NCBI GenBank assembly: GCA_914767715.1
Contig: OU612071.1
Location: forward strand, 10,461,493-10,525,492
Direction: 5' to 3'
DNA from: Membranipora membranacea
Lineage: Eukaryota > Bryozoa > Gymnolaemata > Cheilostomatida > Membraniporidae
Length of the DNA stretch: 64,000 nucleotides
Shown here: positions 1 to 64,000 of the stretch, in pieces
Layout: each line of letters begins with the position of its first letter
How positions within the stretch are numbered: the stretch's first letter is position 1
Position numbers and translations under genes: made by a program
Notes under the pieces: model-generated
Databases searched by the model: none
What the model saw: the letters and a program-made list of their open reading frames with translations, nothing else
What the model was told of the DNA's origin: nothing

Positions 1-196
1 AGGAATGTTGTCGCCTTTATTGCACATGCAAGTTGATAGCTGGGTAAAATCTACTCCGCCATAATACTTTATATCAAATCCCACTTGGCTATTTAAACTC
101 CCATCTATTGATGTAAACTCTGATCTAGTTAAATTATCTCCCACCCACTTATATTAACTCCCATCTAGTCATATAAATGACTTTATTATATTGCAG

Positions 197-882
<686 letters not shown>

Positions 883-892
883 CAGTGCTATC

Positions 893-1010
893 ACATCTAT
901 TTACGCTATTTATAGCACCACCATCACGCTATTTATAGCAGCTGCTCTATTTATAGCAACAGCACGGCTATTTATAGCAGCGGATGCGCTATTTATAGCT
1001 CATTACTTAT
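893..1010. repeat. Five short near-palindromic repeats in the PKN 3' flank
   Basis: Just after the PKN stop codon, a 12-13-bp unit close to GCTATTTATAGC occurs five times at irregular spacing of about 17-30 bp. The unit is nearly self-complementary. It lies where the 3' UTR should be, so it could be transcribed as AU-rich elements, or it could be simple repeat decay. No function is shown by the sequence. Confidence 0.6.
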
Positions 1011-1827
1011 ACAGAGTCAGCTAACGCCAAAACCACTCATCTTGTCCTCTTAGCCTTTACATTATCATGTTAGTATTCACTTCTACTACATGGACGCTTT
1101 CTTTGGTATTATTAATAGTATGAATAATATTGACACCGTCAATTCAATGCCAGAATCTTATCGTTTTTTTTGTTGAGAGATTATTTGAGAAATAAGCCAT
1201 TGTAGGAGAAAAACTAATGTGTTATCTTTGACACAGGAGCATAACTTCAGAATTCCATGACTATGCAGTAGTTCTTAGTTAGACAAATGCTGCAATTAAA
1301 GGCGAGATTTGGTAATGTTATGAAAATAAGAATAGTATATATGCGGAGAACTAATATGTCAGTCGGTCATCCTAGCATCATCTTCCTCTCTGACATGCTC
1401 GCGTTAGACCTCATGTGATAATTTTTAACAAACTTTCATTCAATCTTTTAACTAGACCAGCTCACGAATGTTTTTTTTTGCGGCCTTCGTTAAATATGAT
1501 GAATAGATTTGAAGGTTTGAGAATAATGGTTTGTGAAATGAACTTTGGTGTTCGATTTTTTGTATTTCTATAACTTTTCATACATAGTGTAATGGATTTC
1601 TCATTGTAAAGCAATTTATATCTACCACAAAATATAATGATCATTCTAACAAATGCCTGTCCATAACAACAAACAATTCCTGATGCTCCAAAAATGTGAT
1701 TTGGCTTACTTTCACGTGCTGACAGACATACCGTCCTAGAGAGATATATAACAGTTTGATGACATTGACTGAGTGCTAACTGACAGTGTCATTGATGCCA
1801 AAGCACACTTCGTGCAAGTGCGACAAG
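1011..1827. other. Intergenic, no gene seen
   Basis: This AT-rich stretch downstream of PKN shows only short open frames without recognisable motifs. A T-run lies at about 1162-1172. I see no coding sequence. Confidence 0.5.
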
Positions 1828-2233
1828 AAGCTTATTCGCTGGTTAATACACGTCCAAGATAATAAATCAATAAATGATTTATAGGCATTTATTGAAGGAG
1901 AGGCACTCAATAAAACCTGGTCGTGATTTTGGACCCCTTAATAATAGCACGCCTAACAAGTGGCTAACAGATTTAATTCTAGGCGTCAAGGTTATGATAA
2001 CAGGACAGCAGCAAAGAACTCAAGGTCACCAGCCATTACTCAAAAACAAACATGGTAAAATTGTGATTAATGTGTTTATTCGAATCGCTGTTGTAAAGCT
2101 GTTTTCATCAGACTTGGTCGCCTCTATTATTGGCTAAAAATAATTTTTAGTGCCATTTCATTCGCCTGAATGCACGCCTAGTAAATAATGTGGTCGCCTT
2201 GACAACAGCGTCTATTGACAGGCGAATAAGCTT
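1828..2233. mobile_element. Candidate MITE with AAGCTTATTCGC ends
   Basis: The left end AAGCTTATTCGC at 1828 has its inverted copy GCGAATAAGCTT ending at 2233. Both are flanked by AAG (1825-1827 and 2234-2236), which may be a 3-bp target duplication. The element is about 406 bp. Because the terminal 6 bp (AAGCTT) is itself a palindrome, the exact boundary is uncertain. The internal open frame at 1874-2137 has no recognisable motif and is not called as a gene. Confidence 0.45.
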
Positions 2234-2236
2234 AAG

Positions 2237-3596
2237 GTACCAGTAAATCTTTCTGCAAGCATTTTGAGACTTACGATATAGTTACCCATGAATATCAGGT
2301 TGTTGTTTTGTTTGAACCATAGCCTAGCCATACAAGACCACATTGCTTTACCGGTCCCTGTCTTGTGACTGGAATATATTACTAGCATCTTTTAGAATGC
2401 AGGGACAGGGTTAAGTAATATAAACAGTTGTCAAGCATGAAATTCCGTGTTCACCACTATATCAGAGTTATAAATGGGAAGAATATTATCAACGTGAACA
2501 TTGCACCTTAAAATATAGAATGAATTATTGTTTATATGATGATAAGCAATTCAGTGACCACTCAAAAGTGTAATGTGAGACATCACATTATCGTTATTGA
2601 AGAGAACGAATAAATATGTCATGTTGTTTGTCGATGCTATATATTATCCGAAATTCCAATCACAGATAGAAATTTAACATTGACATTTTAAACATTCTTA
2701 AAAATATTTCAAGTTCACTGCAAAACTCATATATTAGTGCGAAGACTAAGATACTGATATAGATATTGTACGGTCTTTTCTTGACTTGTAGTACGAGAAG
2801 CGGATGGCATAAGAATATTCATTCAGTTCTAGACTCATCAGGTTCGACAGGAATTGGAACCAGTTTATCAGCCTACTAGCAGGAGAGAGTGTGTACTCTC
2901 TACATACATGACAAGTTAGTAGACCAAGAAATCAGGAGGTCCCGCAGTGAAGGTGTAATTTGGCCGTTGTTGTCATTTGTTTTAAATCAAAACTAGAGCG
3001 TTCATATTATGAAATGCATAATTTTACCTGATTTTACAAATTATATTGTTGCACTTTATCCGAATGAGGAGGGTGGTATGTTAATAGGCAATTATATCTA
3101 GGTATATGTACTGTGGGGGTAGGAAAACATAGTTTTTCTTGCAACAAGAAGCTTTAAAAGTCTTCTGGGTGAAGGAAGCTGAAAAAAGGGAGGAAAAAGG
3201 GAGATAGGGAGGAGGTGGGAAATACCCCTAAAAACTGGGAGGCTCCCTACCAAAAAGGGAGACTTGTCAGGTATGACTCTCTACCCTATGATATTTTTCA
3301 AAGAAAAGTGTATAATTTTTACTCTGATTTACTCGCGTTTTTCTCAATTATTGAGCAATTATTTATATTAATTTTCTCAATCATTTCATATTTTTTGCTT
3401 TCGGCTTTCTTGACTTGGGCAGACACAACTATCATTTTTGTCTCGATGCTCGATTTTATCTGACTAACCACAACATGACGGTATCTATCTGGCAGTGTAC
3501 AGCTCTATTCTTTTTTTTATGATTTGCTGGTAACTCAAAACCCGTTGGAATTCACCCGTAGAGCCCTAAATTGCTCTCCAGGCTTCTGTGTGCGGG
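2237..3596. other. Intergenic, no gene seen
   Basis: No recognisable gene was found. An open frame at 3215-3463 encodes a Phe/Leu/Ile-rich segment, but its composition reflects local T-richness and there is no start context or homology I can see. Confidence 0.45.
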
Positions 3597-4350
3597 CGCT
3601 GCACCGGACCCCATGAGGGGCTTACAGCGCCCCCAGCTGTTTGTGCTCAGGCGATTTGCTCCCGCCTGAACTGATAAGGTCACTCAAGCCAGAAATGCCT
3701 GCAATGATATATAAAATTATTGCAGACCTTATTGCCTACCCTCTCAGTCTTCTCATTGATGAATGTTACAAAAACTCGATATTTCCTCATTACCTAAAAT
3801 CAGCTCTTGTCACCCCAATATTCAAAAAAGGGGGCAAAATAGACCCATCAAACTATAGACCTATATCATCCTTACCAATTCTATGAAAAACCAGATGGTA
3901 AACTTCATTGAAGGCCATTGAACAACATAACCTGCTCTCTGATAAACAGTTTGGTTTCAGAAAAAAACCACTCCACCGAACAAATGCTGTTATCTGTGCT
4001 TCAGAAATGGAAAGTCAAACTTGACCAACCAGCTCTGTGCTACATTGGGGCTCTATCCCTAGACGTAAGGAAAGCGGTCGATACCGTAAATCATAAACTC
4101 TTGCTTCATGTATTAAGTAAAAAACAATTCTCTTGCTCGACAGTAGCGCTCTTTGAATCAAATCTAACTAACCGATCATAAGTCATGAAAGTTGGTCAGT
4201 CTCGGTCAAGTATACTGCCAATAACATGTGGGGTACCGCAAGGATCTATCCTCGGACCTATACTGTTTAATATTGCCATCGATAGTTTACTGAACTTGTT
4301 TCATGACTCTTTTGCCTACGCAGACGATACCTTATTTATCTGTGTATAGC
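3597..4350 (+). pseudogene. Degenerate LINE reverse transcriptase fragment
   Basis: Pieces of one reverse transcriptase domain occur in order but in different frames. An N-terminal finger segment with LKSALVTPIFKKGG and NYRPISSLPIL lies at 3641-3886. A palm piece with SLDVRKAVDTVNHKLL lies near 4060-4115. The motif [15 protein letters not shown] and the catalytic YADD (AYADDTLF) lie near 4230-4345. This order and wording is typical of LINE RTs of the Jockey/CR1/I group. Frame changes and stops between the pieces show that it is dead. The first 60 bases (3597-3655) share a GC-rich motif, ggggcttacagcgcccccc-like, with 14530-14570. Confidence 0.85.
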
Positions 4351-5384
4351 TACCAGCATACCGGAGGTTATTGATACATAGGCCTATAGAGTGAACAGAA
4401 ATGCTACTGCCAGACTGACCGCTTGACTAAACTTACAACAGAAGGTTTCTATACTACTTTTAACTTGACCACAGGGCACCACATGCACAGTGACAGCAGT
4501 ATAAATCAAAAAAAGGAAATAAATGTGGTAGAAAACTACCCCTAGTTAGTAGCAAACTTGACTGCAAGGTTAAGGTAATAAAATTCCTCCTGTGGCTGAA
4601 AAGGGACTGATATAATATATTATAGGCCTAGTAAGTATAGGCAAAGAAAGAATTTAAAGATGGTGTGACTTTTTGATTGTTGTGTGTGACCAATCTGACT
4701 AAATCTTATTGATGTTTCTGTGACATCTTTAACCACTTTTCACACTTTCATTTACCTTTGAACAGAGTTACAGCTTCTTCTGCACATGTAGAATCACCTA
4801 AAATTGATCTCAAAATAACCTCCATTTCTTCCAATTTCCCCACACGCCAATTGCAGATGACAAATTGAAGGAAGGTTGTATGAAGGTCATAGTCTGAAAT
4901 TATACTGCAGGCAGTATGATAATCATAATACTTTTTGAATTATATTTACCTGTAGATGTTTATTGTCCTATATCCGGTTTCTGAGGTCAAGAGGAAGAAA
5001 AGATTGTTCCCTGGTTATGTGTAAACATCTTCATAAACAAGGGTAGGGGTTGCTATGCCCTTGTCATAAACTTGTCATCAATCAGATTGGTTAGGTTCCC
5101 ATCCAGCAACTTGACATGAGAGGGGGCCTTATCACTCTGAATAGCACAGAATATACCCCCTTTTCACTAGCACTATAAGCATACATTGATCCTTTGCACT
5201 TGGTGTGTTGTGCACAACTACCCCTTATTTATAGATTTCACTGTGCAGCTCCAACTCTCCAAAACACCCCCTTAAACGTGTTTTTAGGCCGAGCATGGTG
5301 GGTAAATTTTGGTGAGTCCCCCCCCCTGGGGATAAGGATGATCAATCTAAATTCATCACACTAATCAATATCAGTGACTAAGCT
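4351..5384. other. Intergenic, no gene seen
   Basis: No supported gene was found. It may include the decayed 3' part of the preceding LINE fragment, but I cannot recognise it. A C-run followed by a short G-run lies at about 5318-5333. Confidence 0.4.
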
Positions 5385-5458
5385 AGCCTGTCTTGACAAG
5401 CTTTGTTCGGTGGGTGGGGGGACCCCCCCCTACCGAACAAAGCTTGTCAAGTCAGGCT
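5385..5458. repeat. 27-bp inverted repeat (fold-back hairpin)
   Basis: Arms at 5385-5411 and 5432-5458 are inverted copies with one mismatch. The core is cttgacaagctttgttcggt and its complement. They are separated by a 20-base G-run/C-run loop that can itself pair. A related but more degraded fold-back (cttgacaagctctgtt...gaagcttgcagagacaag) lies at about 13507-13573, so this is a dispersed small element. Confidence 0.8.
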
Positions 5459-6679
5459 ATGACAAAGCCAACTATGGAGTTATCCTCTTTTGTAGTAAGT
5501 ATTCTAGTCCCTATTGCCCAATCAATTAACTTGTAACTTTATCTGACCAATCAGCATCACAGCATTACCAAGTTCAAGGACACCTAACAGGAAAAGGAGT
5601 TTCCAAGCAGTAATAATGAACTGAAACTTCTTTGAACTAATCAAGGAGTAACTCCTTGATCTAAGAAAGGCGGAGTGGACCTCATCAAAGGCTTGACATT
5701 GATATACATTGAATTAGTAGTAAGTGAGTTTAGAATCTATAGGCTTTTACTGGAGTGTTGTGGACATAAAAAGTGCTCATGAGGTCTTCAATCATACCAT
5801 GTGGACTGGGAAAACAACAACATACAGTGGTGTGCATACACATCTGCACATCATGCATACATGTGCATACATCTGCACAACACACAGGTCTTCAGCTAGA
5901 AACCATGAGTCAAATGCTGTCTTGGGGCTTTCTCTAGTCACAGTACAACCTCATTGTGGCCGGCCCCAGCAGCATAAAGCGCAACCAACTCTACATTCAA
6001 ACAAAATAAAGTACAACTGTAAAATACCCTTTACCATGTTATATCTGAAACTAAGGGGTTTTAGAATAAACGATTCAACTAAACTCAATACAATCGATAG
6101 AATAGGCTCACCTCAAATCACTGTTACAAATGTCTGACTTGCTCAAGCAAGATCTTCTCAGTACAGAGCTATCAGTGGATTGTCCTCCCTACTAGCTGCC
6201 AGCCTTCTGGGTGACTCTACAAGTAATATAATCCTCATATGAGTAATCTAGCTGTCCTCATGAGTATACATGTTGTACAGTAACAGTTATAAGTAGAGTC
6301 CCTTTCCCATTCTTGCCTTCTTCCTTTTTTTCTTTTGCTTTTTCTGTCGGTTTTTATTTTCTGTTTTTGATGTAGCGTCCTACAAGTTTTTGGTTGATTT
6401 GTTTGGATCCATAATATGTAATGATGTATATATATGTAGTTGGTACAAAGGTATTATATGATTCCTCAGTACGAAATATGATAGTAGTCTGCACTATCTG
6501 GTTGCTGTTATATGACTGACTGGTTTCTGGCTGAGTCATATTATTTATACCTTTGTATTCCAATTACATGTAATAATGGGAGTTGCGTTCATTTATGTGT
6601 GGTGGGGCAACTCCAAAGTAATATATGATGGCTATTAGAATTTGACTAATATTCAATATAGCAACCAGTAGTTCCTACA
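5459..6679. other. Intergenic with one copy of dispersed repeat A (about 5811-5990)
   Basis: Positions 5811-5990 are a diverged copy of a repeat seen again near 23960, 50360, 51833 and 53808. Shared landmarks are acatacagtggtg, caggtcttcagctagaaacc, atgagtcaaa and ggccggccccagcagcat. This copy also carries an expanded tgcatacatctgcac run. The remainder shows no supported gene. Confidence 0.55.
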
Positions 6680-7240
6680 TATTGTAGCAGCGGGTGGATT
6701 GTGTATACCCGCAAATGAGTGTAGCAAAAGTTGAGAATTGAGGCTAGCATACACGTTCCCCAACCGTCGATCACACCATTACGAAATAAAGTACAGTTCT
6801 CAAAGACCCTGTTGGATAGGCCCGGGGGGGCCGATGTCAGGGAGACATGCCCCAATGCACCTATGAGAGTTGTGTAACAAAAGGCCTTTTGTTTGGTGAA
6901 CAAAGGAGTACAAAGGCAGGCAAAGTGTGCTTGTCTGAATGCATGTTGGATTCATGTGATTGCATGCTGGGGCGTGTGTATGCTAGGCTCAGCTCTCTAC
7001 TTTCGCTACACTCATTTGTGGGTATACACAATCCACCCGCTGCTACGAATCACTGGTAAAGGGTATTTCACAACTGTGCTTTATTTTGTAATGACACACC
7101 CAACATGTATTCGGACAAGCAAACTTTGCCTGCCATTGTACTCCTTTGTTCACCAAACAAAAGGCCTTTTGTTATACAACTCTCATAGGTGTCTTGGGAC
7201 ATGTCTTCCAGACATCGGCCCCCAGGGCCTATCCAGCATA
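6680..7240. repeat. Compound nested inverted repeats
   Basis: Two interleaved inverted pairs are visible. Pair A is about 6683-6735 against 7000-7048 (gtagcagcgggtggattgtg and its complement). Pair B is about 6810-6952 against 7090-7237 (key block caaaaggccttttgtttggtgaacaaagg and its complement, already partly palindromic around aaaaggcctttt). The arms overlap in an A-B-A'-B' order rather than simple nesting. Paired open frames on both strands here are by-products of the symmetry. This probably represents overlapping insertions of related fold-back elements. Confidence 0.7.
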
Positions 7241-8087
7241 CTACAGCATAACTGTACTTTATTTTGTAATGTTCACTGTTTCACTGCAATGTTGACTCCG
7301 GACCAAATAGGTTGTGTGTGCAAGATGTTATACTGAGAGTGAGTAGGAAGGTACAATTAATGACTAATTCAGTATCCTGGATTGAAAATAAAATAAAATA
7401 AAAAACAATAAGGGGAAGTTGCCCTACTTCATTGCTTGGACCCATACTGTTATAATAGTTTAGCCTTTTTCCAGTTTACTCTTTGGTTGGATTTGTACAG
7501 CTTTTTGGTCGAAGAGAGATCATTCAATGTCAAAAAGCCAAATGAATTACCAATTGAGGATCGATAGAGTTTACTACCCAATTTCGAAAGGGGACAACTC
7601 AGCCTCATGATACCTCTTTTTTCCCCCACACCCCCAAAAAATGGACTACACATTGCTTCAAGCCAGTATGACCTGTTCATCATGCCCTATATTACCCTGT
7701 ATGATGTTGTTTTTATCTTATTCTTTTTTTGTAAATTTGTAAAACTTTTGTAATGTCAACTATATACCTGACAGTGTGTTTTCCCTTTTAAAAATAAAGG
7801 TCAAATTGGGATTTCTAGGATAATCCGAATTTCCATGTATACGCCAATTTCAAATTACTTAACGGTGGAGAGAGCGAATTGACAATATGAGGGAGGGCAA
7901 CACCCTATTCCTGGCATCCACCAAGCGACAGTTGACAAATTTTGCTCCCCATCCCTCCTATTGCCAAACAAAGCTACACTGACAGGTTAGAATTGGCTGT
8001 ATTAATTCGGAAGGAACCTCAGTTTCCAAATAGGAGTAAGTCCTTGGTCGTTCACTCTAAAACAATCTATTGCAGGTTCCTCCCAGG
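7241..8087. other. Intergenic / upstream of RING gene
   Basis: A short (aaaat)n-type run lies at about 7388-7405. No gene is supported. At 8065-8074 the sequence tctattgcag resembles a splice acceptor 14 bases before the RING gene start codon, so a 5' UTR intron and an upstream non-coding exon are possible. Confidence 0.4.
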
Positions 8088-10182
8088 ATGGCCGCTGCCA
8101 GACCAGTTGTTGTGATAGAAGACGCTTTGAGGAATGAGTTGGAGTGTCCAGTCTGTATGGAGGAACCCAGACTACATCTACTGCCTTGTGCTCACAGATG
8201 TTGTATGACATGTGTTGGTATGTCTGCTATATAACGGCAAGATGAATCGTGATCATTTTTAAATGTTCTGTGTTCCAAGCTCTAGCTGTTCAGTTGCATC
8301 CATCAGAATAATTAGGAAATCAGGGAAATCTTCATTGAGCAGCAGCAAAGTTTTAAAGGTTGAATACCTCCATCAAGAATTTAGAGTCACCAGCCCTGCA
8401 GTTGAAAAAAGGGTTATGGTGTCTGATTATGATTTCTGATTATGATACAATGATCAATTTGGTAGATAGACTTGCTGGAGTATCAAGGAAGCTAGACTGT
8501 CCTATCTGTAGGAAATCTTCATTAGTTCCTGACCTGGGATTTCCTGTATGTGGTCTCACAGAACGCATTAAGGATGAGTTAAAAATTGCTAGAGAAAGCT
8601 TGGCCTCTACCGACAACAGTGCATCGATGTCAAAAGGTGAGTTTGCAGATAATGACAGGTAAGACAATCCACAGTCTTGGAATTATCACCATTAGCACCT
8701 ACCAGTCAACTGCCATTGCTTCGAAAGACAACTACAAAAGCAGGTTTGATTCACATGACCTCCGAAACGGCAGTGATATGGATTTCAACTTGCCATTGAA
8801 GTTGTCGTTTGGTTCCTTTTCCCACCACTTAACTCATGCTTACATTACATTAACGCCTCAATAATAGTTGTCTCTTTATTTACTAAAGTTTAAGCTCCTT
8901 CCTCTTGTGTTACATTTATGCAGGAGATCAGAGCAGGTGTGAGGCCTGTGGTCAGAGTAGTGTAGACTCTCGCTGTAATGTGTGTCTCCAGTTCCTGTGC
9001 TTCAGGTTCGTGTTACCACAATATTTCATTAAACTGACTCAGATTGGGTTGAGGCTATGTCATGATGTCATTTCCTTACCAAGAGAGAGGTGGACGTGGA
9101 TGTGCCCTATTCATACCAGACAACTCAACATGGCCAATATCGATTGATTATGTCAACATAATTTATGTTCTGTTTATCAACCAGGAAATGATTTGTAAGT
9201 TTCAGATTTACTACAATGCATCTGCCTATGGAGACCTTTGAAGTTACAAATTTGTTTTAGGATTGTTTTATGATTTGTGTTGTCACCATACTTAGTTTAA
9301 TCTATTTGATGAAGTTGAAAATAATGGAATTCAAATTAAATCAGTATCAGGTTTGAGACTGCGCTGGGTGATATAGGCCTTTATACTGGGTACTTGACTA
9401 AATACTTGGTGTTTTAATTCTCATGCTGTATTATAAGCACAATTGTACCAAAATTACTTGTTTATCCACTCCCGTTTCCGCTCCTTTCAATAATTGCAAA
9501 ATTAGTCAACTTAATTTGGTTTTAATTCTTCTGTTTATAAAAGTAGACTCTGATTTAGTTTCAACCGAATTTGCTGCACAGCATGTTGCAATGTATAATA
9601 CTTTTCTGTTGAAGATGTGGTCTAAGCAAGCGCCAATGTGGGACAGCCAATCTTAAACATGATTGTGAAATTATCAGTGAAGTTCTAACAAAAACTCAGA
9701 CACGATTTCAAGACTGGCAAACAGATATACATACTCAGGTATGGAATTGTGTGATGTGTAGCTTGTTAGGGTGTTGTACTCCATCCGTTAGGGGTCGGAA
9801 AGAGATATCTAAACCTGTGTCCCTCTCTGGCTGTGATAGGAAAAAGTCTTAAGCTGCGTTTACATGTGCGACAAATCGGCTAATAATAACAACTCCGACA
9901 CAGGTCACCGATTTGACTGACCGTGTAAACAGTTAATCTGTGTTTAAATCGGTGTTTAAATCTGTATTGTTCAAAATCGTTCACTTGTGACAATGTCACA
10001 AGTGAACGACTTAACGTAACGATTATGAATGGTTCAGCCAATAAATGAGTGTAAGTAATGATGATCATTATATTTCTCTCACCCTTTCCTTGTCCTTAGC
10101 AGCAACTTGTACAGCTGTTATAACAGTTATTGCTGCTGCTGCTATTATAACATCTTCATCAGATGATGAATCATTAATGGCG

Positions 10183-10217
<35 letters not shown>

Positions 10218-13200
10218 TACAAGACTCTCTGTCAGTCTCAGTCTGCAGGGGCACAACAGTAGCCTTTCAACTAGGGAGACTAGTGAAGGAGTCTCCAGTC
10301 TCCACTCTCCAGCTATGAATTACCAACTAGTTACTAGCTAATACTACTACTGAATAAACCAACTAGTTGTCTCACTAGCCAATCAGAGACAAGTTGAGTT
10401 GGAAGTTTGTGTTGAAATCGGTTAGGCATGAACAGTGTGTAAATGGCGTATCGTTGACATGTTGACAGACAACGATTATAGAGCAGATTCATAATCTGTG
10501 TCGGAGTTGTTATTATTAGCCGATTTGTCGCACATGTAAACGCAGCTTTAAAAAGACAACTTTGTTCCATATTGAAGAATAAACAGAGACGGGCAAGAAA
10601 AATAGATGGTGTCAAAATTTGGTTTAACGATAAAGAAAATTGTAGGTTTTTGACAGGTAGCGCAGTCGCTAAACCGTGGATACTAAATGGCTGTTTGGTG
10701 GTCAAAACAGGGCACACCATTTTCTCCAGTTTATGCAATAATAACACGATTCTATCATAGTGACGTCACCATGCGCATGGTAACACTGAAATGAGATTGT
10801 AGAATGTCAAAATTTTTCAAACCACCTCAGATTTTAGTTGTACATAATTCATAAAAAAGTCTTTTTGTGGTTACATATGCCAGGTCACTGTTACCTTTTT
10901 ACAACATGTTGCATGAAAATAGCAAAGATGCGTAGGTGGGTAGGATCTGTTAATATTTGGTTTTCTATTGATGATGGAGATATAAGCCTATCAAGCTTTT
11001 GGTTTAATTATCAAGGTCAAAACTACAAGAAAATCGATTGACTCTCTGGATCAGCACACAGATTCTTTAGAAGACAGAAAAGAAGAGCTAATGAAAGAAC
11101 TGACAATCTTAGAAAGTGACATAGTCAAAGTGAAAGAGCAGAAGCTTGCAGAAGTAACTCAGCTGGAGGAGTGTTTGTCTCTTCTTGATACAACATCAAA
11201 TATTCTTCACTGTAAAGGAGATCCTGTGGAAACTATAAAACTCATTGAAATTAATTTTGGTAGGATTATTTGTCTAATATGGTGACAACACTCTGCTAAA
11301 CATCTAGTATGAACAAAACTGAATCGTTATTGTTCATCTTTTTGTTTCACAGAGTCGTCTCTAGTTGATGACAGTAATAAGTCAGACTGTGGGGACTGGA
11401 GGAAGGAAGATGGTTCAGCACCACAAGGCAGATCCAGAAGTGGAGGAAATAGATATAGGTTTGTAGTGATCACAGGGAATCTATACACTATACCAGGGGT
11501 GCCCAACCTTTTCTCTCACATGAGCCATTTAAAGAATCAATTAAACCAAATGAGCTGACCACGTCGCGTGTAGACAACATGGAAACAGTCAGTGATATAT
11601 ATGTATCATATTCATTCATGTATAAGTGTTGGCAAAAATTCCAAAGCAAAGTCATTGTGTGAGATTATGCGCGTAGCGCGAAAAAGTTTTTGAGTCATTT
11701 TCTGGTCATATAAGGCGCCCTGGAGTTTTGTAAGCATTTTAAGCATTTTGCAAATTTTTGTAAGCATTTTGGAAAATGTAGGTTGGCAAGTCTGCAAGAA
11801 GACAACTCTACACACATATTACAATGCAGGCACCCAGTACAATGAACTTGTATACACTATACATACATTTAATGTACATTGTACATGCATGAATTGAACG
11901 CATGAAATTCGCGCCAAAAAGCGCATGAAATTTGCAAATATTAAAATGAGCCACCCAAAAAGCCAAAATGAGCCGAGGTGGCTCATGAGCCATAGGTTGG
12001 GCACCCCTGCACTCAGTGGTGTCCCAAGGCCCCAACGAGCCCCAACGCCGTTGGGGAAAGAGATTTTGGCCCATACACAACCCCAACGGTCGTTGGGGTA
12101 AGAAAATTTGTTTATTATTCATTTTTGTATCATCATTTTTGTGGTCACTTTGTGCAGCTGACAAGCTCCTGACCGTAACTACAACTGTTACTAAGGAAGT
12201 ACAGTAGCGAGTAGGTACCTATTGTGGTAAAGGCACTGTATAGCCTGGGTTTTCCAACAAAATGAAAGTTCTGCTGAGCACTGATCAAGACCTATCTATA
12301 TTTTTATGTCATGAATCTTAGAGACTGAGGCTAGGTCAAGGTTATTTTTAAATGAAAAGAAAGATTTTTTCTTTCATACATTAATTCATTCCCCATGAAA
12401 TATGGACATTCCCCATGAAATATGGAGAAGAAACAACAGGGTTTATTTAGGTTCTTTAAAAGGTTAGTATTCATCTCTATTCCATGATGGGGTATGTGTT
12501 TACATACACAATCTTCCCTGGCTGAACATACAAACAACAATGTCCATTTCCATTTATTATGAGGATGAGAAAGGAAAACTGTTGGCCCAAGGACAGTGAC
12601 ACACTACACTTACTGCGCCTTTGCTTTGGGATCACCAATCATAATCATATTTTCAATGTTATCATCATGGCAAAAAGGGAGGAAGACTGTCTCACAGGAT
12701 AATTGGTCAGTCTAGTTTATTATTCTTCCAGTCATCCTTCCAATGCAAGGAGCCTGTGTTCTGTGGTGTGGTCTGTCATCTTGACATGACTGACAGGCTT
12801 TGATAGATAGTAGTCCATTAGTTAGTGTTTGATTGGGCTCAAGTTTTCTGAAACCATTGCTGTCCATGTCCATGGTTTCCTGCTGTTGCAGAATTAGAAA
12901 TGAATGTCACATGAGGAATAACTAACAACAAAGCAGTTCTCCCGCGATCATGTAGGCCTACGTATGCCATCTTCTTGGAATCAATCCTCGCCGAGATACA
13001 TGCTTTCATTTACATTCCATCACCTAAAACACTACACTGGGAAAGAACACAAAATCATTTAATGCAAAGATGCATTGATTGACACACAGCATCGAAGGAA
13101 GCTCATTTGTGTAGAGAGATATGCTTTATTATTGCCTCCTATATCTTTTCAGATGTAGTTTGGGTTGGAGGTTTACAATAGAAAATACTGATGAGCTTCC

Positions 13201-15984
13201 TGTGCTGCACCGTTATTTATTGCACATATTAATCGGTAACTGTAAATTGCTGAACAGGCTGAACGGACTGAACAGCTGAACAGAATTTCTCAGACTAAAA
13301 TTATTATTTGTATTCTTTTCTCTGGCTGACTATCACTTCTCAAACACACTCTCCCTAACCAAATGATTTAATGAGTCACTAAGTTCATGTTGGCACCTAA
13401 TATAACCAATTTAGGGCAAACAAATGAATTTTATCAATTTGCTAATTCTGATAAAAATCTGATGGTGTTCAGGAAACCAGAAACGTTATCCAGCTCAAAC
13501 AGCCAGTCTTGACAAGCTCTGTTATGGGAAGGGGGGCTGGGGGTTCTTCCCCAACGAAGCTTGCAGAGACAAGCTACTTTCCATCCATTCACTAGTGTCA
13601 TGCCGAAAAATTTACTGCGAATAAAATGGGAAGAAACCAAGGCAAATCCACACTTAAAATAAATTAAGTAATGAGCAGAACATAAGGAATTGTCCACGCT
13701 TATGCAAAACTAACCAATCATGTAAAGAATCAAACAAGTAGAAGTCTGAGAAATTCTGTTCAGCTGTTCAGTCCGTTCAGCCTGTTCAGCAATTTACAGT
13801 TACCGCATATTAATTGAATCCACAATTGATATTTTTGTTCTTAGAGCAAAGACAGCCGATGCTGATGATCCGGCTGATGATGCCACAGTTGAGCCGCTGC
13901 TTCCTGGGTAAGTAACTATATTGTCCATATGCTTGGCCAGGCCCAGCGAGTTTGTTTTGTCTGTAAAGATGTTGATTACCCTTCAGTGCTGTGAGGCAAA
14001 TAAGACAGTAAGTACATAGATGCACAGTGATAATAAAAAGAGCCAACAAGACTAGGCTCGCTACATGATATCATTTTTCAGGTGCAGCCTCATTTAAGTT
14101 TTATAGTCAGAGCAAAACCTGTCTCCTGTAAATGTAGACAGTACTGCTTATATAAACATATCTGACCATATGAAGCAGTTTGACATCACCCTTCTCATTT
14201 AGTTGATACAGTGTTATGAATGCATAATTATAAAGATGTAAACTTTATTATGTTTTATAGAACTGGTGATGTAAATGGAGAAGCTCCTTCAACTTCAACA
14301 AAAATCTCTGCTCCCGTTGACCGTATGGTTGAAATGTAAGTAAATATACATCTAGTGGCCCTATCAGCATGAAAAGATAGTCGATAGTTATATCCATAAT
14401 CCAACTATTAGCCTGTAGTGTAGGGCATGGGCAGTCTCTATATATTTATTGCAGCTACAGCATGAATTTTTTCAATTTTTTGCAACTGAGAAGCTTTGGC
14501 GGCTGGGGCTCCGCCCCAGATCCCGTTGGGGGGGCTTACAGCGCCCCCCCGAACCCCCCAGCTGTTATGGCTCGGCCGCTGCGCGGCCTCGGTTCGAGCG
14601 CTACGCGTTCTCAAAATGTCAGTATATTTCACAGTTGGGGTAAGAAAATTTTCTCCGGGACACCACTGCCTGCACTATACCACCCTTATAGCCCAACCCA
14701 CTGGTTCCAGCTTGCTGACATAAATCAATCACTCTTCGGCCACCCAGATCAAAACAACTACCTTCTGAAGATTCTGAGTGCTGTTGACTACTAAATTTAG
14801 CCTGGAGGTACTGTTCCAATGTTACCAGATATAGTACAAAGTTCAGAGTGTGTAAACAATTTTGTAACCATTTCAAAATTACAGAGATGATAATGGCGAT
14901 AAAGGACGATATACTGGTAGTGGTGGTAGAGGTCGAGGTTGTAGCTCCAGTTCTCGGGGATACGCTGACAGTGGCTCCAACAAGAGGGGAGGATACTACA
15001 AGCCCCGTAATGTACCAACTAGACACGCCTCAGCCTTCTCTACACACAGACATCTCACAGATGCTAGAGGTAAGATTGTAATCTTATTTACAGTATAACT
15101 CACAAAAAGCATTATGCAAATTAATATATTTATCATCTTGACTAAGCTTTTGATCGTAATCAATCAATTTTGTTCTTACTGCTATGCAATTCACTGTACA
15201 AACCCTTTTCTCAGCTATGGCAGAGTCATCTTACGCCAGTCAAGACTATAGATACGAGGATGGTTATGAAGACTGGGACGGTCATGTAGATTACAAAGCA
15301 CCAGTCGGTAAGAAGGACTCGACCGGCTCCTCCAGTAAGGACGGTAAGCCTGCCATCACCGGCGGCCAGCCTAATACTAAATCAGCTGCTGAATGGAAAA
15401 ACAGGTTTGTGTTACCATGGTAGTCATCTTTACTGATGTATGAAAAATAATGATGTCTCATGTCTAAAGTAATAAATCAGGACACTTTGCGCACCGAATC
15501 AGATGCCAGGGAGCCAGAGCAGGTGCGCCAGGACATTGTCATATGTACTATAGTTTGGCTCTTGAAGAGGAGACGCTCTCGTGAGGATTTCATGAGCTGA
15601 TGGTTACTAATTTTAGCCTTGTAGCGTTTTCACAATGTAGCGTGACAGTGACCTGACATGTTACGCATCACTTCCTGTCAGGTTGCTAGGTAGAATTTTC
15701 CGACGGCTTACAGCTAACTAAAAATTTCGATTTGCAGTTCCTTTTGTGACAATTCTCAATAATTTTTTCATCATTGCAGAGATCACAGATACCATTATGA
15801 AGAGATGTATGGAGATGAAGATGGAATGTATGCTGGCAGAGGCTGGAGAGGTCAAGGTCAAAGCTCCAGTTCTCGAAGATACAGCGGTGGCTCTCCCAGT
15901 AGGGGACAGAACTATTGGCCCCGTAATCGACATCCCAGACACGCATCAACCTCCTCTACACACATATATCACACAGATGATGGA
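8088..15984 (+). CDS. RING / B-box / coiled-coil (TRIM-like) protein with RG- and SR-rich tail, partial 3'
   Basis: Exons read with consistent phases: 8088-8217, 8466-8636, 8923-9005, 9615-9738, 11016-11259, about 11353-11459, 13851-13908, 14261-14334, 14892-15068, 15214-15406 and 15780-15984. The first two give a RING finger: CPVC, CAH, CCMTC, then CPIC across the intron (C3HC4 order). Exons 3-4 give a B-box-like zinc module (CEAC, CNVC, LCFRC, KHDC). Exon 5 is a charged coiled coil. The remaining exons are low complexity, rich in G, R, S and D. RING proteins of this layout are E3 ubiquitin ligases, which is family knowledge. Exons 14892-15068 and 15780-15984 are diverged duplicates. The intron 3 donor (gttcgt) is weak. 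After 15984 (donor gtatga) no further exon is seen and a LINE begins, so the end is unresolved. Introns carry the MITEs listed separately. Confidence 0.82.
9851..10548. mobile_element. MITE with 53-bp terminal inverted repeats, in RING gene intron
   Basis: Arms 9851-9903 and 10496-10548 are inverted copies that I read as identical over 53 bp (ends aagctgcgtttacatgtgcg). TT precedes the left end and TAA follows the right end, so the target duplication is unclear; TTAA is possible if the true end is slightly inside. The interior has no coding capacity. It holds a smaller hairpin (gttcacttgtgac...gtcacaagtgaac, about 9979-10007) and a (TAC)n microsatellite. Confidence 0.85.
10182..10219 (+). repeat. 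(TAC)n microsatellite
   Basis: About 12 uninterrupted TAC/ACT units lie inside the MITE at 9851-10548. Confidence 0.95.
11494..12009. mobile_element. hAT-like MITE with CAGGGGTGCCCAACC ends
   Basis: The left end CAGGGGTGCCCAACCT at 11494 is inverted at the right end (AGGTTGGGCACCCCTG, ending 12009). CAGGGGT-type ends are typical of hAT elements. The 8 bases outside are cactatac and cactcagt, only partly alike, so the expected 8-bp duplication has decayed. The element also shares atgagcca/tggctcat inside both ends. It is non-coding and lies in the intron after the exon ending near 11459. Confidence 0.75.
12010..13224. other. RING gene intron, short GC-rich repeat then nothing recognised
   Basis: Positions 12020-12105 contain several ccccaacg/cgttgggg units that can pair with each other. 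The remaining intron sequence to the next MITE shows no coding exon that I can support. A short direct repeat (cattccccatgaaatatgga) occurs twice at about 12389-12425. Confidence 0.45.
13234..13805. mobile_element. MITE with perfect 63-bp TIRs and 9-bp target duplication
   Basis: The 63-bp arms at 13234-13261+ (to 13296) and 13743-13805 are exact inverted copies. They begin CGGTAACTGTAAATTGCTG and contain ctgaac repeated every 10 bases or so. Flanking catattaat at 13225-13233 and 13806-13814 is an exact 9-bp target duplication. Long TIRs with a 9-bp duplication fit a Mutator-like (MuDR) or Merlin-type MITE. The interior is non-coding and holds a degraded fold-back at about 13507-13573 related to the one at 5385-5458. 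It sits in an intron of the RING gene. Confidence 0.92.
14500..14600. repeat. GC-rich repeat island in RING gene intron
   Basis: A ggggctccgcccc hairpin is followed by ggggggcttacagcgcccccc, cggccgctgcgcggcc and gagcgctacgcgttctc. Base composition is sharply different from the AT-rich surroundings. A relative of the central part lies at about 3597-3640, so it is a dispersed repeat piece. It is not an exon. Confidence 0.65.
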
Positions 15985-17280
15985 GGTATGATTACCAGTA
16001 CGATTTATTCTGGTGAATTTATATGTCCAGGAACTTTTGTCCAGAAAACAAAGATAAAAAGAATTTCTTTCAAAAGAAAAATGCAAATTGAGGTAATTAT
16101 AAAAGTGTGTATGAACACACAAAGGTATAAAGGTATAAAAATACATACGAAAAACAGGTAAATGAGATTATCGCAATGAAAAATTAACTATTTTATGGAG
16201 AAAATGAAGAATAAAAAGGCATGTATTAAGAAGTAGAAAACTTTATACACTAAAATTGTGGATTTTGATGGCTAACTTGAAAGATTTGAGATCCTTGCAC
16301 CGCTAAATGTTCTGGGGCAAGTCATTGTATAGTTTGGCACCAAAGTTCGCTAGGGAGAAACTGTATTTGTCCTCGGATAGCATCAACCCCTCACTTTTTT
16401 TAAAGCTGTGTATCACTTTTTAATTTAAGGCATAAGACTGACATCAATAACTGAGACCAATTTGTTATCAGCTTAGATTGCCCAAAAGTTTAGACGAGGC
16501 AGAGGCACAATATCCAATTTATCACCAAATGATACCATTATTTATACCTTTTAACATTTTTTAAACTGATAAACAAATTGATCCCAATATCAGTTCTCGA
16601 TTTATAGAATGTCTTTTTTAATTTACTCGTTAGAGCAAGAAAGTAGCGGTGCGCAATATATGAAGTTTGGTCTTACTAACTCTGTGTACCAGACAGCAGC
16701 TAATGATTCATTTAAAAACTTGCGATTTCTCTCAAAATTTGCTATGATTGGGTACAGCTTTTGTTTAAATTTTTTGACATGGGATTTAAAATTCAAATTT
16801 TTATCTAAAATTACTCCTAATATTTTTATTTGTCTGCCTGTTTATAAGACATGCCTTGGAAATTTAGTTTGGAAAGTCTGTGTTATTAGATTTGGAGACA
16901 GTCATAACATCTGTCTTTGATACATTGAGTATCAATTCATTACAATTGTACCAGTCAGAAGCTAAGGCTAGTGAATGTTCCATGTTTTGAATGGATAGGG
17001 TTGGGTCATTGCCACTGGCTATCATGAGACAGTCATCATTTCTAAAGTAGTGAGATCATCGATAAAAGCAATAAAGATTAATGGGCCTGTCAGGAGCATT
17101 TTTGTAACTCCTGACAAATACCATAGTTATTATACTGGTATTTATTAGTGTAGGTAAGCTGGCAACCTTATTGGCCCTGCATTTTTCAATTGAATTATGA
17201 TCATTATTGGCACACTTACAAATTAAGTGTTTATAAACTGTGCATGCACTGAAAGCATGCTTTTGTTATTCCATGGCTTA

Positions 17281-17615
17281 AAGTCTTGCTACATGAGCCC
17301 ACGAAATGCGTGGAATAGTCTTCCCACGCGTGGTGGGCGTGGCTTCATAGGCTAAACACACCCACCTTGTGACAACATTGCTAAGTGAGTGACCAATGAG
17401 CCATGACCAATGAGTAAGGAGTAATGACCAATTAAATATGCTCTATTGTACCAACTGGCCAATGACAGAAGCGTAGGTTCACAACGTGGTTAACAACACG
17501 AACATGCTGGTCTTTGAAAAGACGCATTGTTAGCATGCCCAACGGCGTGGTTTGGCATGAACAACGCGTGGAATTGCCTCCCCACGCGATTTCGTGGGCC
17601 TTTCTAGCTACACCT
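17281..17615. mobile_element. MITE with TTA target duplication inside LTR-like copy 1
   Basis: This 335-bp insertion is absent from the sister copy at 55005-57574, where the empty site reads ggcttactcag. TTA flanks it at 17278-17280 and 17616-17618. Imperfect TIRs of about 26 bp share GCCCACGAAAT. The interior has several cacgcg/cgcgtg hairpin pieces. A 3-bp TTA duplication is typical of PIF/Harbinger (Tourist) MITEs. Confidence 0.85.
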
Positions 17616-17818
17616 TTACTCAGAGATGTTTTATTTATTTAGCTTTGGTCTGCTGAGCTAGCAACATGTAACTTATTGTACTATCTGAAATAATCTGCTG
17701 TACAATGCAAAGTGTAGCACAAAGAATCCGATCACCAAAACATGACTAATACATTATATCAAGCACTAATTCTCAATGTGCTAATTATTATTGAATGATT
17801 TTTGATTTAGCTCCAATA

Positions 17819-18060
17819 GGTAAATTCGCCGCCCTTGGTATCTATATTAAATAATCATTAATCATAATCATTTTCATGGGGAAATCCAACTTGAATTCAA
17901 GTTGTCTCCCTATTACCAATGAGGAGATAATTCTAAGTTTCATTTGGCTGATATAGAAAACCGTATACCTAATCATAAAATCTATTCAGTTGGATTTCCC
18001 CATGAAAATGATTATGATTAATGATTATTTAATATAGATACCAAGGGCGGCGAATTTACC
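17819..18060. mobile_element. Mariner-like MITE with perfect 73-bp TIRs
   Basis: Arms 17819-17891 and 17988-18060 are exact inverted copies (starting GGTAAATTCGCCGCCCTTGG). They are flanked by TA on both sides. The sister LTR-like copy lacks it. The central 96 bp is non-coding. The TA duplication suggests Tc1/mariner, which is inference. Confidence 0.88.
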
Positions 18061-19664
18061 TAATGTAATTATTATGAAACAAAAATATACTAATGAAGAT
18101 ATTTGGTTAGTAATATCAAGGAGTGATAGCTTGTTACTCCTGTTACTCCTTGGTAATTTGTAAATTTAGGCAACAAATATTAGAGACACAACTGCCTCAA
18201 CAAAAATAGTGTTCAATAATGTTTATTGCAACAGTGACCTTTTAATCAATGCTATTCTCCCCCCCCCAAGGCAATTATTTTTATGAACTTGAAGATTTAT
18301 TTATATCTCAAATTTATGAAGTTAAAGTGTCATTTGATTTTGTTTTCAATAATTCAAAATTTGCAAGAGGCTAATATTTTCTAGCCGGACAGGTGGCACT
18401 TCAGAAGTTCAGGGTGTTTATTGGCATACCTAAATTGGGGCGTAAAGCAGTTTATTTTGGCAAGTGAAACTGCTTCGCTTGGGTCAAATACTTTTAATAA
18501 GTTGACATAACTATTGGAGGGCTCGAATCAAAGTCATCCTTTGACGTAATTGAAATTGGTTATTTATAAGGCTGAAATTTATTTTTGTTCACATAAGTAG
18601 ACTATCAAGTTGTATGTTATGTAATAGTTAATCTAAGTAAGTAAGTAATGTAAGCTAATCCTGTGAAGTAACATTCCCACCCCCCCCCCCCCCCCCCCCG
18701 AAAGTCAGGGTAAGGATAGTCCTAGTTCTAGCCTTTTCTGTTCAGAACTGTGAACGGTAGAACAAAGTCTATTTTTTGGTTGCCTTCTGTTGAGCAAAGC
18801 ACTTGATTATTGACATAATAGACTACTTGAGATATCAATTTGGTTTATTAACATAGTGTGTAGACAAATAAACATAGACAGGTTATACATAATTTGTCGC
18901 ATTCTTGTAAACTTTCCTGAGTACCGTCATAACAAGGAAGTTACAATAGGGTTTCCCAGTGAAGTTCCTTTGTAATATTGAGGAGGGAATTCCCTAAGTT
19001 AAACTATCTTGAGTAACTACAGTTGAATAGTATTAATTGATCATAGAATTTAACGCTTATTATTACATTGTATTTTGAGATATTACCCCTGCTAGGAACC
19101 TGAGAAAATTAGTATTTACTAACGGCGTAAAACCAAAAGCCCACCTTACCAGCCTGACAGGCCCAAAACAGACCCTTTAGAATCCCGGCAAAGATTGATT
19201 CCTATCAGATAAAGTACCATTAACCTTCATGGTTTGAGACCTGTTTGATAAATAATTTTATATGAAGGATGCTGCCGATAGAGTTTTGGTTACCAACAGT
19301 TTATGATTTACACAGTCAAAAGCTTTTTTGATGTCCAGTGCAGCACGGGTTAACAATTTGGAACTATCTTGAGATAGCATATATCTCATTTTATTCACCG
19401 ATTGTATTAAGATTTGGTCAGCGGAGCTTCCAGAACAAAACTCAAGTTGTTTGCAGCTCAGAAGTTGGTTGGACTCCATGAACTCTCGCATTTGGTTGGC
19501 TACAATATTCTCAAGGACTTTGCTCAAAATAGGGGATGGGATATCGGACGGTAATTGTTAGCCTGATTTTTTGGACGACTTTTAGAAACAGGAATAACAA
19601 GTGCATTCTTTGAAACATCTGGAAATTGATTATTGCTAAGAGATAAATTTGTGATCTGTGTTAA

Positions 19665-20661
19665 CGTTATATATCGCTTTTTAAAACTTTTTAATATTCT
19701 ATTGGGTGATCATGTCTAATAGTTATTTTCACAGTTGAAACCTCCCAAATATTTGACGTTGAGTCGCAGTGACCTCTGGAAGTTTATTTTTGGGCAAAAA
19801 GCGCCCTTTTTAAATTGAGCCCTCTGTGCCTTGTTTTTGAGGTATTTGATAAGTTTTTGCTTTCACCATATAGAGGAGGCATGGCACTAACTGGCACTTA
19901 ATGACATTTTAGTGAAACTATATGAGACTTGAAACTTTGAGACTTGAAAATGATTTTTGCAATAGTAATTGGGCCATTTCTGACCCCTCATCGCATACGA
20001 CCCCAATAATGCAGAAACTAAAATTTCCAATTTTTTGTACCATTTTGGTCTTGTACTGTCACTTCCATCAATAATCTTACCAGCTAACTGATCCTGGTTG
20101 TCACAACTGTAAAAGATAATGACCCAAATTTTAATTAATTTAGCTCAAAATTTTCCAGCCAAAATTCAGAAATTCAGAACGATGTCAGTCAAATTTGTTG
20201 TCAGTATGATGAACAGCAGGAGATTGTCTGGGTTTTGATCAAAGCGATTGTTGATTATGGCTTTACATCTTGAGATATTTGGATTTTTGTGGCTAAATAA
20301 GCTTTACTTGGTCCAAAACATGCACTTCTCTCCAGCCAAAAAGCTGAAAATAGGTTAAAGAACATGTTATACGCATTAGCTTCCATTAAACTAAAGAGTA
20401 TTTGTGAGGTTTTGTCAGTGGCGTTTGATGATAAATTCAATAGTTGAGAAGCATTACGCAATTTACTGCATCATTTTGCCCTTTGCTGCCTATATGTTTT
20501 CAATGTATTTTAGTTAATGTACAATTAATCAAGTTAGAAACATGCGGTTTAAGAAAAATTGCGATATTAAACATTAGCCAGACTACTGGCAACAAGTCAG
20601 TGAAGGAAATTTTGAGATGGGACAAGTAGTTCCTGAGAAACTGAAAAGGCGATATATCACG
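19665..20661. mobile_element. TTAA-flanked non-autonomous element inside LINE
   Basis: The 997-bp insertion is flanked by TTAA at 19661-19664 and 20662-20665. Its ends are imperfect inverted repeats (CGTTATATATCGC against CGTGATATATCGC). Removing it with one TTAA restores the LINE reading frame. Part of it (about 19690-19985) reappears inverted at about 43040-43335. TTAA targets are used by piggyBac and Kolobok. No transposase motif is visible in its short open frames, including the one at 20255-20461. Confidence 0.82.
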
Positions 20662-22553
20662 TTAAGGGATTAAGGTATAAAGGCTTCAAAAGTTTGTATA
20701 CGAAAGCAGGAATTTGGCTTAATCCCCCTGTTTATCTGAATTTTATTGAGTTGAGAATTCGAGACACTTCATTATTGTTGACCATTTCAACTGCATACTT
20801 TGAAATAGCAAAAGTACAAGGGTTAATAGCCGAAATATTTGTATTCTTTACTTGGCTTGACACTCCAATGGTTGACAAGAATTCATTAAAACCGTTGGCT
20901 ATTTTGAGACTTTCTGTTCATTTTGTACCGTCATTCTCAAGCTCTTCAATTTTATTGCCAGGGTCAGTGTTTGTGCCCTTGAAAATTCAAATTTTCTTCC
21001 ACATTATTTTTCTTATTTCTGAAAGCCTGAGTCAATACAATTATCAAAATCATTTTTAGTCTCTTTCGTTAGCGAGGTAACTTATTGATTTTTCCAACAG
21101 ATGGATTTTTTATCTCTTTGTCTTTGAGTTTCAAATGGCGCAAATTGATCTGTGAGATCACATACTTTTTTATCTAACAACTCAGCAGCCTGGTGAAGTC
21201 TCTCTTTTTTATATATGAATGTGTAGTCTTGATTTGATAAGATTAAGCTGGCACGCAACAGAAAAGTTATCACTGAAGTCACAATTTTTGACTTTATGAC
21301 TTTGAATAAGATTTTTTGCGGTTTGTGAAAATGATGATCGATTATTGTTTTCGATTCTTTAAAACACCTAGTAGGGGAATCAATTACTTGGTTGAAACTA
21401 TGCAGGGACATAAGGGTGTCAAACTTCTCTTTTATGGTAGACTCTTTGGACCAGTCTATAATAAAATCGCCTGTAATGATTGTTGACTTTTTAAGTAAGT
21501 TTGTTTCAAATATACTTTCATATTGCTCAATGATCTGACTGGCTGCGCAGGGAGGGTTGTACACCAGCACAAGAACAAATTCAGATTCGGGTGCGATTGT
21601 TCTGATAGCCAAAATTTCTGCTCCCTTGCATGTCGCTATTACCATTCTCTCAAACTTCAAGGTTGCCTTAATATAAATAAATAAACCTCCGCCATGACTT
21701 GAAACTCCTCGGTCTTTTCTAATCAAAGTGTAACCTGGTAAATAAAGTGTGCTATTAAAATAAGAGCTATTAAGCCATGTTTCAGAAATACAAATTGTGT
21801 CATGTTGCAACAGACTTGTCCAATGATAAAATTCATCAAAGTTTTTGTAAAGAGATCAAATGTTTAAATGACAGAATCAACATGAGAGTAACAAAAATGA
21901 TCAACATAACAATAATAAATATCTACTGATCATAAATTAGTTGCCGTCAGCAGGTCGACTTTCAGATCTTAGCCTTCTGGTTTGCTTGTTTGATATCTTT
22001 TCTAGGTCGGAGGTCGTCACAATATGGATTTATTTTTTATGATACTGTGTCTCGTACATATATCTTCTGATCGCGTGTCCAGATAAACTTGAAGCTGGTC
22101 TCCCGAGCTTTGTCCTTGGCACGATAGAATAGATCATTCTGACTTTTAGTTAAATGGTCATAATAATACATTATAAAGTTGTTGTCTCAATCAAATTCTT
22201 CGATCTACGTGACTATTATAATAATGTTTCACTACCCACACAACCACATATCTTGTATCTTAGGCATATGTTTTCCTTACTGTTGAAATGAAATGACCGG
22301 GCTTATTGCACGCATAATGCGACATATGGAATCTAAACCACCCTTATTTGGCCTACTGCTGTCACGTAGAACAATCAATGGTTCGTTTTACTTTATTCTA
22401 GCTCAAGTTGATACTAAATTCCGAACAAGGGGTGGATTCTCAACTGGAGATGGTAGGGGGAGTAACTGGAGTACCGCACAACCCTGAGAAGAGAAGAAAG
22501 GACAGCGCTAGCACAGATAATTATACCCAGGTGAGACTGAATGTATTTTAAGA

Positions 22554-22663
22554 GACCCTGATATGAACTCCATGATTGAATCAGTTTTGTTAACAGATAA
22601 AAAGAGGTGCCTCTTTTTATCTGTTAACAAAACTGATTCAATCATGGAGTTCATATCAGGGTC
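22554..22663. repeat. Perfect 54-bp inverted repeat with 2-base loop
   Basis: Arms 22554-22607 and 22610-22663 are identical in inverted orientation, starting gaccctgatatgaactccat and separated by TG only. A transcript would form an uninterrupted 54-bp hairpin. There is no coding content. Confidence 0.97.
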
Positions 22664-22791
22664 TAAAATGAAAAATAAAGCAAATATAAGCAAATAGTAA
22701 TTATAGTCATAAATCAAAGTAAACTATTTTTAATTAAATACATTTTTGGTTTGTGAGTATCGATTGCCCTCACTTTACAGTGCGGGGTCTT

Positions 22792-23473
22792 TTAAAGGGA
22801 TAATACACTTCTGATCTCTGTTTGGCAGCCAATGGAGCACAGAAAAATGTATGTACATACAAAAACTCCTTACTTGTAATTCAAAACCCCTTGTTCTGCT
22901 CAAATGTGCATTCTAAATTGTAGTTGTGCATCTCCAACAAGAAATAAGACAACTAACAGAATTGCTTGTGATCTGAAAAAAGCTGATTTTGTGAGCAGTT
23001 GTGTGCTCCTATCTCTTGGTTAGTGTTTCAATTGTCCAGATACTCAAAGTGCGCATGTGCAATAAGGATGACCTTTTGACTTTAGCTTGTTATTTTCTAA
23101 CAGCCCAGCTTAACACTTTTATTACCATAACCGGATATGGTAATAAAAGTGTTAAGCTGGGCTGTTAGAAAATAACAAGCTAAAGTCAAAAGGTCATCCT
23201 TATTGCACATGCGCACTTTGAGTATCTGGACAATTGAAACACTAACCAAGAGATAGGAGCACACAACTGCTCACAAAATCAGCTTTTTTCAGATCACAAG
23301 CAATTCTGTTAGTTGTCTTATTTCTTGTTGGAGATGCACAACTACAATTTAGAATGCACATTTGAGCAGAACAAGGGGTTTTGAATTACAAATAAGGAGT
23401 TTTTGTATGTACATACATTTTTCTGTGCTCCATTGGCTGCCAAACAGAGATCAGAAGTGTATTATCCCTTTAA
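22792..23473. mobile_element. Near-perfect 682-bp palindrome with TTAA ends
   Basis: Arms 22792-23129 and 23136-23473 are inverted copies over 338 bp with one mismatch noticed by eye, around a 6-base loop (accgga). The outermost 4 bases on each side are TTAA (22792-22795 and 23470-23473), so the element proper is 22796-23469 with ends AGGGATAATACAC. This fits a TTAA-target fold-back MITE (piggyBac or Kolobok type). It is non-coding; open frames within it are symmetric by-products. Confidence 0.93.
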
Positions 23474-23934
23474 CGAAAAAGTTGGATGAAGTTGAACGGT
23501 TCGGGTTGGAGGATGGTTTTTGTGTGAGTCGATGTCTAAGCAAGTGCTCTGGATTGTACATAATTAAACATTCAAGAAACACCTTTTGTGAACTAATTAT
23601 GTGTGAATTCATGATCACGGGATATGGCAGCAAAGAAAAAAATGATAGCCTAGCATGAAGTATAACTTAGAAGTCTATTCTTGGAAACCACTTTTAATAC
23701 CATAAAAAAATTTTTCGATTCAGCACCAACACTAAGAAAAAAAACCATCAGGTCATAGTTTGCGAATTTACTTTTGCCTGTTTTGTTGACAAATTTCCTG
23801 AAATTTCACTTGAGATTATTCAGCTTTCAAACCCTTTAAGACTTAGTTGGAGGCAGCTATTTTGTATCACATCTTATCCTCCATATTTTATTCTATCATG
23901 TGAGCGAGTTCCAGCTTTAGATTCCAAATATTGA
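23474..23934. other. Intergenic, no gene seen
   Basis: No recognisable coding segment was found between the palindrome and the repeat that follows. Confidence 0.4.
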
Positions 23935-24333
23935 GGAAGTTATGGTCTCTCAAACCAGGTCCAGTTGGCCATGCAGGCAACACCAGGCCCCAGCAGCATG
24001 AAGCCACCCCTGGGTGTTGATGAGCATCTCAATCAATCTCATCGATCCCTCAGTGCATTTTGTTAGTTTCGGTGGTTTGACATAATTGGTGTGTTTACGC
24101 TGTTGCGCAACCAGGGAGGCTGCCAACTTGTCATTATTTCAGTGTAACAATGTTCGCCCCATCACTCTCATGCTTATGCTCTAAGCCAAACCAGTGCAGT
24201 GAGGTTTGCTTTCCATCAACTCATCGGCGCAACATCGCTAATCGTCAAGGCACCCGCCCCTCGTGCCATAGTTCACTACTCAAATTCACCACATTGAGCA
24301 TAGTACAACTCATACACAAGTCAGAGAGATGAC
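23935..24333. repeat. Dispersed repeat A, copy adjoining the 3' side of the REL-endonuclease LINE
   Basis: About 370 bp from 23965 matches 53918-54245 closely, with landmarks ggccccagcagcatgaagcc, ctcatcgatccctcagtgca and gaggctgccaact. Shorter or diverged copies lie at 5811, 50360 and 51833. It has no coding potential. It may be the LINE 3' tail on the minus strand, or an independent SINE-like or MITE family. Confidence 0.7.
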
Positions 24334-24730
24334 TTGTTTGCGCAACAGCCAGTGGGCTGACTGTGATCTCCTGTCTCGCTCTGCCTGCCTTTTATGCGAT
24401 GGCCAAGCTTTTAATCCTATGTTTGTAATGCCTTAGATCTAACTCAGACTCACTTTGGTTTTTCACCCTGCAGAGATTAAACTACTTTAATTTGAGTATT
24501 AAAGGCATAATCCCGCTTAGCCTTCTACCCCGAGCGGTTTGTTAATCATCACTTAATCCCCTCAATATAATCCTTACAAGGATTATAAACAAAGGAATTA
24601 AATGCTGGCCAACTCCACAAAACAAAGTGAGTGTGTTAAACCCCAGCTCACAAGCAATAGGATTACTTAGCTTTTGTCTTCACACAGTGCTGTTGCCAAA
24701 TCCATGCCGATGCGCTTTCTGCCTCATGTA

Positions 24731-27700
24731 CTATGCTTTTTGTGGCTTGTTTGAGTTCTCTGCCCGACAGCCCAATTCTAGAAATTTGGTAGTTGATCTA
24801 GCCATGAATCCACGGCAGCCAACTTCCACTGCGAATAATTCGCAATTCCAACCTTTGTCTTGGCATTGTATCACCAGATCTTCGTATCTTGTCAGTTTTC
24901 TCTCATGCGCGTTTGAGAGATTTTCTTCCCAAGGCACCGTCAATTCCATCAGTATTAGTGCTTTTTCTTTGTCAGACCAGACGATTAAGTCTGGTCTCTG
25001 GTTCCGATCACAATATGCTGTGGCATGCTGAGCTGCTCTGTGAGGTCGCATCTCACCTGCCATTCTCTGCTGTTCATCAATCCCTTTTTGCGCAAAATCT
25101 TTTCACGCTCTTCACCACCAGCATTAGCATATTCACACTTCTCCGTGACATATATACACAATACTTTCAGGACTTGATTATGCCTATACTAGTATCTTCA
25201 AAGGCGCTGCGGGCAATTCGACAGAATATGTCGAAGTCTGCCCTTGGCCGAGCACTCGGCGCATTTCGAGTTCTCGGTCAAATTCCAGCGTATCAGGTTC
25301 GCCGAGGTCGGTAGTTGATCATAAGCTGCACCAACCAGAAAGCTGATCCTATGTGGCTCCATTGACCACATTTCTGTCCATTTTAGCTGACACTGCTCAA
25401 CAGACTCCCAACAAGTCCACCTGCCTTGTTGGGCTTGGCCTACAGCTTGTGTCTGGCGGCGCTCCTCTTTCATCTTGCGACCTCATCAACTACCATCTCC
25501 CGTCTAACCTTTGGGCTTTCCTTTGAGAACCGTCGGTTTGCTTCCCAGCCAATGCCATGACGTGCAGTTGTCACAGCACCCACAATCTCACTTATCTCCA
25601 TTCAAGATTTGGCATCTCTGACAGTCTCTGTGACAGACCACTTTTTACCAGTGTCAAGTGTTGGAGCACATTCCCTTATCACCTGGTCGAGTGACTCGTT
25701 TAACATCATATCCAGTCTCGCTTTTGATGTTTTGTACTCTTCCACAAACGATTTCATAGGTAGTGAAAGAGTAAACGAACTGGCATACAGTGCGTTAGTG
25801 TTGAAGCTCCTTGGAACTCCGAGCCACTTACGCATGTGCTTGTTAATCATTTGCTCCATTCTCTCAACTGGTGTAAGCGGAATATCATAAACTGTCAGAG
25901 GCCACAGAATTCGAGGCATGAGTGCAAAGTTGAGAATCCAGGCTTTGTATTTACCAGACAAACCACATTTTTCAATCACGTCCAGCCCTGTAATGGGTTG
26001 TTTTTTCACCTCGCTTCCGCGGAACCTGTCTGTGATTGGTAAACTATACCATCTACCTAAGCTCTTCACAGGCTGCTCTGCAAGCGTGGGAATACACTCT
26101 GTTCCTATGAAGTAGGTATTTGGTACAGGTTTGCACTTACACAAAGACAGGGACCGGCTCTTGCTAGGTTTGAATCGCATCGCACATCTCTCTATCAACT
26201 CATGCAGTCTATCGATTGAAGCTTCAACCTGAGCCTTGACTGGTGATATTATAATTGTAATGTCATCCATAAAGGCCCTAATCGGCGGTAGTATCTGGTT
26301 ATTCGCAACCTGGATCCCATTCACACTGCCTTGTGAATTCCGTATAACTATCTCCATCACCATAACGAAAAGCAAAGGTGATATAGCACATCCCATAGGG
26401 ATGCCTACTGCCAGCTCTTGCCAGCTCGTGGTAAAGTTCTTAGTAGTGAATTGCATTTTGAACTTTTTATAGTAGCGCTCAACCATAACCCTTAACCTGT
26501 CGGGCACCCAGAAGTGTGATAGTGCGAGGTCAATTATGCTGTGCGGTACAGAACCATAGGCGTTGGCCAAATCCAACCAGATTACCTCAAGGTTTGATTT
26601 AGCTTGTTTAGCAGATTTTATTGCTGACCAAATCATGCTCACATGCTCAAGACATCCAGGGAATCCTGGGATGCCTGCCTTCCGAACTGATGGATCAATG
26701 AATCCATTGTTCATGAGATAATCTGTCAGGCGTTTTGCCAGAACGCTGAATAATATCTTGCCTTCTACATTTAGCAGTGATATTGGTCTAAACTGCCCTA
26801 GGTCCTCCGCCTTATCCTCTTTCGGCATATACACACCATTCGCACAACACCACTCATCTGAGATCTTGTCAGACTTCCAGATTTGGTTGAGCAATTTTGT
26901 CAAGATCTCCAGTGTTCCTGGACATTTCTTGTATAGCTTATAACTGATGCCATTAATGCCTGGCACACTTTTGGCACGTGCCTTGGTAACTACCTGCGCA
27001 ACTTCTCCAAGCTTGATATCACCCATCTCAAAACTGAAACCTGGAGATGTTGGACGTTTAAGCCCAGCAATATCAGTGTTCACATCGCTCTTGTTACCGT
27101 ACACCTTTGCCAAGTGTGCCTCAACTTCTGCCTGACTAGCCTTGAGCTCGCCATTCTTGCTCTGCTCAAACAACTTCTTGGCAAATCCGTACGGATTTTT
27201 CATGAAATTGTTTAAGTTCTTTCGCTTCAACTTCCTCTTCTGCCTCAAGGCCTCAGCTCTGGCTAGCCTTCTTATTCGATCCCTGGCATCATTAAGCAAT
27301 ACATAAAACCAATGCCTTTCTGATTCAGCGCGATTTCTCATTCTCTCTTTCAGCGCGCGTTGCTGAGTTCTCAGTTTGCCTTTCTCACATTGGCGTCTAT
27401 TTGGTATTTTGGTGCACTGAGTTCCACCTCGTTTCCCAACTATGAAACTTCTCCTCACAGATTGAAAAGAGGATAGCAGGCAGTTGTTTGGCCTTTTTCT
27501 CGCCGCTTCCAGTCAATGCAGAGTTGAGAGCAACAACTGCATATTCGTCAAGCTCACGCCAAGTCTTGACACTGCTCATCTTTGGCCAATCAACCTCCTG
27601 CCTTTCACGACCGCTCCCATGATGCTCGGTGGGTGTTTGAGAGTTGGTTGTCTGCCCACTGTGGTTTTCAACCTGGGGCAGTGTACTATCCGTCTTATGT

Positions 27701-27873
27701 GCAGAGTTATCTACACTGCGGTTCTCTAACACCACTTCGCATCCCTTCTTAGTTCTATGTATTTTCATACCACGCTCAGTTTTGAAACCCCTCCGGCATA
27801 CGCAAATCAATGGCATTTCCGAGTTCGTTATAACAGTAAACCGGGTACCAGTGATTTGTTTAGGTCTCTCATT
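24731..27873 (-). pseudogene. R2/Hero-type LINE with restriction-like endonuclease, main body
   Basis: On the minus strand the element reads: an N-terminal zinc-finger-like segment (CVCRRGFKTERG...HRTKKGC, near 27810-27740); a long RT frame at 27458-25602 (618 codons) with GQFRPISLLN, WLDLANAYGSVPH, GIPMGCAISPLLF and the catalytic FMDD box; a CCHC-like knuckle after the RT (CAECSAKGRLRHILSNC, near 25240-25200); and a restriction-like endonuclease (RPDLIVWS, LILMELTVPWE, KLTRYEDL, near 25000-24850). This order marks the R2/NeSL/Hero group, which uses a REL endonuclease. Zinc finger, RT, knuckle and endonuclease lie in shifting frames, so at least three frameshifts inactivate this copy. The 5' part is separated by the P element and continues at 51565. 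Confidence 0.92.
27866..27873. repeat. 8-bp target-site duplication, left copy
   Basis: CTCTCATT abuts the left end of the giant P element and is repeated exactly at 51565-51572. An 8-bp duplication is the hallmark of P-superfamily insertion. Confidence 0.95.
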
Positions 27874-28367
27874 CATAGGCATCTGGAGTTACAAGCATGT
27901 CCAGTATCAGCCACCCCCTTTCCCTCTCAAGGTGTAGCACACTTGAGTTTCAAACAAAATCACTCACTAAAACTTTTGCACTCTGTTCACTCTAATAAAC
28001 TGTGTCTTTTACAATGGTTTCCAATCCTCTACTTGCTCTTTTACAGGTGCTGTGGATGAAATGTTCTGAAAGATTCCCAATTTCTCTCAGAATCCTGCCA
28101 TTGACGCCATGTTGATAACCCAAACTGTAGCTTTCAAAAAATACTTTTTATAATGAATTTTTCTTCACTGAATCTGTTTTTGTTTATCAAAATCAAAGTT
28201 ATATTTTGTTTCTGTATTTAAAAAATGTCTATTTCATTGTTTTCAATCGTATTTCAATAAACTAAATAATATTTCAAATAAACAAAAGGGACGTCTTCGT
28301 TCATCGACTCTCCCATTGGCTTACTGCTATTAAACCACTATGGCGGTTTCCTTTTGGGAATTCCCAG
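27874..28367. repeat. Left terminal inverted repeat, 494 bp
   Basis: It aligns by eye with the reverse complement of 51071-51564 with six substitutions and two single-base indels. It starts CATAGGCA and ends ggaattcccag. The inner end lies 78 bp before the transposase start codon. Confidence 0.95.
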
Positions 28368-31300
28368 AATAATAACAGTACTGGATTGACTGCATTTTGG
28401 CGGACTCATTACCATATTCATTATCACTTGTATTATGAGGGGAAAATGCCCCCTAAGGCAAAATATGGTCAGAAACTCTGGCAGGCCCAGTCCAGTGGGG
28501 GGAAAACAAGTGCTAGTAAATGGTAAGAGTTTTGGATTGTAGAGTTTGCTTAGTTGGCTAATAAATACAGTGAGAGTATTTCAATTTACCATTTTAGTTG
28601 CTTGTGTGTAAAAATGCTGGTAATTACCAAAGATTCAGAGTGTGTATAACAAAGCAAGTGTGTGTTTCTCACCAACCACTTGTTGAATGTTCATCATAAC
28701 ATTAATTAAATTGTGCCACTCAGGTTGAAGCGTCACTATATGACCCAGCAGCCAGTGCAACTCCAAACCTGTTGTTCAACTCAGAGCGTTTACGCTGACT
28801 TTGGCACTCTATATAAAAATGGGCCAAATATCTCTCCTAAAGCCTTCAATCAGGTAGTCCTGAAGGTGAGTCCTCAGAGTTAATTTTATAAACTGTATAA
28901 AGTTTTTTTTTAATGAATGCTTAGGTGCCTTGCCTACCTAATCTACCAGTTACTGAGTTTTCATTCTACTAGTCGGATACAGTTAGAGTGATGGTTGCTG
29001 TTTTAAAATGCACTGTTTTATGTGTCATAGCTGTTATGACTTGATCGGCTTAATAAAGTTGAATATATTATACAGAAATGCTGGTACAATTCTCAGCCAA
29101 CATATTATGTGTCAGGCAATGTTATGAGCCTACTTGTCTCTAAGGAAGGAAACACCAAAACATGCTATTCTCTGTAGGAATTTCCTGCCGCGTCTATCCA
29201 ACGGAGGTATATTGCGAAGGTGGGTACCAGGCAAGTGTTTGTGGGACTGATGAAAGTGGGAACCAATCCACAAACCAGTGCAGACCACACATACAACCAG
29301 AGCAGGACACAAAGCAATTCCTCCGACCATGGATATGTAAAGGTAAAATTGTCAATCTAAGTGGGGGGTGCAATGGTGGTCTAAAGTATAAAGTGTAAAG
29401 AAATTTCATCAGAGAAAAAAACACACAAAAAAAGGGTGCCAACAAATGGGTTAGGTCTCGTCTGTCGTCTACGTTGTAAATGGATTGTAACAGTAATTCA
29501 CTCTGCCTAACCGGTAAAATTTCAGACAAAAGTAATTCCAATACAAACATACTGATATGTACCATACACCGAAAACTTTTTAATTCCATATAGGGGCAAG
29601 CCAGGCATTTTATTTGACCATCCTCATATAAAACTCATCCCATGCTACTCTCTATTCCAGTCTTGTGTTTTCAGAACATTCAAATTGTTCTGACCAGATT
29701 TTACTATCATCTTCCATTGATCCAGTGTATTTGTTGAGTAGAGTATGCAAGAGAGTGCTTTGACTGTTTACATACAAGGAGCAATCATTCATAAGAATTA
29801 TTTTGTTATTGTAAAATTGTAACTTGTAGTCGGCTACCCACTTGCAATGAAGCGACGGCTCACAGTTTTCAGGACATAATTATGTTTGGCACCATTGTTC
29901 AGTTACCCACAATTACCTAAAGCTGTCGCTCTGGTCTGAGAACTGCAACTGTTGAATTTACTTTTTTTATGTAGCGTTGTCTACCACGCAAAGCACTTGG
30001 AGAAATTACGAATATCAGTCAGCCGACGGCAGCAACACCTCCTCCGCAACAGAAAGCTGAAACAACAGCAAATGACAGTGACTGTTCAAACTCTGCTCCC
30101 AGCAAAGGAGACACCGATCACGGTGAGGGAAGAGGGCATTTATCCATTTGTTAATCATTTGTTAATAGAGCTGAACTGGATTTGAGATAATGCAGTATGA
30201 TACAAACATGTGCACTATTGAACGCCAGATCTCCTTTTTAAACTTGAATAGAATAATGTATATTTTGCTGAGATCCATCGATCCTACTTTTAGGCTATTT
30301 AATCCATGATCTCGAGTAGTGAAGTAGTGAGACTTTGGGTTTATGTCAAGAAACCATGCTAAGCTTTTCAATTATTCATAATATGTTACCATTTTGACCC
30401 TCATCGAACTATGTGTGTGTGAATTGACCAGATTCAGAAAGTGATGATGAAGGTAGAGATGTTGACCAGGGGGATGAGGAGTATGTACCATTCACCTCAG
30501 ACACGAATCAGAATCAGAAGAACAACCTGACGTCACCGAAACCACTCCAGCTCCAGTACCAGCCATCTCTTGGGAGGATCTGCTTCCTGCAGAGCTACGG
30601 CAGGATGAGGAGTGGAAACATTTCTATTAGCAACAGCTAAAGAATTGTGGGAAATATCATAGATGGAGCATAAGGTAAGTCAAGATATACACTGTCTGAC
30701 AAAAATACTGTTGCCCTCGAGAGGACTGTGATTAATATATGACGCTTGTTGCATCCTATGTATTTAGACAATCCTCTTTTTGATACAGACTTAATATTGC
30801 ATAGGGTAGTGATAACATCACTTATTTATCATTTTGACTAAGATGACGCCAGAAATTTGGTTTGACTTAGAATGACAACGCTCAATGTGCACATGGTGAG
30901 ACAATGCATTTTCTTAATGATTTTTTTCAGCGTACTCCAGACATCTCTGGATATGTACACAAGATCTCCACAAGGTTACAGCAACAGGCGGAAGGCTGGT
31001 ACCTTAAAACTTCCACATCCAAAACACTTGCAGAAGATAAGGAACTATGTTTCACAAACTCCAGGGTTAAACATGAAAACCTTCACTGGATGCTGCTGGA
31101 GGCAGACAGGCGCAGACTATCAGCCAGAGGGCGAACTGGCTTCATCGTGTTCGATGAAGTCCAGATTCAGGTTAGTGGAATGCTTGCACCATTTCCTTCC
31201 TTAATACTGCATGATTCTTGCGCCTTGCAAACCACCGTTCTATATGTAAAAATATCACAATGTAGGACAACTTCACCCTTCTGAAAACTAACAACTATGT

Positions 31301-32155
31301 CAGTTAGTTATAGGGGAGAGTAATTTTTTGATAGCAGAACAAAAAAATTAGGCTTTTCGCACAAGCACCAGAAGTTATCATCTCACAGTAAATGGATGAA
31401 CAATAAAGGTGATACACCAAGTGACAACAGGGCCGCCATTAGTGGGCCATGGGGCAAGACTAGTCCGTCATGATATCTGATAACTTTCATTTTCTATCAC
31501 TTTCATCATTTACGACTTCATATTCTCAGGTGTTCCCTTCTGCTATTCCTATATTTTTATGTTGCTTTAGGAGGACCTGCAAGCTGATTGGGATGGGATG
31601 GGATGACAGAATATGGGTCTGCTGATGGCATGTATCGATACAGAAGACAGGGTAAGCAAAGCAATTCAGTGACAGCGCTTTGCATTGAAAGACTTGCAGA
31701 CATTTTTTTTTTCAATTCTGCTTTAGTCTGCATTATTCTGTAATCTCAGCGTGAAGTATGTTGAGTCCCACCTATTAATTTTGTGTCTCATGACCAGTGA
31801 TTATGCTATTGCTAGACATGGTCAATAGCATAATAAATCAAAATCATTTCATTCTAGGCGGATTCAGAAACCTAGCCACACATGTGCTGCAACTTGTGTT
31901 CCTTGGTTACACCGGTTTTAAGTGGCCTGTCGCCTACTTCTGCACCACAGAAGCTCATGCAGCAGAATTGATGCAGATTGTTTGGGAGGTGGTGGACAAG
32001 CTAGACCACTACGATTTTAAGGTGTGTTATTGTTATTTCCTCAATAGAGTTTTCAGTTGTAAGTCTTGCACAAAGGCCAGGAGTGTAGAGACATGGCATT
32101 GGCAGCGTTTCCACAGTCTGTTTTTCTGTTGACATATTGATGGTATTTAGTTGTA

Positions 32156-33075
32156 CCAGAGACTATAGATATAGAGACCTTCCACTTGCGCATAAAATGC
32201 GAATAGCCAATCAGCGTTATTTAACGGTCACGCCCACTTCTGGTTGTATAGTAAGCGCTGCTGCCTTGGTCAGCAATGGGTTTATCAATAAAGTTTCAGG
32301 TTTTTCACCTAAGTTATTTGAGGCAAAATAACCACAATCTTGATGGCAAAACCAGATCAGACAGCAACAAAGTCACTATCAACTTGTTATTGCATTCTTA
32401 GCCAGGGATTTATATAATACAGGCCTGTATTTATGTGAGAAAGTAAGGGGGCTGTGCAGTATAATCCATCATAGTTGCCCGCTGCAATGTAATGATGGCC
32501 TGACATAGGTTAGCTGTTGTGATGAGTTTCACGGACAAAGTTCTCATGTGTGAGGACAAGAAGAGGCCTTCTTTTTGTTTGGATAGCGTCGCTTGTTAAT
32601 ATATGCGCTAAGATAAATATAAAAAAAATTAATCATGGTGACTAGGACCAACCATACACACGCGTTCAAAAGTGAAGTAAGAATGGCATCGGAGTAAAGT
32701 GCATCGTCAGCAGATTCATACTGACAATACAATTCAATACTGACAAAATGTAAAGAAATTACTGCATCAAGACATTACCAAAAGGTTTTATCATTCACCA
32801 AGTATTTTAATTTTTTGATTCCTATATTTTATATAAAGGTCACCTCTTAGATTTCATTTGTCCCAGTTGATATTATTGAAAGTTTTGTGGGAATGTACTT
32901 ATAAAATAAACAACTAAAGCATTCACCTTGTCAATTTTTGATGGTAAATTCATAGCACTGGGTACGCTTACCTCCAAGCGATTACCACCAGAAAAGGAGC
33001 CTAATTTTCAATGTGTTTGCATCGGTTATATCAAAATCATGGCAAGTGGAAGGTCTCATTATCTATAGTCTCTGG
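32156..33075. mobile_element. MITE in transposase intron, CCAGAGACTATAG ends
   Basis: Imperfect TIRs (CCAGAGACTATAGAT and then GAGACCTTCCACTTGC shared by both ends) are flanked by TTGTA at 32151-32155 and 33076-33080, an exact 5-bp duplication. The 920-bp interior is non-coding. It lies in the intron between exons 31858-32021 and 33392-33541. Confidence 0.85.
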
Positions 33076-33299
33076 TTGTACTCCTTCAACAATATGCACC
33101 GAAAGATGAAAATAATATAATGATGATCATAGTTCTGACATTGTTAGGTGCAAAAAATGATGTAAATAGTTAGCAATACTCTTTCCCTTAGTTCGCATTG
33201 CACAGGAGTAGACATTTCCCAATAATCAATAAATTATATCACTTGTCTCCAATCAGGGAAGTCCCTGCTCCAATTCATTAACGCAGTTTTGATACATGC

Positions 33300-33320
33300 C
33301 CCCCCCCCCCCCCCACCCCG
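33300..33320. repeat. Poly-C tract
   Basis: A run of about 15 C followed by acccc lies in a transposase intron. Similar tracts occur at about 18680 and, on the other strand, at about 55469 and 57036. Confidence 0.9.
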
Positions 33321-35521
33321 GGTGTACAGGTTTATACACCGGGAGCCACTACTACCATTCGCTACGGCTAAGACTATAGTTTATCACACAGGTAGAAGGG
33401 ATGCTCATGGATGGAGGAGCAAATAATCGAAAATTCCTCAGACTACATGATGGTGACAGGGAGCTCAGGTCACAGGAGGCCTATATAATAACAAACCCAA
33501 ACAGGCCATCACAGGAGGTAGCTGCTGTGATGGATCCATGTGTAAGTGTTTCAAGGTGATTGTTACGTTGTTGATGAGATGGCAATGATTTAACTTGATG
33601 TTATGAAAGAGAAATTTCCCTGTGATAGTATGTTGATGATATCAGCTTGATAGTGCATAGAGGTTATACAGTGTAGTTGATCATGTTTAATATTGATGGG
33701 TATAAAATTTATTGAATATTGTTCAGAATATTATTATATATATAATATTAAGCAAATGTCACTTTACTTTGACTCACTGCCGCTAGCATTTCGGCTACAC
33801 GGTACAAAAGCATAAACTGTAATGCAGGAGAAGATATTGGTCTGTACATGATATTTGATCAGGGCGATGGGGCCTTGAAATGGAAATAGATTTCAGAGTG
33901 ACCGAAAAATTTTGACACAACCAGGCAATGGGTCTATTGAATATGGTTCGAATGCTACGATTGGTCAAAGGTTTAAAAATCAGTAAGCAACCTGTTTGTG
34001 ATATCTTAATAGTGTTAGTCAGAATGTGGAACCAGTAGAAAACATAATTGATATTATCAATTGTTAAAATTTCAGCATGGGATAAAAAAATCAGAAATTC
34101 TATGCTAAACTCACGTAACACGCCCAATGCAAAGAGGAGACTGAGATGGGGAGCAGACATCTGCGTCTGGGACCACTGGGAAGACGCATATAGATGGGAT
34201 GACGAATCCAACAGCATGAGATTACACTATAAGCTCACTAATGAGCATATATTCGTTACTGACAGCGGTAAGATGCGTAACCACCTCGCCTTCCAAACTA
34301 TGGACAAGGATATGCTGCATCTTATAAAGGTATTCCAGTATGTTTTCAGATAATAGACATAGCTGTTTCTTCAATCTCCTAGAAGCGTCATTTACTTGCT
34401 GCAAACAAAACAACAATACAGGTGGTTAAATACGAAAATTTGCCGTCCTTGCCTAAAAGCTGACTTAGCTATGATATTACCACACTTATGCAATTCCCCA
34501 CTAAAATTACAGAAATACCAATGCCATTATCGAATATGGTAGAACTGTTGTTGAGATGACAGGAATTGAGTGGCATAGTATGAGTTTATCAGATAACATG
34601 CGGTGGACTTTCTGTGCAACCAATGCAGTTCTTCATATGGCCCACCAAAATGGCGGCTTATTTATATATGAGGCACTTTGATGCATGAAATGTCAAGGAG
34701 TCTTCTACCAATGTCAAACCGAGCACTATTACCCTCTAAACTGTATTATGTTTTAAAGATGTATCAGCAGGAGTCCAAGAGGACAGACCTAAATCTGACC
34801 ATACAGGGATTACAAAACATGGCCGTGCTGACGGAGAATCTACTCTCGACAGTAACTTATGTCTCGGTAGATGATGCTCGGTTCGCGGAAAACTTGCAGG
34901 CTCTGCAATTTTTTACAGATTGGTATAACCATACCAAAGGAGACCCCAAGTATGTCTGATTTCACCGTATTAAAAAAATATAGAATGAGGTTAAAGATCC
35001 AAAGACGTTGCTAAACATCGGTATGAAAACATTTTGGGACATATTGATCATAACATTATTTATATCATCCTATCTAATAGAGAGGCGACACAATATCAAT
35101 AACATCATAGCTGTACCCCTGTACGATGACAGCTGGGCTGAAATTCTCAAGACTCAATTATTCCTGCAGTCACATTAATATAACCACTATCATAACTTTT
35201 GTTAGGTCCTTCATTACTCAAGAGGCGTATGATGACATGTGCTCTACAGTACATGGATTTCAGTTTGTTACAAAAAGAATCCTGAAGTCACATCCTGGAT
35301 CACGAGTCGAGGCTTCCATTATGAACAGTGATGTTATTGAAAACATGTTTTCCTCACAGAGAGGCCACTGCAACGGAGCCAACACAAATCCGTCCATCCT
35401 TGCATACAGCAAGGCTATAAAAACGATCATCATGACAACTGAGCTGCAGCGCTCCTCAAAAAGAAATGCCAGCTCAACCGCCTCAGTAGGGGGGGGCACA
35501 TCCCTACCACATTCTTGCTAA

Positions 35522-35605
35522 AAAGAGCTTTAGATCAAAAGTGTAACCAAGGTAGGCTGACGCTAAGACTATGTATTTAGCATTATTTATTATTATATTT
35601 GTTAT
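35522..35605. other. Convergent 84-bp gap between transposase and helicase genes
   Basis: Stops of the two genes face each other. On the minus strand an AATAAA-type polyadenylation signal is readable at about 35589, suitable for the helicase gene. No clear signal for the transposase is seen before the helicase stop. Confidence 0.55.
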
Positions 35606-35975
35606 TTAGATGTGATTAATATTCACATACCTTTGTACTTTGTTGCACCGAATACACGCCCATTCAATAGCTGCTAGCTCCTGTTGAGTTATGCCCTTCT
35701 TCATTGTAATGCAGACAACATGGTACCAGTCCTGACATTTCTCGCATTCGATCCAGTGAAGTGTATCCGGTAACTTCATCTTTCCTCTTCTCACCTTGCA
35801 GTATTGAGCTTTGCAGTCATCGTTCTCAGTTTCACTGGCTTTCCTTCTCTGCAACATCAACAGGATTATAGGGTCAAATTTTGCAGTATTTTTTGGCATC
35901 CACCAACACAAGTATATCTTGTTGTCCCGTTGGCTGAATGTTATATACGGAATCTCTATATATAGATATAGATAT

Positions 35976-36013
<38 letters not shown>

Positions 36014-37950
36014 ATATCTATTTTTATAGCAGCTTAATAAGGTATCATGTTATTTCTGATTGATTTCTGCGGAATTATATAAACAAGATATGCTTCTACT
36101 GTCTATTTTTCTCTGTAAAATCTGCAGGATTGCAAGGTCAAGCATGGCAGTATTTTTTGTCCCCCATCGAAGCAGATATGTCTTGTGGGATGTAATGTTC
36201 TATTACTTTTTATTATAGCAGCGTAAATAGATAATGCATTGTAAGAATTTCTTCCAATGAATCTTTGCGAAGTTAACATCAGCATTTTTTGAATTCCTTT
36301 TTTTGTGAACCAAAAATCTGTAATTAAATACAAATTACCTATGTATTTTGAAAAACTTACCTTACGAGTACTTGCAGACCTTTTCTCTGTTGACGTCTGC
36401 TCCATAGCGGATATCTTGCTGCGATGAGACTGCTTCCTCTGTTGTTGTAGTGCGTTGAGCATTCTCTTCCGAAATTCATTATTTCCCACTGGCAGGTAGC
36501 GCTGTAGCAGAAGCCTCCACACTTCTTCCAGGAGAATCGGGTCAGGTTGTCCTGGGAAGAGTGAACCCAGTTTTTCCCGCAGGCACACATCATTGAGCAG
36601 ATAGTTATAGGTTATATCGTAAATGACAGGACCCACTGTCATTCCGGTCTCAAGGGTCTCACGCCTGTCTCTAGCTTCATTCAGCTGAAGAAACAGCTCG
36701 TATGCTGAGTCTGTAATGTGTGTGCGAGTCTCCTTGATGTCTCCTCTCGCCGTCTCTGACACTGTGTCAGGGTACCTGCCTGACCTCGCCTCACTTTCTG
36801 AGGTTTTAAGCACAGTTTCAAATGCATGCTTCACACGCTTGCACAGTTTGTATGTGGCTGTTGTGGTTTTTCCTCTAAGTAATCTGAGGCGACGAGACAT
36901 CTGTTTATTGCACTTGAACACTGTGCGACCGCCAATCTTACGTATTACACCTCTGGCTGCATCAGAGGTTTGAAGAGATGTTGAGGGTTGCGCAGAAGCA
37001 GAAGTTCTGGCGAGACGTGAAGATCTTTCTGCCTGACGGTCAGCCTCAGTGTTCAGATACCTGCTGCACATTGACGAGAACATGACACGCAGGTAATAGT
37101 GATACTGATCGGGAATGTTCTCTTCCACCATCTTTGCTGTAAGTTCAGTGGTTTTAAACTTAAATATTGTCTCTGCAAACGAACTGAATATGACACCATT
37201 AGCTACATGTTCTGAACATTCCCAGCTAGAATTTCTAAATGGAAACACTCCAGCTGGTCCTCCATGAACTTGTGAATAAGTTTAAGGTTGATATTGTCCT
37301 TCAAGAAGAGGATGTCTGAGTTAATGCTATTCTGTTTATCCGTAACTGGGGACAGATATGCCTGAGAAAGGAGCAGATCAGCTACTGCCATGCTGTTGGG
37401 AGAAGCTGACTGGACTGATGGTACTACTGCTGCTTCGGTGGGAGGAACTCTTTCCGAGGCCATCATCAGCTCATCCTCACTCTCCGTCATGCAAAAGTCA
37501 AATTCATCTTCCGCTATGGAAAAATCGTGGCATCTACAGCATGTGAGGTCTCGAATAGGGTCCATTGCCGGCTCTTCTAGAGCTTTGAGAACTGCCTTAG
37601 AAGGTGGTATCACTAGGCTCTTTCTGAAGTTGATTACCTGAAGATACTGAGGGTTGCTCGCCCTGCTAATCGCAACTGGCAGTAACCCAGGATACCACAT
37701 GTCTTCGGCATGTACCTCAACAGCGGCAGCAGTCATACCTTGTGACTTATGAACGGTGGTGGCATAGCACAGAGTCACCGGGAACTGAGTTCGACTGATC
37801 TCCACATCTTGTCTGCTGTCATATCTGTCAAAAGTGCGATGATGCAACATTATCATATAATATTCCACATTTTTCCACAAGCCTCAATCATAGCAGTAGT
37901 GTTACATCATTGGTCTATCAATACCATAGCGTTATCACCATAGAGTTATT

Positions 37951-37986
<36 letters not shown>

Positions 37987-40900
37987 ACTCTATGGTTATT
38001 ATATACTCTATAGTGGACAATGTGTACAAAAATAGCATCAGTTTTTGTCCATGACACAACGCAATCTGGTTGTGTATGGCCAGTGCCTGTATCATATAAC
38101 TTATAATAGAGAATATATACGTATTGGGCATAGAAATTTTGATTTTTAGAGCGCATATAGCCATTTTTTCGGAAAACTTTTTATATGGCAATATGTTGAC
38201 AACTTGCAAGTATTTTCACATGCAGCCAGTGGTAAAGGTTTCTATTTTTTCCAATAAAAATAAGCAAAAATTCTCAACCGCAAACACATCATCACGATGC
38301 CTTGGTTACAACGTGCAAGCCAGTCTGAATAGCTCAGTGTGTAGCGGTCTGCCTGGTAAACACTGTTTATTAGGAATGTTGTGGGTTCGAACCCAACAAC
38401 GGCAGATTTTTTTTCAAATGGGTGCTTTATAACTGGAGCATTTTTACTTTTCCCAAGGGGAGATGTCTTTTAAGTGAGGAATTACGGTACATACAGAGTT
38501 TGACTTTTGACCTTGAGCTGGACAAGCCAATCAAAAGCCCGGTGTATTGACACACCCACACCCTGCGCCCGATCATTATGCCCATCGCTAAAAAGTCAGT
38601 GAGTGAAAATTTTTAGAATATACTCCCCTGTTGCCACTGCCAGCCATATTGGCTGTGTCCTGTCTCTCCTACTTATATGTTACACACTCAGTGTGCTTAT
38701 TTTTTTTTTTGAATTAATGAAGTAAAAGTAGCCTGTGTAGAAGTGATCATAGGTGTGAAAGTTTGCCGCTTGCCTCATTTGCAGTCACAGTGTACATAAT
38801 TTCCAGATTCAGATTTGCTCTTCAGATATCATTACTTTATTGAGTGTATTATTTTTAAGTTTTTATTTTGTCAAAGTAGTTCAATATCTCAGATTGATGC
38901 TACAATCACTGCAAGTTGAATGTGATATTGCTACAGGCCTCAATGCTCATCAGTTGACCTTCTGACTGCAAAAGTTTTATTTTCATAGCATCAATCCATT
39001 TTAGACGGAGACTCAGAGGTTTTAGAAATTCTAACTCTGGTCGTTTCAAAGGAGTTAAAAATTAATTATTTATGAATTAGGCTGTGTTTTTGCTGTTGAT
39101 ACTTGGCTTATTTTAATGAGAGAATAGAAAATACCTGCAGGTGATTTTAATGGTGTTACATGTGAAATTCTATGAAAAAATGGCTATGAATGCTCAATTA
39201 AAACATAATTTGTATGTCAAATTCTAGTATTTTCTACGATAAAGTCAATGATTCATGCACTATCCATGCAAAACCAGATTTTGTTGCCTCATGGAATTGA
39301 AAGTGAAAATACCTGCAAGTGATCCACATGATGTCGCATGAAAATTTTTTCCGAAGAATGGCTCTAAGTGCTCCAAAAATCTAAATTTCCATACCCTATA
39401 CATATATTCTTAATGAAAAGTTTTATGATACAGACACTAGCCATGCGCAACCAGATTGGGTTGTTCATGGATTTCGCAATAATTGAGTAGTGGTGTTTAA
39501 ATGTGAAGGAAGCGAAGACATTTTTGTGCTTTTCGACATGCACAGGGACTCGCAGCGGTAAAATCCACAAAAAACACAAATCGCAAGTTGGACAGGATCA
39601 GGATGGGATTGAGGTCCCAACACAACACTACAGTATGTGCAAGCCAACCTTTTTCTCCCCAACAAATAAGCGAATTCATCAAAAAATTGATAATAACCAC
39701 AAACACATTAGCAATGTTCTGGATTTGACGAGATATTAAAAATTAAAAGCGGTCAGCCCTGTCCTTTTAAACTTCACACGAGACAGAGTGTGACACCTAG
39801 AGCTAGGAGGGAAAGTCACGTGAATGGAATCTTCAGTCAGCTTCACCACTGTTCCGCGTAGGCCATTGACCATTTCATCAGATAGGTTCTTCAGCAGCAT
39901 TATAGGTACTCCAACCTTAAGTCTGAGATTCTAGAAATATTGCAAAGAAATTATCATATCCAAATAATGGTAGTTTAGGCCTGACCCATACTAAGGATCT
40001 TCCTTAAGGGATCCTTACTACGGTTTGACAACTATAACATGGCTCAAATCCCTGAGGAGCGGATCATTGCTGCAATTCTCCAGTTTCGAATGCTCATCGT
40101 TTCTAAAAAAACCTATCGCAGTTGATTTAGAACTTCACTGGGCTAGAACTTCAAAGCGCAGAGATAAATGAAGGTATGGGTTAACGGCTATGAACCAATG
40201 TGTTATCTGCCCGCTCTGTCTTTTGTGTCAGCCACCATCCAGATTAAGCTTGATTCCTCTTGCCAGTAAAATTCAGACAAAAGCGATCAAGATAAATCTA
40301 GCCACAATCCGCCATGTCATCCAGGTACGCAACAAGGTAAATGATTTTTATTTATCATGTCAAAATATTTGCATTACCTTATCGGGTAAGAAGTTTCGGT
40401 ATTCTGAGGATCTGATCTGGCTGTCGACAGCATCATATCTGAACATCTGTCCAGTTACCTCCTCGAGGCGTTCATCATTGTACATCTCTGCATTTATGCG
40501 TTGACCGTACAACACCACCAAACCATCTGTGAAGGAGAGAGAAAATTCACTCAAAAATCAAACATACCTGTACAATAGACTACCTCTCAAAGATTTATGG
40601 TCAGAAAATTCAGATGTAAAGCTATGTTTCCTAATCTACACGGTTTGTCCTAGCTAGTTTAACGATATGCCATTCAAGTCCAGAATGTAGTCTTAACAGG
40701 TTCTAACATTTCCTGCGTTCATTTATTTGTTTGGTTGAGTTTGGAAGGCTGGTAACATCAGTGTCAGCTATATACATCAAGCAGGAAATAAATTTGTGTG
40801 ATTTCATTTCATGTTATCAAGCTGAGGGTGGGGGAATAATTATCTTAAGTTGAAATGTGGTCTAAAATGTGGCGTGCAATGGGTATTGGCCCTGAAGCGC

Positions 40901-43900
40901 ATATCCCTAACCACATGTCTGCAAACCCCTAGCGCACAAGACAGTCCAGATCATAAACTAGAGATAAATAAAGGCGTTGCAAGCAACTGAGAATGATCTT
41001 GTAGCCTGTGCAGGCTCTGTTGGGTGTCTTGTCAGTACCTGGTTTGCTTCCAGAAGGGGTTTTCAAGTCTGTGCTTCTCTGTTTTAAAAAATCTTCTGTT
41101 TCAGTTGAGCATTCTCCTTTACTCAACTCTCGTACTGCTCTCCACAATCTTGCATCAGATGATCGATGTATCTAAAATAAAAAGCAACTTCATCATTGTG
41201 ATTGCAACAGCAATAACAGAAATCAGAGATACAAATACCTACAATTCACTATTTAGCAAGAAACTTTTTTTTTAGAATATGAAACAGCGATATGCCGATA
41301 TCCATCGCTTTCAAACAAAGACATTTTGACCAAAAATAAAAATATTGCCCGATTTGCCTGGTAAGAAAACATGAACAACTAACATGTGAAAATGACCTGA
41401 CAATGCAAAGCGTGTATACAATTTTTCTGCTTTCACGGGGGATCTGTTTTAGCTATCATCACCGAGATCCCACAGACTAACTTACCGTTTCTAAAGTGAC
41501 AGTGTGAGGCACATATTTCTTGAACATCGAGCTTGTTATAGCTGGCTTGCCAATGTCTCCTGCAACCTCATTCCCAACAGGTGGAAGTTGATGGAAGTCA
41601 CCACAAAATATGCTCTGGACCTCACCCATAACGCTGTCACTACTCTTGACAAACTGGAGAACTCTGTTGACTATGTTAAGGGTGTGGCTGGAAATCATGC
41701 TGATTTCATCGATGATCAACAGTTTGACCTTTGACAGCCTACAAAAAAAACAGGAACAGACTTAGTGCGGGTGTCTCCGTTGATATCGGGATGATATAAA
41801 ATAACTTCGTACAAGCAGTAATATACCTACCAGAAAAAAATTACTCAAACAAAAAACATGTGCTCAATAAATCCTGAAACATTTGGTGTCTGAGATGTCC
41901 ATTGTCTGCGGCTTGCATTAAGACAAGGATTAGTCGTAATAATATAATTTTATATAGTCAGAGTGGGCCCCCCATGAGTTCATTTATCTCCCACCAATGT
42001 TACTGCCGGTCAGTGGGGCCTGCACCTGATCTGATTCCAACCACAGCCCGCTACATGGGTACCAATATAACACACTGGTACCCATGCAAACTCCCTACCG
42101 CACTTTGCTTCTCAGTGGTCTAGACGTCTAGAAGAAGAATTCCCACCTAACACAGCAGCAAGCAATACCTATGGCGAAGAAAGCCGCGTTGAAATTTTAT
42201 TGAGGGCGTAACATTACCTTTTGCGTCTGGTTACATAGTATTCATCTTCTCCTGCATATAACTTGATCACTTGTTCAGCTGTGAGCCTGAAAAATATTAA
42301 GTAGTCAATAATTCTGACGTTTTTGACTGAAACATGAAAAACTGTCACATCCTAGCAATATATGCAACAGTTCATACAATATTTTTGTCGATGGCTAATG
42401 AACCTTTGGTACATGTATGTGGCACATAGTATTGGGAATTAAAATTTCTGCTTTACATGCTAGAAAAGATGTAGAGTTGCCATTTCAACTTGCTCGCGAC
42501 ATTGGGCTAGAGCCATTTCCTACCTATCGAAATCTTGCCTTTGCCAAGCCATTCATTTTTGCTAAGTTTAATTTGATTTGTGTCATTCACTGCAAAGATA
42601 TTTATAAAAAATGTTTTGCCTTATTAGAGTACAACCTGTTACCAGTTACTCCATCATCGGGTCAATAAGACATCAAGAGTACTATTTATATTTTCAGGGC
42701 CTGGATGAAACTTAGGAATTTTTGAATTTTCTACAATGCAATACGCTATGATTGTTGCAATATTATGAAGTAATTCAGGCATAAATTGCACAGGTACCAT
42801 AACTTCATAAGGTCTTCATTTGCCGCTTTTCAATTTCACTGACTTCCCTTTTTGCAGGTACTGTCAGTAATTGAGCTAAATTTTCTGTAGAAGTATATAT
42901 ATATATTTATAGCTTGCTATCCATATTCACTATTCTATTTTCCCCATATTCAGCAAATAAATCTTAGTATTATAGTGTCAAGCAACAATATTATCGAGTT
43001 TTGATCCATGCATGTAATGAGGGGTCAGAAACGGATATATTTCTAAAGCGAAAATCAATTTCAAGTCCTGAAGACAGGAGGCCTAAAATCATAAAATTTC
43101 ACTAAAATCTCACTCCTCCAGTTAGTACCATGCCTCCTCTATATGGTGAAAGCATAAACTAATAAAATACCTCAAAAACAAGGCACAGAGGGCTCAATTT
43201 AAAAAGGGCACTTTTTGCCCAAAAAGAACCTTCCAGAGGTCACTGCATCTCGACATGAAACATTTGAGAGTTTTCAACCGTGAAAATAACTATTAGACAT
43301 GATCACCCATACAATATTAAATAGCCATATATCATGTTAATCCTTAAATTGGATTGAGTTTTGTCTGTAATTGTATAACTGTCAACATAATGGCGCAGGT
43401 ATTGCAGCCTTTTATTTATTCTACTGTTGCTCATAATCACCCTTAATTGCCACCCAAAAGACGTGAAGAGCTTAGAAAACGATGACTACAAATCTATCGT
43501 CGATATCAAAAATTCTCTAAATAAGCACTATATTAAAAATATATGGAGCTCACAGTATAACCAGCTAATAAAAGAAATAGACCCTGGATTATTACGATCT
43601 AGGAAGCGGGCAAAAGAGCCGGAGTTCGTGTCCGTCATTCAACCTGCAACAGTAAAGTCCCCCTACCAGCAATAGTACTCACCAACGCTCAATCTATATA
43701 TCGTAAACTACACGAACTGCATGTACTATTGAAAACAAAGCGGCTGCACAATCAATTTCAGATCATCTGTATAACTGAATCCTGGTTGAAACCTGAAATT
43801 GGTTAAAGTACAACTGAATTGGATGGTTACGATCAATTTCGTAACAACAGGGATGCCGATGCAAGTGGAAAAAGTCAAGGTATCCTTGTATACATAGACC

Positions 43901-46900
43901 GGAAATTGGCCACAAACAATCAAGTATTATTCAATTATACAGACAAAAACTGTGAAATTCTAACTGGCTACCAAAATTTACATCAATTATCTCTCTATAT
44001 CATGCTACACTCCATTCACTGGACAATCTCGACTGAAACATGATGCTACCAACACAGCTAAATTTATCTCTTCTCATGTTCAACAGATGGAAACCAAATA
44101 TCCTAACACATGTGTTCTAGTCATGGGTGACTTCAATCAACTACCCCTTCGTCTAAGTTGATATTATCAAACTGTAACTAGACCAACCTGTTGATTAAAA
44201 ACACTTGATAAATGCTACACCAGAATCAAGGATGCATATTGTCACTGCAACCGGCTAGCTCAACTCGGAGACTCAGACCATCATATCATGCTCCTGATAC
44301 CTTCATATTCATATTAAGAACCACTGTCAAAATCTAAACCAACTTTTATCAGAAGAATATACTCAGACGAAAACTGTGACAATTTAAAAGCATGCTTCGA
44401 TACTACTGAATGGGACAATTTAATAACTCCTGATGATAATATAGATACTCAAGATGTGATCACGGATTATATTAAATTTTGTACTGATATATGCCTTCTT
44501 GTTAAAACTGTTAAAAATTATGCCAACCATAAACCATGGATGACTAGAGAGCTCTTAGATTTAATTGATGCAAAGCAACAAGCCCATTAGGACGGAAAAA
44601 AACCTATCACAAATATAAAAAGAAACTATCCGAAGGAAAGAAAAAATCTCGGGCAAAATACTCCCACAAAATCCAAGAACACCTGGCGGATGACCCAGCC
44701 AATGCCTGGAATGACATAAAAAAAATCACTGGATTACCACCAAAAAACTCTAAACAGCCTACTGACACTAGCTTCAGCCCAGACGACCTAAATTCTTTCT
44801 TCGCTAGATTTGAAAAGCCAGAAACTATCTCTCCTACTCCAGCTGACCCAAACCCAAGTGCACCCACATTGAATGTAAATGATTATGCTGTCGTCAAACA
44901 GTTAAATAGTCTGAACTCAGGAAAAGGTGCCGGCCCTGATGGACTTATCCCTAAGGTTATCAAGCTGTGCGCCGATCAACTAGCTAGCTCATTACAAGAC
45001 TATTAAAAAATTCTCCAGATTCAGAAACAACAAGAAAATATGGAAAACTGCAACCATCAAACCTCTACCTAAAATCACCAAACCTACTCGCATTTTAGAC
45101 CTATAGCACTCACTAGCTAAAACCATGGAACGCCTACTTAAAATATACATAACTGAGAATACACATCTAGATAAGTATTAGTTCGCCTACAGAGCACGCC
45201 GCTCCACCCAGGATGCTGTACTATGCCTCACAACTACAATCAATAACTTTATTGATCAAAACTCATCATACTACGCGCACGCTGCCTCTTCTTAGACTTT
45301 TCATCGGCCTTCAACACTGTAGATATCAAACATTTACTACCAGACTGCTGAAACATCTCGATCCACACGTAATAAATTGGGTAGCAAGCTTTTTAACCTG
45401 CAGAACACAAAGAACAATAGCCAACAATATCATATCTAAATCTATAACAACATATACAGGAACACAACAAGGCTCTGTACTCAGTCCTCTATAGTTCTCT
45501 ATATATAATAATCATCTTGTCTCTGAGTGCTGCAGTAACGTCACCACTCTCAAATATGCAGACGACACCTAATAATTATCTGCAGGCTTATTTCAAAAAG
45601 AATAACAGAGTGTCAACATTGTGCAAACAACTAGATCTATCTTTAAATCCATCCAAAACTCAAGAAATGCTTTTGTGTACCAAAAGAGATAAACCAGACC
45701 AGATAAAATACAACTCTGCAATTAGATGGTATCGAAATTGAATTATGTGATAATGATAAGTACCTGGGAGTTTTAATTGATAATAAATAAACAAAATAAA
45801 TTACGTTTTGAGTCTCATATTGATAATCTTGTTAAGCCTCTCAGAGGATGCATACGTTAAAACCTTTTGTCACTTTAGTACCAAACTTCTCTCACCAATG
45901 ATATTTAAAAGTGTTATTATTTCTATTCTCACATACTGTCTGCCTATTTTGTATACATCGACTGAGAAAGTTTTTTGAAGACGCTAACCATCTAAATATT
46001 CAAAACATAAGTGACCTTGATAGCATTAAAGATAATCGAACTAAAAACCTGATACTCAACTATGTACAGGATGATGAACATTTTATTAACAAATTTTTAC
46101 CACAGCTACCATCAGGAAGATATAGGACAATAAAATACAAGTCATCTTGGGGAAAAGTAGTTTTTTACGCACCATAAGATAAGATTTAATGGTTACACAA
46201 CATCAATGATGAGGTAAAACTAGTGTGGGATGAAGGCTAATGCGAATACTGTTCGGACAAAGCTGTTAAAAAAAGCGTACAGTTCGCGATTTGCTACAAA
46301 TAAAATAGTTCCTATGGCTCACATAACAGTGGTTTAAAATATGATCTGGGTCTCTATAAAAATCTGCTGCAGTTCTAAAAATGCGTTGAGTGACTAGTTC
46401 CTTAATATCACAGTTGAATTTGGCACGGGTAAAAGGTTTGAGCAGCATTTTATGTTCACCTTCGGTACATGAATAAAACCATAGCTCAGCATTGTACATA
46501 AGAATAGGTAAAATCAGAGACTGGATAAGATGCTGACACTGCTCATAGGACGGATTAAATGATTTAAATTTGAAACGAGAATAAAATCTGCTTTTAAGTT
46601 TCTTATAAATAGCATCAGAGTTATTATGCCATTTGAGATCATCGCTAAAAATAGTACCCAGGTATTTAAAATCACATACCTTTTCGATCTCTTGAATACC
46701 AATAAAAACAGAAGAAGTCACAGTGTGGGTTCTGCTAAAATAAAGGACCATCTCTTTGGTTTTATCTGTGTTTAAAATGAGATTGCTCTCTATACACCAG
46801 GTAGAAAAGTTATTTATAGCATCAAAATAAGACTGATCTGATTCCTTATGGTTTAAAAGGCCTACAACAGCCATGTCATCAGCATATTTTAAAATGTGAA

Positions 46901-49648
46901 CATTTGGATGTTGTGATCTGATAGCGTCAGTATAGATGGAAAATAAAAGAGGGGATAAAACACAGCCTTGTGGACATCCTGTACTGGATTCAAGATTCGA
47001 TGACTTATGGTCTCCTATACGCACACGTTGGGTACGGTTACTAAGAAAAGATACAATAAGTTTGGTAAAAATGACAGGGACCCCTTGATTAGATAGACGC
47101 TCAGCCAATAAATGTGGTTAAATGGTGTTAAAAGCAGAGGAAAAATCGACAAAAAGCACTCTTGCATATGATTTTATCCGTAACAATATTTTTTAAATTT
47201 AATCCACGACAGCTGTCAGTTCCCCCCCACCCAGCTGAACACGATGCAATTATAATTAAATCGGTTGGCTGAATGAAAGGGCAATGAAAGTGACCCACAA
47301 TTCCGGGATTGCTAGGCCTAATCCTATTGTCTTATTCATAAAATATAAATACTATAAATGTAATGTTCTATCAATAATTAGTTAAATTTCATCAAGATTA
47401 TCCATCCAGGCTTGTTTACTGTCCCTGTGTTGATAAATCTAAGATCTGTGGTGTGTAAGAAACCCTACTATGACTAATTAGTTAAATTTTATTATGATTT
47501 TCCAGGCATGTTTACTGTCCCTATGTTGATAAATCTAAGATCTGTGGTATGGAACAAACCCTGGCATAAATAAACATTTTTATAGACCTAAATTTCCATT
47601 GCAATATTTTAATTGCAAACAATAACAAACTCTTCTTATCAAGCATCTTTAGAACCCAAATTTGATACACTGCACTACATGATTTCACTGCACTAAATCC
47701 AGAGATGGTCTGATAGTGAAGGACTCAATTCATTTTGTTTTTAACTAAGTTTTCGGCAATTTTTCATCACTACGTCTCCAGCAGCACAACATGATTGCTA
47801 ACGCGAATAAATCATATGCTATGAACATCTGCAACAAGTATGCCAAGGTCCAGAATGAACAAACCACCAGCTTGACCCTTGGCGGTCAGGACATACCACA
47901 AGTCAACACGACCAAGTTCCTCGGAGTAAAAATTAATGATCGCCTTAGCTTCAAGCAGCATGTGAACCAAATCGGGTGCCGGGTCAGACCCAAGACGTTC
48001 GTACTGCTCAAACTCAAGCGGGCTGGAATCCCACAAAACATCCTCACCAAATACTACGTGACCTGCATACAACCTGTAATGATGTATGCGAGTCCAGTGT
48101 GGTATCCGATGACAACAGTAGACGCACTTGAGCGACTAACGAGCTTAGAAAATCTCTCTCTGAAAATCATCTGCCCGGGCAACAATAGCTATGAAGAGCT
48201 GTCTGCTCTTAACATCATCTCGCTCGCCACATTTCTAGATAAATCATGTACTGATTGCGCTAGAAAAGTCGGAGACCCAGCACACTGCAACAACAAACTG
48301 CTACAGCCAATCCCTTCTACTCTACGCCGATCAGCCAGACTAAAACAATACCAGAGAGACACCAAGTGTAGCTCTGCTCTGAGATCAAGCACAGTACTAA
48401 TGAAGTATAGCAATGCCGGCTGTATTAATTATAAAGAATAAACCAAACTGATCAGTTTTTATATTTCACTTTTTATACCCAGGATGCCTCCTCTTTTTCT
48501 ACAAAAACCTATAAGGGTCGCTGCTAATTTTTAGTCTGCTACCAATGGTTAGTAATAATGATAATAATAATAATACAACATGTGAAATCTGGACACAAAG
48601 TATTGTAAAATCAGAATTATTCTGGTACTTCTCTGACATTATATATCATTCTGAATTATACGAATAATATTATATATATCAATAGCTACTTATACTCAGC
48701 TGCCCTAACATAAGCTGCAACCACTAAATAGCCTCTCCTTGGATGGTGTAATCTAGGTAAATTTACATTTGATCATTTAGTCGTAATATATTTCACAATC
48801 CAGGAATAACCTGTCTTTATTTTTAATTTGCGTAATTAGATTTAGAATAATTTGCACTAATTTTGAGCAATTGTTATCTAATGTTTAGTCTTACAATTGT
48901 TTTACAGCTGTGCTGTTCTCAAGAATAATTTGTTTTATATGACTCATTTTATATAAAAATTCTCAAAACCTTTACAAAAATTTTATATGTTAACCTTATT
49001 ATTTTAGTTTCACGGTCTTATCGTGGATAGTGAGAATCCAATAAAAGAATTTATGCCACATAGCATCAGTAAAACTAAAGCACTTCAATTAATCCCGAGA
49101 GCCGCAACAATAAATATAATTTATATGTTTATGGTCTTATTTAACTGATGCTGTGAAGGTAATGGTGATGATATTGACATAAGTTGTGAACTCTTTTATT
49201 TTTATGGATTAGATCTTCCAGGCCCATCTTGTTTGAGTGTGACTAGGGCCTCATTCTAATACAGCTGCAGATCAGAGATAGTGTAATGTGATATAAATTG
49301 GTGAGTCTTCAACTTTTGAAAAAGCTATGCGTAGGGAAACCTCATTCACTATGCCTTATGGGTTGCAATTTTGAGGTGATGTCTCCTAGGCATGTCACAA
49401 AAGGTCCTATATAGTTTGTTTTAATGAGGCCACCGGCTCGGGATTTTATCTCAAATGGATTGTGTAACAGTAAACTAACCTCCCATCCATTAGTCCGAAG
49501 GCACGGTGCAGAGTCTCAGCTCTGATGGCATTCAGGCCCTCCGATAGAATCAGACTACTTAGCCCTGTGGCTCCACAGACAACTATACTTTCTGCACTGA
49601 ACTGTAGGCTGTTGATTATAGTTTTTAAAGTCCTCGTCTTGCCGGTAC
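35606..49648 (-). CDS. PIF1-family helicase with C-terminal PHD finger (5' end not found)
   Basis: Minus-strand exons in order: 49648-49481 (Walker A GTGKTRTLKTI), 42286-42218, 41738-41486 (Walker B LLIIDEISM; GDFHQLPPVG), 41171-41039, 40526-40378 (LVVLYGQRINAEMYN), 39930 to about 39750 (LKVGVPIMLLKNL, NGLRGTVV), 37824-36361 (TVHKSQGMT and VAISRAS, helicase motifs V/VI, then a long Lys/Arg/Ser-rich region) and 35848-35606 (PHD: ECEKCQDWYHVVC...WACIRC, then stop). Phases match across the first introns, joining ...LMDGR to LTAEQ to LSKVKLL. PIF1 helicases unwind DNA 5'-3' in replication and recombination; PHD fingers usually read histone tails. Oddities: a frame change near 37203-37248, a possible GC donor near 39750, and a 7.2-kb intron (42287-49480) filled with LINEs. 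Exons upstream of the Walker A exon were not recognised. Confidence 0.88.
35955..36021. repeat. (TA)n microsatellite with tatctatatct flanks
   Basis: About 20 TA units are bordered by tatagatatagatatagata and its near complement, so the whole tract is a palindrome. It lies in the helicase intron before the PHD exon. Confidence 0.95.
37937..37996. repeat. (TA)n hairpin with 14-bp arms
   Basis: accatagagttatt at 37937-37950 is inverted at 37983-37996, with a TA repeat between. It is intronic to the helicase gene. Confidence 0.9.
38315..38412 (+). repeat. tRNA-like SINE head
   Basis: An A-box-like segment (tagctcagtgtgtagcggtctg) and a B box (gggttcgaaccc) are spaced as in a Pol III promoter, followed by a T-run. 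No tRNA acceptor stem can be paired around them, so it is a SINE rather than a tRNA gene. It lies in a helicase intron. Confidence 0.65.
39125..39480. repeat. Two diverged direct repeats of about 180 bp
   Basis: The blocks aaaatacctgcaggtgat...atggctatgaatgctc...ccatgcaaaaccagattttgtt (from about 39128) and aaaatacctgcaagtgat...atggctctaagtgctcc...ccatgcgcaaccagattgggtt (from about 39307) follow each other. This is an old tandem duplication in a helicase intron. Confidence 0.75.
43000..43340 (-). repeat. Fragment of the TTAA element seen at 19665-20661
   Basis: The sequence is the reverse complement of about 19680-19985 with scattered differences. Landmarks are gaggggtcagaaa, tgcctcctctatatggtgaaagc, aaaaagggc and agacatgatcacccat. 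It ends atatatcatg before TTAA, so the terminal target site is preserved on that side; the other side is not recognisable. Confidence 0.75.
43390..46185 (+). pseudogene. Degenerate LINE (AP endonuclease + RT) in helicase intron
   Basis: In order on the plus strand: LTNAQSIYRKLHEL and ICITESWLKPEI (endonuclease start, about 43680-43800), GILVYIDRKL (about 43880), VMGDFNQ (about 44125), GKGAGPDGLIPKVIK (RT, about 44925), RSTQDAVLCLTT and LDFSSAFNTVD (about 45200-45320), GTQQGSVLSPL (about 45470), YADDT (about 45555), NPSKTQEMLL (about 45650), and a C-terminal LPSGRYRTIKYK segment (about 46100). Many stops and frameshifts separate these. The gene order and spacing match a non-LTR element with an AP endonuclease, possibly I/Nimb-like. 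Confidence 0.88.
46240..47170 (-). pseudogene. 5'-truncated LINE RT in helicase intron
   Basis: A 280-codon minus-strand frame (47108-46266) carries STGCPQGCVLSPLLFSIYTD, ILKYADDMAVV (catalytic YADD), LILNTDKTKEM and YLGTIFSDDLKW, then the thumb. A VDFSSAFNT motif lies just upstream at about 47150, interrupted by a stop. The element begins abruptly at about 47170, as expected of 5' truncation. It meets the previous LINE tail to tail near 46190-46260, so two separate insertions are implied. Confidence 0.9.
47376..47570. repeat. Two direct repeats, 100-bp period
   Basis: The block aattagttaaattt...ggcttgtttactgtccct...gttgataaatctaagatctgtgg starts at 47376 and again at 47476 with few differences. 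It lies in the helicase intron. Confidence 0.85.
47780..48445 (+). pseudogene. LINE RT C-terminal fragment
   Basis: A plus-strand frame (47791-48441) has the typical end of a LINE ORF2: NTTKFLGVKINDRLSFKQHV, LLKLKRAGIP, YYVTCIQPVMMYASPVWYP, LERLTSLENLSLKIICP. The catalytic RT core is missing, so it is strongly 5'-truncated. The frame itself is intact over 217 codons, which suggests it is younger than the LINE at 43390-46185. It lies within the helicase intron. Confidence 0.85.
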
Positions 49649-49675
49649 CTGTGAGAATCAAAGCATGGACGTTAA

Positions 49676-49925
49676 AGGAGTAGGAGATAGCTCAGATGGT
49701 TAGAGTGCCTTCCTCTGAGCGCACAAGGGTTGAAGGTGGTGGGTTCGATCCCTGCCACCGCCTGCTGGGAGTTCATGCCACATGTGTGCTCCGACCTGCC
49801 TGCAAATTGAGGGCAACATGGGCACAGTTACTGCAGCCCAGCCCTTAAGTCAACCCCTATTACATCGTCCGGTTTCCGGACTAGACGCATGATAAACACT
49901 TACGATATTAACCCTTTCAAAGTCA
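49676..49925 (+). repeat. tRNA-derived SINE
   Basis: The head has an A box (tagctcagatggttagagtg) and a B box (ggttcgatccc) at near-canonical spacing, and is followed by a tail (about 49775-49925) with no tRNA character. Stem pairing for a full tRNA is not evident. It lies immediately upstream of the helicase Walker A exon in gene orientation. Confidence 0.75.
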
Positions 49926-50359
49926 AACCTACTCATGTAAGAGTGGTTTTCTACTCCAATAAAGCTATAACTTAGTCAAAGGAGGGAATTTCATACCATT
50001 ATTTAATGGGCCATCCTACCAAATTTCACTGTGCAAAAATAGTTCTCCAACAAAAAATTACATCATCAGCCAGTGTCAGCTTCTCAGTTGTTTACCAGAG
50101 TCAAATCTGGCATTCATGTTTATGTTTACACATTCATCTTGTCACGGCAAGTCAATCTGCAAAGCTAAGTTGGCTTGGAATTCCTGACATGCAAACACAA
50201 CAATTGGGGAGCCTGATAAATGCGATATATCATAAAACTATGGAAGCACGGTTGAAACTACTGCGTTGCCCATACTGCAAAATAACCTAAATGTGTGGCG
50301 ACTTGATTTTCTTTAGGTCTTTACTTTCAACCTATGAATAATAGGAATACAATTGTGTA

Positions 50360-50640
50360 GATACAGCATACAGTGGTGCGCATACTGTAACATATAAATC
50401 AGATAATCCCTCATGGATACGACCCTGGCTGCTAAAGATTAGAAAACAGCGGTACTTCAAATAATCGTTAATCACAAGAGTGTAGGGCTTAGCTGATCCT
50501 AGCTAATTCTAGCTGATCCCTGTAAAAAGAACCTGGATTATGACGCATATCGTACGATACCACTGCATATCACATAGGTCTTCAGCTAGAAACCATGAGT
50601 GAAGCTTTGTTTGAGGCCTTCTCTGGCAGGATTGAGGTCT
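50360..50640. repeat. Diverged copy of dispersed repeat A inside the P element
   Basis: Landmarks acagtggtgcgcatac (about 50371), aggtcttcagctagaaaccatgag (about 50577) and gaggccttctct are shared with copies at 51833 and 53808. The middle is replaced by other sequence. Confidence 0.6.
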
Positions 50641-50672
50641 TAACTTTTAACCTATACAACTATATATATATA

Positions 50673-50777
50673 ATGGCCGCATATCCTAATATAACACTTG
50701 AGATCACCAATGGTAGCAGTGCACTGGAAGAAAACATACCTGCTGAGCCTGTTAGAAAAAAGCTGTGTCCAGATTTG
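50673..50777 (+). CDS. Possible first coding exon of a third gene in the P element
   Basis: An ATG-started 35-codon stretch (MAAYPNITLEIT... ending RKKLCPDL) is followed directly by a strong donor, gtgagt. Its amino acid composition is protein-like rather than repeat-like. It lies only 0.8 kb from the right end and points outward, so no complete gene can follow inside the element. It could be a captured or orphaned exon, or chance. I do not recognise it. Confidence 0.25.
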
Positions 50778-50814
50778 GTGAGTTGTACTGCCTGGTCTTG
50801 CTTCTGATCCATGA

Positions 50815-51048
50815 TGAATTATATCAAGATAAGCACAGCTGAACAGTCTGAACTGAAGTGAATGGCACAAGCTCCAGCAATATTATGCTGAACATGAATT
50901 ATATCAAGATAAGCACGTCTGAAAAGTCTGAACTGAAGATTTGAAATGAAAGACATATGAATTATATCAAGATAAGCATGTCTGAACAGTCTGAACTGAA
51001 GATTTGAAGTGAATGGCACAAGCTCCAGCAATATTATGCTGAACATAA
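50815..51048. repeat. Subterminal tandem repeats next to the right TIR
   Basis: The block gaattatatcaagataagca followed by tctgaacagtctgaactgaag occurs at about 50815, 50896 and 50959 (spacing near 80 and 63 bp). The longer unit with ggcacaagctccagcaatattatgctgaacat occurs twice. It sits just inside the right TIR and is not matched near the left TIR. Confidence 0.85.
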
Positions 51049-51070
51049 CTACTAACACTGACACGGAGTA

Positions 51071-51564
51071 CTGGGAATTCCCAAAAGGAAACCGCCATAG
51101 TGGTTTAATAGCAGTAAGCCAATGGGAGAGTCGACGAACGAAGACGTCCCTTTTGTTTATTTGAAATATTATTTAGTTTATTGAAATACGATTGAAAACA
51201 ATGAAATAGACATTTTTTAAATACAGAAACAAAATATAACTTTGATTTTGATAAACAAAAACAGATTCAGTGAAGAAAAATTCATTATAAAAGTATTTTT
51301 TGAAAGCTTCAGTTTGGGTTATCAACATGGCGTCAATGGCAGGATTCTGAGAGAAATTGGGAATCTTTCAGAACATTTTCATCCACAGCACCTGTAAAAG
51401 AGCAAGTAGAGGATTGAAAACCATTGTAAAAGACACAGCTTATTAGAGTGAACAGAGTGCAAAAGTTTTAGTGAGTGATTTTGTTTGAAACTCAAGTGTG
51501 CTACACCTTGAGAGGGAAAGGGGGTGGTTGATACTGGACATGCTTGTAACTCCAGGTGCCTATG
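51071..51564. repeat. Right terminal inverted repeat, 494 bp
   Basis: It is the inverted partner of 27874-28367 and has the same length. Its outer end is GCCTATG, at 51564. Confidence 0.95.
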
Positions 51565-51572
51565 CTCTCATT
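51565..51572. repeat. 8-bp target-site duplication, right copy
   Basis: CTCTCATT is identical to 27866-27873. Confidence 0.95.
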
Positions 51573-51810
51573 CTCCCCTATGTTTCCGGATAGACCTTGG
51601 GGGCATATTTCCATATATGAACTTGTTGCGAGTGGTGGGTTGCCCATTATGACATAGTCATAATGTTCGGAACTTCGTGCTGCGAAACCCTGGTCCCAAC
51701 CTGGGTTTCTTTCAACCATATCAACTGTCTTTCCAATAGTCGGCTGTCTTTCCAGCAGTCATCTGTCTTTTCATCAGTCAGCTGTCTTTCCAGCAGTCAA
51801 GCCAGATACT
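51565..51810 (-). pseudogene. Severed 5' part of the REL-endonuclease LINE
   Basis: The minus-strand frame here (ending ...LSGNIGENE at the duplication) continues in frame with the segment beginning NERPKQITG at 27873, once the P element and one duplication copy are removed. Upstream, at about 51731-51805, the motif ctgtctttccagcagtca is repeated about four times in imperfect form, probably in the LINE 5' UTR. Whether the segment is translated or 5' UTR is not certain. Confidence 0.8.
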
Positions 51811-51832
51811 ATCTAGCCCACAACAAAAATAC

Positions 51833-52040
51833 AACATACAGTGGTGCGCGTACCACTGCACAACACAAAGGTCTTCAGCTAAAAACCATGAGTCAAGCGC
51901 TGTTTCGAGGCCTTCTCTAGTACAACCTCCTCATGGCTGGCCTCAGCAGCATGAAGCCACCGCTGTGTGTTGATGAGCATCTCAATCAATCTCATCGATC
52001 CCTCAGTGTATTTTGTAAGTTTCGGTGGTTTGACATAAGT
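51833..52040. repeat. Dispersed repeat A, copy
   Basis: About 200 bp matches the first half of the copy at 53808-54245 (acatacagtggtgcgcgtaccactgcac, gaggccttctctagtacaacc, ctcatcgatccctcagtg). Confidence 0.8.
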
Positions 52041-52251
52041 GATAGTGTGTTTATTGCGTCATAACAGAACATATATATGTGATCATGTAGTTTACATTTA
52101 GTAAGACATTTGCTGACAGGAAAAATTCAAGATATTAAGATGGTAAATTATCAACTTGTGTACAATAAAAGAAACAATGATAGAATAGAACGAGCAATTT
52201 TGGCTTCCAGTTAGATTATGCAAGTGTCCATAATTTTTCGAGTGGAGAAAC

Positions 52252-52736
52252 TTATGCTACAGCCTGTTGCTCCATGTCACCTAGAAGCTCCTGCTCATAA
52301 GAGGTAATGAGATGGATAGTTGGTTTGAAACTTCCCTTTCCAGCTGCAAACACTACTGGTTCTCCCTGGACAACTCTTGTCTGGATGAGTTTGCCTGTCT
52401 CAGGGTCCTTCTCAGTTCATTAAAAGTATTTTGGCTTGAAGTTGCTGTAGAGTTATCTTATCATTTTCATACAATTTTGTTCTTATAATGAACTAGAAGT
52501 TATCCCACTTTGCCCAATTTCTCATATCCCGTCCTTGTATCCGGCTAAACATAGAGAATTCTTTACAGAAGAAGAATCTAGGATCAAAAGTTGAATGTCT
52601 CCAAACATTGGAAATTTTATCAGCATACATGTTCTTCCTGTATACAGGTATTATCAATTGTGTTAATGTCGTTAAAAACTCTCCATTAACCCTTGCAAGA
52701 TAATAATAGAATAGATAGCGATAGATATTTGATTTA
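52252..52736 (-). pseudogene. Coding-like segments of an unrecognised protein
   Basis: On the minus strand, from about 52733, a frame reads IYRYLFYYYLARVNGEF, VYRKNMYADKI, HSTFDPRFFFCKEF and RDMRNWAKWDNF. After an in-frame TAG at about 52490 it goes on with LQQLQAKILL. A second frame from about 52411 to the stop at 52252 reads DPETGKLIQTRVVQGEPVVF, SFKPTIHLIT and ends GDMEQQAVA. Residue use looks like real protein. A candidate acceptor (gagaag) precedes the second piece. I do not recognise the family. It may be a degraded host exon pair or a piece of a mobile element. Confidence 0.4.
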
Positions 52737-53210
52737 CAATTTCCAATCCAAATTCAATACTACTGCTTTTATTTTTTGCTGGACTGGGTAATAGTTTTTG
52801 AGCGGTTGGATTAAATGAGGTCGCATAATTCATCTACTGGTACTTGAATCAACCCACCTTAACCAGTGATATGAACAAAGTTAGGGCCAGGGATACCCAT
52901 CAAACAGTTATAAAATATTTTAATCCTACGAAATACACAAGAAGGCCTGACACTAAAAATTAGTGAAGTTTATCAGGGTTGTTTCAAAAATAAATTACTG
53001 TCTTACAAGCAAAATGTTTAAGAGTTGATTGGGCAGTGCTTCTGATTTGAGCAAAAATAAGTGTCACATTCAAATCCCAAATCCTTCCCTCAAAGAAGCC
53101 CCAATAGTAGTAGTATTGATATTATAGAGGCATATTATATCAGATATAAAATATACGATTATGATCAGGTAAACACCAGAGATGGCATGAGAGGGATTTC
53201 ATTTTGCAGC

Positions 53211-53429
53211 TTAATTTGAGCTAGAATATTCCCAAATGCAGTCACCAATAGCTCCTTGGCCATATGCCATCAACAGCTTGAAGTCAATATGGTTAGTCGG
53301 GTATCCAGATAAATCACAGTATGAAAGGTATTTACTATGGTACCTACCTGTCATGAGGATATTATTGTTCACTGTGTTGAGGGCTGTGATGCCATACAGA
53401 GAGCAAGGACTTACAGGTAGCGCTGTCAC
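53211..53429 (-). CDS. Possible exon of an unknown gene
   Basis: A minus-strand frame with SPCSLYGITALNTVNNNILMTG is followed by gtaggt, a plausible donor, at about 53347. The frame then reads on as YLSYCDLSGYP...GAIGDCIWEYSSSN to a stop. The first piece looks like the start of a beta-propeller or WD-type strand, but that is a weak impression. A MITE abuts its upstream side at 53418. Confidence 0.25.
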   Translation of the reverse strand: MTALPVSPCSLYGITALNTVNNNILMTGRYHSKYLSYCDLSGYPTNHIDFKLLMAYGQGAIGDCIWEYSSSN

Positions 53430-53673
53430 TATTTTGTATTATGCTAGGACTGCCTCGATTCTGATCGTGGCATCGATTTTCCCGATTTCGATTTTTTGAA
53501 TTTACACCTTCCCTTTCAACCAACCCTTGTCCCAATTTCGATTTTTGACCATAGTAACCGTGACAATGAATTTACCGCTGTGCAATCGACTTCAGCTGTC
53601 ACCTTATTAAATCGCGATAATGAGGTGTGATCGATTAGGTATTCCCGATATGAATCGTATCGTGACAGCACTA
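53418..53673. mobile_element. hAT-like MITE with TAGYGCTGTCAC ends
   Basis: The left end is TAGCGCTGTCAC and the right end is the complement of TAGTGCTGTCAC. The flanking 8 bases are cttacagg and gttacagg (7 of 8 identical), as expected for hAT. The interior holds cgatttcgattttt-type short repeats. Confidence 0.8.
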
Positions 53674-53807
53674 GTTACAGGGGTCTTAGCCCATGATTAT
53701 ATTCAAAATTATATTGCGCTAGCCTAAATTATTAGCCATTGTTTTGTAAGCCTAATGCCAGCAACGACTCCTGGTATGCCTACCTGTAAATATGAGAGCA
53801 GATACAA

Positions 53808-54245
53808 CATACAGTGGTGCGCGTACCACTGCACAACACACAGGTCTTCAGCTAGAAACCATGAGTCAAACGCTGTTTCGAGGCCTTCTCTAGTACAACC
53901 TCCTCATGGCCGGCCCCAGCAGCATGAAGCCACCCCTGTGTGTTGCTGAGCATCTCAATCAATCTCATCGATCCCTCAGTGCATTTTGTAAGTTTCGGTG
54001 GTTTGACATAATTGGTGTGTTTACGCTGTTGCGCAACCAGGGAGGCTGCCAACTCTTCATTGTTTCAGTGCAACAATGTTCGCCCCATCACTCTCATGCT
54101 TATACTCTAAGCTAAACCAGTGCAGGGAGGTTTGCTTTCCATCAACTCATAGGCGCAAAGTCGCTATCGTCAAGGCACCCGCCCCTCGTGCCACTCGTTC
54201 ACTACTCAAATTCACCACATTGAGCATAGTACAACTCATACACAA
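53808..54245. repeat. Dispersed repeat A, longest copy
   Basis: At about 440 bp this is the most complete copy. Its first half matches 51833-52035 and its second half matches 23965-24333. No terminal inverted repeats, poly-A or tRNA boxes are obvious, so the class is open. Confidence 0.8.
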
Positions 54246-55004
54246 ATCATAGCAAATCATTTGATTGTAGGACTAAACAGAGAGACATTGCGACAACGCA
54301 AACCGACACAATTATGAGATTATGTCCACTTAATCTTGTCACCAAACAATAGCTCAAGCGCCTGTTTTTAAAACAATTTTACTTGGCCACACAATTCCAC
54401 ATCATTATGAAAAGCAGCACATGATAACCCTGAGAATATGAGAAGAATGCTGTGTGTACAGCCTCTGCTTACAATTGAAATTGCTAGAAAAATAAACTAT
54501 GCTGTGTTAAACATTGTCCAGCTCCTATCTCAAAGTTAACTTATGAATCCCTATGCTCAGTACTAAGACATGCACATATTTTGGTAACCTTCCCTTTATC
54601 ATAATAGATATATTGCAATTCAGTATTCATAGATCAGTTTCTTGCAGAAATCTATAATCCAAGAGTTACCCATGCCTGCCTATTGTCAAGCCCTGTGGAC
54701 TAACCAAACCCATGACCTCCAATACATGCGTGCTTAGCGACTGACACTCTTAGCGTATACCACCAGCTCTTAAATCGATTTCATTCTTCTTAGCACGCTT
54801 TCTGCATTAATAAATAATCGAAGCAACTAAAATATAATCTATTTTAGCAACAATTTTTAAATTTAAAGATGCATTGCCGTTTGACTAAATAAGCCATCAC
54901 AAAAGTACAAGGAAAATATTTTCGGACTGACAGAGTTAGTATATTGTGGAGGCATGTGTCATATGAGATTATAATAATATTAATTACCATTCACGTCATG
55001 GTAT
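54246..55004. other. Intergenic, nothing recognised
   Basis: AT-rich sequence without a supported gene or repeat was found between dispersed repeat A and the LTR-like element. Confidence 0.4.
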
Positions 55005-55892
55005 TGTCAGGCTGGTAAGGTGGGCTTTTGGTTTTACGCCGTTAGTAAATACTAATTTTCTCAGGTTCCTAGCAGGGGTAAAATCTCAAAATACAATGTA
55101 ATAATAAGCGTTAAATTCTATGGTCAATTAATACTATTCAACTGTAGTTACTCAAGATAGTTTAACTTAGGGAATTCCCTCCTTAATATTACAAAGGAAC
55201 TTCACGGGGGAAACCCTATTGTAACTTCCTTATTATGACGTGGTTAGGAAAGTTTACAAGAATGCAACAAATTATGTATGACCTGTCTATGTTTATGTCT
55301 ACACACTATGTTAATAAACCAGATTAATATCTCAATTAGTCTATTATGTCAATAATCAAGTGCTTCGTTTAACAAAAGGCAACCCAAAAATAGACTTCGT
55401 TCTACCGTTCACAGTTCTGAACAGAAAAGGCTACTTGATAGAACTAGGACTATCCTTACCCTGACTTGCGGGGGGGGGGGGGAAATGATACTTCAAAGAG
55501 TTTTACTATTACATAACCTATAATTTGATAGTCTACTTATGATAACAAAATTAAATTTCAGCCTTATAAATAATCACTTTCAATTACATCAAAGGATGAC
55601 TTTAATTCAAGCTCTCCAATAGTTATGTTAACTTATTAAAGTATTTGACCCAAGCGAAGCAGTCTCACTAGCCAAAATAAACTGCTTTACGCCCCACTTT
55701 AGGTATGCCAATAAATACCCTGAAGTGCCACCTGCCCGGCTAGAAAATATTAGCCTCTTGCGAATTTTGAATTTATTGAAAACAAAATCAGATGACACTT
55801 TAACTTCATAAAATTTGAGATATAAATAAACCTTCAAGGTCTTAAAAATAATTGCCTTACGAAATAATACGGTACTTGCTATATTCTAGTGA

Positions 55893-56310
55893 AGTCTGTA
55901 ATTCTTCTTTGTGAATGCTCCTGTCACTATGTCTTCAAACTCGTAATCTTGAACTCTGTAATTCCTCCTTGTGTACGCCTCTGTCACCGTGTCTTCAACT
56001 CGTAATCTTGAACTCTGTAATTCCTCCTTGTGTACGTCTCTGTCACCGTGTCTTCAACTCGTAATCTTGAACTCTGTAATTCCTCCTTGTGTACGTCTCT
56101 GTCACCGTGTCTTCAACTCGTAATCTTGAACTCTGTAATTCCTCTTTGTGTACGTCTCTGTCACCGTGTCTTCAACTCGTAATCTTGAACTCTGTAATTC
56201 CTCTTTGTGTACGTCTCTGTCACCGTGTCTTCAACTCGTAATCTTGAACTCTGTAATTCCTCTTTGTGTACGTCTCTGTCACCGTGTCTTCAACTTGTAA
56301 TCCTGAACTC
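55893..56310. repeat. 59-bp tandem repeat, about seven copies
   Basis: The unit begins gtctctgtcaccgtgtcttc and includes aactcgtaatcttgaactct and gtaattcctc. The middle copies are nearly identical and the outer ones are diverged. It lies inside LTR-like copy 2. Confidence 0.92.
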
Positions 56311-56359
56311 CGTATTTCACCTCAATAATCTCTTACCACCAATGTCTATAATTGATACT

Positions 56360-56525
56360 TTTGGTAAACCCTTGCTACCAAAGTCTAAAATGCTACCACT
56401 CTGACAAACCCTTGCTGCCAAAGTCCAAAAATGATACTACCCTGACAAACCCTTGCTGCCAAAGTCTAAATTGCTACTACCCTGACAAACCCTTGCTGCC
56501 AAAGTCTAAATTGCTACTACCCTGA
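56360..56525. repeat. 40-bp tandem repeat, about four copies
   Basis: The unit is ccctgacaaacccttgctgc followed by caaagtctaaattgctacta. It lies inside LTR-like copy 2, directly after the 59-bp array. Confidence 0.9.
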
Positions 56526-57578
56526 CTTACTACGGTGGGCCCTGCCTTATATAGGGTGTTAGGATTGTTGAGTTGGCACGTTGCAATAATGTTGAGGTGA
56601 CGCATAAAAAATTCCGTTTGCTGATAAGTAGAACATTTGCTAGGGTCGATATTTTGCAATGATGCTGACTGTTTGCTGACTAAACATGACTCATAAACCC
56701 AAGATTAATTATAAAACATATGATAAATATTGGTTAGCACATGGCATCGCTACGTATGTCATTTATTTGATAATAAATAATTATTAAACATAAATATGAT
56801 CTTACTCCTATTCTGAAGTTTCCAGTATGTATAAGTTATGTTAATCATAGAATTAATAATAATTCTACAGCCATCAGTTTTTCTAATGCTGCTTTCCATG
56901 ACCAGATAAATAGTCACAACTAAAAACCAATAATAAATAAATAATCATAGCACAAGTTTCTACTGCTAATTGTGGTAATGTAAATAACTAGACACAACAA
57001 TATTGTACATGAATAGTGTAGTGGCTAATAAAATGGGGGGGGGGGGGGGATAGAATAGCATTGATTAAAAGGTCACTGTTGCAATAAACATTGTTGAACA
57101 CTTTTTGTTGAGGCAGTTGTGTCTCTAATAGTTGCTGCCTAAATTTACATATTACTAACTAATTATCTTCCTAATTATATTTTTGTTTCATAATAATTAA
57201 ACTGAAGCTAAATCAAACATCCTTCAATTATCATTAGCACGCAAAGGATTAGTGCTTGATATAATGAATCAGTTATGCCTTAATGATCGGCTCCTTTGTG
57301 CTACACTTTGCATTGTACTGCAGATTATTTAGGATAGTACAATAAGTTACATTTTGCTAGCTCAGCAGACCAAGGCTCAATAAATAAAACATCTCTGAGT
57401 AAGCCACGGAATAACACAAGCATGCTTTCAGCGCATGCACAGTTTATTAAACCCTTAATTTGCACGTGTGCCGTCCATAAATACAGGGCCTATAAGGTTG
57501 CTGCTTACCTACACTAATAAATATCAGTATAATAACTATGGTATTTGTCAGGAGTTACAAAAATGCTCCTGACAGTAT

Positions 57579-58488
57579 CACTGGCTTGCTATGCTTGGCT
57601 CAGGGAGGCTCTACTGGTCGTGGAGCAAGTCAATTGAATAGTATAAAACTCATGCATTTTCCCCGACAATCTGTTGTTTGACAAAGGTGAGCTAACCTAT
57701 ATATACATGGAAATTACAGCTTGACTACACATGAATAAAAAATCTTGTTGAGATTAAACATTGAAATAAGATGGAAAACCAAACAAGACCAATTGTGCCC
57801 ATGACTCATTTCCACATTTGATGTTGAATGATGAGATTTTCTGCTAAATTACTCGATTCGAATCAGCACCATCAATAATTTATTTTATAATCAGAATATT
57901 TTGTAAGATCTAGTATTAACAATTTATAATCTTTGGTATTAACAGCAAATATTGTTAACAGTATTAGGCAAACTGTGGTGGATTATAATTGTACTTGTGG
58001 CATTTGGGACAAAGGATTATTGTGCCTCATACATTGATTGAATTGTACGCTAGTTATAGATGGGGCTTTGTTTAGACAAAGAGAGTATATCAAAGGCTAA
58101 GGTCTCTGGCGTATTGCGCAATCGTTAGTATACATCAGGCATACTTTTAAAAATAGATATACATGTTACATTTTGCTTGTATGCAATTTACAATGATGCA
58201 AAAATGGTCATTTTTGGACAGCCCTATTCCAAACGACCAAATAAAATTTGGAAGAAATCGGACTATTGGAAGTAGGTTTGCGATACATTACCTTGTTAGT
58301 AAAGGCTGTTTTTTGTAGATTTCTTTGAGAAATAATATTTTTTTAAATATTATTGTTGCTCATTGGGTTTATATTGGTATAATGCATAATTACATGTGGG
58401 TCTAATTCACCTATGATAAATACACTTCCCTAGAGTGAAGTTCAAAGTTTGGTCAGGAGGAGATAATCACTAAATTCAGCCAATACTT
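57579..58488. other. Intergenic, 3' flank of tyrosinase gene
   Basis: No gene was recognised. The last part is probably the tyrosinase 3' UTR and downstream region. Confidence 0.4.
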
Positions 58489-60186
58489 TTAATGAACTGA
58501 GTTGCTGGCAATGATGATGACAATGTTGGACAAATCCTTGAGGTCAGGGAGGATGTGGTTGACCGCAAAGCACACTGCCATATTTGGGCGCTGCATGCAG
58601 TCGCCGCAGACCTCTTGGTTCCATCTACTGAGAACACCTCTTTGACCAATGTAGTGAAGCTTGCCGGCCTTTTTGTAGTAGGCTTGCACCACAAAAGATC
58701 CGTCAACGCTGTTTTTGTTGATGTTTTTCACGCTTAGATAGTTTCTGACCCTGAACCTGTCCCGCCCTAGTTTGACAAACACTGGCTCATCTGTACCTTC
58801 GTCAGTCAGTTTGTACTGCAGAGGCATGGGTGGGGACTCGGGAGTCGCAGGGGCGAAGTGAGTACTGTCAATGGAGACCTTGAGAGGTTTCTTGGCGGCT
58901 TGAACTGCTTTCTCCAATTTTTGGACCACATCTTTCCAGAATTTGCCTTCAATCTCCACAAACTTATGGGAGGTGGCGGTGACTGGCCATGTCTCTTTGC
59001 CAAGGGATCCGATTGAGTACTCGTAGCCAAGATTCCCTATATTGAAACAGTCTGAGGATGTCATGGGTGCTCCTGTAGACACATTGGTAAAGGGGTGAAG
59101 GGCAGTTTGAAAATTCAACTGCTGCCCAGGAGTTTGGTAGGGGGTCAGGCCCTGGCCAGAGTTAGTCAGACCAGTGTCGGTAGATGATTCTTCAAGAGGA
59201 ATACTGGTAGTATGTCCCCATTTCTTCTGCCAAATCCAGAACATATGATCAACATTACAATGATGCATGAAGAAACATGGATCAAATGCAGCAGTCTCAT
59301 TCTCACCCATGTCCCCATTGGCTCCATCAATCAAGCCAAAATACATGACATTTCCATCATCATCAGCCTTTACGCTGCCATCTTCCTGAATAAATGGTGA
59401 AGGGAAACCACCAACAGACAGATGGATCTCATTGTGAGCCTGCTCCAAACAAGACTGGGACGGGGCGGAAGAGGAAGTGTTAGAGAATTTGTTATAGGAG
59501 GACACCTCTAGAGCTTTCTGATACTCATCAGAGATGCTGTTGTAGATGCGAATCTTGCCTCCAACGACTCCAACTCTCACTTCAGTTAGCCAATGGCGAA
59601 CATTGTCAGCAAGCATGGTATCAGGATCTGTGTTGAGGCCATTGATGTACTGATTGCGTTTATCAGCAGTTTCTTTGGCAGAAGTAGGGTTTGATATACC
59701 AGAGAAGGGATAACGGACAGTGATATAGTCCTTGGGTTTGACATAATACTTAGCATTGGCATCGGGGTTGTCTGCTTCGGTGGGTTCAGTGATTGCTTCA
59801 GGGAGAGTGAAATGGAGCAAAGGATTTGGAATGCCAAGGAGACCATCAATAGTGATAGTTTTCTCTAAGAGCAGAGGGGGCAACCCAGAGGCGATGTTTG
59901 CCTCACTGGTCTGGTCCCAGTATGGTAACATGACGTCACCACCTGGTAGTGCTGTCTGCAAAGACTGCTCCAACTTTAGACAATATAACCTGTGCCATGT
60001 GGGGAAAAGAACATTGCCATGTTGGCAATAGCCATCCCATGCTGCGTTGCCTCGGTCATCGGGTGGGATTTGATCAGGAAAGACCTGCCGCTTCTTGTAG
60101 GGCATTGCATGATAGGAGGCAATGGACCAGAGGGAAGAGGGATTGTCTGCAGGCAACACCTTCCCAACGGAGCAAATCAAAGGCAA
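58489..60186 (-). CDS. Tyrosinase / polyphenol oxidase (type-3 copper protein)
   Basis: One uninterrupted frame of about 565 codons ends at TAA. Copper site A: a first His near SYHAMPY (about residue 25), then CQHGNVLFPTWHR with two more His and a Cys two residues before the second His, the position of the thioether Cys in many tyrosinases. Copper site B: AHNEIHLSVGG (HxxxH, about residue 252) and FMHHCNVDHMFWIWQKKW (about 306). A C-terminal beta-rich domain follows (SFVVQAYYKKAGK, GVLSRWNQEVCGDCMQRP). The enzyme would oxidise phenols to quinones, in pigmentation, cross-linking or immunity. No signal peptide is visible. The first codon of the frame is TTG, so the true start is elsewhere. A candidate first exon (ATG at about 60246, MSIKEVKHKEIANF, donor gtaaat at about 60202) lies just upstream, but its phase does not fit the nearest acceptors. 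Confidence 0.92.
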   Translation of the reverse strand: MPLICSVGKVLPADNPSSLWSIASYHAMPYKKRQVFPDQIPPDDRGNAAWDGYCQHGNVLFPTWHRLYCLKLEQSLQTALPGGDVMLPYWDQTSEANIASGLPPLLLEKTITIDGLLGIPNPLLHFTLPEAITEPTEADNPDANAKYYVKPKDYITVRYPFSGISNPTSAKETADKRNQYINGLNTDPDTMLADNVRHWLTEVRVGVVGGKIRIYNSISDEYQKALEVSSYNKFSNTSSSAPSQSCLEQAHNEIHLSVGGFPSPFIQEDGSVKADDDGNVMYFGLIDGANGDMGENETAAFDPCFFMHHCNVDHMFWIWQKKWGHTTSIPLEESSTDTGLTNSGQGLTPYQTPGQQLNFQTALHPFTNVSTGAPMTSSDCFNIGNLGYEYSIGSLGKETWPVTATSHKFVEIEGKFWKDVVQKLEKAVQAAKKPLKVSIDSTHFAPATPESPPMPLQYKLTDEGTDEPVFVKLGRDRFRVRNYLSVKNINKNSVDGSFVVQAYYKKAGKLHYIGQRGVLSRWNQEVCGDCMQRPNMAVCFAVNHILPDLKDLSNIVIIIASNSVH

Positions 60187-60249
60187 GAAAAAGGAGATTT
60201 ACCTAAAGTTAGCAATTTCTTTGTGTTTGACTTCCTTGATAGACATGGC

Positions 60250-63200
60250 AGATTCGGTCTGTTAATACAACTTAGTAATGGAGCATTTTCTTCAATTTTC
60301 CTTGTCACCGTCACCTGGAAGTAGATAATTGAAAAGCGTTAGAATTATTCTGGAAGACAAATTCAATACGTCTACATAGCCAGTATCAGAAAGCTGTCTC
60401 TGTATGTATTTGGAAGTTGACAAAGTATGCATCAAATCTAAAAATTATACTTAAACTTTATGATTCAAATTGGCAGAAAACGGGGAGGAGGTCAAAACAG
60501 TTGTTGAGACAACCGAAATTTAGGAGAGAGCTACAGTAATTATTGTGTCCACTTGCTGCTCAAGTCAGAGCATGGCTGGATGACCAGTACGACAGAGCTA
60601 CTGCCTGCAAACGCAAGTACCAATGACTGAGATTGACAATATGATGCCACAGTCACGGTCACAGTTTTTTCAAATTCAACACTACTGAGCCACATGTTCA
60701 CAGAGTCACAGTTTAGTCACAATGGACCCTCTGATTGATCAAACCGTTTGATCAAAACATTATTTTAGTTTCCATCATACACAATGGCGCAATGGCACAA
60801 TATCATTGTGACAGTTTACACAATAACTTTTCGGTATTTGATAAGCCACCCCTTTTGGTCAATTCAGTTCACACAATAGGAATGCAGCTGATGAAATTTT
60901 GTTATCATTATATTATTTCCACCAATAAATCGTGAGAACACTGTGAGTTCATGTGTTGGCGATATAGAATCAAGGTCTTCCCTACAGGCTAATAGCGTCC
61001 AATGCTGTCCACTTGTTGAACTCATGACATGACATAATTGTGCAGAGTGATAGTTTACTACATATCATGCAAAATAATAATAATTAATAATAATGTTAAG
61101 GTAATGTCAAAGACCGATTCAAATATCAACATATCATATACCGTTGGAAAGCTGTCAAGCTACTGAAAATGAATGCCTAAACAAAAACTTGATTCGATGA
61201 CATTGTGTCATTTTAGGGAGGAAATGAGGCAGAAAACGCTGTTTTTGTCAATGCAGATGGAGGAGTCAAATTAATTGCAAGAAATTTCAAAACAGGTGGA
61301 ATGTATACTTAGAGATTGCGTCCATCGTAAAATTTGATTTTCTTTGATATATGACTAGTCTAAATTGACTTTTTACTTCACGCCATACAATGCATTTTTT
61401 TGTGAAGCCGTGAAAATATGTGAGATTTCAATCATTAATTCACAACAGACCATAGGGTCGAAACAAAATTAATTAAGATTTTCTGTTAGAGTACTCTTCA
61501 AATGTCATACACATCGACTTTCAAAAAATTAGCTTACATATTGCAATGACAGTAGACTCTCGAATACGGCTAAACTTTTCGTCACCTTTGCATAACGTCG
61601 AACATGCTGTCCAAATAACCATTATTGTGGCCAAACAACATTTTTTTGAAAGTTCTCACATACGAAGCCGCTTTCATTAGCCATGCTGCGTACAGGAAAT
61701 GCCAAAAGAATTTTTCATTACATCTCCATTTTTCTTGAATTTAATGCACCAGCGCGATCTGACATCAAATGACACTGCCTTCATATCAAAGAGAAGTATT
61801 TACATGAAACCCCTAATAAAATGGTCAAACTAAATAATAAAATCTACAATCACTACCCTACAAACTTCTGTCATGCAGTGAGAAAATATAATTTGGCACT
61901 AGATTTGTATTTCAACCCATCTATTATTTATTACATGACATATACTACACATTTTGCTTGCTAAATAAAAGGAAAATAATGCTACAATTTCAATAAACTA
62001 CTGCTTGCAGAAACTCAATTTTTTATTGTATGAAATCATTACAATAGTCCCTCAAAAGTGGATTTGTTAAGTTTAGTTTATTAAGGAATCCAATATTACC
62101 ATGTGATAACAAAAATGGATCAAAGGGTTCTCCAGTGTTCTTAAGATCTTGCAACTAACCTATTGAATTTTTACTCTATAACATGAATCATCAAGGTCTG
62201 TATTTATGTATCAGATGTTTGAGATTCAAATCTGCCAAGGGAAGATTCTGTATTCTGTCAATTATATGGGAGACACACTGTCTTGATAAGTAGATATTTC
62301 CAGTCACTTTCGCAGTAGCACGGTCTATCACAGGATCACAGTGTCTATCATGAAGTCATATTATGCATTTGTCAACACAGTTTAAACTTCAGACAGCGAA
62401 AAAATATTCCGCATGGCATCAACAAACTATACTCTAGCTTTGTCTTTTAACATCGATGAACAACTTAAATGATTGCAAAAATCATTCTGAGTTGATTGAT
62501 ATGAATATGGAAGCTTTAACTAGAAGAGTTAAAATGAAAATTTCGAAGCCCCTTGTATTAAACAACCACTAAGCAATCCGTCATCTCTGTCATCATTATT
62601 TTAGTTGGCGGCGTACGCAAACAATGGCACAATTGCAAAATAACTCTGATAGGAGTCATTGTGCCAGCCTGCACCAATATATCTTATCACTAATTGATAA
62701 AGCTCAAGCTCTATGGCCAATAAAGTCCACACAATGGGAACGCAGCAGATAAAAAAATTGTTATTATATCTCCAACAAAATCTAGTCATGAATTGTGAGA
62801 ACCCTGTGATTCCATGTGTTGGCATCGCAAATCTAGTTATTAGCAATCCTAATCTAAAAGTATCACATATTATTTCCGTTCTCTCACCAATATGTTATGT
62901 TGCTGGGTGTATAATAATGCAGGGTGGAGGTTGCCAATGAAGAAGTCCTTAATTTGCTTTGAATTTCACATCCATTTTTAAAAAATTCTACAAATGAATG
63001 AAGAGATTGGCTTGAGAAAACTCACACAGAAAACAGCTATCATCGATTATCTGTATTACTTATAAGTATAATTCCTTTCAACTGTATAGCTTTATAGATT
63101 TTAATGGCACTTCAATGAACACTTCGCCAATATTTTCAATAATTTCCGAACTGCTAGTATGGGGATGCAACTCCAGTATCTTATGGAGAATTCTTAGTGT

Positions 63201-63821
63201 AGACTTGCGATACAGAAAGCGGTGTGCAATTTGCATAAACTGTTATTACAGTATGACATGAAAAAAATGAAAGAAGCTGCGACATCTCTTCTCAGTGTGA
63301 CCTTGCTTTGGTCTAAAATTGCTGACTGTGCGAGGAGATGTTTTGAGTCGAGACTATGCATTTCATGCTATTTGGCAAATCCTTGTCACAGTCCTGGCTT
63401 CATTGATGGTATGGAGTTGTATTTAAAGTAGATCACAACACTGGAATCACTAAATATGAATCAACTTGCAATTTGCCTTCACAGGTAGGCAACATACTCA
63501 CCATTGAATATTCAAGATATTAGCCTTGGTTGTGCACCCCAGGGCAGTCAGCAGCCCTCAAACCCCAAAGGCTGTAATAAACTGCACTAAGTTGAAAAGC
63601 TATGATTTGTTTACAATCTCACAAAATAAGGTGGAATTGTTTTTTTATTTTATGCATGAACATTGTTTTGGCAATTATTTTTGTTACTTATTCAACTCTT
63701 AATGTATTAAAATAACAACAAATGCAAGAAATCTGGTGTTTCTATCCAAAAAAAAAAAAAAATTCATGAATATAGTTTTTTTAAGAGTACTCAATCACTT
63801 CCGGCTGCTATTTTTGCTACT
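60250..63821. other. Intergenic, with one diverged direct repeat
   Basis: No gene was recognised. Segments at about 60765-60970 and 62605-62835 are diverged direct copies of each other (acaatggc[ga]caat, ttgataa, cacacaatrggaaygcagc, gtgagaac and catgtgttggc in order). A poly-A run lies at about 63749-63762, just before the last gene. Confidence 0.5.
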
Positions 63822-64000
63822 ATGGCAGAGCCATCAGCATATGCCTTTATGCCTAGAAGGAAAAGGGATATTGGTGATGTTGAGTACCCTGATCTCAGTG
63901 ATACAGCTAGTGAGGAAGAGGAAGTTGGTGTTACAGCTAGTTCTCCTTCTCTTCCTGTGGAATGTACAAGGGACATCAAACTTGTAGAACCTGCCTCACA
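63822..64000 (+). CDS. N-terminus of an unrecognised acidic protein, cut by window edge
   Basis: An ATG at 63822 opens a frame running off the end (59 codons plus). It reads MAEPSAYAFMPRRKRDIGD, followed by an acidic stretch DLSDTASEEEEV and then Ser/Thr/Val residues. The start fits a translation start reasonably (tactATGg). An acidic N-terminus after a basic patch occurs in domesticated or active DNA-transposase proteins and in many nuclear proteins, but nothing diagnostic is present. It could begin a transposable-element gene or a host gene. Confidence 0.5.
   Translation, partial: MAEPSAYAFMPRRKRDIGDVEYPDLSDTASEEEEVGVTASSPSLPVECTRDIKLVEPAS

Follow-up and report, generated by a model that had tools for sequence, protein, structure and literature searches.

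A decayed 23.7-kb P-superfamily transposon with a convergent PIF1-PHD helicase gene in Membranipora membranacea

Few eukaryotic transposons are as well studied as P elements, which are commonly seen as small, one-gene elements whose donor sites are repaired by the host. The target of Kolobok elements is TTAA, and Helitrons are characterized by a Rep (HUH) domain fused to PIF1, without terminal inverted repeats (TIRs) or target-site duplications (TSDs). The Drosophila P element, of 2.9 kb, has 31-bp TIRs and one transposase gene, with an N-terminal THAP domain. Galileo of Drosophila combines a P-superfamily transposase and long TIRs with a 7-bp TSD, and the parts of PMC3573991 considered here name no second gene for it. 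Accessory helicases are already known in other DDE transposons: KolobokH and Kolobok-1_CCri, of fungi and a red alga, join a RecQ helicase to a Kolobok transposase, the CCri helicase lying on the complementary strand (PMC9587614), and AcademH joins a helicase to an Academ transposase, with a 9-10-bp TSD (PMC10045372). RAG-like elements (RAGL/Transib) pair a transposase of a different family with a convergent PHD-finger accessory protein, which is of kelch-PHD type with no helicase, and have a 5-bp TSD (PMC7204232).

In the window analysed here, a stretch of 64,000 nucleotides of M. membranacea DNA, a transposon of 23.7 kb occupies positions 27874-51564 and ends in 494-bp TIRs (left, 27874-28367, + strand, starting with CATAGGCATCTGGAG; right, 51071-51564, - strand) that are 98.4% identical over 495 columns. 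They are flanked by the two exact copies of an 8-bp TSD, CTCTCATT, at 27866-27873 and 51565-51572 (unstranded), which are the only occurrences of this octamer on the + strand of the window, its reverse complement occurring once. A P-superfamily transposase is encoded on the + strand and a PIF1-PHD helicase on the - strand, in convergent orientation. This anatomy and the duplications, directly visible in the DNA, agree with the original prediction of long TIRs, an exact TSD and two convergent spliced genes, the latter through matches to PF21787, PF05970 and Pif1_2B on opposite strands; the gap between the genes, however, had been put at 84 bp and is 59 bp (35547-35605) in the new gene models. 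Compared with the P element and THAP9, the transposase domain family, the signature residues, the 8-bp TSD and the cut-and-paste anatomy are alike (PMC7776569), whereas the elements described here measure 16-25 kb, have TIRs of 494-549 bp and a second gene, and no THAP domain was found in them. The contrast first drawn with short-TIR, transposase-only P elements was too strong as regards the TIRs, since long ones are not new in the P superfamily (Galileo).

The transposase gene (28446-35546, + strand) was modelled in 12 exons from splice sites and comparison with other copies: 28446-28522, 28724-28865, 29178-29342, 29975-30122, 30432-30674, 30931-31170, 31571-31651, 31858-32021, 33392-33541, 34076-34329, 34759-34922 and 35206-35546. 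In the window this gene is broken, six of its 12 exons having a length unlike that of the C5 copy and the joined frame containing 23 stops. The 727-aa model was read from a sister copy; the 12-exon frame is open in three copies, one on C5 and two on C10. An earlier 800-aa model was rejected after alignment with relatives exposed two wrong pieces, and the Pfam scan was redone on its 727-aa replacement. The scan returned the P-type RNase H domain PF21787 (E 9.7e-15, 55.5 bits against a cut-off of 24.6), the GTP-binding insertion domain PF21788 below its cut-off (E 0.0073, 17.1 bits against 24.8), and no THAP match at E<=1; an N-terminal THAP domain is typical of Drosophila P and THAP9 and was not used to define the superfamily. 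Residues 240-760 of the earlier model retrieved 64 relatives, several bearing the name 'Transposable element P transposase-like RNase H'. The signature, aligned with 11 of the 64, consists of D334, D433, DxxH at D473-H476 and E660, in agreement with the P signature string D, D, [C/D](2)H, E (PMC8230255). An RFX DNA-binding domain is present in two of the relatives (P0004 and P0007).

The helicase gene (35606-50812, - strand) comprises eight exons, in gene order 50740-50812, 49480-49648, 41486-41738, 41039-41171, 40378-40526, 39764-39930, 36361-37824 and 35606-35848, and in the window it carries a 1-bp deletion that shifts the frame in exon 7 and has lost the donor site after exon 6; its 883-aa frame is read open in the C5 copy. 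The family-1 protein, as we call the product of this element and its sister copies, matches PF05970 (PIF1, E 2.9e-21) and Pif1_2B (E 6.8e-12). The last exon (35606-35848, - strand) encodes a PHD-like zinc finger, identified from PF00628, its sequence in four copies and its zinc-ligand spacing; the PF00628 match (E 9.6e-4) is below the Pfam cut-off, and in the C5 copy an Arg replaces a probable zinc Cys. Intron 2 (41739-49479, - strand), of 7.7 kb, contains fragments of non-LTR retrotransposons, including an RVT_1 match at 46266-47117 (E 1.1e-15), and is mostly common to the sister copies as judged by colinearity and indels; this nested sequence accounts for part of the 23.7 kb. BLAST placements in the last intron located a tandem repeat of ~345 bp, with a single unit here, at 35999-36249 (unstranded), and 3, 6 and 7 units in sister copies.

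Known elements other than P were considered and rejected as identities: Kolobok, since the TSDs are 8 bp, none being TTAA, and the RNase H domain is P-type; Academ, since the transposase is P-type and the TSD 8 bp rather than 9-10 bp; RAG-like elements, on account of the 8-bp TSD and of a PIF1-PHD partner with no kelch domain among the Pfam matches listed; and Helitrons, on account of the TIRs and TSDs and of a missing Rep domain among the same matches.

A TIR search of the genome gave 64 matches. Family 1 comprises four long copies, deletion derivatives and MITEs of ~105 bp. The TSDs are 8 bp long in 11 of the 13 copies for which both termini were found, and they differ among the further copies; the helicase is present in all four copies read that have both long TIRs. 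The check proposed with the original prediction, whether helicase and transposase always travel together, was in this way run within this genome. A C6 copy, 5% diverged and internally deleted, still has helicase exon 2. Between copies, pN/pS is below 1 for both genes, namely 0.12-0.32 for the transposase in five of six copy pairs and 0.39-0.61 for the helicase in all six, indicating a weaker constraint on the latter. Divergence is hardly lower in exons than in the rest of the element (1.60 vs 1.63%, 0.76 vs 0.81% and 0.73 vs 0.84%), and in the C6 copy it is higher (3.97 vs 3.07%).

A second family in the same genome, of 15.8 kb, has the same convergent gene pair between 549-bp TIRs (548 of 549 positions identical) and 8-bp TSDs in both copies, GGGAGCAG and GTTCTGGG. 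Its transposase exons are 36-70% identical to those of family 1 and its helicase ~38%, and all seven helicase introns agree in position and phase. An extra exon that had been suspected in the 7.7-kb intron was dropped because the family-2 gene also has these eight exons. The helicase of this family, of 875 aa, is open in the C7 copy, and in the C1 copy 1 bp is inserted within the PHD exon, these being the two copies read; the family-2 transposase contains an in-frame TAG in exon 10 of both, and these copies therefore moved in trans or decayed together. PF05970 and PF21530 are above cut-off in the helicases of both families, each of the six helicase motifs looked for was found in the two proteins alike, and the family-2 PHD finger reaches the Pfam cut-off (24.0 vs 24). 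Whereas the C-terminal region of the family-1 helicase alone had no relative at E<=0.001 among 7990 candidates scored, a two-family profile found 17, seven of them strong. Such exon-7-like helicase relatives occur in other records, and none was found in viral contigs. The relatives seen outside this genome are single proteins. AlphaFold2 predicted the C-terminal region of seven relatives as mostly helical at low confidence (mean pLDDT 62.9), with no PDB match at E<=0.001.

Across the genome, a convergent transposase of this clade lies within 28 kb of 13 out of 17 helicase loci, and the remaining four are fragmentary matches; two more fragmentary helicase loci (C7:27.04 and 27.48 Mb) have no clade transposase partner. 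Reciprocally, 12 of 17 clade transposase loci have the helicase, one of the other five being a 4.7-kb deletion derivative, and the genome search gave no helicase match at the other four, at C4:22.83, C4:23.47, C8:27.16 and C5:19.20 Mb; one of these four, on C8, is a family-1 transposase with 97% identity. Other P transposases have a PIF1 locus within 8 kb in six further cases, against 0.21 expected. That both genes occur together in each of two diverged families is directly observed. The same layout in the diverged family 2, together with the relatives elsewhere, argues for an old lineage with two genes and against a one-off capture, and to judge from the sequences the helicase seems to have long belonged to this P lineage. 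The original prediction, that giant P transposons form a two-gene lineage, was therefore supported, the helicase occurring in all four long family-1 copies and the pair recurring in family 2.

That the PIF1 gene was placed inside a P element by a Helitron-type element, or by chance nesting, is extremely improbable. The genome does have long frames that match PIF1, of 1892-2222 aa, which we take to be Helitrons, but neither helicase has a Rep domain among the Pfam matches listed, and family 2 contradicts such an origin, since both families have the pair in a conserved geometry. We also consider it unlikely that the gene is passive cargo, captured by an ancestor from the host or another element and without a role in transposition. 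The broken helicase in three of four long family-1 copies and in one of two family-2 copies would fit cargo, as would its lower constraint relative to the transposase and an exon divergence close to that of the rest of the element; against it stand the pair, orientation and intron positions kept in family 2 at ~38% helicase identity, the C7 helicase with its open frame, its motifs and a PHD finger at the Pfam cut-off, and the helicase relatives in other records. We are highly confident that the element derives by decay from an autonomous P-superfamily transposon of the cut-and-paste type, from a lineage that retains a convergent PIF1 helicase gene with a C-terminal PHD finger.

As to what the second gene does, we tentatively propose that the transposase cuts and inserts, the helicase aids recopying of the long element and the PHD finger anchors the complex at chromatin. 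The transposase would excise and insert the element, making 8-bp duplications, and the donor gap would be filled by the host with the sister chromatid as template. The helicase, absent from ordinary P elements, would aid in copying the long element back by long-tract repair synthesis: in break-induced replication, migration of the D-loop is driven by PIF1 (reviewed in PMC8998199), and a PIF1 helicase at the D-loop could promote strand displacement by DNA polymerase delta over 16-25 kb, so that the full element rather than a deletion derivative would be restored. The PHD finger would keep the complex at suitable chromatin; both the helicase's point of action and the binding target of the PHD finger are inferred. 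Identity and helicase-aided recopying taken together are our best explanation, with a likelihood just short of even.

Several observations count against it. Deletion derivatives and MITEs are nevertheless present; the helicase frame is open in one of four long family-1 copies versus three of four for the transposase; family 2 has defects in both genes, exon divergence is hardly lowered and the helicase pN/pS is weaker; the C5 PHD finger has exchanged a Cys for Arg, and four clade transposase loci have no helicase match. It is rather unlikely that the protein is instead an accessory of the RAG2 kind, with the PHD finger bringing the transpososome to chromatin that carries marks and the helicase opening ends or target, repair not being its main task. 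RAG1L and RAG2L are convergent too, most invertebrate RAG2L proteins end with a PHD finger, and the family-2 PHD matches the zinc-ligand spacing of invertebrate RAG2L PHDs (PMC7204232), but this match is post hoc and confined to one family: the family-1 PHD is one residue off and that of C5 is without one Cys. Moreover, neither helicase has a kelch domain among the matches listed (25 of 27 Pfam families each), the transposase superfamily is another one and the TSD is 8 rather than 5 bp. A helicase that opposes host silencing or works at host replication forks, and not in repair, would accord with the multifunctionality of PIF1 proteins at forks (PMC8998199), but nothing in the sequence points to such a role and we regard it as very unlikely.

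Among the papers listed by the literature searches, judged by title and start of abstract, none concerns a P-superfamily transposon that carries a PIF1 gene; such elements may be catalogued in Repbase or in subscription papers beyond these. A lineage with its own repair-type helicase would make the size limit of cut-and-paste elements and their route of copy gain testable. A bolder reading, to which we give little credence, is that this P clade has passed that limit via its own PIF1 helicase, through transposase-triggered, break-induced-replication-like copying of 16-25 kb units with the PHD finger as a chromatin guide parallel to RAG2, and that PIF1 was joined to P transposases several times in this genome, in convergent, divergent and tandem arrangements. 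With Kolobok and Academ, P would join the DDE superfamilies that have accessory helicases, a pattern suggestive of repeated helicase recruitment, and its convergent PHD-bearing partner may be compared with the RAG1-RAG2 pair to study how the latter arose.

Comparison of the window with itself identified a long inverted pair at 27874-28367 and 51071-51564 (98.4% over 495 columns), and CTCTCATT flanks both ends of the element, so that the terminal inverted repeats (TIRs) and the exact 8-bp target-site duplication (TSD) of the original prediction were both recovered. The + strand of the window holds only these two occurrences of CTCTCATT, and its reverse complement occurs once. The window corresponds to C7:10461493-10525492 in an assembly of 339 Mb and 18 contigs, and the genome search with the TIR that had been proposed gave at least 64 matches (40 of 205 first-look candidates scored), comprising four copies with both long TIRs, deletion derivatives and short loci. 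These long family-1 copies lie in the window (23,691 bp), at C5:26108597-26133289 (24,693 bp), at C10:4503826-4528590 (24,765 bp) and at C10:4340537-4385474 (44,938 bp, grown by insertions); they are colinear with about 98% identity across most of their length, and all except the last, which is without an exact TSD, are bounded by exact 8-bp TSDs (CTCTCATT, GTAGCAGT, CTAATACT). At the 44.9-kb copy, the left flank of the 24.8-kb C10 copy is repeated at both flanks, one inverted, which could stem from an assembly effect, a segmental duplication or an aberrant transposition involving sister chromatids. TSDs are also present at deletion derivatives of 4,684 and 638 bp. Six of ten short loci fetched had both termini and identical 8-bp flanks (104-514 bp; four are near-perfect palindromes of 104-106 bp), at one the termini lacked a TSD, and the remaining three showed the terminus pattern at no more than one end. 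Elsewhere in the window we observed a 682-bp near-perfect palindrome (22792-23473, 99.4%), perhaps a foldback or MITE, a 636-aa reverse-transcriptase frame some 350 bp away from the left TSD (25602-27512, - strand; RVT_1 E 1.1e-22) and an open frame of 569 aa that includes a tyrosinase domain (58489-60198, - strand; PF00264 E 1.4e-38), possibly a host gene.

The transposase of the C5 copy comprises 727 aa in twelve exons with GT-AG introns. The two C10 copies also have the frame open, and the window copy is disrupted, with 23 stops and altered lengths in 6 of its 12 exons. The transposase matched PF21787 (E 9.7e-15) and, weakly and under the cut-off, the GTP-binding domain PF21788 (E 0.0073). 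At E<=0.001 it has 64 relatives, the top-scoring one 37% identical, including mollusc, coral and hemichordate proteins, to several of which the source gives the name P transposase-like RNase H. Residues D334, D433, D473-x-x-H476 and E660 agree with the published P signature, as excerpted from PMC8230255. The Pfam scan found no THAP domain and no RFX-type match in this protein; an RFX-type DNA-binding domain scored above cut-off in two of three relatives scanned (the P-type transposases P0004 and P0007), and the family-1 N-terminus looks RFX-like by eye.

The helicase gene, on the opposite strand, has eight exons encoding 883 aa, with matches to PF05970 (E 2.9e-21), Pif1_2B (E 6.8e-12) and, under the cut-off, a PHD (E 9.6e-4), in which a probable zinc Cys is Arg in the C5 copy and is kept in the window and C10 copies. 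Exon 7 carries a 13-bp loss common to both C10 copies, one of which also misses half of exon 4, and a 1-bp loss in the window copy, where the donor site after exon 6 is lost as well. The helicase frame is thus open in just one of the four long copies, which speaks against a strict requirement in cis. The four sister elements carry between 1 and 7 copies of a 345-bp unit in the last helicase intron (window 35999-36249). A further copy, on contig C6, has diverged by about 5%; it is colinear with C5, and each of the 12 transposase exons has a match there, partial for exon 6. It lacks C5 positions 8411-15192, which hold helicase exons 4-7 and most of exons 3 and 8, and the right end, close to where the contig stops, is missing as well. 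Since it retains helicase exon 2, the helicase predates the recent burst. The contig end itself (C6:29389419-29389538) consists of repeats of a G-rich heptamer, GGGGTTC, which may be an atypical telomere or a subtelomeric satellite.

Helicase matches at 39% identity led to a second family, with copies in the regions C7:6141000-6160999 and C1:31652100-31672099, in both of which the transposase exons lie on one strand and the PIF1-PHD gene on the other, as in family 1. The two elements are 99% identical and their TIR tips resemble those of family 1; the C7 element measures 15,822 bp (TIRs identical at 548/549 positions, TSD GGGAGCAG) and the C1 element 15,863 bp (TSD GTTCTGGG, the right end being set by eye at a short duplication). 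The C7 helicase, with exon ends picked by homology and GT-AG, encodes 875 aa, and its seven introns have the same positions and phases as in family 1; its PHD is at the Pfam cut-off (24.0 of 24). In the C1 helicase seven exons equal those of C7 in length, and the frame is open until the eighth, where a 1-bp insertion disrupts the PHD. The transposase is known from exon-scale matches rather than a full gene model, seven in C7 (47-70% identity) and eight in C1 (36-68%), with no match at E<=1e-3 in the N-terminal part up to residues 224 and 186, respectively. Both copies share an in-frame TAG in exon 10 (C7:6147734-6147994, C1:31658917-31659177) and so neither has an open transposase. Among the family-2-like loci, all five that matched exon 10 show two TAG each, one of which, in the translated C7 copy, is the splice-acceptor codon. 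The same TAG with different TSDs suggests that these copies moved in trans, probably after the mutation.

Whether the PIF1-PHD gene always accompanies the transposase was examined with searches giving lower bounds (51 of 187 first-look helicase candidates and 61 of 295 transposase candidates scored). At least 17 grouped helicase loci were found, 13 of 17 with a convergent transposase of the family-1/family-2 clade within 28 kb (two C3 loci share one transposase match, and the C6 partner is 15.7 kb off in the same element); the other four are fragmentary matches without such a partner. A family-2 exon used as query (57/57 candidates scored) added two fragmentary, partnerless loci at C7:27.04 and 27.48 Mb, and under a stricter criterion 10 of 19 helicase loci have a listed transposase match no more than 8 kb away. 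Conversely, the association held at 12 of 17 clade transposase loci (at least 17, leaving out three P loci at 31-33% identity taken as another family) and was not seen at five: a 4.7-kb deletion derivative on C1, and C8:27.16, C4:22.83, C4:23.47 and C5:19.20 Mb, with no match in either helicase search. The C8 locus shares 97% identity with family 1 and could be a true exception.

PIF1 matches also occur beside other P families. Excluding one adjoining a family-1 locus, 6 of 31 further PIF1 loci have a P-type transposase match at a distance of 8 kb or less (C7:10.555, C3:34.671, C7:10.834, C5:27.07, C5:27.88 and C7:21.70 Mb), three divergent and three same-strand. Circular shifts of the PIF1 loci against a transposase list hand-trimmed to one row per locus gave a mean of 0.21, and 0 of 20,000 reached six, with some pairs probably copies of one family and the C3 extent assumed. 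The pairs, known from search-match positions alone and in three cases matched with a P-transposon helicase query, are possibly further two-gene P families; we regard this excess as a lead, lighter in weight than family 2. A repeated PIF1 2B-domain match at C3:8625365 and twelve other sites (open frames 316-335 aa, one 565) probably represents another repeat family that carries PIF1.

A profile built from the C-termini of both helicases detected at least 17 proteins (7990 candidates sharing most words scored), seven of them strong. These seven, P0065-P0071 (E 2.1e-164 to 2.6e-95), are 33-57% identical to both families, and six start 5-18 residues ahead of the family-1/2 exon-7 start residues. 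By Nei-Gojobori counts with our own script, pN/pS was 0.39-0.61 in all six pairs for the helicase and 0.12-0.32 in five of six for the transposase; the closest transposase pair, with eight changes, gave 0.82, and C5 against C6 gave 0.19. The divergence of exons versus the rest of the element counts against the constraint suggested by pN/pS: exons are barely lower (1.60 vs 1.63, 0.76 vs 0.81 and 0.73 vs 0.84%), and for C6 the order is reversed (3.97 vs 3.07%). Maintenance of the helicase is better supported by an open frame in one copy per family and by the sought motifs, at an exon-7 identity of about 38%, than by pN/pS.

Accessory helicases are described in other DDE transposons, namely RecQ in KolobokH and also in Kolobok-1_CCri, there on the complementary strand (extracts of PMC9587614), and a helicase in AcademH (extract of PMC10045372), and the excerpted PMC3573991 reports long TIRs in the P-superfamily element Galileo. 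In its convergent position and its PHD, the helicase is reminiscent of RAG2L in RAG-like transposons. The RAG2L ligand spacing in the excerpt of PMC7204232 agrees with the family-2 PHD and differs by one residue from the family-1 PHD, a likeness spotted post hoc and only suggestive. Among the research papers listed in the literature searches, none was seen to concern P-superfamily elements that carry a PIF1-PHD gene; such elements may already be catalogued in Repbase.

In the standard account, donor gaps are refilled from a sister template, and an early stop in copying leads to internal deletions. P-element transposition makes 8-bp duplications and 17-nt 3′ extensions and finishes with DNA repair (excerpted from PMC7776569), and break-induced replication requires PIF1, with polymerase delta extending the migrating D-loop far (excerpted from PMC8998199). 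A transposon of 16-25 kb would be in greater need of long copying than one of 3 kb, and a role in full-length donor restoration is therefore favoured. It is possible, if somewhat short of probable, that the PIF1 helicase of these elements acts after excision to restore the donor at full length.
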